A stretch of 64,000 nt of DNA, from assembly GCA_001632435.1 (NCBI GenBank), contig KV424018.1:45030-109029 (forward strand), given 5' to 3'. Positions within the stretch are counted from its first letter, which is position 1; the number at the start of each line of letters is the position of its first letter. A model generated the notes under the pieces. That model had not been told where the DNA came from. It saw only the letters and a list, made by a program, of their open reading frames with translations, and did no database searches. This stretch comes from Calocera cornea HHB12733 (lineage: Eukaryota > Basidiomycota > Dacrymycetes > Dacrymycetales > Dacrymycetaceae). Below, piece by piece: positions 1 through 64,000 of this stretch. Both the position numbers and the translations under genes were made by a program.

Positions 1-336
1 AGGGTCACCTGTGATGTCAGAGTGATGCAATACATGACTCCCCCTCTGTCATCAGCCACAGCATCATGACTCCACTTCTCTTTCTCCTGTGCACCATATA
101 AGTAGTTAGCACTTCCTGTGTTCTGATCCCTCAGGCTTGGTCTCTGAGAAGCATCCACAGGCATACTGTAGGACAATCCCAATTGTCATCAAGTCAACCA
201 TCCCTGCCCTGCCCTTGTCAGTGTGACTCTTCCCTTCCTGTCTAGGTAGCAGCCTTACCAGAGGCCTGTGTGCCCTCACATCCATGAGCCAGAAATTGTT
301 GCCTGGTATTGACTCAACAAAGTGGCATACCAAGCC

Positions 337-770
337 ATGACCTTTACTCTATGGTCCAAGGAATATATTGGCTATGTCACACCTACCAACTACCTTGACA
401 ATGTGCTGGATGACCATTGCACTTGCAAGCAAGCCAGCAACTCGGATGTTGACACCTAGCTCTGGGAACTGCAGTCTGACAACAGTTGCCTAGACTCTGC
501 CAACCAACTTACCAATGCCAAGCTTTGCACCATCATCAAGTCTGGAGTGAAAGAAGATCTTTGTGCTTGACTTTGCCTAGACTCTACCCTCTGAGCCACA
601 GAGACCCTGAAGGATCTTGCTTCAGGACTGACTAAGCCAGAGAAAGTCCTGAACCTTGACAGCAAGCACACCAAGGCTGCCACCTTGTAAGCCCTGCTTA
701 CCCAGAATTCCATTCACACCACTCCTACAACTTTCATATACGACACTCCTAATATTTCCTGAACATCAAC
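337..770 (+). pseudogene. Decayed coding relic, unidentified
   Basis: From an ATG at 337 one frame reads as ordinary protein-like sequence (starting MTFTLWSKEYIGY) for about 140 codons, broken by four internal stops (TAG, TGA, TGA, TAA) before a final TGA near 768. Several stops could derive from CAG, CGA or TGG by C-to-T type changes, which would fit repeat-induced or methylation-driven decay; that is inference. Base composition is poorer in GC than the genes further in. A retroelement gag remnant is one possibility, but no diagnostic motif is visible. Confidence is low. Confidence 0.3.
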
Positions 771-807
771 TATTGGGCCCCACTGGGGCTGCATGCCGAG
801 GGCTAAA

Positions 808-915
808 CCCTGACGCCCTCTCAACATGCCGGAGCCGCATCCCCGGAGCCCCCGAGGGGCTGTGCACCCAGGCAATCCCTGACGCCCTCTCAACATGCCG
901 GAGCCGCATTCCCGG
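808..915. repeat. Two 39-base direct repeats 69 bases apart
   Basis: A 39-base segment beginning CCCTGACGCCCTCTCAACAT lies at 808-846 and again at 877-915, with one mismatch near its end. The palindrome GCCCCACTGGGGC lies at 777-789 and recurs at 916-928, so each end of the duplicated block carries the same 13-base palindrome. There is no gene call here. Confidence 0.75.
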
Positions 916-1278
916 GCCCCACTGGGGCCACACCTATACACCCGAGCCTCGCCGAGGCTCGGGCTCCTGCCTATGGTAATTTTCTGTCATTCTCCGTCCC
1001 CTTCGTTCTCTATTCTTCTTCCTTCCCTGCGGCCACCTTCCTAGTGCTGTATCTAGACGTCTCTTGCAATATAGAACGGTCCTAACAGTATCCTGCGGTG
1101 CTCCCCCCTGAAGAAGGTCAACTAGTGAGGGCATTATCCAAGGCCCTTTCACACCTCTTGCCACTACAAGAGAGAGCAGAAGCACACTCAGGCTACCATC
1201 CCTACCAACACAAGCAACTGATCTGGCACACCTTGCAGCTCTACTCCTGCAACCAGTGACAACACAGTCTTTGCCACA

Positions 1279-1575
1279 AAGCTTACAGATCCTGAGCAGA
1301 AATACCCTGCCACCTTTGATGGGTGTAACAAGTGCTGCAAGATTAAGACTTGCAGAACCCATCCCAGCTGCAAATTTGAAATTCCTGAAGAAGCTAAGGA
1401 GGTCTCACAGAAGGCAGCCAAATGGGATGCCTGTGGCCAACCCCAACCAACTCATAAGACCAGTGATGTCAAGGTCAAGGTTGCAGCACATGCCCATGCT
1501 TCCCAAAAGACCAAAAGATCACTGAGAGTGAAAGTTTGTTTGGACTCATTCTGTTCCATTGTGAAAGGGCCTTAG
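1279..1575 (+). pseudogene. Open cysteine-rich relic frame
   Basis: A frame without an initiator ATG stays open for 98 codons and ends at a TAG. It contains a cysteine cluster with the spacing C-x2-CC-x4-C-x5-C (residues CNKCCKIKTCRTHPSC), which could bind zinc. A long lysine-rich stretch follows it. The frame then runs on, with stops, toward the repeat array that begins near 1765. I take it as a fragment of the same decayed unit as the relic at 337-770, possibly a retroelement nucleocapsid-like piece. No family was recognised. Confidence 0.25.
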
Positions 1576-1764
1576 CTGAGGTCCCCACTAATTGATCCTG
1601 TTGCTGGTAGCACTCCAAAGTACTGTTAAGACTGTTCTGTATTGCCAGAGGTCTGAGATACAGTACAAGAGATGGAGGCAGATGAAGGAAAAGGATAGGG
1701 AAGACGTGAGGGAGATACAGCAAGAGATAAGGCTGTGGGCCACATGACTCAAGCAATGGCTATT

Positions 1765-2260
1765 CCGGAAGCAGATTACTCTAATGAAAACAAATTGTGT
1801 GACGGAAGCAGACCATATAGTGGAAGTAAATACTTGAGCGGAAGCAAATGGGCTCACAGATGGAAATGCTATTGCGGAAGCAAGCCAAATGCAGAAGGAG
1901 ATGATACAACGGAAGAAAATGTAATACCGGAAGCAAATTTAAAGCGGAAGCAGAATTTGCCACAGAAACAGACTGATGTACGGAAGCAGATATGGTCATG
2001 GAGATCATTGCTGTCAGTGGAAGCCGATTGCTCCGCAGAAGTAAACATGGAAGCGGAAGCAGGAGTACTGGAGGGCAAACAACTGAAACCACCCAAGTCA
2101 GCCCTTGTAGCGGAAGCAGATGTACAAGCGGAAGTAAATAATCTCACGGAAGCAACAGCTGGGCGGTGACACGCGGAAGCAAGGGATTAGCGGAAGCAAA
2201 TAAGTGGGCGGAACTAAACGCATTGCGCGGAAGCACAACGTTGGACGGAAGCAGACCAGC
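1765..2260 (+). repeat. CGGARGYAAA array 1
   Basis: About 20 copies of a core close to CGGAAGCAAAT or CGGAAGCAGAT, all in the same orientation, lie roughly 17-36 bases apart and are separated by unrelated spacers. The array ends next to a degenerate form of the shared boundary motif at 2289-2326 (GTGCAGAGTGAC, then CACTCGAAACTCCTCC). Several reading frames stay open across it because the core lacks stops; these are not treated as genes. It lies just beyond the 3' end of the isomerase gene. Confidence 0.85.
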
Positions 2261-2491
2261 TCGCAAAGTAAGAAATGGACACAGAAGAGTGCAGAGTGAC
2301 TGTCCCAACACTCGAAACTCCTCCCCGAAGTCGCGTAAGCCGAGGAATCGGGTGAACAGTACGGTACGACCTGCAGGCCCGAGACCCCTTGCAAAGCAAG
2401 AGGTGTCCGTCTCGTATTGTGTAAGGCGTAACATCTGTGTTGTTCGTTTGTTGATGGTTCTATTTCAACTTCTTTGATCGATTTTCTCAAC

Positions 2492-3745
2492 CTACACGTC
2501 TCTATGTTCCCTTTTATGCACAGTGCCATCAGCTAGCTTGATCGTTATACTTCCATCCTAAGGAAGGTGAGTTGGAATTTCTGTGCGGGGGCCTGAGACA
2601 AACCTCGTTGCCGAAGTATGCTGCCTTAGCCATATTACAGAATAGGCCGACCTCCACTACACCCGTCAGCATCTTAATTTCTCGCAGGATCTGGTCAAAG
2701 CAATGTCAGCAAACATAGTGCAGCAAGCAGCAGACAGTTGCAGACCTGTTCTGGCTCTTCGTATCTCGACGAGCTGAAGGGCGCATCAATCACGAAGTTG
2801 CCATTGTCGGTAACAACCGGTCCAGCCTTAGCCTTCGCCATCCGCAGAGCTGCCGCCTTCGAACCCATTCTGTGCAGGTTCTGCAGTAGTCTAGCATATG
2901 CGAATGGCGTGACCTCGATAGGCACACCCTGCTTCCACTGCAAGCCGAATTGTTCAGCGCTAGGATGTAGGCAGGAACGAAGGCTTACGGTGGTTCCAAG
3001 GGTCTCTGAGTTCTTTCTAAAGTCGGCTACAATGATGAAGCTGGTCAAAGCGCTGTTAACGTACAGAACGTTTGGCAATCGCAAAGGAAGCCTACGTCTC
3101 TGCAGCCTCTGCTAAGACCTTCTCACGGAGTTGGCATGCGCCACCACCCTTGATACAGTTCAAGCGCCTATCAACCCTGAACGCTTTCTTCAGAATTGCA
3201 CACCAGTGTGCTAGACTGGGCCCACTCATCGGCTCCATCGATTGTGACATCGAGGTTCGGGTATTGGTCAACATCGCCAAGAGTAAGGCCCGCGTTCACA
3301 ATCAACTCCTTCGACTGAAACCCTGGAGAATACATGAAGCAAGTTGGGGATTCATTTTAGGGTTAAGACGTACCAGTAGGAAGAAATACCCTGTCCTTGT
3401 TCAGCTCTTTGCCTTGCGCAAGGATGCGCTCCACGACAAACGGCACGGTAGAGCCTGTCACAGTGTTAGCTCCAGTCAGCTGATTGCAAACCCAGATATG
3501 ACGCACCAGATCCAATTCCGATAAGCTAGAACGCTATGAGCGAGCCATAGAGCAAAACTGGGCCTACATACCTTATGTTCAGGTAAAACATGTTCATCAA
3601 CGGCGGTCCACGCCGCCAACTGTTTGGCCGCATCAATACCCGTGAGAGCTGCTCGCATCGGTTTGGATGATGACGAAGGCGGTTGCGGTGGCGCGATGGG
3701 GGTACCCACAGAACTGGCGATGGTTTGGTTGAGACGTTCACTCAT
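2492..3745 (-). CDS. RKI1: Ribose-5-phosphate isomerase A
   Basis: Interconverts ribose-5-phosphate and ribulose-5-phosphate in the non-oxidative pentose phosphate pathway, in the cytosol. I could join nine exons (eight introns of about 45-60 bases) into one frame of about 285 residues, close to the family length. RpiA signatures appear in order: IIGIGSGST-like [67 protein letters not shown] and [20 protein letters not shown]. The substrate-binding GSGST loop and the catalytic DGADE and KGGG motifs are intact. The start at 3745 ([11 protein letters not shown]) fits the short N-terminus of yeast Rki1; an in-frame ATG at 3865 would add 40 residues. It is divergent from TFB5, with 172 bases between starts. 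Confidence 0.93.
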
Positions 3746-3917
3746 GTTGGTTCTAAGTTGACGAGAGACTGAAGCGATGTCGGATATTTGAGCACACTTG
3801 CTGGCAAATGGAAGCACGTTTGTGGGTAGCGTTGCACCGATCTGCCGGGCCACCCTGAGCACCATCAGCCTTCACCTAGCTCGATACGTCCGATCGCTTG
3901 AGTCAAGGCCTCACGCA
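3746..3917. promoter_or_regulatory. Divergent promoter RKI1 / TFB5
   Basis: These 172 bases separate two divergent start codons, so both promoters must lie here or overlap the 5' ends of the genes. I see no clear TATA box. The role is inferred from gene arrangement only. If RKI1 starts at 3865 the shared region shrinks to 52 bases. Confidence 0.45.
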
Positions 3918-4312
3918 ATGAAAGCATACAAGGGTGCGTGTTGCTGAGTGAATCATCTTGGGCTCTGCCATCTCATAGAGCTATCAGGTGCACTCTTGAC
4001 ATGGTTAGTTTTGGATGGCTATTTGCGCGTGGCTAGGGATGCTCATGCCACTTTGTCACCTCTTCGCCACCCGTTCCGCCGCCACCAGCGATGCGGCCGT
4101 GAAGCAGATCCTCCTCATGATGGATGAAAGCGAGAAGTTCATTATACAGGATTTGGATGATACCCATCTCGTCGTGCAGATGGATCAGTTAGAGAGAGTG
4201 CAAAGGATGCTCGAAGTCGAGGTAATGATCTGCTCTCTAATTGTAATGACCTGCCTAACCGCGTGCCATGCTTCAGCTGGAGAAGAACACATACAGCCTG
4301 GATCCCCAATAG
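3918..4312 (+). CDS. TFB5: TFIIH subunit TFB5 (TTDA/p8)
   Basis: Smallest core subunit of TFIIH, which stabilises the XPB/XPD helicase core for transcription initiation and nucleotide excision repair. Four exons join to 66 residues: 3918-3933, 3988-4003, 4089-4221 and 4277-4312. The product starts MKAYKGALLTCDAAVKQILL, carries the hallmark KFIIQDLDDTHL, and ends NTYSLDPQ. Length and order match yeast and human TFB5. The first two coding exons are only 16 bases each, so automatic gene finders are likely to miss the true N-terminus. It is convergent with NDUFA2; the stop codons are 17 bases apart. Confidence 0.93.
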
Positions 4313-4329
4313 TCCTGAACAGGGGTTGG

Positions 4330-4731
4330 TCATGGACTGACAAGCTCCTCCACTTTGCGCTCGATGTCAGTTACGCTCAGATTGTCGACATCCACATGTT
4401 TCTCGAGACCCCGTTCTGGGTCGAGAGTCAGTAACGGTATTCGTATGTGTATGTCAAGTGGGGGCGTTACCGAACCGTGCAAACACGCGCGCCGGCGTAC
4501 CGTTTGCTTCGCGCACGAGCACTGGTAGATCGGGATTGGCCTTTTTAATGCCTGGATAAGCAGATTGTATGAATTGTCTTAATCAAGGCGCATCATCAGC
4601 TTATCGTCGTGCACATTTGGGGTTGTAACCAAGGCTCACCTAACTCCTGCGGATGCCTGACCGGACTGACAGCACAGAATCCGTAGTTCCCGTACAGTTG
4701 GAGATAATGCCTTGGCCAATGCCGACGACAT
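4330..4731 (-). CDS. NDUFA2: NADH dehydrogenase complex I subunit B8 (NDUFA2)
   Basis: Accessory subunit of mitochondrial complex I with a thioredoxin-like fold. Three exons join to a protein of about 95 residues. It begins MSSALAKALSPTVRELRILC and continues with the family motif KKANPDLPVLVREANGTPAR, then VFARFERGLEKHV and a helical C-terminus ending EELVSP. Length and the L51/S25/CI-B8 domain layout match the family. The first intron follows SAGVR and the second splits the RF-E junction. It is divergent from the RGS gene, with 303 bases between starts. I rate this as secure, although no cleavable presequence is evident, as usual for this subunit. Confidence 0.93.
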
Positions 4732-5034
4732 GTTGGAGTATTGCTATGCAGTAAATCGCTGTGCCTGTGAAGGGTCACCTCGGGCTCAACGCGCGTTACG
4801 TCTGGAAAGCCTCGCTGATTTGCTTCCTTTGCAACGCGCGAGATCAACGCGCTGTTGTTCCCATACGTCCATCTTCCGCTCTCCCGCAAGCCTCAATACC
4901 GTCCTTACCCGTCTTCAACTAACTTCGCACCCTTATCACGCCCTCCTTACAACCTAAGTATCAACTGTAAGCTCGAAGGGTTGAACGTGCATCACCTGCT
5001 GGCTCACGACTCTGCTTAGCTCTTTGTTATCACG
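4732..5034. promoter_or_regulatory. Divergent promoter NDUFA2 / RAX1-like
   Basis: These 303 bases lie between divergent starts and are the only space for both promoters. The half nearer the + gene is pyrimidine-rich. No specific factor site was identified. Confidence 0.4.
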
Positions 5035-6295
5035 ATGCCCGCCGACCGCCTCCCGTCGTTTCAAGAGGTCCTTGCCCGGAAGACTCGCCCCCCGGTGGAC
5101 TTGTTTATGTTCTAGTGAGTGGTCGTGGTCGCAGTCTAAGTCCTTCTGCTGATGCGTGCCAGTCTTTTTCTACAGCGGGAGCACGCGGAGGATGTGTTGG
5201 ACTTCTGGCTGGATGTGCAACAGCACGAGAACCTTTGTCGCGCATACTTCAGAGATGTGAGGAAGTCTGGCAGGTCCATCAAGGAGGACTGGCCACAGTA
5301 CTGGGATTATGCCAGAACGAGAGGCAGTATCTACGGCAATGTGGTCGGAGTACACAACGGTAAACGTAGTACCGCGAGCACCGCAAACGTCACGGATACG
5401 GAGAAGGCCGCCTTCGCCGCAGGTTCACGCTCGGCTTCACCTCGCCCTGTGACGCCGCATGGTACGAACCCGTTCGAGGCGCAGCAGGCTGCGATGGAAG
5501 AAGCCCCGCCCCGTTCCACGACACCGTTCTCGTTCAGGCGTGTCTCCGCCATGAACAAGCGGGCCTCGCGGGCGCCAACTGTCATTCCCCGCGACGCTGC
5601 AATCACTCGCATGGATCTCATCAGCTCGGCCGAACGCCTCTATGCCCGATATCTCATGCCGGGCACGGACAAGGAGATATACCTTCCTTCCACCCTTCGA
5701 ATCCACTCGTTCCCCCTCAATTCGCGGGAGCTTCCTCGACCGACGTCCCCTGACTACGACATCGAGAGCTCAACCCTAGCACAGGTTCCCGATATGTTCC
5801 ATGCGCAGAAGGAATACGTTTTCAGGACCATGGAGCAGGACGCTTTCCCCAGGTTCCTTCGAGCAAAGGCTTTCGCCAATCTCACCCCCGTCAGTGCATT
5901 CGTGAGGCTTTGTCTGGGCCTCTTCTGCCTATGGGCCGCACTCTCCACCGCTTTTTCACTCATATTTCTCGACATCCAACCGAAATCGAAGCGATTCTTC
6001 GTGAGTAATGCTCACTCGAAGCTGTGGGTGCGATGCTTACGATGCCGGTCCAATGCAGCTTTTCATTCCCTTTGCTTTTGCAGCCCTGTTTTTGATTTCG
6101 TACCAGTATGAACTGGATCCCATTCTCGTCTTCTTCGGGCAGTCTGAGACCACGCCCTTCAGGCTGATTCGCATTCGAGAGCCTTATGTCAGGAAGTTAC
6201 TCCTCGGTCGGGCGTTATGGGTTTCACTTATCATTGTCCTGGCGTTTACCGTTTCGACGATCATATTTTGGGCAGTACCTGGACATCGTTTATGA
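5035..6295 (+). CDS. RGS-domain membrane protein, RAX1-like
   Basis: Predicted regulator-of-G-protein-signalling protein with membrane spans, resembling fungal Rax1, which marks bud or polarity sites. Three exons: 5035-5114, 5163-6000 and 6059-6295. The N-terminus MPADRLPSFQEVLARKTRPP leads into an RGS-type helix set (REHAEDVLDFWLDVQQHENL). A Ser/Pro-rich linker follows. The second half of the RGS bundle (LYARYLMPGTDKEIYLP, then FPRFLRAKAF) comes next. At least three hydrophobic spans follow: VRLCLGLFCLWAALSTAFSL, LFIPFAFAALFLISYQYEL and WVSLIIVLAFTVSTIIFWAV. Codons across the first junction give FMFYLFLQREHA. Known Rax1 proteins share this RGS-plus-transmembrane order; the polarity role is inferred. 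Confidence 0.75.
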
Positions 6296-6573
6296 GATTC
6301 GCTGCGTAGCTCATGCTCTATGAGCAAAACTTATACCCTGTACAGTTGCACGTAGTGGAATCGCAGATCATTACACTATTTGTCATTCGTAGGTGTTGGC
6401 AGACTAGAGAGTATGGTACTGCCGAATGTGAGAGGGATGTGTCGGAAAGCACCTCCACATGTGAAGATAAGGGGAACGTGACGCCAAAGCGAAGTACAAC
6501 GCTCATAACGTAGTAAATCAATGACGATCGAAGGAGCCGTGAGAAAAAAAAGGTATGAACGCGTATGCTAGGC

Positions 6574-7620
6574 CTAGACCGAGGCTTGCGCTTTATATGC
6601 CGCATTGTGCCTTGCGGTGCGTTCGAAATACGGCTAGTTGGTGTGTCAGATGCATGCATCTCTTTCTGAAGGTTTAGCCACATACTGCTTTCTGGGTGTC
6701 CGAAAGGCTGCGCCACTGCTCTCCAGAACGACGGGCGAACCATATTTGCGCCGCGCGGCCTTCTGTAGGAGCACCCTCCCACGACTCCGGCAAGGCTCGC
6801 TGGTCGGCGACGAATATCATGAAAGGATTTGTTGGTTTGACGACATCCGTGTGACGTGGAAGGCGCAACTGGACTTTCTTCTTGAGCCGACGCTGCTTGT
6901 TGATCTTGCGCAGCACTGCGGGTGTTATGCCCTGAGCCCATTCTAAAAACGCCAAATGCCCTTCCTTTCTGGACTTGTCAGATGCCTGTTGATATTTCTA
7001 TAGGTGATATCAGCTCGATCACTTGAACGCAATACTTTGGAGTTGAGCTTACCTGCTTCTCCGCATCAGACAGAGCCTTCCACTCGGCGCCCAAGGCTTG
7101 GCTCGCAGCGAAAAATTCGTCCCGAGTCATGTTGGGCTTTCCCATCTTGCTAAAATTCTCCTTGACAAACAGCCCGTAGGTTGTAGCACCCCTATTAGGA
7201 GGCTTCGGAAGTACGACTTTTGGTGCTTTAGGTTTCGCCTTCTTCGTCTTCTTGGCAGGCTTCTTCTTAGCGAGCTTCTTAGCGAGCGGCTTCTTCTTGG
7301 CTTTTTGAACACGCATAAGTATGTTAATGTCATCAATACGAGACACATCACATACTGGCAGCCTTCTTTCTCTTTGTCTTCGGTGCGGCCTTCTTGGACG
7401 CGCCTGTGGTCGACCCTTTAGGTCTACCAGAGGCGCGTGTAGAGGTGGCCTTAGCGGAGGTGGAAGAGCGCTTCGTTGCTGTGGCAGTCGCAGCGAACGA
7501 ACGCGAGGGAAAAAGTAGTGGACGCGGCGTGAGGGGTAGAACGCGCGAGACGGCGAACGCGCGAGGAGCGATCGCGACACGCGCGTTTACGAATATGCGA
7601 GGAAGGAGAGCTGCGAACAT
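6574..7620 (-). CDS. Mitochondrial HMG-box DNA-binding protein
   Basis: Likely packages mitochondrial DNA, like Abf2/TFAM. Four exons join in frame. The N-terminus is rich in Arg, Ser and Ala with no acids (MFAALLPRIFVNARVAIAPR), typical of a mitochondrial presequence. A strongly basic Ala/Lys/Pro linker of about 45 residues follows, resembling histone H1 tails. HMG box A begins near GATTYGLFVKENF and includes LGAEWKALSDAEKQ. Box B begins near KPTNPFMIFVADQ and ends SDTQKAPYFERTARHNAAYK. The stop at 6574 depends on an inferred 52-base final intron; without it the frame stops at 6674 after QKAVCG, inside box B. It is divergent from MED8. Confidence 0.8.
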
Positions 7621-7988
7621 AGTGGAGGAGGTCGGAGAGTAGATAATGGATGGATATTAGAGGAAGCAAGCCCCGCTGACCGTCTCAAGTCTGCGAGGCA
7701 GGAGAGGCGGAGAGGAGGGCGCGTAGATGAGTCGTGTGAGCGGAATGAAGGAAGGAAGCGGGAAGAGGAGGGGGGCGCGTAAAGGGGAAGGGGGGTGATC
7801 AGTTGAACACGGACCCAAACGCGGGCGTGACGGCCCCCACCACGGGGTCATTCCCACGAGCTAATCAGATCCCGGTTCACACGAAGTAGTAACTCCGACG
7901 CGTCACTCCGGCGCCAAGTGGCCCTTATAGGGTCCGACCTCGGTGACTCACGGGACTCACAACCGTCGGCCGTTGCGATTGCTCGACA
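7621..7988. promoter_or_regulatory. Divergent promoter, HMG gene / MED8
   Basis: A 368-base region between divergent starts. Its first half is purine-rich on the + strand, so pyrimidine-rich upstream of the HMG gene, as common in fungal promoters. An ACGCGT-containing site (CCGACGCGTCACTCC, near 7897) would match the cell-cycle MluI box, but a single six-base match is weak evidence. Confidence 0.4.
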
Positions 7989-8995
7989 ATGTCGTCCTCC
8001 GAAGACGACGATGACCGCCATTCGGACAGTTCACAGGTCAACGCCGTACGCACACCAGCTACTCTCCTTCCCTCCGCGGCGGGACAGCCTCCTTCCCTCG
8101 GCCTCCAAAACAACCCGACTCTCCAGGCCGCCGCTTTACCGCCTCTCGACTCGATAAACCTCAAGTTCTCACAGATACACGATGGGATCGTGTCTCTAGC
8201 CCGATCCATCGAAGCTGATGGAGATCGTTCTATAGCGGCTTGGTCAGCTGTCCCTCGGCTATCGTTTGATCTCTCGACTGATTGCCTAGATCTAGGCCGG
8301 ACATTTTAGCCAAGTACAACTTTCTCGTGTCACAATCACATATTCTCTCCCAAACCCTGTCCAACTCAGCTCCTGCTCCCGAAGATCATCCCGCAGATCC
8401 TCGTACCCGACGACCTCCGTTATCGAATTTACCCCGATTGGTCTTGCACCCTTCATCTGCACCCCCGGAAGACCAGTCCATGGACTTTCGCGTCGCCGCG
8501 CTCATTAGGACGGCCCTCATCCCTGATATGGCCGAGCACGAAGCCAGAGTTCTTAAAGCATTCGGTGAATTACGACAGAGCGAATTCAACGAGGACGTGG
8601 CATTGAATCATTTGGTTGGCATCACGCAGGACCACGATGGCCGAGCCAGGCGGATATTCGAGCAGACGATAGCATTCAGAGAACAGTACGACTGGACTGC
8701 GCGCGTATCGGTTGCACCTCCGGACGATGCGCCCCATTCGCCTAGTATCAACGTTCCGGCAGCATCCCCTATGACACTCCCGACTGGGTCTGTTCCAGCT
8801 GCGGATGTAGAGGATGCAGAGGAGGCGGGCTCTGATATCTTTGAGGAAGGAGCTGGCAGTGATCCGGGCACTGGCGGCACAAACACAAGCGACGAAGCGT
8901 TCCTTCTCGAAGCAGAACTGGAGGATGGTGGTGACGGTGCAGGTGCGACTCCAAGTGGGGCTCCTAGCGTGACTAGCGAGACAAGCAGAATATAA
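7989..8995 (+). CDS. MED8: Mediator complex subunit 8
   Basis: Head-module subunit of Mediator, acting in RNA polymerase II transcription. After an acidic start (MSSSEDDDDRHSDSS) comes the Med8 pattern: LDSINLKFSQIHDGI, a Trp, then PDILAKYNFLVSQSHILSQ, LPRLVLHPS, and a helix with VAALIRTALIPDMAEHEARV. The C-terminal third is acidic and low in complexity, ending SVTSETSRI. The two halves lie in different frames. The only junction I can find that keeps both uses a very short intron of about 32 bases (GTTTGATC to ATCTAG near 8260-8300), giving WSAVPRLSPDILAKYN. A sequencing indel there is the alternative. Confidence 0.7.
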
Positions 8996-9159
8996 TGCAG
9001 TGTTTACCAATGTGCCTAAATCAGCTTTGATAATGCGACTGGTGTACTGGGTGGTCCGTTCATCCTGATGGCGGCACATCTGTTGCTTTTGCTTGCTTCT
9101 CCAGCAAGCGCCTTCGACATACGGTCAGTTCGGCTTCAGGGAGAAGATCAAGCTTTGTC

Positions 9160-9916
9160 TCACTTCCGTGCCGCCAAGATCATCTGCGCCTTCCTCTCTG
9201 CTAGGCTTGCTTGTCTCTGCTCTGCTGTTGCCTCCCAAGCCGCTTTTGGATTGATCGGAGCAGCTTCACCTTCGGTCTTGTCTCGTATCCTGCTTTCCAG
9301 ATGGAAGCGACTAATCAGGCTGGTAGATTTCGTTACTAGTGCCGGCGCGGAAGCTGGTCGAGCTGCTGGAGATGCGGCTGCAGGTTGACCTGGGGGTTGC
9401 CGTACGAAGGTTGGCGGGGGCTGGTTATGATAGTAGATGTTAGCCTGGTGGTTAGTGGCAATGTATCCGAACAACGCACCGGAGGTAGAAATCCTTTCTC
9501 TAAGACTGAGTTCACGGTTCTCTCGGTGCTCCCTGTCCTAAGTAAATCATATCGGATATTGTCTCTAGATATTCCCTGTGAGCGATTGTGGCTTGTGGCT
9601 TCTCAGGATTACTCACTCTGGTATGTCGGGAAACATTGCGGCAACTGTCTGGACCTGATCCCTGCTAAGTACCATTCGGTTGAGTTGCCATTGCACTAAC
9701 CATCTCTGGGGTGACAGTTCGTGGACGGAAACCGAGGGTAGCAGCAGTGTTCGTATCCCTTGCGGCGGAGCCGGCGTTGCTCACTGAGCCGTTGCCTGGG
9801 GGTGGTGAGACATCCAGCCTGTTGATTCATACATCACACGCACCAAAAGCGAAGAGCCACCGATAAGAGACATAGATAATCATGATGGCCACAATGATGT
9901 AGAACAGGTCTTCCAT
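9160..9916 (-). CDS. Cue1-like ER CUE-domain protein
   Basis: Probable ER membrane anchor that binds ubiquitin and recruits the E2 enzyme Ubc7 for ER-associated degradation. Five exons join. An N-terminal signal anchor (MEDLFYIIVAIMIIYVSYRW) is followed by a CUE domain (TPEMVQTVAAMFPDIPEDNI, then RYDLLRTGSTERTVNSVLEK and GFLPP). A Pro/Ala-rich linker follows, then a C-terminal helix with SLISRFHLESRI and a highly charged end, comparable to the Ubc7-binding region of Cue1. The intron inside the CUE domain (52 bases) is fixed by the family pattern, because the obvious acceptor gives the wrong frame. It is convergent with MED8, 164 bases apart. Confidence 0.8.
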
Positions 9917-10086
9917 TTTGGCAAGAGAAACAACTGGGAGGATGCTTGTACAGTGAATAGGCACGGCTCAAGCAGAGCCCTGATTTCGTAATGATCGGCT
10001 CTGCGCTCAGCAGAGCTTACAGATATACCTCCGTTTACTCCCGTGCCCGCGTCAAGGAATGTTGACAGTGTCCTTCCGGGAAGCAC

Positions 10087-10274
10087 AGGCAGCCAAGCGG
10101 AAGTGTTGAGGATGCAAATATGGCAGCAGAAATAAATGTATCATTGGAAGTAGATTGTTTAAGCAAGCAAATATCTGGCGGAACACCAAAGTTCAACAAG
10201 CGGAGCCAAAGTATCGGAGGCATACTTGATGGTGCAGAGCGCAGAGCGACTTTCACGAAACTCGGAAGTCCTCT
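10087..10274 (+). repeat. CGGARGYAAA array 2 with boundary motif
   Basis: A short, worn array: cores such as GCGGAAGTG, TTGGAAGTAGATT, GGCGGAACACC and GCGGAGCCAAAG at irregular spacing up to about 10215. The shared boundary follows at 10232-10274 (GTGCAGAGCGCAGAGCGACT, then ACGAAACTCGGAAGTCCTCT). Orientation relative to the boundary is the same as in arrays 1 and 4. It lies between the 5' side of the Cue1-like gene and the 3' end of the OSCA-like gene. Confidence 0.7.
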
Positions 10275-10382
10275 AGCAAAATGGCCCACGGGTCGCCAAG
10301 CGCAGCGAAGGTGCAAGCGTATTCTACTGCTGTGCCGCATATGTACATGGTATAGCTATAACTAGGGTATTAAACGAATCAT

Positions 10383-13300
10383 TCATCGCGGGAATGCCCC
10401 AGGTATACGGGTCACAGATCTGGATGGCGGACGGTGGAAGTATGTCCCATGACGTCTGAGCATAGGGCCACCGCTGTCACCTCCGGCCTCGGCCTCATCC
10501 GACTCTCCTCCATTGGGACCTGAGACGCCCCCGGGAGAGTGACTGCGGGCGGCGTCCTCTGTCCAGTTCTCTTCTTCATCAGATTCGTCAGCATCTTCGA
10601 GCCACCCTCCGTCTTCAGGCAGCATGATAACTCCTGTCGCGTCATCGAAGTCCAGCCTTCGTTGAGGGGGTCCCGCTGGATGCGAAGTTGAGGGTACAGG
10701 CTGCGATGGACCCGGCCTGGCATCCCGCCAAGGATTCGAAGATTCTTCGCCAGATGAAGGTTCTGTGGTCGCAATCGCGTCCGTTGGAGCCTCGGCGTCT
10801 TGCACCCCAGCCCAGCTTCGTCTAGCATCTCCCCTCACGACGCTGTATTTCCGTCGCAGGGTAAGCACCACGGCGTCGTTTGATGGGTCACCCGTTTGGG
10901 ACAATCCAACGCTGCCGTCCACATGATTAGCGAGGCTCTGGCCCTTCTTGATGGGGAGCCATGGACTCGGCAGAACTCCAGTTAGCGCAGGATGTCCATA
11001 GCGCCTCTTGCCCGTGCTACAGAGTCTCAGCATCCTCCTGGATCATGTCAGTTATACGCACTTTAGAACGCCATAGTACCAGTTGCTCATGGGTGGCTGC
11101 GACTGTGGATGCACGTTAGCCACAGTGAAATGCGCATACGGCAGCGCGCTCACATAGTCGGTCCGATCGTCGGCCGGTGCAACATAAAGCGTCTCGTCAT
11201 TCTCTGCGTACCTCCGGCGATGTAAATTGCTACAATGATCAGTTTGAAGCCACACGAAAGTAAAGCCCATACCTCTGGGAGCGTGTGACACGATCACCTT
11301 CTAGCAGTTTCGGTAGATCCTGCGTGGGTTCGCCTCGCTGAACCTCGCAAATAGAGCTTAAGCTCACGTATGAGCTCAGTGGCTCAAACTCCTTGAAGGT
11401 AGCCCACGACCAATATAAGGTATAGAGGATGAGAGGGGCCATGAGACTCGAGAAGACGAACGACTTCTGCAGCGTGAAGATGCCGGTCATGAATAGTTGG
11501 AAGAGAAGTACCCCGAGGACGAGTCGGACGTAAGTTATGGGCCAAGCTTGACCTCTGGATTCGTAGGGCTTATAGAAGACTACACGGCCATCAGAGCAGC
11601 TCCACAGGAAGCTCAATCGACGTACCGAAGAGGAGTTTGTACTTGTAGACAACATAAGATATGCCAAAATAGATACTACCAAATATGAGGATCATGGGCT
11701 GATATACGCTGTATATAAGCGTGATGATGAAGATCAGGATCGCTTGAGGGTAGACCGCGCCATAGTTGATCATAGGTGGTGCATTCAGTTCAGCATAATC
11801 TGCTCCTCGTGAGATGCAGCTCCTGCTGGAATGAGCACACGTACCGCGAGGTGTACGAGAGATGAATGCACGGAACACCAATTGAGGAATCAGTACCCCA
11901 AGATTAAGGAGCTGCAGAGGCATAACGCCGAGACCTAGATTTGGTTAGTTCATAGAGATGTGGTCTGCGATACGATCTTGCCTTGCAGAATGACGTAACT
12001 CAGGAAGAAATGCCGAGCAGTTCCTTGGGTAAGAGCATTCGCCAACTTCTCCGGAATTTTCGCCGGAGAATCGGCCAGATCGCGGAAGAGAGCAAAGTAA
12101 GTGCTGGTGAAGAGGAAGATGAAAACGACATTGATTATGAGAAAAAGAAAGTATCTGTAGCATTCAGATGAGAGGGTACTATAGCAATGGAACAAGGGCG
12201 TACTTCTTCAAGAGCGAGTATTCAATATAGCTGCGTGCCTTGTATCCTTGTACGTATGAGAGACCTACGAAATTAGAAGATTCAGGTGAGGATATTCGAG
12301 CAAACGCACCCTCGAGGATCATAGGCAGTAGGGCATTGAAACTGATCACTGCGACCGATGGTAGCGAGTTCTGTACAATGGCGCGGAATCTTGGACTTTG
12401 ATCAATCAGTCGGCCCAGCCATGGTGCTGATTTTTGAATTTCTTTGTAACTCAGCAACGTGGCCAGCGTTGTGACCGGGATGACCCAGAAGAAAAGAAGG
12501 ACTATCATGGCACCGAAGACAATGAGCTCGCGGACATTTCGGGCGGCCTGAGAGTACGACATGTTGGCCCAGATAACATCCCGTGGCTCTGGCGCCGTGA
12601 CGGTAATTGATTGGCCATTGTGCGGAGCGTGAACGACCTGGGATGCGACTTGCTAAACAGACAATGAGAAGGGGGCGCAAAAAAGGATGTTCATCAGACG
12701 TACCGCGCTTGACATAGTCTGGAATGTTACGAAGGCGGTGTCAGTGGCTTTAAACTTGCCAAACTTTCGCCGATTCTTCACTTGTTCGTCCAGCTCCGTG
12801 AACCGGTTCTCCAAGTAATCAAGTGCATCCACTTTCTTCGAGAACCACTTGGGTCTCATAGTTGGCCGAGAGCCGTGAGGTATGACGAGGCGATTCGGCT
12901 GCGCCTCCACGTCAGGTTCCAATACGTCCACAAGGACATTCGGAGCGTTGTCGGATCGGACATTTTGAGAAGGATCGAAGGGCTTGACAGTGGAAGGATT
13001 GCCCACGTACTTCGACCACATCGATTCCAATTGAAGGAGAACACGGGTTCGTTCTTCTAGTAGCTTCCGAACAGCGGAAACCTCGCGGCAAATCGAGACG
13101 CTCTCCACGGTTAGATTCATGCCTTCGAAATAGTTCGCCAGGGTTCGTTCGCCTCTCAGATGATGAGGCAGTTTGGTAAGCATGACGGTTCTTGCAGCGA
13201 TCGAGTGCACGAGCTCCAGTGAAAATAGCTGCCTTGCCCTAATGAAGCGTTGAAAGTTTCGATGTATGAAGTACAGAGCCAGGCCGGTGAACAGATACGA

Positions 13301-14072
13301 GAAAACGAAGTAGACCAGTGTGTCTGCACTGGCATCGTTGAGCAAGTCCAGCCAGCTTCGTCGAGCCTCTGGAGACGGATCCCCAGGAGGATCGTCGGGG
13401 TTCAAAGATGGCCAGTCCGTGTCGTCCGAGCCGCCATCAAGACCGCCATTGGACTGTGAGGCCCATGAGAGGCTGGAGGAAGGGATACGTGCACGACTCA
13501 CCCGCCAATTCAGAGGCATAACAATTAGCGTGGCAAGAATGGCGCAAGTCGTGAAGAGCTGGAAGGACATCTTCAAAAAGTTGAGGAGCTGAGCAAGAGG
13601 CCATAAGCTAAGTGGTTGCGGAAGATAGAAAGAAGTATGGCGCGCACCACTGCCGCGTCCAGACCAACAATCTGCAGAATGGTGAACTCTGAAGTCCTGA
13701 TTGTAGGGAGGATCCAGGAGAAGAATGACTGCTGCGAATGAGCTTCGTGCGGTGAGAAGCCTAGAAAGCAGTGAGCGTCGGAGTGCATCAACGAGTACTG
13801 GAATGCGCACCCTGAAGCTTAGTTCTTGGCGCGAACGCGATAGGCCATCTTGGACGGCTGAAGGAGAAGATGAGAAAGGAGGCGAATCCTATCGAGAAGG
13901 AAAGGACGAGTTGGGTCTGGAACCACGGTCCCTCGAACTTGTCTGCGAGCGTGTGAGGAACGATGGAGGAGGGAGGGAGAATTCGGTGCGTACAAGTTGG
14001 TGGAGTGGCCGGGGGCAGTTCCGGATCGTTATCATCTTGCATTAAACGTGTGAGGGGTATGATCCAGTCCAT
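10383..14072 (-). CDS. OSCA/CSC1-family calcium-permeable channel (DUF221, RSN1_7TM)
   Basis: Multi-span plasma-membrane protein of the hyperosmolality-gated OSCA/CSC1 (TMEM63-related) family. The start exon at 14072 (MDWIIPLTRLMQDDNDPELP) leads to a first span and then SFFSWILPTIRTSEFTILQI with VGLDAAV, the hallmark of the family N-terminus. Further spans follow (MSFQLFTTCAILATLIVMPL; LVYFVFSYLFTGLALYFIHR). A cytosolic domain of about 200 residues contains FITFQ-like TAFVTFQTMSSA. The seven-span core includes ELIVFGAMIVLLFFWVIPVT and PLLQF-like PLQLLNLGVLIPQ. A long acidic, disordered tail ends near 10383. The many exons were joined only where the frame was clear. Gating role is family knowledge, not seen here. 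Confidence 0.85.
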
Positions 14073-14083
14073 GTTGCATTAGC

Positions 14084-14124
14084 GGAGGAGGGAGGAGGGA
14101 GGAGGGAGGAGGAGAGGAGGGAGG
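14084..14124. repeat. GGGAGGA polypurine tract
   Basis: About 40 bases of repeated GGGAGGA/GGAGGAG, just upstream of the OSCA-like start. On the coding strand it is a CT-rich tract, a frequent feature of fungal promoters near transcription starts. It could also form triplex or quadruplex structures. Confidence 0.8.
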
Positions 14125-14386
14125 ACTGTGGGATATCGACGACGAGGATGCGGCAGGTGCTCCGTGCACAGTCGAACCCGAGCGAGTGACCCTTTTGGGG
14201 GTTCAGAACGTGACGAGCGTGATCGAGCGTGATCGAAACGCGCCCATACGTAATGGGCAATCGTGTTGCGCGTCCTCGGACCCTTACCACCCACCCATCA
14301 TTCCCCAGGCCATGAATCCGCCTTAAAGCGCTGACGCGTACGGTACTGCACATCACACGACCTCGCTCCCTTTCACTCCCCCTCCC
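14125..14386. promoter_or_regulatory. Divergent promoter, OSCA-like / PAC1-like
   Basis: Intergenic space between divergent starts at 14072 and 14387. The motif GAGCGTGATCGA recurs in part (GTGATCGAGCGTGATCGAAA near 14218-14238). No other recognised site. Confidence 0.35.
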
Positions 14387-15414
14387 ATGGCACGTATTGT
14401 CTGCACGCTGGCTCCCTCCACTTGCTCACGATGTTATCCAGGATATCGAACCTTTGTTGGACTCGCATGCTCCCAGATACGCTGTCGAATCTGACTCGGA
14501 AGACGAGTTTGAAGCTCCGAGCGCTGCTGCTGGGATCAGTCCGCCACACGGGGTCGACATCGCCCTTCCCGCCGGCCTTAAAGCAGTCTCGAAGCTTCTC
14601 ATCGTATCGGGATTGGCTGGACTGGAGTGGTCTCGCGGCGTACAGCTCTCCAATGCCGTTGGTGATGTCCTAGTCGCGTCCTTCCCGGTGCGTGATTGAC
14701 TCAGTCCTGATGTGGGGTCAGACCTGATCACTGTGCGTCGCAGGTAGGCGCAGTTTATGTTACAGAGGATGGAGGCGCCATAGTGCATATAACTTGCACA
14801 CTGCCACCAAACGCCTGCTATCCTCTGGCATCCGTGATTGTCTCAACCTTTCGACCTCAGCGGTAGGGCGAACCCGTTTCCGGAATGCCGCTGTCCCTCT
14901 TATGCTATCGTTAGGGTGGGTCTACTTGATGCATACACGGCACCGACCTATATTTCCGACCTACCTTCCTCCCCCTACGAGGCTCCTATCCGTGTTCTTT
15001 GCACGTCTGAAATGGCTGAGCCTTGCCCGGTAAGCCATTTCATGTGACCTTTACTCCCGCTCACGCGTGTTCCAGGTGAAAGCAGCTCCATTCAGACCGC
15101 CAAACCTCATTCAATTGTTTCCTGCTGCGGTAATGTCTGTACTGGAAATAGTCGGGGCCCGCGGTGCTGCCGTCCTCCTACCCTCTCTGCACATCAGTGC
15201 ACCGCCTGGGCTGGAGCCAGCACCCTTGAATGATTCCGATTCGTCCTGGCCGGTACAATCGATGATGACCGCCCATACGTATTTATACGATCTCCTGGGC
15301 TCGACGCACAAAGATTGGGTACCGCATGCACGGGTTCATATGGCTTCCAAGTCTGGGCGTTCCGCAAGATCAACGCGTGGAGATGTGGTTGGGGAAGGGT
15401 CTATGTATATCTAG
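14387..15414 (+). CDS. PAC1-like proteasome assembly chaperone
   Basis: Resembles the basidiomycete form of proteasome assembly chaperone 1, which with PAC2 guides assembly of the 20S alpha ring. The start gives a 12-base first exon (MARI), then an intron of about 43 bases into DIEPLLDSHAPRYAVESDSE. Later exons give VGAVYVTEDGGA, then RPQRVGLLDAYTAPTYISD, a family-like segment, then PFRPPNLIQLFPAAVMSVLE. The C-terminal part is a small helical region and a basic tail ending GSMYI. About 270 residues. It is convergent with the UBX gene, only 20 bases between stops. The assignment rests on pattern memory of a fast-evolving family, so it is moderate. Confidence 0.55.
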
Positions 15415-15434
15415 CAATGTAGCAAAGCCAGCAC

Positions 15435-17301
15435 TCAATCCTCTTCGCTATCGCTGTCATCTGCTGCCGTATACTGTCCCTTCCTAGTGATTTCTGCTAT
15501 CAAGTTTGCACCGTTCTGCAGCGCAGGAATATCCATGATGCGTATGTCCTTCGCAAAGGGTATTTCGGTCCGGGGGTACGTGGACGCCAGCTGGAAGTCC
15601 CATTCGGGAGTGAAGTCCGAGGGTGGGAAGTCGGCATCAAGGGCGCTGACCGGGCCATCCGCCAGAGACTGAACGTCGACAAAGGTGTATAGCTGCTGCA
15701 AAGTTGAGACTGGCGGGAAGTTGCGAATCAGACGCCGTCCATCCGGCAGACGGATACCAATGCGCACGCCGTCTCGCGTCTCGGGAGGGACAAGTGCCTT
15801 CCTCGCCCACCGTCTCCACTGATCTCTTCTCGCCGCATGAAGTGCCTCCTTTTCTTCCTGCCGTCTCTTCTCTTCTTCGGCCTGTACTCGAGCACGTTCC
15901 TCTGCACGTCTTTTCTCTATTCTGTCCCGATCCCGCTTCTCAGCTTCCCGGAATGCTCTGTCTTGCTCTTCCCGGAGTAAACGTTCTGCCTGTCTAGCCC
16001 GTTGCTCGTTCCTCAGACGAGTGAGAAGGGGAGTGATGCGAGGTATGAGTGTCGAGGTGATATATGCTTGTAGTGTTGGTGCAGAAGTAGCACTTGAAGG
16101 AGGACCCTCATGTCGAGACAGCACAGCCAGTCGGGTGGCAGCCGATGATGAAGAACTCGCGCCGGGCGTTCGATGACCCCTAGCCTGTAATGCAATGAAT
16201 GCCACAAACGGATAGGTGGTGGCTTGCAGAGACTGGGCAACTGAGATTGCCGTCAGTCCGGTCCAAAGGAGGTAAAGTTAGCTCACGTACCTTCGTAAGC
16301 CTCACGGTCTCGGATGTCACCTGCCCACATCAAAATTGCGTTGTCGGTCAAGACACGGACCAGATCGGGATCAGTGAGTACGTTTCTAAGTCAATAAGGA
16401 ATCAGTCATGCATCATTCACTGAGAAGACACCAATGTCCGCTGGACGCACCTGCGGAATTCCGGCATGTCTTGATGTTCCTCGCTCATCAAGATTACACA
16501 CAATATTCTGATATCCTTCTTAGCAGTGTCCAAGGCGGTTTTGTAACTGCCGATCCAGAAGTCTGGTAATACTTTCCGTTTCTCCGTAGCATCCGTTGTG
16601 GACGCTGTGGATGCTGTCTCGCCATCTTGCAGCGACAACCCGACGCGGCTCACGCATACCGCACCCGTTTCCTCTTCCAGCTGGCGCACGAGTCGGTCTG
16701 CAGCCACCATAGGGTCATCTACAGGAGGTGGGCCCCTCAAGGAGGTGTACGATGCTGACGATGTACGCAAGAAGCGTGGGACAGGTATGCCCAGTAGGCG
16801 TAGGATGAACTGCAGCAGACTTGACAGCAGCCCAAGAGACATGGTGATCGGAAGGGTGAATATGTTGACCAGGTTCAAGCCAACTGTCCAGGTGTTTGGA
16901 TATGCAGTTGAAACCTGACGATATGCGTTGAGATGAGGCGATAATGTGAGCTACTGTGTGCTTACAGGTCGATATCTGGCGGGTTGACCAAACGCACCCA
17001 CCGCCGAATCATCGACCTCCATCTGTTCGATCCGCGCCGAAGGGCTTGTACCGGCTGGTGTTCGAGACGAGGACGCGTGAAGGTGTGGACCAGCACCACC
17101 ATCATCATAGATCATCTGGACGGCACGCTATGTGCGTATGAGCAACATCGATCGACTACCGCAGCCATCAAGCTCCCATACCTGCAGATCCCAATCTGTG
17201 GCCTGCAGTATCTGCACATCGGCATCAATATTGGACGAGTTTGTAATGCTCTGAAGTTGAGCCAGAAGATCCGTTTGATCGGCATTTAGAGTGGGTGCCA
17301 T
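15435..17301 (-). CDS. UBX-domain protein, FAF2/UBXD8 (yeast Ubx2/Ubx3) type
   Basis: Adaptor that recruits the Cdc48/p97 ATPase to the ER or lipid droplets. Domains in order: an N-terminal UBA (MAPTLNADQTDLLAQLQSIT, then AVQMIYDDGG); a hydrophobic hairpin (NLVNIFTLPITMSLGLLSSL, then LQFILRLLGIPVP); a UAS thioredoxin-like domain (DFWIGSYKTALDTAKKDIRI and LVRVLTDNAILMWAGDI-like sequence); a long charged coiled coil rich in EERAR and EKRRQEE; and a UBX domain (RIGIRLPDGRRLIRNFPPVS) ending in an acidic tail. This five-part order is diagnostic of FAF2. Start codon at 17301 sits at the head of the UBA. Confidence 0.88.
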
Positions 17302-17582
17302 GGTGAGAGTGCGAATGGAGTTAGGTGGCCACTGACAACAGACGGAGCGCAGAGAGTCGGACGAGTTACGTGTGAGCGACCCTGAATGCTGACATTCCGA
17401 CCATACTACATTAGGCAATTCGTTATGCGGCGGAGGCGCAGCTGCGAAGAGATCGAAGGGCGCATATCTGGCGAGCGGCCATTACGAATATCACAATGGC
17501 ACTCCTGCTATTGAACGCCAGCTGGACAACTACAACATACAATGGGACCGCGATTCGCAATACGCGCATCGCGCACGGAGGA

Positions 17583-19080
17583 CTATTTAGCTGCAATCGT
17601 CTCTTGACCTCGGTCAAGCCTTGTTGTAATCGTGACTTTATCCCCAACCGATATTGGAAATTCATCCAGCAGGGAAACAGCATTGACTCCAACACAGGGA
17701 GAATACTTGTCACGCAGGTCAATCCGTCGATACTTGGATATTACCTTTCAACGCTGTTAGTCGTCGATGTCCTGGAGCGTGCGGCGGTCGCACCTTGAAA
17801 GGAACCGCCTTATCCGGCACACCAGAGGATGGGTCAACATTCGGCAGCTGAAGAAAGATTTAAGCCCAGACACTTCTCTCTCGAAAATCTTTTGACGACC
17901 GTACCAAGCAACGTGTACAACGCGACACAAGCAGGATTCTCCCCTTGACTTCGTCAGTCTGACTGTCATGCACGGTCACTTCTTCCCACGAGTCCTACAA
18001 GCGCATGAGCGTGGTCGCCGGCGGAAGTAGCGAAACTCTGAACATGCCTCATCAAATGCTTCTTTGGCTCCCGCGAAGACAATGTTGGGTCGAAATCTCT
18101 CCACCAGTCTCCACGCGTCTTGGTCAACTCCCTCCGAACCCCACTTGTTCACATCCAGACCAGCGACCGCCCATCCGTCCTCGTTCCGCGCAGCTTGTAA
18201 TATACGCTCGGCAACGTCTCGAATGGTCTCCATCGAAAGCACCATGAGGGGATATCCATCTTGGAACATGAAGGATGCATCGAGATCTGGGGCTGATGGT
18301 GTAGGCTTGGCAATCCGAGGTGATGGTCCTTTAACTATAAGGAGAGCTGAACGTCCAATGTATTTGGAAATGATCTCGGAAGGCGATAATCCACACCTGG
18401 TCGGGGGTACAGCCTGGCAGACGTAGGCGTCGATAGTGAAACTCCATAGTCTGACATCTTCAATCCTAAGACACATCATTAGCAGAGGCACTTGAAAAGG
18501 CGATGCTATGTCACATTTCCCAGTCTTTCACTCGATCGGAGCCAGGCTGAAGTGGTACCGTGAATGTTTCCAGATCAGCTTCGAGAGGAAATGAAACCTG
18601 CAGCGAGCCTCCGTCTGCCGAGCGAGGCGCAGGATGCACTTCTGGATATATGAGTACCATCTATGCTAGATGTTAATCAACTTTATGGCAGCACGCACGA
18701 CCTCCCGTAGCGTACTTTGGCTAGATCACGCGCGGTGATGGCTTTATGTGTGACGGCATCTATGATCATGAACTCGCGGTCGTACTAGCCAATCCTGGTC
18801 AGCAGACTACAGATCACTTGTGACAGCACATACGCGCAGGCCCGTCCGGGTGCATACAGCGGTTTGAACAGATGTTCCGTGACAGCTCTATTGCCCTATC
18901 AGCATGCCCGTCTTCCTGTCCGGGCGTGTGAGGCACCTTTATCGGATGAACTAATATAGCACATATCAGCGGATGAGATGACATGCTTGTGGGCTTCCCA
19001 CTGGGCATACTCAGCAGCTTAGAGACGGTTACGGTCTCCTCTTGGGCGAGACCGAGATACGATGTCAATGCACTGAACAT
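17583..19080 (-). CDS. MOSC-domain protein (mARC/YcbX-like)
   Basis: Putative molybdenum-cofactor enzyme of the amidoxime-reducing component type. Nine exons could be joined. The MOSC N-terminal barrel reads VSKLLIHPIKSCHGTSVQTA, YDREFMIIDAVTHKAITARD and MVLIYPEVHPAP. The MOSC core reads DGYPLMVLSMETI, RFRPNIVFAGAKEAFDEDSW and LVSRCTRCLLPNVDPSSGVP, then CVGVNAV and ISVGDKVTITT. The RC-x-RC segment carries the cysteine expected to bind molybdenum. The intron after AFDE has a GC donor (GCATGT to TTGTAG). No 2Fe-2S domain follows. The start at 19080 gives MFSALTSYLGLAQEET. Tandem with the UBX gene, 281 bases apart. Confidence 0.82.
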
Positions 19081-19366
19081 GGTGATAGCCGGCAGAACAG
19101 GACAATGGACGCTAAACCGTCATGAGGTGCCACTACCACTGTACTCAGATGAGTTGCCGTCTCAAGGCAGAGTGATTACGGAGATTTTGGCCAGTTGTTG
19201 GGCCCTAGGGTAGCATCACATCGCGGCGCCTGCCGAAAGGCGGACCTTTTCCAGGACGTCCCAAGCGGGAGCAAAGAAACACTCAAGCGGGAGCAAAAGC
19301 GGCGCAACTTAGAGGACTTCTTTCGCTCCCGCTTGGCCATCCTTTCGCTCCCGCTTCCACCAGTTC

Positions 19367-19643
19367 CTTATTGTCGGCCCCGTCCCGCTAGGCTGCCAGT
19401 TCGCTGCGCATGTGTGCCATGATGCTCTCGTCTATTCAGCCAGCTGCTGCACTCAGTGCCTTATTGTCGGGCACCGTCCCACTAGACCGCCAGTGGGCCC
19501 ATCCTAACAGTGCCGCCCAGGCGCACCGTGATGCTTCTTGTCCGGGTCAGCGAGCTGCTGCACTCCATGTCTTGGTAGTGGGCATGTCCCACCAGCGCCG
19601 CAGATGCCTTATTGTCGGGCACCGTCCCGCTAGGTCCGGCGCC
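19367..19643 (+). repeat. Triplicated CCTTATTGTCGG block
   Basis: CCTTATTGTCGGGCACCGTC occurs near 19461 and 19610, with a shortened copy near 19367 (CCTTATTGTCGGCCCCGTCC). Each is followed by CCCRCTAGR. The companion phrase AGCTGCTGCACTC sits near 19440 and 19553, showing that the unit itself was duplicated with unequal spacing of about 94 and 149 bases. Confidence 0.7.
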
Positions 19644-20099
19644 TGGCCATCCCCTTTCCTCCAAACACCCCGACTCAGACATCGTCGAGGACTGCAGAGT
19701 AGCACGAAATGTGAAGCTGCTAGGACAAGACACTTTGAAGTGCGGGTCTTTGGACCAAGAAACCTCCCCTGGCTCTGAACGATCCCGTCACAGCCAGAGA
19801 CCCTGAGACGCAGGGCCATCGACAAGTGATAGAGAAGGAGTCAGTCACCAATGTGACTGAGTGGAAAGCCATAGATGCTTGGAAACGCCAGCTATTCTCC
19901 TCCTCGGTTAGGGCCGCTTCCCCATCGCCTTGTTCGCCTTGCTGTCCAAGGGCGACCTGTGATCCCCACTTACAAACCTTCTCCATCTTCCAAATGGAGC
20001 ATCTTTGCATGCACCGATCTGGGATCGGCACAAAGGGCAAAGTAGATGTCATTTTTGGAATGAATGCCTAGAATTGTCGGTGTTTTATTGCCGTTCCCC

Positions 20100-20245
20100 A
20101 AGACCCAGACTGGACACTGGACCGGTCCTGGACCAGTTCCGAGCCGGTTCTGAACTGGAACCGAACCGGAGCTGAACCCGGACCGGCACTTTTCAAAAAG
20201 GCCAAACGGTTCCGAACTGAACTGAACCAGAACCGAACCGGCCCA
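20100..20245. repeat. CCGGTTC/GAACCGG low-complexity block
   Basis: Degenerate short repeats of GGACCGG, GAACTGG and GAACCGG run for about 145 bases. Many are near-palindromic and could pair with each other. Nothing coding is seen. Confidence 0.7.
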
Positions 20246-21266
20246 TCCTTACCATGGTCAAAGACTATCTCTGATACTCTAATTGACAAGGTAGACCACA
20301 AAGCATGGAATTTTGCGAGTGATGCCTAGACAGATCTGTTTACAATGCAAACATAGGCCCAAGACCCCGTAATACTACTTCATGCATTTGGGGTGCAGTG
20401 CAAAAGCCCTGTGGGAAAACAACGCGCCACGCAACGTGAATTTTCTGGCGGCGCACCGCACCGTGGACAATACCGTGTCACGGAGCCGGATTCTAGAAGA
20501 TAAGTCCTGCGTTCTAGATCCCTCCTATGGGCAGCACTCGGGTGTCGTTCGCCATATACTCCTGAGCTTACTCACAATGGGTCGCCACATGCTCAGCGAT
20601 TGACCCTGAAGACTTTTCTTTGATCACAAGCTAGCGTGTCAACTAGGTGGTTCAAGACCCCTGGTGATTCGTGACACGGCTCGCTGTTGGCTGTAGTACT
20701 GGGGTTTTGAATAATATGGAAAGGCAAGGAGGAGACATACATGGTTGGCATGATACCAGAGTGATTCCTTTCTACCAGAGCCGTCTGCAGCCTAAAAAGG
20801 TCGGTGAGCTGCTGGATGACAAGGCAGAGAAGTATGCATAGAAAGACCGCCAACATGCGAAAAGAATCAAACTGGCCTGTCCTCATTTCAAGCACCGTGC
20901 GGTTCGGGCGGTCTTTAAAGCAGGGCTACATTGGTCTTCCCTCAGTAAAACCACCCAAACTCGTTACTCTTGGACAGGGTTGCACGTAGCCCAAAGACAG
21001 CCGCTGACTAATGGGGGCTTGCTTTGTCATCAATCCCGGTAACATCGTCCAGATGTCACTGGCTGATGTGACCCAGCAGGGCTAAAATTCGAGGGACCCC
21101 CCTTCTCGTGATAAATGTGCGACGCTGGGTGCAACCATGATAGCAGTGCAATTGGCACTGAAAGCTAGATAGACAGGCAATGCAAGAAATCATTAGAGTT
21201 GGGATGTATTATGCGCAACGCAATCTCCCCCCAGAGTAGGTAACGACAGATGCTGCACGAAGCATC

Positions 21267-22408
21267 CTACAGCATGGGCCAGGACCCAAACGTCCTATCA
21301 GGACTCATGTATAGACTTCTCTTGCTCCGCATACGGGGTCGAATCCGAGAATACCACTCCCAGGCCAGTCGCATTAGCTCTCCATCGGCATCGTAAGGTG
21401 TGGGGATTTCAGAGTATCCAGGCCTGGCTGTAGGATGGCGAACATAGACGGTGGAGCATGTCGGAAAGTTGACTTCTAGATAGGCTGGGATGAAAAGGAA
21501 GGGTGAGGCGTAAGGTGGAAGGTGGAATACTGTTCCATTTATTGAATTGACTACTGAGCACATAGTCGTGGGCTCAGATTTTGAGTCGGGTGCAGATGGG
21601 AAGGAGGTGGATGCGTCGTCCTCTGAGTCTTCCGTTCCGTCAGCAGATTCGTTGCTTTGGGGGTGACCGATGATCGAGCCATATGTCCACGTGTCCTTCA
21701 GTGCATCCTTGCGCAAGAATGGTATTGCAGACGGATCAACAGAGAGCATATCACCCGGATTCATCCGAGTGTTTGGGTTTGTGTGCTACACCGAGTCGAG
21801 AAGTGTGAGGGCATATACTGATACAAGAGGCGAGTGCGTACCTCCTTGCCATTCAGTTTTACAGCCCCACGGATGATGACATGTCTTGCGTGATATACAC
21901 TGGGTGCGAGACAAGATCGGAAGATGACGAAGTCCAAACGTCTCTCGAGCTCGCTGAGGAATAAGCTACCGACAGGAGTCCTCCCACTGTCGGCCTCGTC
22001 TTTCGCTCGCTTCTTTTCCTGATGAGCAACCTGCTTCACTCGCTCCGCTAATAGTGCCAGGTTTTCTTCATTTGGATTGGTATTGGTTGCATGTCTGCGG
22101 CGAGCGCGGACATCAGGCAGGGATGCTGGAAGATACCACCGCTTGAATTTGGTTTCACCGATGAAGTCCCCATGGTAGCCTCGGATGTATCGCTTCGCTT
22201 TCCAATGCTGCTTGAAGAGGCTGTCTGCAGTCGTTTTGAGGTCGTGATCCTTGGTGAGAGGGCCAACCGTCCGGAGCCACATATTGTAGAGGTTATGAGG
22301 CGACCAACTCTGAGAGGAGAGTTCAGTTCAGCTTCCACAAAGCGGTATCGAGAGACGCACCATGCGCGGGAGCGCCCTCAGCTTGTTGTATACCCCCTTG
22401 TCCCTCAT
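21267..22408 (-). CDS. NAM9: Mitochondrial small ribosomal subunit protein uS4m (NAM9)
   Basis: Primary 15S/12S rRNA-binding protein of the mitochondrial small ribosomal subunit. Three exons join: MRDKGVYNKLRALPRM, then SWSPHNLYNMWLRTVGPLTK onward, then HTNPNTRMNPGDMLSVDPSA. The S4 RNA-binding domain is clear: LERRLDFVIFRSCLAPSVYH and ARHVIIRGAVKLNGKE. The fungal C-terminal block reads PPYASPFLFIPAYLEVNFPT and RHPTARPGYSEIPTPYDADG. Length (about 330 residues) suits fungal NAM9 proteins rather than bacterial S4. The N-terminus is basic, as for a mitochondrial import signal. Confidence 0.9.
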
Positions 22409-22728
22409 GGCTGGTATGGCTCGTCTGCTCCGCCTGATCTAGCGCTGATGAGGCCAGGCGTCTGGGTAGAGGCAGGGAGGGGGTGACACCCGGTGCGTGA
22501 CGACGCGGTGAAAGCTTGGAGCCGCCGAAAAAATGTCTCCGCGTCAGGGTTCCATCTTAGTTGGGCTTTCCAGTAACTAACTTAGTAACTAACTAAATGA
22601 AGGAGGTACTTGTTGCATTATTTCCTTCCTAATGTTCTATCTCCTGTCTGTCCTATTCAGTAATCGCACTCTACAACACACATCAGATGAGCCCACTCCA
22701 AGTAGTACATGCTGCTAGAGCGCGCGTC

Positions 22729-24162
22729 TCAGTAGTCGTCAGGCGTTGACAACAACTCTTCGACCTCCGCTGCGTCATCTAGTATATCTTCCCAGTTGGC
22801 AATTTGAGGGGGCCGCCGCATCACGCAATCATTGACCAGATCTACATCGTCCTCGTCCTTTGTCAAATCCACAATCTCTGGCATCGACCATATCATAGTG
22901 TCCCATGCCGGGGCCGATCGCGATCTGCTCGATGCCTTGCGACGCGAAGCTGAATGATTGTCTATCATGCTCAGCGCGGTAGGGCCTTCTTCATCATCTT
23001 CCTCATCGATTGTCAAATCCACAAGGTCTGCCTTCAGCCATTCCGGCGTATCCCATGCCAGGGCGGATCGAGAGCCGCTCGATGCGCTGGTATGCGAAGC
23101 TGAGTGATCGTCTCTCATGCTCGATGCAGTGGCGCCTTGTGCGGCAGGGACTCGCCCAAATGCATCCCGTGCTTCCAAGGAGGATGAGAATACCTCCTTC
23201 TCCCTCCGCATACCTGTGATCGGGGCCGTCCGATGCATGCCCAGCGTGCCTCTCTTAAAGCTTTGCGAGAACGTATCTGGGCGGATGGGCCTCTTCCGAA
23301 GGTCGTCCTGAGTCACCACAGGGTGCTGCATGAACCGGGGTTCATGGCCGAAGGACGTCATTATGAAACAGTCCCGGAGAAGGGGCTTCGTCAAGTAACC
23401 GATGTACTGGTCTGTTCAATATGATCAATGAATTTCAAGTCGTCTTTGACGGGATTGTAAGCTTACAGCCCGGCCTAGGTCTCAGTTCCAGAATAGGACC
23501 GAAATAAGAGCTCCAATCCACACGAAGACGGATGCAGGTCACATCTATCACACGCCCCTGAAGCTGCCACGGCTTCAAGAAGCTGTCGACCTCTTTCATA
23601 AGGTCACGGTAGAAGCGCCTAATCAGAGTGAAGATCCAGTCGTCGGCTGCCTCCCGATCCCTCGCGCATAAACCACCGATATAGCCCTCCAGGATATCGG
23701 CATAGACTTTGATCTGTGCATGTGAACGATCCATGCCCTGCCGAAGACCAGGAAGCGGACGATCCATTTCCTCGTCAAGACCGAGGGCAATAGTAATGAC
23801 CAGCTGACACCATCTGCACTCGAAGGTTTCGCGCAGATCCTTGAGAATAAGCTGTCAGCATGTCGAAGGGCTCTCATAGAAAACTCACGTGCAAGAGCAG
23901 TGAATCTGCCCCTATACGGTCTATCGTCTTTTCATACAGATACTTGGTCACTTGCGTCTTTAGTGCATCGTCTCCAATCCACGCCATGCGGTCTGACAAG
24001 TGAGATCAGTATACAACGGGCAGGCCACCTGGGTTGTGCAAGCGCACTGAAAGTGTCCAGGAGGACCTCGGAGTTCCGCTTATAGCGCCAAATGTCATAT
24101 CGCACTCTGTCGGTCATCCAGGGCAATGGATCGACCATCTCACGACAAGGATGGGTGAACAT
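22729..24162 (-). CDS. Unknown protein with duplicated SUMO-interaction-like motifs
   Basis: I do not recognise this gene. Joined exons begin within MFTHPCREMVDPLPWMTDRV (a second ATG starts at MVDPLPW). They continue RYDIWRYKRNSEVLLDTFNR, MAWIGDDALKTQVTKYLYEK, DLRETFECRWCQLVITIALG and KVYADILEGYIGGLCARDRE, a helical, possibly globular region. The C-terminal part is disordered and contains a block of about 50 residues present twice: DDHSAS..RSAL-AWDTPEW..LVDLTIDEEDDEE and DNHSAS..RSAP-AWDTMIW..IVDLTKDEDD. Each ends in a hydrophobic VDLT core followed by acids, the usual form of a SUMO-interaction motif. It ends with a third acidic stretch. Nuclear SUMO-dependent function is a guess. Confidence 0.65.
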
Positions 24163-24559
24163 GGGTCACTGGAAGTACAGACTAGGAGTGAACAAGCAGA
24201 GCTTGAGATAGTGGTCAGTTGAGGGAGGGACGTTGAGAGGGCAGAAGGGAGGAGGTCCTTGTAACACGTGCCCACAGGATGAGCAGTCGCCTGACTTTGC
24301 CATGTGCGGTGCGAGAAGCCAGCCTTCCCTTAGGATGCCGAATATGGGTTGAACCTGGATCTTCACAGATAAGACAAAGAACGGATGTAAGGATTGACCC
24401 CTTGATGGACAATGCAATACAAAAGCAGTTGAAATATAGTCGGTGTGGCACGCGCCCCCACTGCCATTCAAGCTTCTAAGCGGTGTGGGACCCTAAAAGC
24501 CGAGGAGGATCATTCCGACAGCGCCGGTAGCAGTCACCACATCGTGCTGCACTCCCATC
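24163..24559. other. Intergenic region, nothing recognised
   Basis: About 400 bases between divergent starts at 24162 and 24560. It must hold both promoters. Short open frames are present but show no coding pattern. Confidence 0.4.
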
Positions 24560-25467
24560 ATGAAGACGGCCCGGATAGCCTTTCTAACTGTCGGAGAACT
24601 CACTGGAGCTACAGCGGAGAAGTACGGACAACTGGTTGACTTGTTTCGAGGTCTATTCGCCCAGTCACAACCAGCTGCTACGAAGGAGTCCGTCCAGGTC
24701 GTTATCGACGACTGGGACGTGCGAAGTGGCGTTTGGCCCTCTCCCGAACAGCTCGATACTTACCAAGCACTCCTCATACCAGGATCTGGTGAGAACCCGA
24801 CCACTAGTCTATGACAGTTGCTCACTGAGCAATTGTCGACAACTGTAGCGGCTTGTGCCTTCGACGACGCCCTTCCCTGGCTTCAGCAACTGCTTGCTTT
24901 GATTCGGAACACATATCACAATAAGCCCCACATCAAAATCATCGGTATATGCTTCGGTCATCAAGCGATTGCAAGAGCGTTGGGGGGCCAATGTGTAAAG
25001 AATGACAAGGGGTGGGAAATAGGGGTGGCTGAAGTGACGTTGTCGGATGCTGGAAAGGCACTGTTTGGACAAGGCACATTGGTACGTCTGCCCCCGTATC
25101 CGTACACGCACGAAGGCTCAATACTGATCTGCAGAGAATACAACAAATGCACCGGGATCATGTCCCGTCGGTACCCAAGTCACAAGCGTTCGAACTTCTA
25201 GGGTGGACGAGCGTCGCACCGGTTCAGGGCCTTGTCAACTACTATCCTGGCTCAAGGGAGATACATGTCTTCACGTTGCAGGGGCATCCGGAGTTCAGCC
25301 TTGGCTCTGACATCGTAACGAGACTGATCAATGATCGCCAAGCAAACGGCGTCTTCGATGCCCAGCTCGCCGATACGGGCAGGACGCTGGCCGTAAAGGA
25401 CAGCGAGGGCGTGACGGTTGTCGGCGGCATCCTATGGAAGCGAGTTCTTGGCATCGATGCGGCATAA
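24560..25467 (+). CDS. Class I glutamine amidotransferase-like protein
   Basis: GATase1-fold hydrolase of the free-standing fungal type (yeast YLR126C-like), expected to act on a gamma-glutamyl or amide bond in the cytosol. Three exons. The start MKTARIAFLTVGELTGATAE leads to YQALLIPGS. The second exon carries the nucleophile elbow IKIIGICFGHQAIARALGG with the active cysteine. The third carries FTLQGHPEFS with the partner His and Glu. All three triad residues are present. Length about 260 residues. Intron 1 lies after PGS and intron 2 after GQGTL. The exact substrate is not known. It is convergent with the SNARE gene, 48 bases between stops. Confidence 0.85.
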
Positions 25468-25515
25468 TGATAACGTAGTGTGGCGAGGGAATAGAACAAA
25501 GACTGTACAGACACA

Positions 25516-26275
25516 TCACGTCTTGAATACAATGATGAGGATGAGCAGAACAAATATGAGGAGTCCAATAGACCAAGCCGACGCTGTCAAGGTTCGGTGG
25601 GCAGTCCGACTCGTAGAGATAGTTGTACTTACCGTTGTTCCTCGCACCTTTGGCAACTGCGTCCAATCTCCTTCTAGCTCTGGCCAGATTGCTATCCGTT
25701 CGGTCGACATCGTGATCCAGTTCCTCCAGCAAACCGGTGTGCACGTCCAACTCCGACCCGATCTGTAGGCCAATGTCGTGCTGCCTGCGGATAGAGCTCG
25801 ACAGATGATCAAGATGCTGGTCTTGCTGATCCATCAATTGAGACTGCATTTGCAGTTCTGTATGCGGAGAGAAGGTGGGAGAAGGAGGGGGTGAGTCGCG
25901 AAACGGAATGGCCATGTCTCGCTCGCGAGGTCGGCCGTCCTCCCGGGCGGTGGGGCGCAATGGTGCAGGCTTATCCGAAGCAGCAGATTTCGGCGGTGGC
26001 AGATCGATCCCATCCCACGTAGATCCCAACATTGCGCGCATCTTCTCCCAGCCCTCTCTCAACTCCGTAGTATCTGGCGAGTCCGATTGACCCTCCAGCT
26101 CGAGGATCCCATTCACCAGGGCCGCAGCATTGGAATTGATTTGCGAAGCGAGTGATGGCGGTATGGGCTGTGGAGGTACGGCGGACAGAAGACGGTTCCT
26201 GTCAAGGATGAGAGGAAGCGATCGTGATACGAGAAGGCTCAGGCGAGCTGGTGTTGCAGGTGGTGGTGGTGGCAT
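25516..26275 (-). CDS. Qc-SNARE, syntaxin 8 / Syn8-like
   Basis: Tail-anchored SNARE for endosomal or vacuolar fusion. Two exons, start at 26275 with MPPPPPATPARLSLLVSRSL. The N-terminal helical region (LVNGILELEG, LREGWEKMRAML) is followed by a Pro/Arg-rich linker. The SNARE motif reads DHLSSSIRRQHDIGLQIGSE and LDVHTGLLEELDHDVDRTDS, and the single C-terminal span is WSIGLLIFVLLILIIVFKT. Aligned with syntaxin-8 proteins, the central ionic-layer glutamine is replaced by histidine (ELDVHTGLL). An ATG farther upstream (26416) in the same frame is possible but adds an unlikely extension. Confidence 0.78.
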
Positions 26276-26519
26276 GGTGAAGAGTTGCCGTTCGGGGGCG
26301 ACCATGTTCCTGGGACAGGGACCATGGCCGTTTGTGTCCGTGACATTCACAGCCATGCCGTCTTGCGCATGTACAGCGGCACAGTTGCTGTATCGCCTTA
26401 CTGAGACGACATTCAAACAACATATAGCGCGTTACGTGGCGGCATAACATCGGGTGGCACTGGTGTCATCAGCCATTTTGCGCTGCAGTCCATGCATTAC
26501 ACGTGCTAGCAATCGACAA

Positions 26520-28779
26520 CTACGCCTCAATCTCGACCCTCCTAGGATTGGCCGTACCCCACGCCGCGCGTCCCGTCCTCCCGGCGGCTGTACGAGATTG
26601 AGTGGTGGGTGCGTCAGTTTTCTCCGACTGTCCGTTCGCAATTGCAGCCGCAACAGCGGGCTTTGTGATCGGGAGCGGTTGGCTTCGAAGACTGTCGAAG
26701 ACCCGCTGAGCGTGCTCGATGTTTCGAATGAACCAGCCTCCGTATCTCCGACCAACCGTTGACTCTGCTATGTGGACGGTGTTCTGCGAGAGTCATTAGC
26801 GACTAGAAATAGACCCTATCGATTGTAACATACCTCCTCAATGGCGAAGTCTAGGTCGGTAGTAGACACGATCTCTCCTTCAAGTAAACTTCCAGCAGAG
26901 GTGGCCGGGCGGGTCAAGCTTCGGGAAAACTGCTTCATCACCATCATCTGCTGCACCAGCTCCTCTTCATCAGCATCCAGGAAGTTGGCAAGCTTCCCAG
27001 CGTCCAAGGAGGTGTATAGTTTGAGGAAGCTACGCAAAGTAGGAACAGTATCCTGCGCACGAACGTCGGAAAGGAAGAGGGCAAGATGCCTCGTCGCGGG
27101 GTCTGCAGGAGGTTCTGCTAGCCATGCTGCAAGCTGCACCTCGTTTTCGTAAGGCGGAGGGTTTGCCGCAATGAATTTGGGGCACGCGAATGTGAACAAC
27201 TCCTCGAACGCTGCCAAGCCCTCCGAACTAGACAAAGTCAGCGATGTTGAGAGAGTTCAGCCGGAAGGACTAACCCTTGAGTCATCTTGCCATATTGCTC
27301 TCCATACTTCTCCTTGACAGTGTTCATGATATTGTCGTCCAGACGCGTAGGAGACAATGCACTGCAGATGGCAAGCAACGCATACATGCGGTCTCCGGTC
27401 TTGTTGACCTGGTCATACTGGTAGCTTCGGGTATGATACTGGCGCATCCGGTTGATGAAGTTGAGAATGGTCACAAACGTGCGAATCGCATCCGGATACC
27501 GACGCAGCATGAGGTAGCAGAACCCCACGTAGTAGTATGTGGCCACGTGGCACGCTGTCACCCGTGCAAGAGGGGCCTACCATACGATATCAGATCTGGG
27601 CAATCGATCCATCTCCTGACTGACCTTTTGTGATAATTCGACGTTGTCCATGACCTTGAGGGCAAGCGTGTAGTCGCCCAGGAGGGCATGGACGCGTAAC
27701 AGTCCAATGATGCTGAAGTAGCCAAGCATTCGATACAACGACCGCGTGCCGTACTCTCCGACAATCTCCCTAGGATCCACCTCAGCACTGGTTGTGAAAC
27801 AGAGCAAGGCTCACTCACGCGACAGTTTCAGGGCTTTCGCCCGCCTGTGTCGCCTTGAGGTATTCGATGATCTGAGACTTCTGAATGAGGGAGTACAAGA
27901 CGTTGAGCACGCTGTAACAACTCCATATCTGAAAGCAGTTCAGGGTTGCTCAGGTCGTGGCGAGCGATGTCCACGTACCTGCGTGCCTTCGGCAAGCATC
28001 ACGATCTCCTCCTCATTCTTGTTCACGACCTTGCTCCTCCAAGAACAGAATGACTGAAACTGGTAGATGAACTCATCGATGATGTCCCAAAGCCACTGTT
28101 CCGGAAGATCTAATGGGGCAGGGCCATCCGAGTTGAGCAGATAGTTGAAGAGCTCGCATGAGTTTTCGTAGGAATGGAATCGATCGTCGATATTGGGCGA
28201 AAGACGAGAATAGACATGTCTAACAAGACAGGGCTGTCAATAGTTGTAGCCTGTAGCGGTATATGTGCCACATACCGGTAGTATAGCTCCCTGTACAGAA
28301 TCAAGAAGATAGGATCATCACCCACCAGGGGCGAGATGGTCTCCGCTTCCGGCCACTCGGTCTTAGCGTAGAACTTCTCTGTCAGTCGATTCCACCCGCT
28401 TTCGTATGCCAAGCTGATCTCCGCTAGGTTTCCGTCGCGAATGGACTGGTGGAAATGGACGATGAACTACAAGATCGTCCTCAGTTGTGCGGGGTTCACC
28501 ATCCCCTAAACAGAGTACGTACGCGCTTCACTGCATCGGGGACGGAGGCCAGTGCCTGTTGCTGAGCCATCTGCATTTGCATGGCAGCCAAGGTCGCCTG
28601 ATCGAGCTGTACTTGGTCTACAGAGAGACAGTGAGCGACATCGAGATGAAGATATCGAGGCAATACTGACCATCATACAGGCCCGGTGCGCCGCTCTGGA
28701 CATAGTTGCCAATAGCAAAATCCAGATTGTCGCCCAAGTCCTCATCCAGCTCTTGCTCGTAAACGTTTCTCTGCGCCAT
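26520..28779 (-). CDS. Translation initiation factor eIF3 subunit l
   Basis: PCI-domain subunit of eIF3, acting in 43S preinitiation complex assembly. The start at 28779 gives [20 protein letters not shown]. The next exons give [20 protein letters not shown], then [13 protein letters not shown] and [20 protein letters not shown]. The core carries the eIF3l hallmarks [36 protein letters not shown] and [20 protein letters not shown]. The C-terminus is a winged-helix part ([35 protein letters not shown]) and a short Ala/Thr-rich tail. About 640 residues, normal for the family. It is tandem with the SNARE gene, 245 bases downstream. Confidence 0.9.
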
Positions 28780-28962
28780 GACGGTGTCCAGTGGTCTACA
28801 GGTAGACGCTTGTTCAGTACAGATGGCTGCGTCTGTAACTGCGGCACGAGGCGCTCTCCAATATTGCTGGTGGCGGCGCGCGAGCTGCAACGAATTTTGG
28901 CAAGGCACCTTTGCTTCCGTCAATGTGAAAGAGGCCGTGGGCGACTTAGGCGCGCTCCTATG

Positions 28963-29869
28963 ATTTTGGCCCTGCTGTCAATTTGTGTCCGCCAGGAAGC
29001 GGACCCTGACGCCCGCTTTGAACTGTTGCAAGCGGGAGCAAAGGGAGCGCGCCGGCAGTGCAACTTGTGGGAGGACTTGTTCACTCGAGTCAATTCCTCC
29101 GGTAGCCCCCACGAGTGCAAATACTCCAAATGGCCCCTAGAAAGCGGGATCAAGCCGGAGCACGGAAGTAACATAAGTAGCGGAAGTACACTGAACAACG
29201 GAAGCAGATAAAACAATGGAAGCAAGAATAAAACAGCGGAAGCAAGCTCAATACCGGAAGCAACAGTTGGGGGAAGTAAGTTAGGTAGCGGAACCAGACA
29301 ACATGGGAGGAGCGATGGCAGCGGGGCAAGCACATCAAGTGAAGGAAGCAAAGGTGCCTGCGGAAGCAAAACGGAAGCACATGTGGGAGCGGAAGCAGAA
29401 ATAAGTATCGGAAGTAACCTTTCAGCGGAAGTAAATATGAGGGGAAGTAAATCTTCTGCGGAAGCATAATTGAAAACGCAAGCAGAGGGAGAAACGACGG
29501 AAAATGCACTATCAGAAGCAAACTCAGTGGAGAAAGCGGACCCACTCATGAAACCAATAAATGCAGCGGAGGCAGACCAAGTGTCAAGAGCACTTTGGTA
29601 GCGGAAGCCAATGCGATATCGGAAGCAAAACGGCTACCGGAGGCACATTGAGCAGTCCATACAAAAAACAGCGGACACAAATAAGTTTACGGATGCAAAT
29701 AATAACGCGGAGGTAAACCGAATTTCTGGGGTAAATGGACTAGCGGAAGCAAGGGGTACAGCGGACGCAGAACCTTCCGCGAGTAAATTGCCGAAACGGA
29801 AGCACAAGTGCCCTTGCTCGGAAGCAAAGATTGCGACACTTCAGAAATATAAGTCCTCCTCTAAGTTGC
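28963..29869 (+). mobile_element. Element with array 3, bounded by inverted repeats
   Basis: The left part opens ATTTTGGCCCTGCTGTCA (28963), continues with GCGGGAGCAAAGG (29033), then GCAACTTGTGGGAGGACTT (29061-29079). An array of more than 25 CGGAAGCAAA/CGGAAGTAAA cores follows, about 29160-29830. The right boundary is AAGTCCTCCTCTAAGTTGC (29851-29869), which is the reverse complement of the 29061-29079 motif with four differences. So the array is framed by 19-base inverted repeats. No copy of the ATTTTGG terminus is seen on the right. It lies between the eIF3l promoter and the 3' end of the peptidase gene. No protein is encoded. Confidence 0.6.
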
Positions 29870-29921
29870 CCTTCCCGCGTAATCGTCGGCATTGTCAATT
29901 TAAGTACATCACGACAGAGTC

Positions 29922-32218
29922 TCATTGTTTCAAGCCCCAGACCTCTTCGTACCACGCAAGTTCTTTCTCGGCCGCATCTTTCATCGTTTCTGCTTTCCTC
30001 CATCCATGCCCTTCCCCCTCATAAACGACCATATCGACCTTGCCCCCTCGTTCTTGGATCTTCTGCAGTATAAGCTCGGCCTGGTTGGGCGGCACCACCG
30101 GGTCAATAGATCCTTGTAAGAGCTGTTGAACGAGTTGCTGTCAGAAGATGCGTCCGTGGATCATAGTACGCTTACCAGAAGAGGCGCCTTGATCTTCTCG
30201 GCCTTGTAGATCGGCGAACGGTCCCGAAGAACTTCTGGGATCTCGTCCACAGTCCCGCCCAGCAGCTTGTCCCCATACCTGTTCACTCCTTAGCACAGCC
30301 AGTGGTTCAGCGCACGGCAAAGGAACGCACCTGGACTCGAACTTGTGTGTGTCGGTCGCCAACGCCTTCAGGTCGCTGATCCCGAACAAGCTCACACCGG
30401 CCGTGTACACATCCGGATAATCGCACAGCGCAGCGAGGACCGTGAACCCGCCCGACGAGCGGCCGCGGATGCCCACGCGCTGCGTGTCGATCAGGCCTGC
30501 CTCGCCGAGCGCAGCGACGCACGCGGCCGAGTCGCGCACGTCGACGATGCCCCACTCGCCGTTCAGCAGGTCGCGGTACGCCTTGCCGTACCCTGTGCTG
30601 CCGCCGTACTGCACATCGATCCAGGCGTACCCGCGCGTGGTGAAGAACTGCACACCAAGGCTCAGCCCGGCGTGCGCGGCGCCTGCTCGGGGGTCAGTGC
30701 TGCTCTGCTCTGCCTGCCCCAAGCGCAACGCTCACCCGTTGGTCCACCATGGACAGACACCAGCGCGGGCGGCTTCTCTCCCTCCGGAGCGACGTACTCC
30801 GGGTTCTTCGGCGGGTAGTACAGCACGTGCACAGGCCCATCAGGAGTCGTAAGCGTCCTCGGCTGCGCGGCCGAGAACAGCTCTGGCGACAAGTCGAGAT
30901 TGGCCGGCTTGCTGAGCGTCTCGTAGGTCACGCTGTCCCCCTTCAGCGTCAGCAGGATGAGGGAGAGCGGCGTGGTGTCCGTCGCTCCGAGCATGACCGC
31001 CTTGGTGTCCGAGAGCGACCAGAGCTGCGCCATGGCCACGAAGGGGACGTCGAGCCGCTTGAAGGTGGGCGAGGAGCCGAGGGTGAGCAGGTTGAGCCGG
31101 TCGATGCCCTGGTCGACGGAGATCACTAGCGCTGTCTCCGGGCCCAGAACCGCTAGGCTAGAGTTTCCGAACGTCCAGTGGGGTGTTGCGCACTCCTCGC
31201 TGATCGGCTGCGGGAGCACGGGGCCTGCATGGCCCGTGGTCACGTCATACAACCACGGGTTCCAGAATCCAGAGACGTCGCTCTGGAAGAGCAGGCGCGT
31301 GGGGGAGAGCCAGACGGGCTCGGCGACCGAGATCTCGCCTTCCTTCCCGGCGATTGTCTTCGGTGGGCCGACGGAGATCCCCGAGGGGGAGGCGGTGACG
31401 GGCGCGAGCTGGAGCAGGCCGCCGTCCCACGGCATGTTGGGGTGCACCCTGCATCGCCAGTTTAGCTCAGTTGCTCCAAATGGAACAATGGAGCATGAGC
31501 GCACCACTGGAACCACGTGAGCCACTTGCCGTCCGGGCTCCAGCGCGGGGAGGAGTAGAAGTCCGCGCCTGTCACGACGGGCTGGGGCGGCTCGCCCCGG
31601 CGGAGGAGGACGATGGAGTTGACGACGTCTGCGGGGGCGGGGTGCGCGTGGTCTTCCATGACGGAGGCGAGGATGGAGGGGTCCTTTGGGTGCGGGCGGA
31701 AGTCGGCAAACCGGAGGTCTTTGTTCTCTGCTCTGGGTTAGCTGGGAGGGAAGGGGAGGAGGGGGAGCGGGAGACGCACCAGGGGTGAAGGCCTCTAGCT
31801 GGCCGTCCTTGACGGTATAGACCCTCCCACTGCCATAGTCCGAGAAGTAGACTACGCCGCCCTCGGCCCACACGGCGCCACCGCCGTACTCATGCACGCC
31901 CGTCCTGGCGTTCCACCCGCTTCCAAAGACGTCCTTCACCTTTGCGGGGTCGGCGAGCGAGCGCTGGACGAGGACAGAGCGGCCCCCTTCTGCGGGACGG
32001 GACTCGAGTGCGTAGATGGCGTGTGTGGACGGGTCTGCGGCGAGTGCGACGAGGGAGGTGGCGGAGGAGGTGATTGCCTCGACGGTGAGGGGCGACTTCC
32101 AGCTGCCGTACGGTGCGACGGTGGGCGGCATGGTGGTGATGGTGCGTGCGGGGGCGACGAGGTATGGGGTGGAGAGGACGGTGGTGCGAACGAGGGTATG
32201 GACGACTGCCGAGCGCAA
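29922..32218 (-). CDS. S9-family (prolyl oligopeptidase-type) serine peptidase
   Basis: Alpha/beta hydrolase with an N-terminal beta-propeller, expected to cut short peptides. The N-terminus (MRSAVVHTLVRTTVLSTPYL) may be a targeting peptide; a second ATG at MPPTVAPYGSW (about 32131) gives a cytosolic form. Propeller segments include HEYGGGAVWAEGGVVYFSDY, SPRWSPDGKWLTWFQW and EISVAEPVWLSPTRLLFQSD. The catalytic domain has PPALVSVHGGPTG, GYAWIDVQYGGSTGYGKAYR, the nucleophile motif GRSSGG (Ser), SIDPVVPPNQAE (Asp) and GEGHGW (His). All three triad residues are present. Ends YEEVWGLKQ at 29922. About 650 residues. Divergent from the WDR59-like gene, 211 bases between starts. Confidence 0.88.
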
Positions 32219-32429
32219 GGGCGAGCGGGCGAGGGGTGCGATGGCCAGAGTGACGGCGGGCGGAATGGGTGATCACTGATGGGCACACGACATAGGGCAC
32301 GCTTCTCCGCACGTGCCCCGGCGCTTCTTCGCATGTGATCCCTGCCCGCCCTCCCACCCACTAGCCACACAAGTCACGGCACATCGACTGAGGCTGCAAT
32401 ACCGGATGGTCACACGCTGCTGAGCAGCA
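32219..32429. promoter_or_regulatory. Divergent promoter, S9 peptidase / WDR59-like
   Basis: A 211-base gap between divergent starts. No named motif was found. The role is inferred from position. Confidence 0.4.
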
Positions 32430-35400
32430 ATGTCGACCGACGACGTCCTCTCACCCGCCAACATCCCCCTCCCGGGCAGCAGCCCCGACGACGCGGCGGG
32501 CTTGCCAGGCTCCCCGGACGACCACTCAGAGTCGAGCACAGGTGCGTACACTGACTGCACAGAGGCCCACATCGCCCATCCTCATCCCGCGGCAGACCCG
32601 TCCGGGAAGAGCACGTTCTACCAGAAGTTCAAGATCGACTTCAGGGAGCCTGTCGGCAATGTGAGCCTCCCCTTCCCCTCCTCACCCCGCGCACGACCCC
32701 CGCTGACCCCGCACCAGCTCAGCATCTCCCCCGCGGGCCGCGACGTCGTCCTCGCCGCACGCAAGGGGCTGTTCATCGTCGACCTCGAGCAGCCCTACTC
32801 GGCCCCGCGCTTCCTCCCCCAGGGCGGCACCTGGGAGGTAGCAGACGTGCAGTGGAACCCGCACCCGTCGCGCGCCGAGCTCATCGTCTCCACTTCCTCG
32901 CAGAAGCTGCTCATATGGAATCTCTACCTCAGCGGCAAGAGTAGCATCGAACAGATCCTGCATGCCCACTATCGTGCTATCACGGACTTGAACTGGCATG
33001 CGTATGAGCCGGAGGTAATCGCCAGCTGCGGGATCGACAGCTGGATATGGAGCTGGGATCTCAGGCAGGGGCCGAAGCCCACCATGGGCTTCTGCGCGTG
33101 GAACGGTGCGTCTCCCCTTACATGGATGTGTGCCGGGCTGACATCCCCCCAGCGAGCGCGACCCAAGTTAAGTGGAACCGGCAGGACGAGCACCTCCTCG
33201 CCTCCTCGCACGACAACTACGCGCTGATCTGGGACCGCCGCAAGGGCTCCGTCCCGCTCATCACGATGCGTGCGCACGACACCAAGATCTACGGGATCGA
33301 CTGGAGCAGGCGGCGGCGGAACGAGCTCGTCACCTGCGGGCTGGACAAGACGATCAAGTTCTGGCGGTTTGATGAGCTCGCGCGCATGCCGCATGCCCCG
33401 CTCGACAAGGTGCCCGCTGCGACGGCGCGGGGGGAGAAGGAGTTCCAGCCAACGAGGACCATACATACTGGGTATCCGGTCTGGAGGGCCAGGCACCTGC
33501 CCTTCGGACACGGCGTGCTCAGCATGGCCCAGAGGGGGGAGAACGCGCTCGATATGTGGAGCTTCAACTCGCCCGAGAAGCCCGTGCACAGGTTCGAGGG
33601 CCATTCCAACGTCGTCAAGGAGTTTGTGTGGCGGTCGAGGGGCGGGGGCGATCTTGACCACGGTGCGCCTGCCTTGTCGCTGTGCTGCTAGCCGACTGAC
33701 ACCGCGCAGACGACCGCGAGTTCCAGCTCATCACCTGGTCGAAAGACCACACGCTCCGCGGCTGGCCGCTCGAGCGGCCCGACGCCGAGAAAGTCGGCTT
33801 CCGCCACGGCGCAAAGATCAAGGTGATCCTTTCGCGGCGCAACGCCCCCGACGTCTCCTTCCGTGTGCCTCCCGAGCCCTCCCCAGCACGCAAAGTCACC
33901 TTCTCCGCGCCCACGGCCGGGCGGTCCATCCTCGCGGGCGTGCGCGCGACGCCGCAGGGGAACCTGAAGACCCCGCGCACGGGGAGCGACAAGGAGAACA
34001 ACAAGCCCGGGCGCGGCGGCAAGGCGAAGAAGGCGACTTTCCACGACGGCGGGTTCATGACGCGTGGGCATGCGCGCGGGCGACCGGCGCACTCGGGCTT
34101 GGACCAGATGACCTGGATCTCCAGCGTCAAGCTCGAGAAGAAGACGGACCAGGGGAGCACCGAGTCGCCTGAGCGGCCGGCGTCGGGCCCGCACTCGAGG
34201 GCACAGTCGCTCTCCCGCGCGAGCTCGCTCGATAAGGGCAGCACGAGGCGGACGAGGAGCTCGAGCAGGGAGCCGCTGGATGATCGCCCCTCCGATATCG
34301 CCCAGGAGATGGCTAATGTCGCGCAGACCTTCTCCCCGAGGGTCAAGTTCGAGAAGGTGGGAACACGCGCTGGTTCTCCTTTTGTTCTAGTATCTTACAA
34401 TCTCATACAGATCGACGTCACTGCACGGACTTGCACCATCTCCCTCCATGGCCCATGGCTCGAGTCCGACCAAGTCTTCCTCCGCGCGACGTTCACTTTC
34501 CCTTCCAACTACCCGCGCTCTAACAGCACCTCAGCCACCCCGCACATAGAGCTCGAGAAGACGTCGACCCTCCCGTTGCGGACCAGGGCGTATCTCCTGC
34601 GACACCTGCGTGAATTACGGGTACAGCGACGGCCCTGCTTGGAGGCATGCGTGCGGTTCCTGCTTGGCATGCCGGACGTCAACGGGAGGTTCAATGGGGC
34701 CGATCCGTTTGACGACGACGACGAGTCTGACGACGAGGACCGAGGAAGGCAGTCGGCGAGGGAAGCAATGGCGAGGAAGTTTAACATCAACGTCCCAACT
34801 GCGCGGAGAGGAGGAGCAACTTTCGGACCCAACGGTACAGTCGCTGCCATTGCCCTGCTGTGCATCGCTCACAAGTATGCACAGGGGAGCTCGTGTACTT
34901 CTATGCCCCTACGTTGCGGATACTGCCGCAAGGCGCTCGAATGAAGACGTCGAGATCCCCGTCCATCGTGTCCCGGAACACCACGCTGTCTGACAAGGCC
35001 AGGCTGCACGAGCACGACGCCAACCCTCTGAGCAACGCTATGGCAGGCCTGCTTCGCATGTCGCAGGCCCCAGGAGGGAAGGAGCCGGACCCACCGACCC
35101 GCCCGAGCACCAGGGCACCTTCCAACGATGCAGGCTCCCAGACCCTGGTGTGTTGTCTAGCGCGCTATCTGCTACTCATCTCATCTTCTTTCCAGCTGAG
35201 TTCCGCCGCCAAAGCTCGCACAAGAGGCTCTGGGACGTCCAATGAGCAGGCAGAGCGCCTTGCCCTTCGCACGACCGTCATCTCTCCTCCGAAGGTATTC
35301 ATCAGAGATGTCTCGCATCTTATGCCGAGCGACAAGGAGCTGGCCAAGGATTACTCCTGTCGAAGAGGTGATCTAATTGAGCTTTGCGAGACGAACGCCA

Positions 35401-37037
35401 CAGCTGCGCGTACGCATGGCAGACCGGATCACGAACGAGTCTGGATGGCGTTCTTATCGATTATCAACGTGGCTGCCGAAGATAGGGGTGGGGCGGAAGC
35501 GGTCAAGCGGCCTACATGGCTTTCACTTGGCAATCCGCTGACACAAGAGCTTGTGAAGACATTGTGAGCCAATGACTCGACTGGTGACCCCACATGCTGA
35601 ACTTGGTTTGTTAGCCTCTCGGAAGCCGAATCGGCCAAGGATGTGCAAATGTTGGGGATGATCGCGTGCGTCCTATTGCAGAATCGGGGCAGGAAGCGGC
35701 CGCGCCAGGACACACCCACCACACCGACGTTCGTATCCAAGCCGCCTACGGGACCGTTCTCCTTGAAGTCCCCTTTGGAGATCCGGCTACAGATTCCGCC
35801 TCCTACACCACCTCACCTCCAATCATCTCCTAATCTCAATAGCCCGAGTCCTCCCTCGGTACCCTCTACGTCATCTCGGAATAGTAGCTCATGGTCCAGC
35901 CTGGCTTCGAAGTTGCTGCGAGGAACCAGCGACACTACGCCGCCTCCATCCGGCATGTCCCGCACACGGACGTTGTCGCAAGAAGCGCGGGCCTCTGGAT
36001 CCTCACCGGAACGAGCGCCAAATTCTATACCCGTGAAGTCGCCTTGGAAGGCTTCTCAAGCGCGTCTTACAAGACTCGCAGACCGAATCACCAATGATGC
36101 TACCTCACCTACGGGATACAAATCCCTCACAGACCCTGTCAAATCCCTTGCAGGCAATGCGGGCAAAATGCTCGTCACGTTCATGTCCGAGGGCAACCAG
36201 AGTCAGCGCGAACATTCGCTGAGGACTTCAAGGCTGAAACCTACGCCGGAGCATCCTCAGATGGCGCTACAATGGCGGAGAGCCCCAAACAGGTACATCG
36301 TTTTGCATTCTATTCAATGCTTTTCTCACGGTAGTATGAAGGATCGCCAAGCCGATTTTCTTCACGGCAGCGATGGAGGCGCAACTTCGGGCCTACGTAA
36401 GCGTTTATGCGGAGCTCCTTCTGCGATGGCAGTTGTTCCAGCGACGTGCCGAGTTATGGGAGGCCAGCTTTCCTGTCCAGTCCAGATCGCAAGTTGTGCG
36501 GGATCAACTTCCGGATAGCGGGGAGAACCTCGGTATCTATTCAGTTCTTCTCGCCGTTAGCGCCCGAGCTTATGTGGTATCTCCGCAGGGCTGGAGCTTC
36601 GTTGCCAACGCTGCCACCGCCTGGGTGTCATTCGCCCGGGAGGAGAATGCGCCATCTGCCAAGTGACGTCTTTGCGTCCCAAGTGCGCACTCTGTCGGTT
36701 ACCGGTGGCTCGTAAGTGCCGGTTCGCGTCGTCGCATGCTGTCATATATTTACATGGTATTGATGCAGGGTTGGACCGAGTCTGTCTCCTCTGTGGGCAC
36801 TGCATGCACGATCGGTGCCGTCATTCGGTCTTGGACCGGCTGGGATCAGCGTCGAGCGGCTTCGTGTGCCCCACAGGCTGCGGTTGCCGTTGCGATTCGA
36901 GCGGGTTGTTCTATGCATATGACGAAGAAGAGACGGCGGAAGGGGATGTCACGCTGCGCAGCGGGTCGCCGGATACCATGTCCGCTCTGCTCACGCCCCG
37001 AGGACGGTCAGCGGTGAGACCGGCGATGGGATCATAA
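32430..37037 (+). CDS. SEA/GATOR complex WD40-RWD-RING protein, WDR59/Mtc5-like
   Basis: Vacuole-associated subunit of the SEA (GATOR2-like) complex that tunes TORC1 in response to amino acids. The order matches WDR59. A disordered N-terminus (MSTDDVLSPANIPLPGSSPD) precedes a WD40 propeller with repeats such as ADVQWNPHPSRAELIVSTSS, LIWNLYLSG, VKWNRQDEHLLASSHDNYAL and YGIDWSRRRRNELVTCGLDK. A Ser/Arg-rich linker follows, then an RWD domain (TARTCTISLHGPWLESDQVF, FTFPSNYP). Long low-complexity regions lead to a C-terminal zinc module: LRCQRCHRLGVI, GECAICQVTSLRPKCALC, then RVCLLCGHCMHDRCRHS and CPTGCGCRC. The zinc-module frame depends on two inferred introns. About 1,350 residues over at least eight exons. 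Confidence 0.87.
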
Positions 37038-38204
37038 GATGTCCTCGGGGATAATATTGGGGAAGAAGAGAGGATTGGGGGTTATGGTGTGTTCATGGTG
37101 TATGCATAGATTAAGTACTATAGGAAACCTGTTGGGTTGTCTTGGTAGGAGTATACTTTTGGCGTCATGCGATGTCGGCGTCTGTTCTTACGCCGGCTGG
37201 TTGAGGTGATGCGAGATCGGGGGGCGCCGAGGCAGCATGCATTTGTTGTAGTAGCAAAATTTTCGAGTGACCCGGTGGACCCGGATTAGATATGGAAGGC
37301 TTAGAGAGCACGTGGATTTGGATTGATTATGCTGTGAGCGCTGGATGTCGCACAATCACTCTTCGATGCGCGGGCTGGGCACCCGCTGCGACCCGGGGGG
37401 CGGGGGGGACGGGGGCAAGGCCCATTGGGGGACGACCGGGAAGGGAGAGGAGGCGATTTGGGCGGGCGGGCGGTGGGGTACGGGTACGGGTTTAAGGGGA
37501 AGAGCGATGGGGTCGAACTGCCACCGCTCGAATTCCGAAGGAGGCGATGACAAGCGTGCAGCTGGGACGACGCGGAGACAAGGGGAGCATCCGGAGCGAC
37601 ACGCGACACGCGGCGGGCGGGGGCAGGGGCAGGGGTTGCTCCCGTCCCGTTTTGCCGCTGCGCCACCGGGCTGAGCGAGGCACGCTCTCTCCGCGCCAAA
37701 GTGTCACCGACGACAGGACAGGGCACGGGCGCCCAGCACAAACCCAGGTGCATGCAGCCAATTGCGAATCGCGCACCCGACCCGCAAGATTCCAACCCCA
37801 GGTTTACACCCCCTCCCTCTGGCCAGCAACCGCTTCCTACCTGTCACCCATCATCCATCCGCTCTCTTCCGCCTTCCACCCTCCGTCTGACGTGCGACGA
37901 GAACGAGCCCAGTCCCACACCGCCCGCTTCTCCGTCCCGACATCGGCGCCACCCTGAGCCGACCGCGAGCCAGGGACACGCCAATACAACCGGCATTCAG
38001 CCAGCCTGGGTCATGAAAACCTGCTGCTCCTCCCCAGCATCCTCAACACGGTAGAATACACCCTTTCCCTCTCTCTCTCATCCCCCCATCCCCCACCGCT
38101 GTGCTGGGCACACCGACGCCCACTGTTGCTGCTTGCTACTCCCCTTGCTCTGGCGACGACGCCTCGCTCACCTCCCCCTCCTCCCCCTCTCACCCCCTCT
38201 TCCA
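37038..38204. other. Intergenic, GC-rich
   Basis: About 1.17 kb with no supported gene. 37390-37450 carries runs of four or more G (CCCGGGGGGCGGGGGGGACG, then GGGGGC and TTGGGGGAC), which could form G-quadruplexes. The last 150 bases before the F-box gene are a CT-rich tract typical of a fungal promoter. Overlapping open frames on both strands here look like GC-rich shadows. Confidence 0.6.
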
Positions 38205-40149
38205 ATGCTCGGTATACTACCGGCAGAGACCCTCCTCGAGATCCTCACCTTCCTCCCCCTCCCGGACCTCAACTCCGTACAGCTCACATGCAAGGACTGG
38301 AACAAGCTCGTCCACACCAACGAGGAGTACCTCTTCCGCAACTGGTTTCGCGCGTCACGCGACGATAGGGCAGACTTTGCCGACCTCGAGCTTGCAAAGG
38401 GCAAGCACGCCCTCAAGTGGTTGGACGGTGTCTCGACATGGAAGGGCTTAGGTGAGTGCTGTCGGCCAGCGCGTTGCCCCACAAATGCTCACGCATATAT
38501 GCGCATAGCACGAAGACACATCCTCGTTGAACGGAGCTGGACAGGCAAGGAGAAGGCGGTGATAAAATCACTACCGCTCTCGAGCCACATGGTCCATCGG
38601 TTCAAGGTGGACGAGGTCGAGCAGACGCTGCTCATCTCAAACAACTCGGGTGAGCAGCCACCTCCCACCCCGGCTGGGGCCCACCCCCACATCGTTTCTG
38701 AAGTGCCGCTGATGTTAGGCTCATTGATAGGCGGCCTTAAAGTGGCAGACATCGCCTCGGATGAGATCGTCTGGTCATTACCTCCTGTGCGCACTGCTTT
38801 CTGTCTGCTCGTGGACTTGTCTGACGCCACCTCAGCGATACGTAGACGCATATGCGCATGTCGAGTATGACTCCAAGAGTGGCTACATGGCGTTCAACCG
38901 CTCCTCGCACGAGATCGACATCTGGCAGCGGTCGACTGACCCTCCACATCCTCTCGCCCGCCCCTCACAACTCCAGTCGATGCTGCATGCGAACGAGAGC
39001 GCCAGCCAGCGACAACAGCGCGGCAAGCTCGTGCCCGTAGCCGTCCTGAACCATGCAGGGCAGACACGCGCTTTCCGCCTAGTCTACCCTACCCTGCTGG
39101 TAGCGAGCCAGGAAGCCGGCACCGCCTACGTATGGGACCTCCCGACCCTCACATGCCAGGAGATCAACGTCGGCCCTGGGTGGACACCGTGGGGCCAGCA
39201 GTGGATCTACTACGTCGAGGTCAGCCAGAAACACGTCTTTGTCTGCTCCGACAACCAGGTCAAAGTCTTTGACCGCGCGGGCGGCACCTGCATCCTTGAG
39301 TTCCCCCCAACGAACAGCATCCTCAACTCGCCAGCGCGGCAGCAGATGATCAGCTATTCGCTCGACCGGAACCCACCCGCGTCCCTCCCCACACCAGACG
39401 CGATTGGCAGAAACATCCCGGACAAGCCGCTCTATGCTATGACTGCGTGCGCGCTGGTGAGGCCGACGCGGTCCCTGAAGGACGCGCAGGAGGCGGATCT
39501 GGACACGGAGGACGTCGACTGGCACCCGGATCTGGAGGCTTTTGCGCACGCTGGGGGCCTCTTTGCTTTCTCTGCTGTCCACGTTTCCCCGAACGGCAAG
39601 GATTTCATTGCAGTGCACACGAAGGAGTGTCTGTACTACGTGCGGGACTTTGGAAAGGGCGTGGAAGGGCTCGAGGAGCGGACGTCGGTGTTGCGCTTCT
39701 CCAGCGCGAGCATACAGAACCTTGCCTTTGATGGCCGGAGAGCGCTGGTGACAACCGTAAGTTTTTCACGTCCCTCAGCCCCCGCACTGTGCTGACGGGC
39801 GGACCCTTAGTCAAAGGGAGTTTACATTCTCACGCCAAACCTTTCGTGGAAGGAAGGCGACGAAGCCGACCCGTTCACGCTGCACATGGTTGCGCCATTC
39901 ACCGACCGCTACGCACTGACGCACCTGTCGTGTGCGCAGCTGACCGAAACCGCTATCTGGCTCACTTGGCATCCAGGCGTGCGGAGATTTCACATGAATG
40001 CGGAGGGCATACGTGAGTTTTGGCTCCTTTTGTCTCCCCGCTTGCGCGTGGCTGACGCCAAGCTACTTATAGCCGTCGAAGTGAATGGGATCCGCAACGC
40101 GCCGCTGATACATTACGTCGACTTCACCTACGACCCGGAAGCACGATGA
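38205..40149 (+). CDS. F-box protein with C-terminal beta-propeller-like region
   Basis: Probable substrate receptor of an SCF ubiquitin ligase. The start MLGILPAETLLEILTFLPLP opens directly into an F-box (DLNSVQLTCKDWNKLVHTNE, then YLFRNWF). The rest is a beta-rich region with WD-like strands: VADIASDEIVWSLPP, YMAFNRSSHEIDIWQR, LLVASQEAGTAYVWDLPTLT and HVFVCSDNQVKVFDRAG. A Pro/Asp-rich insertion follows, and the last strands are FIAVHTKECLYYVRDF and GVYILTPNLSW. Six or so exons; final exon ends IHYVDFTYDPEAR. Leucine-rich repeats are absent. The target protein is unknown. Confidence 0.8.
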
Positions 40150-40668
40150 GAGTTACCGCGAGCCGGCGGCGGCAGCCGCAGGGCAAAGTCACCTGCCCGA
40201 AACCTTGTTCGGTGCCTGTCTTGTACATAACCTCTCGGTGGAAGCGGAGTGCGGAGCGATACCCGGAGCCGATCTTTACCTATTTTAGAACGCGTCATCC
40301 GTATCAATATTCCTCTTATTCGCGTTGGGCGTTGGATGTGGGGTGTTGGGCGTCGGGCGTGTGGTTTGTAAAGGTACCACCTTGTTGCTCCATTGTATCA
40401 CTGGACACTAGTCACTTGTCTCCTGCATGCATTAGAATCATTTGCAAAGGCAGTTTTTCCGTTATCATTAACTTATCGCATTCTTCACACCGCTCAGCCT
40501 CCAGGAACTTCCGTGTCCGCAATTTTGTATGACAACCCTTATTTGGCTATGGTTCTGTCATATGCTTCCGGGCGAAATTTTGTGTCCGGTGAATGGACTG
40601 CTTGGCGCTTGTCCCTCTAACCCTGACTTTGTGCGGCACCAGCTACTTTTCGAGCAACTTCACGAGCG
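40150..40668. other. Intergenic, nothing recognised
   Basis: 520 bases between the F-box stop and the Mtr4 start on the same strand. It holds the terminator of one and the promoter of the other. No repeat or open frame of interest. Confidence 0.5.
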
Positions 40669-43600
40669 ATGGACATCGACGATCTCTTTGGCCACATAGA
40701 CGGCCCGGTGGAGGGGAGAGCACATGATGGCAAGTCCGGCTCTAGCCCGCACAAGAAGCGCAGAAAGCGCAAGGCACGCTCGCCCGACGCGCTCGACGCG
40801 CTCGAGGATGGCCTTACCGCTCCTGCGTCGGCGGCGGAGGACGGGGAGGTGCAGGAGCAGCCGACGAAGCGGCCCAGGCTGGACGAGCCCATGCCGGTCC
40901 TGACTGACGAGGTGGACATCACGCGGAAGGTCGAGGTCGCTGCCAGTGGGGGCCTTTCGGGCGGCGCGGATGCCGAGGGCGAGAAGCTGCAGCTGAGCCA
41001 TCAGGTGCGCCTGCTCGCTGTGAGAGGCCCACTCCATCTCTGACAATGCATGTGTAGGTGCGACATCAAGTGGCGATTCCGCCTGGGTACCCGTACATCC
41101 CCATCAGCCAGCACGTCTCGCCCTCGAAGCCTGCGCGGGAGTACAAGTTCGAGCTCGACCCGTTCCAGAAAGTGTCGGTGCATGCGATAGAGCGGAATGA
41201 GAGCGTGCTCGTCTCGGCCCATACCAGTGCGGGGAAGACCGTCGTGGCCGAGTATGCCATCGCGCAGTGTCTGAGGGACAATCAGAGGGTCATCTACACG
41301 AGCCCCATCAAGGTGAGTCACCTCGTCCGTTGCCGCTGGCGTCCGCTCATGGTACATGCAAGGCGTTGTCTAACCAAAAGTATCGAGACTTCCAAGAAGC
41401 GTTCGGAGACGTGGGTCTCATGACCGGCGATGTTACCATCAACCCATCCGCGACGTGCCTCGTCATGACCACGGAGATTCTGCGGTCGATGCTGTATCGT
41501 GGGTCCGAGATCGTTCGTGAAGTCGCCTGGGTCATCTTCGACGAGATCCACTACATGCGCGACAAAGAGCGTGGCGTCGTCTGGGAGGAGACCATCATCC
41601 TTCTCCCCCACAAGGTCCACTTTGTCTTCCTTTCCGCCACTATACCCAACGCAATGGAGTTCGCCCAATGGATATCCAAGATCCACAATCAGCCATGTCA
41701 CGTCGTCTACACCGATTTCCGTCCCACCCCACTTCAGCATTACCTATACCCTACAGGAAGCAATGGCATTTTCCTCGTCGTCAATGAGAAAAGCGAGTTC
41801 AAGGAGGATAACTTCCAAAGAGCTATGGCAGCGATTACGGATGGCAAGGGTGAAGATCCTTCCGACCCCAACGCTGGCAGGGGAAAGAAAGGAAAGGTCG
41901 GCAAAGGGGGCCACAAGGGTGCGTCTTGCGGTTGCCTTCACTGGGGAATATCAATTGACTCTTAGAATAGGCTCGCAGTCGCAATCGGACATCCAAAAGC
42001 TCGTCAAGATGATCTCGCAGAAGGGGTATGGCCCAGTTATCGTGTTCGCGTTCAACAAGCGAGAATGTGAGGCTCTTGCCATGGCTATATCAAAACTCGA
42101 CTTCAACTCGGACGATGAAGCGAATCTGGTCGATGAGATCTACAAGAAGGCTATCAACGCACTGACTGAAGAGGATCGGAAGCTGCCTCAAATACAGCAT
42201 CTGCTCCCTCTTCTCAAGCGCGGTATCGGCGTGCATCACGGTGGTCTGCTCCCTATTTTGAAAGAGGTCGTCGAGGTTCTCTTCCAGGAAGGCTTGATCA
42301 AAGTGCTCTTCGCTACGGAGACGTTCTCCATCGGTCTCAACATGCCTGCCAAGACGGTGGTCTTCACCACTGTTCGCAAGTATGACGGGCGCGAATTCCG
42401 GAATCTGTCGTCGGGCGAATACATCCAGATGTCTGGGCGTGCTGGGCGTCGTGGTCTTGACGACAGGGGCATCGTCGTCATGATGATTGACGAAAAGCTC
42501 GAACCATCGGCCGCGAAGAACATGGTCAAGGGTCAGGCGGATCGACTGGATTCTGCATTCCATCTGGGCTACAACATGGTGCTCAACCTGATGCGAGTGG
42601 AAGGCATTAGTCCGGAATACATGCTCGAACGATGCTTCTTCCAATTCCAGAATGCGGCTAGTGTGCCCACACTGAAGCAGGGTGAGTGGTATTTTCCACC
42701 CTCCGGTCTCACCGATGCTGATTATTGTAGAGCTGACCCAAGCAGAAGAAGAAGAGGCAGCAATCACAGTTCCCCAAGAAGAAGAAGTGGCCCAGATATT
42801 CGACATGCGCAAACAGATTGAGGAGCTCACGACAGATATGAAGGACGTAATCACTCATCCAACGTATATTGTACCATTCTTGCAGCCTGGTCGCCTTGTG
42901 CAGATCGTTGTTGACGGCCTCGACTTCGGATGGGGCATCCTCGTAAACTATAGCAAACGAACGCCGGGCAAGAACAAGCCAATGCCTGGGATCAAGGAGA
43001 AGCCACAGCACCAGTATATCTTGGACGTCTTGCTCTATATTTCCGCCGAATCTGGTGGCTCAAAGGATCCGCTTGGAGGTGGCCCCACAAGCCAAGACAA
43101 ACGCCCCGCGCTTGCAGGGGATAAGGGAGATCCAATGATCGTTGGTTGTTTGTTGTCGACAGTCAACGCCATCAGCGCCTTCCGGGTTTACCTGCCGAAG
43201 GACCTCAGAGGATCTGCAGCGCGTGACACGGCGTGGAGAAGCGTTCTCGAAGTCAAGAAGCGATTCCCTGACGGCATCACCCGTCTCGACCCAGTCAAGA
43301 ATATGGGCATCAAGGATGGCAGCTTCCTCAAGCTGATCAAGGTATGTGTGACTCACGCGTGCAACATGATCGTAGGTGGCTTACGGCTATGTATAGAAAA
43401 TTGAGATGCTGGAAGATCGATTGCTCACAAATCCACTACATGGCGACCCTCGCTTACCTGATCTATATGAGCTGTATGCCGAAAAGAAGGAGAAACATGA
43501 CAAAGTCCGGCTCATTCGGAGACGCATCCAAGCGGCCAATGATATCTTGCAGCTTGAGGAACTCAAGAGTCGCAAGCGTGTCCTGAGACGTCTTGGGTTC

Positions 43601-44242
43601 ACAAGCTCCAACGATGTCGTGGATGTCAAGGGTCGTGTTGCTTGCGAGATCAGTTCAGGGGACGAGTTGCTCCTGACGGAGATGATCTTCAATGGCGTCT
43701 TCAACTCTTTGACCCCAGAACAGTGCGCTGCTCTGCTCAGCTGTTTCGTGTTCAGTGAAAAGGTTTTCCCTCTCAGTTACGTGCTTAGCGCCTACTTACA
43801 CTCGTGTTCAGAGCGAACAAGCCGTGAAGCTCGGTGAAGAACTTGCAGCGCCCCTTCGTCAACTGCAAGAAATAGCTCGTCGCATAGCGAAGGTCACGCA
43901 AGAGTCCAAGCTTCCAATCGTCGAAGAGGAATATGTGATGTCATTCAAGGTCGAGCTTATGGACGTGGTGATCCGTTGGTGCCGTGGCGCGCCATTTGGA
44001 GAGATAATCAAGGTACGGGCCGAAGTTTCCTATTCCTACCTCTACTAATCCTGAAGTAGCTCACTGATCAGTTCGAGGGCAATCTCATTCGTGTTTTCCG
44101 TCGACTTGGTGAACTCATCCGACAAATGGTTGAAGCAGCCCAAGCAATCGGAAATGAAGAACTCAAGGACAAGTTCCAGAAGGCGAGAGATATGCTTGAG
44201 CGACCCAATTCGGTCATCTTCACCGGCTCTCTCTACCTGTGA
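40669..44242 (+). CDS. MTR4: Mtr4/Dob1 exosome RNA helicase
   Basis: DExH-box 3'-5' RNA helicase that feeds RNAs to the nuclear exosome, alone or in TRAMP. A basic, acidic-patched N-terminus ([12 protein letters not shown]) precedes helicase motifs in order: [21 protein letters not shown], Ia [86 protein letters not shown] and [17 protein letters not shown]. Then come the arch domain ([32 protein letters not shown]) and the C-terminal DSHCT domain ([34 protein letters not shown]) ending [11 protein letters not shown]. The arch and DSHCT domains separate it from Ski2, which lacks this C-terminal signature pattern. About 1,000 residues in at least eight exons. Confidence 0.93.
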
Positions 44243-44924
44243 TTGGCATCATCAGGCCCTGCACGTCCTCTTCCTTGTTTCACTGCATCTTGTATATGTA
44301 GACCACTAATCCTTTGCAGCCCCCAGCTGAGTGTCTCTGCAAGTTGACTGCTCTGCGATCTCAAGGCGGTCTTGTATGGCGCAGATGATAGATTAACGGG
44401 CTTGTGAGGTCAACCAGGCATTTCCTGGACTTTCACCGCCCGTTCATCCTTCATCTGCGACCGCAATATGCTTCATGCCGACATTCTTCTGCATGCTTCT
44501 GTCTCAAATCGCCAGCTGCCGACCGGCGCGTCCAAATCCCCTGGCTTGTCGGCCCTCCATGTAAGGTAACAGAACGTGAATCATGGGCAACGAACTCTGG
44601 GAATGGTACTGCTGGCGAGGATTCATTGCTCTAGCGCCACGCTGGAACCCGGAAGTGGCTGGCAACTTGGGTTGCTCACTCAGCAAAGGTGACTGAGGCC
44701 TCATGGGCCCACAGCTTGATTCAAATTTGCTACATATCTTATTGGACGGACCCCAAGGATCTGTTGCCATGTAATCCAACAGATTGGTTTGCATTTTACG
44801 CTTGCCGGATGATAAGTCCAACGACAGTTACAAACGACATCCTTGATCAATGATGGTGATCTCAACGATAGTTACAACAAAATATGTGTTTGCCTCCCGC
44901 CATCAGACCTTACTTCCCTGGGGT
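44243..44924. other. Intergenic, nothing recognised
   Basis: About 680 bases downstream of Mtr4. Composition is ordinary and no open frame has a coding pattern. Confidence 0.5.
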
Positions 44925-45507
44925 GCGTCTGCCTCAGATTGTTGCATCTGCCTCCGCTATAAGGAATTGCGTCCGCGGATACGAAAAAGGGAAGCAAACT
45001 CATAACTCGGAAGCACACTTATAACACGGAAGTAAACACCCAGCACGGAAGCAAACAGATCAAACGGAAGCAAACACATAAAGCGGAAGCAAACACAGAA
45101 CACGGGAACAGACACATTGCATGGAAAAACAAACACATACCACGGACGTAAAAATAGAAAGCGGAAACACATTCGCAAAGGAAGTAAAGATATTTGACAG
45201 AAGTAAATGCACAAGCGGAAGTAAAGACACACGGGCAATAACTACATTATGCGGAGTGAAATATACGAGTGGAAGCAGATATCCTCCGCGGAAGCAGATA
45301 TATATGCGGAAGCAGATATATATGCGGAAGCAGATATATATGCGGAAGTAATGATTGCAGCGGAAGCAGACCAACATGACGGAGGTAATATATTGTAAGC
45401 GGAAGTAGAATTACCCCTAGCGGGAGTAAAATGCGTCGTGTTATTGCTTAGGAGTGTGAGCTGTGTGCACGGCACGAAAGGGTGTCAACGAAACTCGGAA
45501 GTCCTCC
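44925..45507 (+). repeat. CGGARGYAAA array 4 with boundary motif
   Basis: The cleanest array. From about 44990 cores such as CGGAAGCAAACTC, CGGAAGCACAC, CGGAAGTAAACA and CGGAAGCAAACAGA recur about every 18-20 bases, about 22 times. Three near-identical 17-base units (ATATATGCGGAAGCAGAT) occur in a row near 45297-45350. The first 50 bases (44925-44975) carry the core in the opposite sense (TGCCTCCGC, TGCGTCCGC). The right boundary GTGTGCACGGCACGAAAGGG then ACGAAACTCGGAAGTCCTCC (45463-45507) is shared with arrays 1, 2 and 6. Confidence 0.88.
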
Positions 45508-46258
45508 ACCGAACGTAGGCTCCTGTGACCGACCCGAGCCCTTCTGTCAGAAATGCCATCTCCTGTCTACCATAGCTGACCTTATCATTAAGCGCCCCGG
45601 GAAAACGGACGCGATGCCAAGCCCCTGCTAAGGCAGCGCCGCTATGCATACTGATTACATATGTACAGTCCGAGACACCCGTGGTTGGGAAATCGAACAT
45701 CCTATACTGTGGATCAATAACCCCTTTGCCCCTGCAGACGCTCCTGACCCTCAATCTGATTCCTCATGGGCAGACCCAGAGGGTGAGCGCGGTCCACGAC
45801 AAATGACCTAGAGCGTACCCACTCACCGCGTTTGTCCAGCCCTCCCTTTGATGAAGCGGAGGGCATTTCGCGACCCGCCTTCTCCACCGCCGGGAGCGCC
45901 CAGCTCACTGGCGCGGGCAACCCTTAGCCCCAAGCGGACCCCTGGCCTCCGCAAGCCGCCTCCCAAGCCCACCATGGGATGCAATGCAGTCTGAATTTGG
46001 GTGGATTTGGGTGGCCAGGCTTATTGTAGTTTCTAAGAGGATGCACCGCGTCGATTGAGAGTTCCGAAGTGTTCAGATACATCTCCGACGGCTTACACCC
46101 AGTCGTGTCCAATAATTGCTTGATTGATTCCCATCTTGGTCTACGGCCTCTCTTCTACAGTCTACAGTACATTCATATATCTAAGCGATACACGCTCTCG
46201 CGCCCAAATTATTCAGTAAAGATCTAGGTAGTCTAACCCCCGGCCCTCACGCCAGGCC
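45508..46258. other. Intergenic, nothing recognised
   Basis: 750 bases between array 4 and the 3' end of the monooxygenase gene. Short open frames only. Confidence 0.5.
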
Positions 46259-47775
46259 CTACACCCTCCCAGGCTCCTTGACCATGACCTCCTCCCCACT
46301 CTTGCCCTCCCGCTTTTGCCCATCCCGGTAGACCCTCCGCATCAGGTTCACCCACTCGTCGATCCCGCCCTCGCCCACGCCCTCGACCCACTTCTTCGCG
46401 TCCCCCCTGGCCTCGATGGCGCGCCAAGCCTTGCGCAAATCACCCTTCATCGCGTACACCTCGTGCGCCCAGGGCTCGACCGCCCACTCCTTCACGCCCG
46501 CGAACGCCAGGAGCTCGGTGCGGTAGTCGAACTGCTCTTCGTCCGGCAGGCGGTGCCAGGACTTGGCGATCTCCCGCGCGTTGCCGGCGCATTGCTTTTC
46601 CAGCTCCAAGTCGCGCGCGCGGACGAGAGCCAGCTCGTGTGGGATGTGCAGGTGCGCAGGGTCCCGCAGCACCCGGACCACGCACCGCGCCTGCGCCTCG
46701 AAGATCGGGAAGGGGATGACCCGAGCCGGCAGTCCGATGAAGGCGAGTGTGTGCGCGGGAAAGTCGCGCTGCAAGGGCCATACATGCCGCGCCAGGGCAT
46801 ACACGTGGTTCGTATCATTCGACAGGTGCTCCGGCGGGGTGTCCCCAGCTGGCGTCGGCTGGGGCTGCAGCAGCGGCGGGGCCAGGAACGGGTACGCGTA
46901 CTGGTACCCCGTCGCGGGGATCACGGCGTCCACGTCGTCCGCGACGCTGCCATCTTCGAACAGCACCTTTCCGGGCTGCAGGAACTCCTTAGGGCGGGGC
47001 CGGCGGGAGACGTTCCCCACGTCTTCTGTGACGAAGCCGGTAACGGAGTGGTACACCTTTTTGGCGACGCGGGAGACCTCGGCGGTGATGTCTGACCCAG
47101 AGGGGCCGCCGCCCAGTATGAGTACCGTCCTTCCCATCCAGGGTTGTGGGTTCCTGTACCATGCCGAGTGCGTGATGGGGATGTTGCGCTGCACCAGCCA
47201 GGCGGCGAACCCCGGGGTGGACGGCAGACGCGGAAGCGAGTAGTGTCCGTTGCACAGCACAACAGCATCATAGTGTTTCCTGCCCTCTCCAGGGCTCACA
47301 ACGAGCTCCCAGCTGCCCGCGCCCTCGCCTGCGTCCCAGCGCATCGACTCGACGCGGCGGGAGAGGCGGATGAACGGGTGCAGGCCGAAGGTGGTCGCGT
47401 AGGAGCGGAGGTACTGGAGGACGGAGCGGGCGGGCGGGAAGAGCGGGGTCGAGGAGGGGAAGGAGAGAGTTTGGTAGGCCATTACTGGATGCGGGAGGTT
47501 CGTCGTGAGGGAGTCGTACAATGGGGTCTGAGGGGGATCATCGACGGGCGGGGCGGGGAGCCTGTGGACTGTCAGCCATGTTGCTGGGTGCTACGGCGAG
47601 GGAGTGGAGACAGAGAGGGAGAGACGTACCACACCCCGCCGATGTCGTCCCTCGCCTCGTAGCAAACGACGTGCCAGGACTTGTCCCGCACCTGGGGCTG
47701 CTCAAGCAGCACCTTGAGCACGGCGAGGCCGGCTGCGCCGCCGCCGATGACTGCGATCCTCTTGGTGGACTTCAT
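46259..47775 (-). CDS. Flavin-containing monooxygenase
   Basis: NADPH- and FAD-dependent oxygenase acting on soft nucleophiles, or a Baeyer-Villiger-type relative. Start at 47775, MKSTKRIAVIGGGAAGLAVL, carries the FAD-binding GGGAAG Rossmann loop, followed by WHVVCYEARDDIGGVW. After one intron come VMAYQTLSFPSSTPLFPPAR, YDAVVLCNGHYSLPRLPSTP and the NADP-binding loop TVLILGGGPSGSDITAEVSR. Then DAVIPATGYQYAYPFL (ATGY motif) and LAFIGLPARVIPFPIFEAQA follow. The FMO fingerprint between the two loops is not an obvious FxGxxxHxxxY. About 480 residues, normal for fungal FMOs. It is divergent from V-ATPase subunit E, 385 bases apart. Confidence 0.87.
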
Positions 47776-48160
47776 TGCTGTCGTCTTCTCTGTAGTATGT
47801 ACAAGTGCAGACAGTCTGGAGGGTATATGCCAAGCAGCGGGCAGTGTTGGGGGGTCGCACGACAGCCTCGAGAGGCAGCGCCTGCATCCCTCGCGGTGAC
47901 TCTGAACGGCTGGGGACGCCAAGAGCGGGTTGCGCGATAAGGGCGCGACTCGGTGGCGGTGCAGAAGCACCCTGAGCTCTTCCTGGTGCTTCTGCGGTGA
48001 AAGGAGTGTTCGGCGGGAGCAGTTGCATTACGTCGCGGCGCGCTAGTAGCCTCGCAGTTATCACCGTACCGTGCCTCCTTGCGCCTCCCTGTCTCCGCCC
48101 CTTTGACAACTAGACGCACTCCCCAGCACCCCCAGCACCCAGAGCAACACACCCGCAACG
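47776..48160. promoter_or_regulatory. Divergent promoter, FMO / VMA4
   Basis: A 385-base region between divergent starts. Near the FMO side an in-frame open stretch continues upstream of the chosen ATG but shows no coding pattern. No specific motif assigned. Confidence 0.4.
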
Positions 48161-49131
48161 ATGGCCTCCCGCTCCGGCCCGCTGAATGACGACGAGGTCA
48201 TCTCCGAGACGAGCAAGATGGTCGCTTTCATCAAGCAGGAGGCGCAGGAGAAAGCACGGGAGATCAAGGTCAAGGCCGATGAGGAGTTCTCTGTCGAGAA
48301 GGTGAGATTTTTCAGGCTGTGTTCAGGGGATGGGAAGAGGGCTAATGTGATGTGCGTGGTGTAGGCGAAACTAGTTAGGCAGGAGACGGCCGCGATCGAC
48401 GCGTCGTTCGAGAAGAAGAGGAAGGGCGCAGAGACGAGCATTAAGATGTGCGTCCTTATTCCCCTTTCCTACTCCCCCTGCTCCTCCGTAACCCCAGATT
48501 CCTACCACCTCACTTCACCTTATGCTCGAGAAAGTTGCTAACCCCCTCAAAGCGAGCACTCCACAGCAACGAACCGCGCGCGGCTGCGCATCCTCGCGGC
48601 GCGCGAGCAGCACCTGCACACCCTGTTCGAGGAGGCACGCAAGCAGGTCGTCCTCATCGCCCAGCAAGACGAGAAGAAGTATGGCGAGCTGCTCGAGGGG
48701 TTGATCTTGGAGGTGCGCGCACTGGACCAGGGTGTGATTAGGGCTGACCGAAATGCACAGGGCCTCCTCCGCTTCCTCGAGCCTGACGTCCTCGTCACCT
48801 GCCGCCCCTCCGATGTCTCAGCCTGTGAGGCCGCCTCCAAGCGCGCCTCTGAAAAGTACAGCCAAATCTCCGGCCGCTCCGCCACGATCAAGGTAGACGG
48901 CTCTCTGCCCAAGGACAACGCGGGCGGTATTGCGCTCTCGGCAGGGTCGGGCGGGAGGATCACTATACATAACACGCTAGATGAGAGGCTGACGCTGCTG
49001 GAGGACTCGGTGAGTGCTCTGCACTTGGATGTGCTCAGGGGACGCAAGGGCTGATGTGGGAATGGCAGATGCTGCCGGAGATCAGGACGGACTTGTTTGG
49101 GAAGAGCGAGAACAGGAAGTTCTACACATAG
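48161..49131 (+). CDS. VMA4: V-type ATPase subunit E
   Basis: Peripheral stalk subunit of the V1 sector, pairing with subunit G to hold the catalytic head of the vacuolar proton pump. Start MASRSGPLNDDEVISETSKM opens the family N-terminal helix (VAFIKQEAQEKAREIKVKAD, EEFSVEK). The next exons give AKLVRQETAAIDASFEKKRK, NRARLRILAAREQHLHTLFE and GLLRFLEPDVLVTCRPSDVS. The globular end reads GGIALSAGSGGRITIHNTLD and ERLTLLEDS, followed by MLPEIRTDLFGKSENRKFYT. Five exons or more, about 230 residues as usual. All regions of the family are present and uninterrupted. Confidence 0.92.
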
Positions 49132-49552
49132 CCCGGCCCTCTCCCTCGCCTTCGACAGGTGGACCAACTGCGCCCGACCAGACCAGGCCTACATTCTGCG
49201 CGTCCCGCTCGGCGCGAAAACTAACCTATTACAAGCTACTGAGCCGCAGCTACTTCGTGCCAATCCATTACTTTGCCAACTTCTCCATTTCGTGTGAATC
49301 AATTGTTGGACAGTTGCGTGCCTCTTTCGCATTGCCTACCGCGCATTGCCTTGCCGAAGGCAAGTGCCATGCCCCCTATACACTTGCCCATGCAAACGCG
49401 TCAAAGGACGCAGCTCCCCTCTGCCTCTGGGGGCATCCAAACGACTACTATGGCCTTAAGGGTTCTCGATCGGCACGTCGAGTTCATCAACGACGATTAG
49501 TGCCATTTTTCGCTCTTATAGAGCGTGGAGACACTTCGCGAAGCTTGCTAGG

Positions 49553-50150
49553 ATTTTGGCGCTGCTGGGCCCTTGCATCATCGCCGGAAGCACGATACCT
49601 ACTTCATTGAGCCCCGGAACACCAAAGCGAGAGGAGATTGCCTCCGCTTTCCGCATTTAGCTCCGTCTTATGTATTTGCATCCGCTACTGTGTTTACCTC
49701 CGCTTGATACATTTACTTCCGGATTTAACTCTACCTCCGTTTTTGATATTTGCGTCGGCTTGCCCAGTTGCCTCCCCTTTATGGAGCTACTTCCGCGTAA
49801 ATATTTACCTCCGGTTTATGTATTGGCTTCCGCACTGTGAATTTGTTTCCGATCATATGCTTGCCTCCGCAGCCGAAATTGACGCGGAAGTAAATACCGA
49901 AAGCGGAAGCATATACATTGAAGCGGAGGCGAATACAGAAAACGGAAGCAAACATACAAGACGGATGCAAGTCTACAGAGCGGAAGGAAGTACATAAGCC
50001 GGAACTAAATCTGTAAAGCGGAGGCAAAGATCAATCTCTACTCCCGCTTTGGCGCTCCCCCTGCTTCCGTGTGAGCGCCTCTGTGCTCTCGCCCTTCCAC
50101 CGGGATGCGCCTTTTCCGGTGATGATGCTAGGGTCCAGCAGGGCCAAAAT
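49553..50150. mobile_element. Compact MITE-like element with inverted array (array 5)
   Basis: The ends are inverted repeats of about 35 bases. The left end from 49553 reads ATTTTGGCGCTGCTGGGCCC then TTGCATCATCGCCGGAA. The right end, read on the minus strand from 50150, reads ATTTTGGCCCTGCTGGACCC then TAGCATCATCACCGGAA. They differ at only a few positions. Inside, cores run as TGCCTCCGC/TTACTTCCG (minus sense) from about 49640 to 49875, then as GCGGAAGTAAAT/GCGGAAGCAAAC (plus sense) to about 50030, so the array is itself inverted about a centre near 49880. No coding frame and no clear target-site duplication. Size 598 bases, no transposase, hence non-autonomous if mobile. Confidence 0.7.
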
Positions 50151-51295
50151 GCCCGCCACCCTTTAGGGTAGTTGGGTTTACTAGGGGACGTCGTTTTGGC
50201 AAACCATTAGATGGAAGCTATTCATGTATATGCCTCCGAGTTTTTGACTTTTTCTGACTTTTCTCATGTGATCTGAGGCAAGGACACGTCGACTTTCTTG
50301 TTACACGTGTCTGAGAACACTTAACTAGTTCAGTGCATTCTTTGCTTGATCTATACTCCCTTCAATTCTTTTGAAAAGTGTATATAGACCTGGATGAAGT
50401 GGTATTGTCAATTGGATTCTAATATGAAGTCACATGTCCAGTCACGTGATCTACTCACTTGCTTCCCCAGCCTGTGCACCGGAGGTGCATTTGTGCTGAG
50501 CGAGCATTAGCGAGCAAAGGCCAAATGGACCAGCCGCGGCACGGGTTCCATTTCAAGTGAAATTACTATTATGCAACTGACCTTCTGTGGCTTTGCTGAT
50601 TACCGACCTATCACCTCAAAAAGGGTCCGCTCTGTAGCGGGCTCTGCCGTGCGCGCACGGCCTTCCCCGACTTATCTACTCAGTTATCCGAGAAGTGCCC
50701 CCATAACGCAGCAACTTTATTGAGTTCTGGACTGTGTTATCCGTCCAATGGCGGTTCCAGTGACGGCAAACATGAGAGTAACTGCTTTGACCAACTACAT
50801 TGCCAGTGTTGGTTTCAAGGCCGTACAACAAAATCACTCGCACTTACGAGTGCATATCCTGAAGATTGTTTGTGATGTCACCCATGATCCAACTGTCAGC
50901 TTCAATGACAGTTTTGATTGAGTCAATGACATCGCCAGCAACAGTACCAGTGACGGTTCCGAGGACAGTTTCAACCAACGACAATGCCAAGGGAACACCA
51001 ATGACACTCCCAGCAATGTTTTCCCCGCGGCTCACATGTAACGCTCATATGCTGCTCCAAGCTCAACTCTCGGCTTCCCGGGCCACCAGTCCCACCGTGC
51101 GGTTTCTGGGCGGACGAAAATCAGCGTCCTACAAGCTACCACAGTGCGGCGCTATCATTACTTTTCGTTATTTCGTGCGAGTTATCGTACAGTTGCTGCT
51201 TTCTCATGGAGACGCGGTCCGCTGCAGCGCCCCACGTCATGTCGCACCCACGAAGCGCTCGTGCCCTTCAGCCGCCGAGGTGGAGATCGCGCCCG
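50151..51295. other. Intergenic; short hydrophobic minus-strand frame only
   Basis: Over 1.1 kb without a supported gene. A minus-strand frame at 50844-51035 reads as a small hydrophobic peptide rich in G, V and T (GSVIGVPLALSLVETVLGTV) and could be a fragment of a low-complexity protein. It lacks neighbours in frame and is not called. Confidence 0.4.
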
Positions 51296-52609
51296 CTAAG
51301 TCCTATACCCCACCCGATCCACACTCACCCAATACTCCGTCGTCGCGCCCTCCCAGCACCACCCCACCGGGCCCAGCTCACATTCCGCGCAACCCAGGTA
51401 CTTCCTCGCCCTGCCCCCACTGTCCCCAGCGGCAGGGGGGACAGCGCGGGAGAAGGCAACGTTCTCGAATGCCATGGGGGAGGGGGTAACGAGCCACCAC
51501 TTCTGGCTGGGCGTGATTGGGGGGAAGAGCGGATGAGGCGCGGGCCGGTCGGCGTCGAGCTGGATTACCCAGGAACGAACACTGCATCAGCGAACATCCC
51601 CATCCACAGTAGCAGAAAGCGCATACGTCAAACAAACTCTCCTCCCCGCCCTCTCTCAGCTCCCCGACCCCCTCAAGCAGTATCAAGCTCCCGCACCCGG
51701 GCCTCAGGCACCTCAGCCTCTGCACATTCCGCCCCCGCGCGTCCGTCAGCTCCCCGGCGGGGATAGTGGCTGCCGTCCGTGAGTCCGGGGCGGGCGGGCG
51801 CGTGCGCTCGGCCAGGAGGGCGGCGATGACCTGCGCTTGGGTGGGACCGTCCATAGTTGGAGGATCGGGTTCAGTTCCTCCACTCGCCGGGACCGCCGCG
51901 CCAGGTATAGATTGGAGATCCGCTCCGCCGGGCACGGCCGCTGCTTCCGCGGGCGCTTGCACGTCCTCCTCGGCGGGATTAAGGTCAAGCACCATATCGT
52001 ACCACTTCTCCTGCCCATGCTGCACCTCGCTCTCCCCTATCTCCTTGAACCCAACCTGCTTGTACAGTTCCCGCAAGCTGGCGCGGGAGAGGAGCGCGAT
52101 ACGCTGCACGCCGCCCATCGCGCCCTCCCTCGCGCGCTTGGCGTACTCCTCCAGGAGCGCTCTGCCTATCCCCAGTCTTCTGTGCGTGGGAGACACGCAC
52201 AAGGAGTGCAGCGCTACGGTCGTCCCGCTCGGGTCATGCGATGACATGGACGCGTGCGTGACCAGGGAGGAGGAGGTGAGGGTGCCGCATGCGAATGCGA
52301 GGAGGACGGGCTTGGACTGCGGGGAAGGGGCGAGGAAGGCGCCGAGGAAGAGGGCGGGGGCGTGCGCTTGCCGATATCTGTGTACGCATGGACGATCAGT
52401 GTCCTGCAGGCAAGGAGAGGAGGGGCCGAGGGTACCGGAGCGACTCGAGCGAGGCCGCCTCGTCGGCCGGGTAGCCTGCGTCATCCCCTTCAGCGACGTT
52501 CTGATGACATCAGAGCAGCGTGCGAACCTTGCACTTCCAGCTCGTATGCATCGTCGATGTACTCCTGCGGGAGCAGGGCAAAGTAGATCCCCGCCGGCAG
52601 ATCAGACAT
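51296..52609 (-). CDS. GNAT acetyltransferase fused to an Mss4/DSS4-like domain
   Basis: One uninterrupted frame joins two known domains. Four exons start at 52609 with MSDLPAGIYFALLPQEYIDD and AYELEVQGDDAGYPADEAAS, giving a serotonin N-acetyltransferase-like GNAT fold with the acetyl-CoA loop VSPTHRRLGIGRALL and QVGFKEIGESEVQHG. An Ala/Pro-rich linker of about 80 residues follows. Then comes an Mss4-type zinc domain: RLRCLRPGCGSLIL, WWLVTPSPMAFENVAFSR and KYLGCAECELGPVGW, with the two Cys pairs of the zinc site. It ends DRVGYRT. Mss4/Dss4 proteins stabilise nucleotide-free Rab GTPases. Two adjacent genes read as one is possible (an ATG at MDGPTQAQ in the linker), but no stop or promoter separates them. 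Confidence 0.78.
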
Positions 52610-54683
52610 TGTGGGCGGGACTCAAGCGATGCGAATAGAGTTGTGTCTGCGGCACAATCCCCGCACTGGCAAGGGACCGGATTCATCGATTGATCATCTG
52701 ACGGACCCTGACTGTTTCTTGCAACAGCTCCGAGTTCGATCTCGAACTCTTATCCTACCCCCAGGGCGAAAAATCCCGCGCTTTCCTTACGTGACGCTCT
52801 CGCCCGAGTGCCTGCATTCTGGACCCTCCCCAGGGCCATTCCAAGCCGTGTCACCTGCAGCCTCTGCTGGGCCAATCAACAAGCCGATGACGGACGCCAT
52901 GCGAATCGTCGGTGTGGTGACAGTTACACTCCGCCCCTGGAGGGATTATCTTATCGTCTATCCTGCCTTCCTGGCTTCTGCCGGCTATCCGGATCATCTG
53001 GGGTCGCTGCACGCGCATGCTCCGTTCCGTTGCGGAGAGGGCGTCCCGAGCTGCCTTCAAATGCGTGGTATGCTTTGCGTCAGAACACGGCACACGGCAC
53101 ACTCAGCCATACTCTATTACTGGCAAGACTTCCAGAGCCCGGCACCCCGGGCCCGGGCAGTTGCTATTAAGCCTGCCGCTCGCACCTCGATCTTCTCGTG
53201 CAACACGCACGTTCGTATCTTCCTCCAGCATGACACTTGCAGTGTGTCTTCTGCACCTGCTGAAAAGGACTGCATAGCATATGTACTATCAGGCCATGTC
53301 CTCGTGCCATCGTAGGAAAGCACCGAGATTTGAACGGGCCGCCTCCTGCGCCTATTGCAGATGACAGTGCGTGATGTACAGATAAGCTGTCGTTTGGCGA
53401 ACTTAATCACGCGTTAGACAACCCCTATCATGAGCCTTCGCGCACTACATAGGGTTTGCCCCGGTCTCCATAGCGGCAAGCGCGTTCGCTGGCCCTTTCC
53501 ATCCTCTCCAAACCCTGTAGGGCCCGCTTCCCTTTTCGGACAGGCGTATGCGCCGCTCTATCTGATCGTTGGGGGGGATCCCTCCTCGACGCCTCTCCTT
53601 GCGGGGGCCGTCACCGCACGTGGGAGGGCGAGCCTGAGTATGGCGGTGCTCACGCGAGGTGTCCCGATTAGCTGAGAAGTAGGTCAGCCTGTGAACCGCC
53701 AGGCCCGGCAGCGAATTCACAAGGGTTTGGGGACAGGCGGCCGTGCCTGCTGAAACGCAGCTCCCAGACATAAATCGGCAGGACAGAATCCGCCGCGGCG
53801 TTGTGGAGCTCGGAATTACACGTTGCCTCTCTGGGATGCGCCCCGCTCGTTCTCCAACCCCCCGTACGTCCTCAGCATGCGTATTTGGTGGAGGTTCGGT
53901 CAACCCGGGGGAGAACAAGGTCCGGAACAGGGAGAGCCAGAATATCCCCCTCGCGTTGGGTAAGGTAATCCTTCCCCGCACTGTCGGTCTGCGCAACGGT
54001 GGGTACCCACGCGCACGGCTGAATGGACACGAGCATGGCCTGTCAGCTACCTCCATACCTGGACCCGGGACACATGACCCTGTGAGGAGGCAAGATAACA
54101 GCCCTCCATCGTGCCATCCTCTGACATCGGCTTGAGCCCATCTTCTTTTCCGGTCGCGTTTGATAAAAGTTCGACGATGCGCAGCACTGTTGCCGTAGGA
54201 GAAGAGCCGGTCTTGTCCTCTGTCTGTCCTGACAGCTCTATTGCCACTAGCTTCCCCGAATACACCCTTTACGGTCAGAGCTGTAGCCAGCCTCTCAAAT
54301 CATATCTGACTGGGACAACAGCGGCATAACCCAAATGGCCCAATCGTCCAACACTGCTCCAGATACGCCAGTCAACTTTGGGTGCGCATATGGCCTTCAT
54401 CGCATTGGTATCGTTGCTCAGTCTGTAGCGATGTCATGGGTACCACCTTCAACATTCGCGATAAGAAGCACGCGGGCGTCCGAGCCCAAGACATAGCCGC
54501 TGCGACCGGAACAAGTGACGGAGCAGCCCAGGCAGGGGAGGGCCACGCTACGAGTTGAGGCAAGTAATCATTGACTGGGCGACTAGTGGCTAGCTCATGT
54601 CGAACAGGGAGCGTTCAGCAACGCACCACTGTACAACACGACCGTTGAAATGATACACAAGTCAAGAGAAAGACCGAGAAGAG
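52610..54683. other. Poorly resolved region, no supported gene
   Basis: About 2 kb. Overlapping open frames occur on both strands at 53430-54060 and 54047-54265, but none shows a family motif or consistent exon joins. I see no repeat array, tRNA or transposon terminus. It may be decayed coding DNA or a long intergenic region. Confidence 0.4.
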
Positions 54684-55175
54684 ATGACGCAGAAAGATAG
54701 GGGTCCGCAATCATATATACGATGTGACGAAGCGCTCAGTGCATCAAATATAAGCCATGCGAGATGCGAGTCCAAAACCGAGGTGATGCGCCTGACGAAG
54801 ATGGGGTCCGCGACTGTCGCGCGGCGAAACACCGGGTTGGTGGACCAGGAATGGAAGACGGCGCTGAATGCGGCAACAGCCAACCATGCCCGTCATCGCC
54901 AGCTACTCTGGGACCTCGATTGGCCAAGATCACTTTTTGAGGCGGCAACGGCACGGCGGGCCACTCGAAAGAAGCTAGCCGTCGTCAGGGCAGCCAAGAT
55001 CGTCCCCCGGCGGAAATACACCATCTGGAAATTAATCAAATCCGCTCCGGAAGCCAATTTTCCGTCATTGACGGGCTTTGCCGAGCTGCACCGCCTCCCT
55101 CTGCACGAGTGCCGGGACGACGCTTGCCTTTGGAAGTGCATTAGCGAATTGGCAAGTCTAGAAAACTTGAATTAA
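54684..55175 (+). CDS. Hypothetical protein, 163 residues
   Basis: A single-exon frame from ATG to TAA. The product is basic and Ala/Arg-rich with a helical middle (VDQEWKTALNAATANHARHR; RATRKKLAVVRAAKIVPRRK) and a C-terminal part with four Cys/His residues (LHRLPLHECRDDACLWKC). No family recognised. In a genome where almost every gene has introns, an intronless short frame could be chance, so confidence is low. Confidence 0.3.
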   Translation: MTQKDRGPQSYIRCDEALSASNISHARCESKTEVMRLTKMGSATVARRNTGLVDQEWKTALNAATANHARHRQLLWDLDWPRSLFEAATARRATRKKLAVVRAAKIVPRRKYTIWKLIKSAPEANFPSLTGFAELHRLPLHECRDDACLWKCISELASLENLN

Positions 55176-55192
55176 GAACGAGCAATATTCTG

Positions 55193-55884
55193 TCAAGTAC
55201 ATAGCAGGAACACTCGCCGAACAGTGCATTTCAGGGGTAGGATCTCCTGAGACGCTTCTTGGGCATCCTGCGCCGAGAATCCAGCGGTTATGTCCCAAAG
55301 CACACCGTGCACGAGTGCAGCGTACGGATGGGTTCGGTACTGTGGGATGGCCGATAGAACCAACACATTGGCATCCGTAAGCACGCTGACGCGAGATTTG
55401 ACGAGATTAATCAGTCCCGCACCACCATTTGAGTGGATTCCCATAGCGTTGGTGGTGGGATGCTAAAGGGGTATGGGTACCGGCTGATATGATGAAGTGC
55501 TGTATCGACGAGATCCATAAGGATATGGTCGCAACTGCCGCTTTTGGCGGACAGCGTGACCCTGCGCAGCCAGCAGTGTATCGGGCATATGCGCGACGCG
55601 TACAGCGCACCGACAAACAGGGATTCGAGGTCCTTGTGAGGAGCGATAAGGACGACAGACGGGGTGGGAAACGCCACGGCGGTAGGCTGGATGGTGGAAA
55701 CCTCTGCGAAACAGGATCGTCGTCCGCGGCCCGAGTTTGCGACGACACAAGACCGGCCGCATTGGACTATTTGTTGAGCCGATGGGCGCATCGTTATACT
55801 GATCATGGGGGACATAAAATCATGCGAAGCAGCAGCAAGGGAAAGTGAGCTGGTTAGGATGGGTATGGCGTATCCAATCCGCAA
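55193..55884 (-). CDS. Hypothetical protein, broken or mis-joined exons
   Basis: Two coding-like segments on the minus strand. The upstream one includes PSVVLIAPHKDLESLFVGAL and DHILMDLVDTALHHIS; the downstream one HPTTNAMGIHSNGGAGLINL, VKSRVSVLTDANVLVLSAIP and QYRTHPYAALVHGVLWDI. Together they look like a conserved soluble protein, but the two lie in different frames and the only nearby GT-AG pair gives an 18-base intron in the wrong phase. Either the gene carries a frameshift or the real junction escaped me. Function unknown. Confidence 0.35.
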
Positions 55885-56499
55885 ATAGATCGTTTATGCC
55901 AAAACCTTTCTGTCGAATGGATGGGGATGTTGCAGCCCGAAAGCAGCTCATTTGATTATCGAAACCGCATACAGTCATGCTTTGATGAGTGGACAATCAG
56001 ATAGCCAAAAACACGGTGCGATGTCTGTGCGGATGCCGTGATCGACCGTGATCAGAACCAGCTATCGTGACGTCCGTTACTTTGGAGCATCCACTGCCAG
56101 CGGGATGTTCCTGTTATATGCAGAACACCTGAGCACAGTGCTAGCCAGATCCCTTGCCAAGAAGATCTCGAAGAAAGCAAGAACAACAGACATGCATATA
56201 ACACCGCCATATTGGAGCATATAGCTTCTGTGATGGAGTAGAAGCAAGATGGTACAGGCGGAGATGCACCTGGTCATCAACTTGGATGCATTCCTCGGGA
56301 GCAATTGCCAGCGATCCCTTCCTCTGTGGCGCCCGACGTCATAGCGTTGTAATGCCTACCTCGCCACTCAACATGGCCACCCGCTCATCGCCTGGAGCGC
56401 GGTCTATACATAGACTTGGCGAGGGTTAACAGCTAACGACTCGCCAGTGCCTGATTGCACTCTTCAACTTGCAACGAACAACCGGAGGCGTAGGGCAAC

Positions 56500-59400
56500 A
56501 TGAGCGACGAACGACGACTCCCCGAGCGGCCGTATGGCGCGTTCAACCCCGTACCAAAGGTCGCGTACCTGTTCCAAGTGAGCGCATTCCAAAATTCAAC
56601 TTCTCCCTGGCTCGCTTACCCTTTATATAGAATATCGTAGACCCTCGAGGTGCGACAAAGAAAAAGGCGCAGAGAGCATCGGGCGAGAGGGATGAGCAGA
56701 AGCGGCAGACGCACGAGACGCAGAAACTCGTGAGCGACATGCAGCGCGGCAAGGAGATGGACGTGCACGACCCGATCACCAAAGGGTCGGTGACCATCAA
56801 GAATGCAGACGAGGACATCCACGACCAGACGGAGGTGGAGAAGGCAGGTGGGGAGAATGTGCTGAGTATGGACCTTCCGGAACCGGGTAAGCAGTGTGAG
56901 GTCTGCTTGCAAACTGTCTTTTATGCTGATCCACCGCACATAGACTGGGAAGACTATTTCAGAGCATCACAGGCGATATCTACACGCGCCCTGGCTCTCA
57001 CTGCTGCGTCCTACGTAGTGATCCCCATACTCCTGTCTTTCATACCCCTACCGTACCTCTCGCCTGAGTCCTTCATTTACCGCCCTCTCCACTTGCTCCT
57101 CTCTCTCATCCTGCCTTCCCTTCTTGCGTACACCTTCCTCTTCCAAGCCCACCGTCTGATGGCAAACAACCTCGACGAGCGCCGATGGCACTCAGAGCGC
57201 TTACGCGGAGAGATGGCGGGGCAGGACAAGGACGGCGATGGCAAGATTTCGAGCGAGGAACGCGTAAAAGAGAGTGCGGAGTGGCTGAATGCTGCGCTCG
57301 CGCAGATCATTCCGATCTTGAATCCCGATATGTATTCGCCGCATCCTTTCCTTGCTGTGACAGTTCTCTGACCCATCTGTGTAGATTCTCATACCTCATT
57401 GACATGCTGGAGGACGTGATGCAGGCATCGGTGCCAGGAATCGTGCACAGCGTGCGCATCTCGGACATGGGATTGGGGATCACTCCTCTGAGGATTGTAA
57501 GCATCCGCTCGCTACCTGATGCCGAAGGCGCAGCGGAGCAGGAGACGGAGGATGAGAGAGGCACGCATATAGTCCGTCCACGTTGGTCTCTTCATCATGG
57601 ACAGATGCTGACACCAGTTTCATAGAATTTGGAGTTCTCTTTCGCATATCGAGCTGCGCCAAGTGGTAGTGACGTGCAGAGCAAAGCGCAAAATGCACAG
57701 TACGTGACTTGGAAGATCAAATAACAACCGCTGATGACTCGTAGTCTTCTCGTTGAATTCTTTCTTGGGCTCAAAGGTCTTGCCGGAGTAGCCATGCCCG
57801 TATGGGTCGAAATCCGAGGTGTGATAGGCACGGGTCGTGCGCGCCTGCAGTTGGACGGCAACCCGCCGTTCGCGAAGGACTGCACGGTTACACTACTTGG
57901 GCTGCCACAGATCGACATTGCGGCAACCCCGATGAGCCAGAAGTTCGCGAATGTCATGAACCTTCCGGTCATATCCACTTTTGTGAGTTTGCTGCAACAT
58001 GCAATGTCCTTTCTAACATTTTGGCTGCAGATCGAGAACAGCATCAACACGGCTGTCGCGGAGTACGTGGCGCCGAAGCACCTGGTGCTGAACCTTAAGC
58101 AGCTTCTCTCCGGCGATGATATCAAGAAAGACACAATGGCTGTGGGAGTGGTCATCATACATATTCACCGAGCGAAGAACATTAAAGGGTCGGATGGCAA
58201 CGGCAAGTCTGGTACGCACTGAGATTTCATGCTCTGATCTCGGCTAAAATAGCTCATCCCCCAGCAGATCCATACGTGACCGTATGCTACTCGCGCCTAT
58301 CAAAGCCACTCTACTCGACCCGCATCATCTTGGGAGAATTGAACCCCGTGTTCCAAGAGACAGCGTACATCCCGATCGACGCCAGCCTGATCAAGATCCA
58401 AGAGAGTATCCAGCTCCAGCTTTGGGACTCGGACCGCAGCAGTGCGGATGATGTTTTAGGAACTGTCGAGATGGACATCACCGAGATGATTCGGCACCGG
58501 GGGAAGGCGTTCAGACGGTGTATGGCGCTCCAGGGAACAGACAAAGGAACGAAGATGCCCGGAGAGGTACGTTCCTGTTGATTGCAACCAGCTGTCTTCT
58601 GGCTAATGAGAACAGTTGGAATTCACTGTCGGCTTCTACGGAAAGGTTCCCCCAACTACGGCCTTGAAGACGGATGGTGCCGATCCCGGCATTCCCGAAG
58701 ATCTGAAGGACAAGCCCGAGTTCAAGGAAGCTCGTGCGACGGCACTGTCTGACCTGGAAGCAGCAGTGCTGGTCACTCCTCCCGATCCAGCATACCCGTC
58801 AGGCCTGCTCAGTGTCCAGATTCATGAAGTCACGGACTTGGGCATCAACAATACAAAAGGGTCGCTGAAAGGCGGAAAGAGAATGGGTCAGCAAGGGGCG
58901 GAACCGGACGTAGTGAGGGAGGAGGAGGGAACCCATTTTCCGTCTTCGTACTGCAACATGTGAGGTTGTTCCCCGTTCAGGGAGCCATTTGTTGATAATT
59001 CTTGTCGTTTAGCCTTATCAATGACAAACGCGTGTACAAAACCCGAGTGAAGCCGATCTCGGGGATTGCGAACTTCAACGCTGGTGAGATACGCCGTCTA
59101 CCAGGTCCTCTACACGCCTCGGAGTGGCTAATACCCGCTCAAGGCACCGAGAAGTTTATCAGCAACTGGCGTACAAGCCACGTCACGGTCGTTGTTCGTG
59201 ACTCCAGGAACAGGGAGAATGACCCGATTATTGGATTGGTTTTCTTGAAAGTGAGCTGGCCCCGCAAGCCGAAGCCATAGGTGCTGACACCTCCGTAACA
59301 GCTGTCCGATATCTTCGTGAATGCTTCGGAAGTCACGAGGGTTTATCCGTTGGAGCGTGGGATTGGCTATGGGAATGTTAGACTGTCTATCCTCTTCAGG

Positions 59401-60393
59401 TAAGTGCGCGAGAGCATTGCAAGGTGTACTGCTGACAACTGTTCTAGACCAATAGAGGCAAAGTTGTCGTCAAATCTTCTTGGATTCGACATTGGCCTGC
59501 TCCATCTGAAGAGTGTGAAGGTGGTTGAGGTTGATGCAAAGGTCACGGACGAACTCGGTTCTTGCAAGCTGAAGATCGGCACTCCGTCCAGCACACAGAA
59601 GGTTGACAGCGATGTCGCGGAGGAAGAGGATGACTCCGTGGAGTGGGAGCCAGACCAGCCGTTGCTGCTACCTTTGGAAAGGCGATATTCGGAAGCAATG
59701 GTCGTCAAGTTCAAATCCACGGGCATTACATCTTCTACGATTGGGACCGCCGTTCTTTGGCTTCGTGATCTGATTGACAACGATGACAAGCCTGTCCGGG
59801 TGGGCATCTGGCGCGCAGAGAATTACGCGCGCGTCGAGCAGAACTACATTTCTGCTGACGGACTGGAGGAAACCGACTCTCTATCCAACGACGAAAACGA
59901 AGAGGGCCGAACACGCATTGGTACATTGGAGATCCACGTCGTGTTCAAGCCCGGCTTGACGGAAGAGCACACGAAGACTCGTGACACAAGCGATGCCCAT
60001 GCTCGAGAAGAGCAGGAAGCACTCGATCGAATGGATTCTGGTGGCCTGCGCGATCACCTGGATGATGAACCCATCCCAGACCTTGTGTCGGTAAAGTCAA
60101 GCGAGGACAACACCTCAGTGTATCCGGGTGAAACCGAGTACGTCGGCCGGCAGAACCAAGCTCCGGACTCAGACGCGGAAGAGGAAGCAGACGACAGCAA
60201 GAGCCTCAAGGATAAGTTCAAGGATTGGCGGGCTTCTCAGCACAGCCTGCACGCACAGCATCGCGGAGTGATGCAAAAGAAGCCCGCACGAACGACTAAG
60301 TGGATCAAGGATACCATCAAGCAAGAAGGACACAACGTCGCTCAGCGCTTCCGTATGACGGAGCGTCAGCCCGACGTGGAAACGGAAGTCTAG
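56500..60393 (+). CDS. SMP-C2 lipid-transfer protein, Mug190/tricalbin-like
   Basis: Predicted ER-anchored tether for lipid transfer at membrane contact sites. Start MSDERRLPERPYGAFNPVPK. After a charged region come two adjacent hydrophobic spans (TRALALTAASYVVIPILLSF; LHLLLSLILPSLLAYTFLF), a likely ER hairpin. Then a canonical EF-hand loop (DKDGDGKISSEE) precedes an SMP domain (VPGIVHSVRISDMGLGITPL, FSFAYRAAP, GLAGVAMPVWVEIRGVIGTG). C2 domain 1 begins MAVGVVIIHIHRAKNIKGSD with DPYVTVCY; C2 domain 2 begins LLSVQIHEVTDLG; a third C2-like part follows (DSRNRENDPIIGLVFLK). The tail is acidic then basic. Ten or more exons, about 1,150 residues. Confidence 0.85.
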
Positions 60394-60733
60394 TTGACTT
60401 CGACGGGCGGGACAACATCCGTAAGAACAACGATACCCTCTCATGAACGACACCCACATCCCTTATGTCCGTCACACGGCGTTTTGGCGGCACTTTCTGA
60501 GCAAAGAACAAGGACTCCAACACAGATTAGCTGCACGTCGCGAAGACATGCGTATGCACTTTACCCTGTATTTTTACGCGTATCATGATTGCTTAATGTT
60601 CAAACGAATGATGACAATTCCTCCTGAACAGCGCCTGTTACATGACAATAATATACAATCTACAATGGAGTAGCGGTGTCAAGCGTGCAATCCCGTCATC
60701 CGTTCAGCTGCGGCCCCACTCGGTGGGCGCTGG

Positions 60734-62043
60734 CTACTTAACGGGATTGCCGCTGGCGTCCTTTTTCGGCAGGGCGATAGGGGCCGGAGGCTTGGGAGTC
60801 TTGTCAGGCTTGCCTGCAGACCCCGTATTCCGGATTTGCGAGTGCCCAAGCTGATTCTGGCCCCGCATCTTCGGTTGTTCCCCTGGCGAAAGGGGGTCAT
60901 CGTCCTCGTCATCATTCTCGTCGTCCCCATATTTGGTTCTGTCGCCCGTTGTGAACGAGTGCCAAGGGGGACGAGCCTGGTCTACTTACACACTCTCTAC
61001 AGGGATATCCCCCTTAGGAGGTACCCACGAGCCAGTGGTCATAGCGCGTTTTGGTCTGCAGCAGGTGTTACTAGCGCCCTGCCAGGCGAGGAGGCACGCA
61101 AAGGAACGCACGGAGGTCTCATGTTGTTCATGTTGTTGCGTAAGACAGGGAGGGCGTGTGGGTGACTGAAGGCGGTGGTGGCCGAGTAGTCGGAGGGTCG
61201 AGATAGGAGTTAGAGGGCGCGGGCATATATACTCCTGGCGAGGCCCTTCGGGTTTGCGAGCGCTTATCTCGGGAAAATGCCTTCTATGCATGGCGGGCCT
61301 CTGATAGCTGTGGCCAGCAAGCCGGGATTCGCTAACTTCCGCGGCTTCTCGCTCAGGATCCCGCATGCCGGGTAATACAGGGCGGGAATGTTCACGAGAT
61401 GGTGCCGGAAAATGGTGGCCTTGTTGGCAGCGCTCCAAAATGGCGTACAGCGTCCCAATGATGATGGTCAGTCCGGCCATCAAGATCTTGAGCTGTTGCA
61501 ATCATTCTGATGCATAAGCTCAAACGGTAAGACACAATACAATAGGCGGCATTTATTCTGCTTGCCGGTGGAAATGATCTAACGAGCCACTCAACTCACA
61601 TGCGAGAGAAGCTCCATAAATCACTTAGAATTATTTCTGGCCGGCGTGGTCGCGCGAGGCGTGGTCGCTCCTGTATTTTCGACGACAGCTGGTGGGGTGA
61701 GCGTATCGTTGCTGAGCTTGGCTGGCTCCGGTTGAGGCGACTTGGAAGCACGCTCGACAGGTCGAGGCGACGGAGACACGATGCCTACCGAAAGGATCGG
61801 AATCTTCTTCAGGTTCTTGCCGAAATCCGGGAGCTCCTCGGGTCTATGTCTGGCATCAGAGAGTTGTTTCGCTTCGAAAATAGAGGAATGCTGACTCGTC
61901 TTGAAGGTCATCTTCTTCCCAGCTATAGGCACTGAGCGTCAATATGAATAGGATGGCTGTAAGTGCGACCGCCCGTACTATGCGCGGTCATCGTCGCTAT
62001 AGTTGTTCGTAAGCGCTGCAGGCGCGGTGTCACGACGGTACAT
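60734..62043 (-). CDS. Candidate unknown gene, exons only partly resolved
   Basis: The last exon is convincing: RPPWHSFTTGDRTKYGDDEN, then an acidic run and PLSPGEQPKMRGQNQLGHSQ, ending PKKDASGNPVK. Upstream pieces include a membrane-like segment (KILMAGLTIIIGTLYAILER) and a coherent frame (HHLVNIPALYYPACGILSEK). A possible first exon, MYRRDTAPAALTNNYSDDDR, starts at 62043 and splices to YAYSWEEDDLQDESAFLYFR. The order and membership of these exons are uncertain, and more than one gene may be involved. A different frame at 61621-61932 also reads well (FKTSQHSSIFEAKQLSDARH). No family recognised. Confidence 0.3.
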
Positions 62044-62112
62044 TCTGATCAAGGGTGCACGTCAGTTGCAGCTCCCACACGTCCAATTCTTCTCACGAAC
62101 CTCGCTGCCGAC

Positions 62113-62702
62113 ATGGTTGCCCAGGTGACTTCAATTTGATGGTAGGACGGTCGACTGCGGAGGATGAAACTGAGGGACCAGCAAACCGGAACTTCGACTC
62201 TCCTGCCCTTTTATACACTGAAGGCCCGGATTTCCGACTGTACGTTGGGGCAGTGGGGTGAGCTGGGAAACGAGCTCGGGAAAGCAGGATATCAGGCGCG
62301 CACAGTATGGGTTGCGATCAGGGTCCGAGGAGACCCGCATTACACGGAGCGCGCACGGTCACATTCCACTTTGACAATCCCGAGACATTTTTAACCAAGT
62401 ACAATACCGCTATAGAACAACTCTCATCACGACTACGCCCCTTCAATGGCGTCATTCCAGACGCCGTCAAACATCTCCTGATAGGAAGATTCACGACTCA
62501 ACCAAATTATGCCCATTCTCCCCGGCTTCGCTATGAACATGGCGGACATGATCCGAGGCACCCACGCCGTGGCCTTCTTGACCAAGGCCGACTGGGGTCA
62601 CTGCATGAACGTGCTGACTATGATCGACGGCAGATACGTCATAGACCTGTGGACCGTGGTGGACCGTTCCTAAGCCATGGTCGTGGTGAGCGTGCTCCTT
62701 AG
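62113..62702 (+). CDS. Candidate hypothetical gene
   Basis: ATG at 62113 (MVAQ) splices to DETEGPANRNFDSPALLYTE and GPDFRLYVGAVG, then across a second intron to MGCDQGPRRPALHGARTVTF, HFDNPETFLTKYNTAIEQLS and SRLRPFNGVIPDAVKHLLIG. Both introns have GT-AG ends and normal size (about 35-50 bases). The 3' end is uncertain: the frame stays open to 62702, overlapping an opposite-strand His-rich frame. No family recognised. Confidence 0.35.
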
Positions 62703-62823
62703 TGCCATGTCCGCCATGTTCAGGTTCGCGATGCTCGTGAATGCCGTGGTCTCCTTCATGGTGACCGAGTGGGATATGATTGTCTTCCCCCCCAGGATGG
62801 CCTGGTGTAGCTCTGATGACCAT
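62491..62823 (-). CDS. Possible His/Gly-rich low-complexity protein (last exon)
   Basis: The minus frame is open and unusually rich in His, Glu and Gly (NHIPLGHHEGDHGIHEHREP, GTKEHAHHDHG, then DHSQHVHAV). It is preceded in frame by a Pro/Lys segment (PPPPPKPKPLPRPG). His-rich tails occur in metal-binding fungal proteins, but the overlapping + frame is also open, so which strand is coding is not settled. Confidence 0.25.
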   Translation of the reverse strand: MVIRATPGHPGGEDNHIPLGHHEGDHGIHEHREPEHGGHGTKEHAHHDHGLGTVHHGPQVYDVSAVDHSQHVHAVTPVGLGQEGHGVGASDHVRHVHSEAGENGHNLVES

Positions 62824-63355
62824 GCCGGGCCTGGGAAGGGGCTTGGGCTTGGGTGGGGGAGGTGGATTAACCAGACGATGACCGCCCTGATTGAACGCAT
62901 GAGGTGCACCGCTAAACAGGCGCCGATGGGGTTCAAGTCAGTCATCTCTGGTGGCTTATCGCTGATTGACCCCTTACTTGTGCGCCTCCGGGACTGGAGG
63001 TGTGTGATGGTGCTCCGAGGTATCCAGTGTCCCGGAATGACTATTGGCTATCAGCTTATGTTGATAAGGAGATGGTGCCTAAGCGTACTGTTCACCAGGC
63101 GCCAGATGGCTTTCCATGACTAGTTTAACTTGGTATGCTGTAGAGTAGAAGGCAGAATGCTATACGACTGCTTTGTGACCGTCAAGCGGTAGGTCTCGCA
63201 ATAAATAGTGATCCCGCAGCAGCGATGATTGTCACACTATGCTAGAGGTTCATGAATTGGCGCCGGTAATCCCGAGCCCATGGCCCAGGCTGGGTCAGCA
63301 GAGCCGGTGTTATCGGGATGCCGGCAGTTATCATGTGGGAAGAAGCGAGCCTTAT

Positions 63356-63670
63356 GGAGGACTTCCGAGTCTCCTGATTTTGCGCTCTGCACTCGCAGAT
63401 GTACCTCCGTTTGAGTACAGTACTCCGGTCCTTCGCAGAAGCAAAGACATCCCAAACGGAGGCAATGCGGTCACCTTTTGCTCCCGTTTGAAGCAACATC
63501 TGCTTCCGCTAGGGCTAGCTGCTTCGGCTACAGGCATTTGTTTCCGAGGTAGGTGTTTGCTTCGCTTTCATGTATTTACTTCCGTTCTAGTCCTTTACCT
63601 CCCCACCTTTCCCTTGCCTCCCTTACGTGTCCATTTGCCTCCGCGGTCTGGGTATTTGTTTCCGCCTCAC
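63356..63670 (-). repeat. CGGARGYAAA array 6 with boundary motif
   Basis: Read on the minus strand, worn cores such as CGGAAACAAAT, CGGAGGCAAAT, CGGAAGTAAAT and CGGAAGCAGAT run from 63670 down to about 63400. They end at the shared boundary: GTGCAGAGCGCAAAATCAGG then ACTCGGAAGTCCTCC (63392 down to 63356). Core orientation relative to the boundary is the same as in arrays 1, 2 and 4, although the whole unit is on the opposite strand. Confidence 0.8.
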
Positions 63671-63728
63671 CTGACTAGCTTGCACGCAGCGCGTGCAGAC
63701 ATCGGTGTTGTCGTAACCAGCGGCTGCC

Positions 63729-64000
63729 TCAGACTATGTGCAGGGCTTTAACGTCAACGTCTTCAGGTGCGGCAACCACGACGCTTCCTCGCACGTCCAT
63801 GACTCGGGCCGTTGAGGTAAACCCTAACAGGGATAGTTTCTGATCAGGATCTGAAATCCATATATGACAGTGGGACGCACGGCTGCCCAGGGGGAGGGAG
63901 ACGACCTCCTGGCGCATGAGGAGGGGGATGGCCGTAGTAGACGGGTGTCCCTGGTCCCCGTCCATGTCCTCGGGGTTGAGGAGGTGGCGTGAAATAGGTC
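63729..64000 (-). CDS. Partial hypothetical gene running off the window
   Basis: The frame is open from the window end to a stop at 63729: ISRHLLNPEDMDGDQGHPST, TAIPLLMRQEVVSLPLGSRA, SHCHIWISDPDQKLSLLGF and VMDVRGSVVVAAPEDVDVKA, ending LHIV. It reads as beta-rich protein sequence and is likely the last exon of a gene starting beyond 64000. An in-frame ATG at 63965 is available, but sequence before it also looks coding. No family recognised. Confidence 0.4.
   Translation of the reverse strand, partial: PISRHLLNPEDMDGDQGHPSTTAIPLLMRQEVVSLPLGSRASHCHIWISDPDQKLSLLGFTSTARVMDVRGSVVVAAPEDVDVKALHIV

What the first reader, a model, noticed from the sequence alone, without database searches (positions are those of the whole stretch)
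1765..63670. Six dispersed intergenic arrays of a CGGARGYAAA core with about 20-base period
Arrays near 1765-2260, 10087-10274, 29160-29830, 44925-45507, 49640-50030 and 63400-63670 share a 10-base core, CGGAAGCAAA or CGGAAGTAAA with A/G and C/T wobble. The cores are spaced about 18-21 bases apart, but the spacers are unrelated. A fixed core with free spacers at near two helical turns is unlike a normal minisatellite, where the whole unit is copied. It suggests selection or a copying mechanism acting on the core, for example arrayed protein-binding sites inside a mobile element. I know of no named repeat family with this form.
Basis: partly seen in the sequence, partly recalled or inferred. 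Interest (0 to 1): 0.75.

Follow-up and report, generated by a model that had tools for sequence, protein, structure and literature searches.

The report
Foldback-like transposon arms of spaced cores
Scattered through a jelly-fungus genome are what look like small, long-dead jumping-gene relics whose arms are rows of one short DNA word repeated about every 18 letters with freely varying letters in between, more like a docking strip for a protein than ordinary copied repeats.

Summary
Six arrays in the window carry a core AGCGGAAG(C/T)AAA at an 18-base period (mostly 17-19) with about 6 information-free spacer bases. The genome is Calocera cornea HHB12733 (Dacrymycetes). The same arrays are dispersed through it; 40 of its 60 lowest-numbered contigs give no match to the strict patterns used. 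Apart from recent duplications, no two arrays share spacer order beyond shuffles, while cores stay about 88% conserved. So these are not ordinary minisatellites.

The arrays belong to a larger unit. Many flanks share end modules that are inverted at the two ends, and units point outward from the centre (15 minus-then-plus, 3 plus-then-minus). The best-kept copy (window 49533-50172) is terminal module, minus array, plus array, inverted terminal module, and folds at z = -13.8.

Best reading: relics of a non-autonomous, foldback-like terminal-inverted-repeat transposon whose arms are dense rows of protein-binding sites; Galileo and Tetris of Drosophila are the closest named analogues. Mobility and binding are inferred. 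No target-site duplication and no autonomous partner were found; KDZ, Plavaka, hAT and MULE matches do not lie in the three candidate intervals checked.

How core and spacing stay fixed while spacers saturate and are never shared between copies is unexplained.

The parts
1673..2255 (+). Array 1, 20 plus-strand units at 18-base period
   Evidence: its last 8 units lie in a 98.3% identical inverted duplicate at C105:21849-22201
2272..2414 (+). Right end module of element 1
   Evidence: nhmmer E 2e-27; this copy was a seed of the profile
9964..10069 (-). Left end module of element 2, inverted
   Evidence: nhmmer E 2e-22; a seed of the profile
10024..10224 (+). Array 2, decayed: 2 minus then 3 plus units
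10216..10290 (+). Right end module of element 2
   Evidence: nhmmer E 9e-14; a seed of the profile
28963..29139 (+). Left end of element 3: outer module (28963-28983, 5 of 21 mismatches) and type-B block (28977-29139)
   Evidence: 28983-29066 is 80% identical to L023 3943-4027; the block is a profile seed
29163..29828 (+). Array 3, 26 plus-strand units
29829..29879 (-). Right end of element 3, inverted type-B block
   Evidence: nhmmer E 0.0018, weak, not a seed, expected place and orientation
44889..44956 (-). Array 4, minus arm, 3 units
44989..45430 (+). Array 4, plus arm, 19 units, partly 19-base period; three units with the spacer TATATA
45485..45506 (+). Right end motif of element 4
   Evidence: 3 of 22 mismatches to the end motif; profile match not significant (E 1.1)
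49533..49582 (+). Left terminal module of element 5, the best-kept copy
   Evidence: 52-column inverted match to the right terminus, score 25 against 9.5 for the reversed control; motif 49553-49573, 2 of 21 mismatches
49637..49869 (-). Array 5, minus arm, 11 units
49885..50028 (+). Array 5, plus arm, 6 units
50121..50172 (-). Right terminal module of element 5, inverted
   Evidence: 49541-50165 folds as one long hairpin, z -13.8
63400..63664 (-). Array 6, mostly minus-strand units
63350..63435 (-). End module of element 6
   Evidence: nhmmer E 6e-6, not a seed

Best explanation
The arrays are the arms of an old family of short (about 0.3-1 kb), apparently non-coding, foldback-like DNA transposons in Calocera cornea. 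Each element has terminal modules in inverted orientation and, inside them, one or two arrays whose units point outward to the ends. The 12-base core at an 18-19 base step is most likely a dense row of binding sites for the transposase of an unseen autonomous partner (or for a host protein recruited to the ends). Selection on the mobile lineage kept core and spacing and left the spacers free. Shown: core, period, free spacers, shared end modules, their inverted orientation in several copies, outward polarity. Inferred: mobility, protein binding, the partner, and selection as the cause.
For: End-module profile 1 (9 seeds taken beside arrays): 21 matches at E <= 0.01 in 267 kb, 12 of them not seeds; 10 of these 12 lie within 350 bp of an array, where about 15% of the sample lies, and all 10 obey one orientation rule (one of the 10 is the duplicate of a seed copy); with the seeds, 19 of 21 and 18 of 19. 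The reversed sequence gives 0. Profile 2 (5 seeds): 8 matches, 3 not seeds, 2 of these 3 beside arrays and both in orientation; reversed 0. Both ends of one element are recognised in window 9964-10290 and L019 (both ends seeds), L044 1362-1954 and L047 (no seeds), L023 3942-4575 and window 28977-29879 (left a seed), and by direct alignment in window 49533-50172. Left flanks match inverted right flanks of other elements at score >= 20 in 14 of 1190 pairs, reversed control 0 of 1190. Minus-then-plus 15, plus-then-minus 3, two-sided p = 0.0075, over 36 clusters. The 22-base end motif has 35 matches in the genome, 0 in the control; 18 of its 22 contigs also carry array matches. Pooled core conservation 0.877.
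Against: No repeat of the 7-10 flanking bases was found within 2.5 kb at the four termini tested. No autonomous copy: KDZ, Plavaka, hAT and MULE matches do not fall in three intervals that I picked by eye as facing end motifs. Taken singly, 8 of 35 array clusters have a left-right inverted score above the highest reversed control (12.5); the mean is 11.0 against 9.5, and a direct-repeat control reaches 16.0 once. A plain DNA search with the left end of element 3 finds only itself and one partial match, on C44; it also missed L023, which the profile finds. Arm folding is strong in two elements (z -13.8, -6.4), modest in three (-2.8, -1.8, -1.6) and absent in one (+1.4). Copies share ends but not spacers, which plain copying of one element does not predict. 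Ends are less conserved (0.68 to the majority over 57 roughly aligned columns) than cores (0.88).
Confidence: 0.6

Rival explanations
1. Host-owned binding platforms: the arrays are kept in place by the fungus, for example as boundary, replication or silencing sites, with core and spacing under selection at each locus.
For: Spacers are saturated while core and spacing are not, and cores are better conserved than the end modules (0.88 against 0.68). Array matches are uneven over contigs: with the pattern 41 of the 60 lowest-numbered contigs have none, against 25.5-26.1 expected and at most 36 in 20000 simulations with guessed lengths. In the C105 duplicate pair both differences inside the array fall outside cores, which is far too few to count.
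Against: Shared inverted end modules and outward polarity are transposon anatomy. Array number, length and orientation vary freely between loci.
Confidence: 0.2
2. Ordinary minisatellites inside dead transposons: whole 18-base units were copied and have since decayed.
For: Some arrays contain copied neighbours (TATATA x3, TGAGTA x4, CGGGGA x3); adjacent spacers are slightly more alike (0.335) than any two in an array (0.290). Tandem Repeats Finder reports parts of arrays 1, 3, 4 and 5.
Against: Decay hits core and spacer alike, yet core pairs are 0.80 identical and spacer pairs 0.29, and unit spacing stays 17-19 in 227 of 255 lags, which saturated decay with insertions and deletions should have blurred.
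Confidence: 0.12
3. Remains of coding repeats, a six-residue protein repeat.
For: In prokaryotic genomes the same DNA pattern (26 stretches) is a coding repeat where I looked: 12 arrays in 11 stretches have all spacings divisible by 3, 10 of them with an open frame such as AEAKAEAEAK. In the fungus, 19 of 34 arrays have one of six frames open.
Against: Only 224 of 391 fungal spacings are divisible by 3, strand flips within arrays, inverted end modules.
Confidence: 0.03

Closest known systems
Galileo, foldback-like P-superfamily transposon of Drosophila (PMC3688188: abstract and section 2.6 read)
   Same: Long terminal inverted repeats whose internal repeats hold extra sites for the transposase's DNA-binding domain; the DNase footprint there is 18 bp.
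   Different: Galileo repeats are long direct repeats with a site in the first two of four; here there are up to 31 sites about 18 bases apart with unrelated spacers. No P-type transposase was sought here.
Tetris, foldback element of Drosophila virilis (PMC4079207: passages read)
   Same: Flanking end domain, then a variable tandem array in each arm; apparently non-autonomous, partner not found.
   Different: Its unit is about 220 bp and about 94% homogeneous, and it has target-site duplications; here 18 bp with only the core conserved and no duplication seen.
FB of Drosophila and TU of sea urchin (recalled, not from a call)
   Same: Foldback arms made of short tandem repeats.
   Different: Whole-unit repeats; animal hosts.
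Subterminal repeats of CACTA/EnSpm and hAT elements (recalled; PMC8978399 and PMC10368747 seen only in the search listing)
   Same: Several short copies of a protein-binding motif near both ends, unrelated sequence between.
   Different: Fewer, irregularly spaced motifs and a known transposase; here one strict period and long runs.

Membership tests
Foldback-type transposon | Inverted repeats at both ends | tested here: met
   Six elements by profile, four of them with at least one non-seed end, and one by direct alignment; not detectable in most of the 35 clusters one by one
Foldback-type transposon | Arms built of internal repeats in inverted orientation, able to fold back | tested here: inconclusive
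   Polarity 15 to 3; folding strong in 2 of 6, absent in 1; spacers of the two arms not clearly more alike than in unrelated elements
Foldback-type transposon | Target-site duplication | tested here: not met
   None of 7-10 bases at the four termini tested; termini are not exactly known and copies look old
Foldback-type transposon | Tandem units copied whole | tested here: not met
   Spacer identity near chance
KDZ, Plavaka, hAT or MULE transposon | Matching transposase between the ends | tested here: not met
   No match in the three intervals C5:194450-204239, C31:11424-28552, C143:52279-57884 (match lists are lower bounds); no array in the KDZ stretches fetched (L029-L042). Other superfamilies not sought
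Minisatellite | Whole unit repeated | tested here: not met
   a few arrays hold some copied units
Protein-binding array | A protein binds the core | not testable with these tools
   needs a binding assay

The most novel reading that the evidence does not exclude
Each array is made or maintained independently by a process acting on the core alone: either the fungus keeps these strips as a periodic protein platform confined to part of its chromosomes, or element arms are renewed at each insertion so that core and 18-base step are preserved and the spacers are randomised. Either would be a new way for a repeat array to exist.
Probability: 0.12. Interest if true: 0.85.

Novelty: new variant of a known kind. 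Interest (0 to 1): 0.5.

Why it matters
If right, this is an extreme form of a transposon end: up to about 30 near-identical docking words in register, with everything between them free. It would let one ask directly how many sites and what spacing a transposase (or a host silencing protein) needs. The unexplained part, core and spacing fixed while spacers are saturated and not shared between copies, is a sharp test case for selection on mobile lineages against array renewal.

Tried and rejected
KDZ transposons as the partner: 51 match rows in the genome, but no arrays in the KDZ stretches fetched. Plavaka, hAT and MULE: no match within the three end-pair intervals. Arrays as ends of giant elements: the inverted array pair at C37 lies in an inverted duplication of at least 2.9 kb, 99.93% identical, so I take it for a segmental duplication. 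Two organisms mixed in one assembly: one PRP8 locus and three RPB2-type loci speak for one genome. The two arms of element 5 as copies of each other, spacers included: spacer identity 0.75 against a mean of 0.59 (maximum 0.78) for 129 pairs from different elements under the same alignment, so not shown. Short target-site duplications: none. Rfam and tRNA scans of the window: nothing. Multiple alignment of all long end flanks was too ragged to use. Sequence X (two blocks, 367 and 333 bp, 85-89%) beside arrays in L022 and L046 was considered as the inner part of a longer element: three open frames upstream match no Pfam family at E <= 1, and the one frame searched further matches only a C. cornea protein; undecided. 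A claim that Plavaka transposases avoid array contigs was weakened on recount: 3 of 40 loci against 9 of 31 for KDZ, 8 of 39 for MULE and 3 of 14 for hAT, without contig lengths to weight them (one search had used 31 of 74 Plavaka rows and 31 of 51 KDZ rows).
Full report
What the window is. It is positions 45030-109029 of contig C105 in a 32.1-Mb assembly of 302 contigs. An open frame on contig C9 is 100% identical, over 67% of its length, to a Calocera cornea HHB12733 protein annotated on a contig of 362,627 bases, the length of C9, so the genome is that dacrymycete fungus (lineage). One PRP8 locus and three RPB2-type loci fit a single genome. The window is gene-rich: of 20 open frames scanned with Pfam at E <= 0.001 or 0.01, 13 have a match (RGS, PHM7, SNARE, WD40-type, RWD, MTR4, FMO, GNAT, Mug190-type C2, S9 peptidase, S4; some, such as SNARE, RWD and the WD40-type matches, below the curated cut-off). 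No array overlaps one of those 13; the other open frames were not scanned.

The observation. With one mismatch allowed, 139 units of CGGARGYARA occur in the window, against 15.1 on one strand in simulations; 103 lie in six spans totalling 3.5 kb. In the window and 19 further fetched stretches (of the 20, chosen because they matched a strict pattern; the twentieth overlaps the window), 32 arrays of at least five units hold 402 units. Of 255 lags of 16-22 bases, 154 are 18 and 227 are 17-19. Anchoring on GGAAG alone (275 anchors) shows a core of about 12 positions, A-G-C-G-G-A-A-G-(C/T)-A-A-A, followed by six columns with 0.01-0.09 bits.

Free spacers. Spacer identity is 0.335 for neighbours, 0.290 within arrays and 0.261 between arrays; core identity is 0.80. 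Because units were selected by the core, I also scored 75 single units that the search missed but the period predicts (gaps of 34-38; longer gaps were not scored): they match 6.97 of 10 core positions, against 3.71 at a control offset, each the best of three shifts; pooled with 471 detected units, core conservation is 0.877. No two arrays share spacer order beyond shuffles (best 7.8; highest in 20 shuffles 8.6), except the segmental duplicates on C37 and C105 (77.2 and 30.6). Insertions and deletions usually accompany substitutions at roughly one to ten (recalled), so spacers saturated by substitution should also have lost their length; mostly they have not. Core and spacing are kept, the rest is free.

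A larger unit. The 3' flanks of many arrays share a module around GTCACGAAACTCGGAAGTCCTC. A profile of 9 seeds finds 21 matches at E <= 0.01 in 267 kb and none in reversed sequence. Seeds had been taken beside arrays, so the 12 others are the test: 10 lie within 350 bp of an array and all 10 follow one rule, plus strand to the right of the array and minus strand to the left; one of the 10 (L046) is the duplicate of a seed copy, and three are in L044. Counting seeds, 19 of 21 and 18 of 19; the exception, a seed in L014, lies between two arrays and fits the second. The two matches away from arrays are L023 89-178 and L015 8526-8566; the latter touches a four-unit array below my cut-off. A second, outer block (5 seeds) gives 8 matches, 7 beside arrays in the expected orientation, of which 2 are not seeds. 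Both ends of one element are seen in window 9964-10290, window 28977-29879 (weak), L019, L023, L044 and L047; window 49533-50172 shows a 52-column inverted match between its termini. An outermost motif ATTTTGGCCCTGCTGGACCCT lies at both ends of that element and to the left of two others; of 7 matches with up to 5 mismatches these are 4, and the other 3 are not beside arrays. Taken one by one, most of the 35 clusters show no clear end-to-end match: 8 exceed the highest reversed control, mean 11.0 against 9.5. A plain DNA search of the genome with the left end of element 3 found only itself and one partial match.

Polarity and folding. Where both strands occur in blocks of at least two units, minus precedes plus in 15 cases and follows it in 3 (p = 0.0075, 36 clusters), so units point outward. 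Single-strand folding is far beyond shuffles for window 49541-50165 (z -13.8) and L023 (-6.4), modest for L047, window 9962-10290 and L019 (-2.8, -1.8, -1.6) and absent for the one-directional element 28963-29885 (+1.4). Whether the two arms share spacers is not shown.

Distribution. The strict pattern occurs 132 times in the genome (100 places listed), the end motif 35 times at up to three mismatches; the reversed controls give none. In the window 2 of 6 arrays hold a strict match, so I guess a few hundred arrays in all; this is rough. Of the 60 lowest-numbered contigs, 40 give no match to any of the array or end patterns and 41 none to the pattern, against 25.5-26.1 expected and at most 36 in 20000 simulations with guessed lengths. 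Of transposase loci, 3 of 40 Plavaka, 9 of 31 KDZ, 8 of 39 MULE and 3 of 14 hAT lie on contigs with such a match; contig lengths were not available to weight this.

Mechanism. I read the arrays as arms of a non-autonomous, foldback-like terminal-inverted-repeat element. In Galileo the DNA-binding domain of the transposase protects 18 bp and has extra sites in internal repeats of the long ends (PMC3688188, abstract and section 2.6); Tetris combines an end domain with a tandem arm and also lacks a known partner (PMC4079207, passages). An 18-base step here would pack such sites edge to edge; that the step equals that footprint is suggestive only. Long-term selection for mobility would hold core and step and free the spacers. 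It does not easily explain why copies that share ends share no spacers; turnover of array units, glimpsed in the few copied neighbours, or independent renewal would be needed.

What is known. Passages of two papers on fungal transposons (PMC12730594, PMC9674265) describe ends and duplications of KDZ, Plavaka and hAT families; the words subterminal and tandem repeat do not occur in either. Searches of the held library for KDZ, for subterminal repeats, for foldback elements also in fungi, for core-and-spacer arrays, for the literal core sequences and for Calocera cornea with transposons listed no paper that by title and abstract describes such arrays; the listings show only part of the papers found (for the core sequences 20 of 150). 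Repbase was not available. As a specificity control the pattern was scanned over the prokaryotic genome collection: 26 stretches; in the 11 of these where I examined arrays, all 12 arrays had spacings divisible by three and 10 an open frame, so coding repeats, unlike the fungal arrays (224 of 391 spacings divisible by three). No collection of eukaryotic genomes was searched.

Verdict. A real, genome-wide, non-random feature; most likely a new variant of a known kind (foldback-type transposon arms), with the free-spacer property unusual and unexplained.

Noticed in passing
window 19230-19366: A lone match to the outer end block (E 2.6e-7) on the plus strand, with a weak inverted partner overlapping it (E 0.13), no array nearby: possibly a solo or collapsed element end.
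   Followed up: no
L022 3440-4239 and L046 1694-2843: A shared sequence (two blocks, 85-89% identical) abuts arrays at the same point of a core in two loci; it may be a mobile element that targets the core, or the inner part of a longer element. An upstream open frame matches only a C. cornea protein.
   Followed up: partly
L044/L045 (C37:168501-183500): Inverted duplication of at least 2.9 kb at 99.93% identity carrying an array in each copy, around Gypsy-like and pogo-like frames (recognised by eye); C65 and C105 also hold pairs of identical unit pairs in opposite orientation.
   Followed up: partly
window 819-1153: A dispersed sequence, LTR-like by eye, upstream of array 1, 97.9% identical to an inverted copy at C105:23346-23679.
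   Followed up: no
   Followed up: partly
window 22845-23122: A 150-base unit repeated 1.9 times at 77% matches.
   Followed up: no
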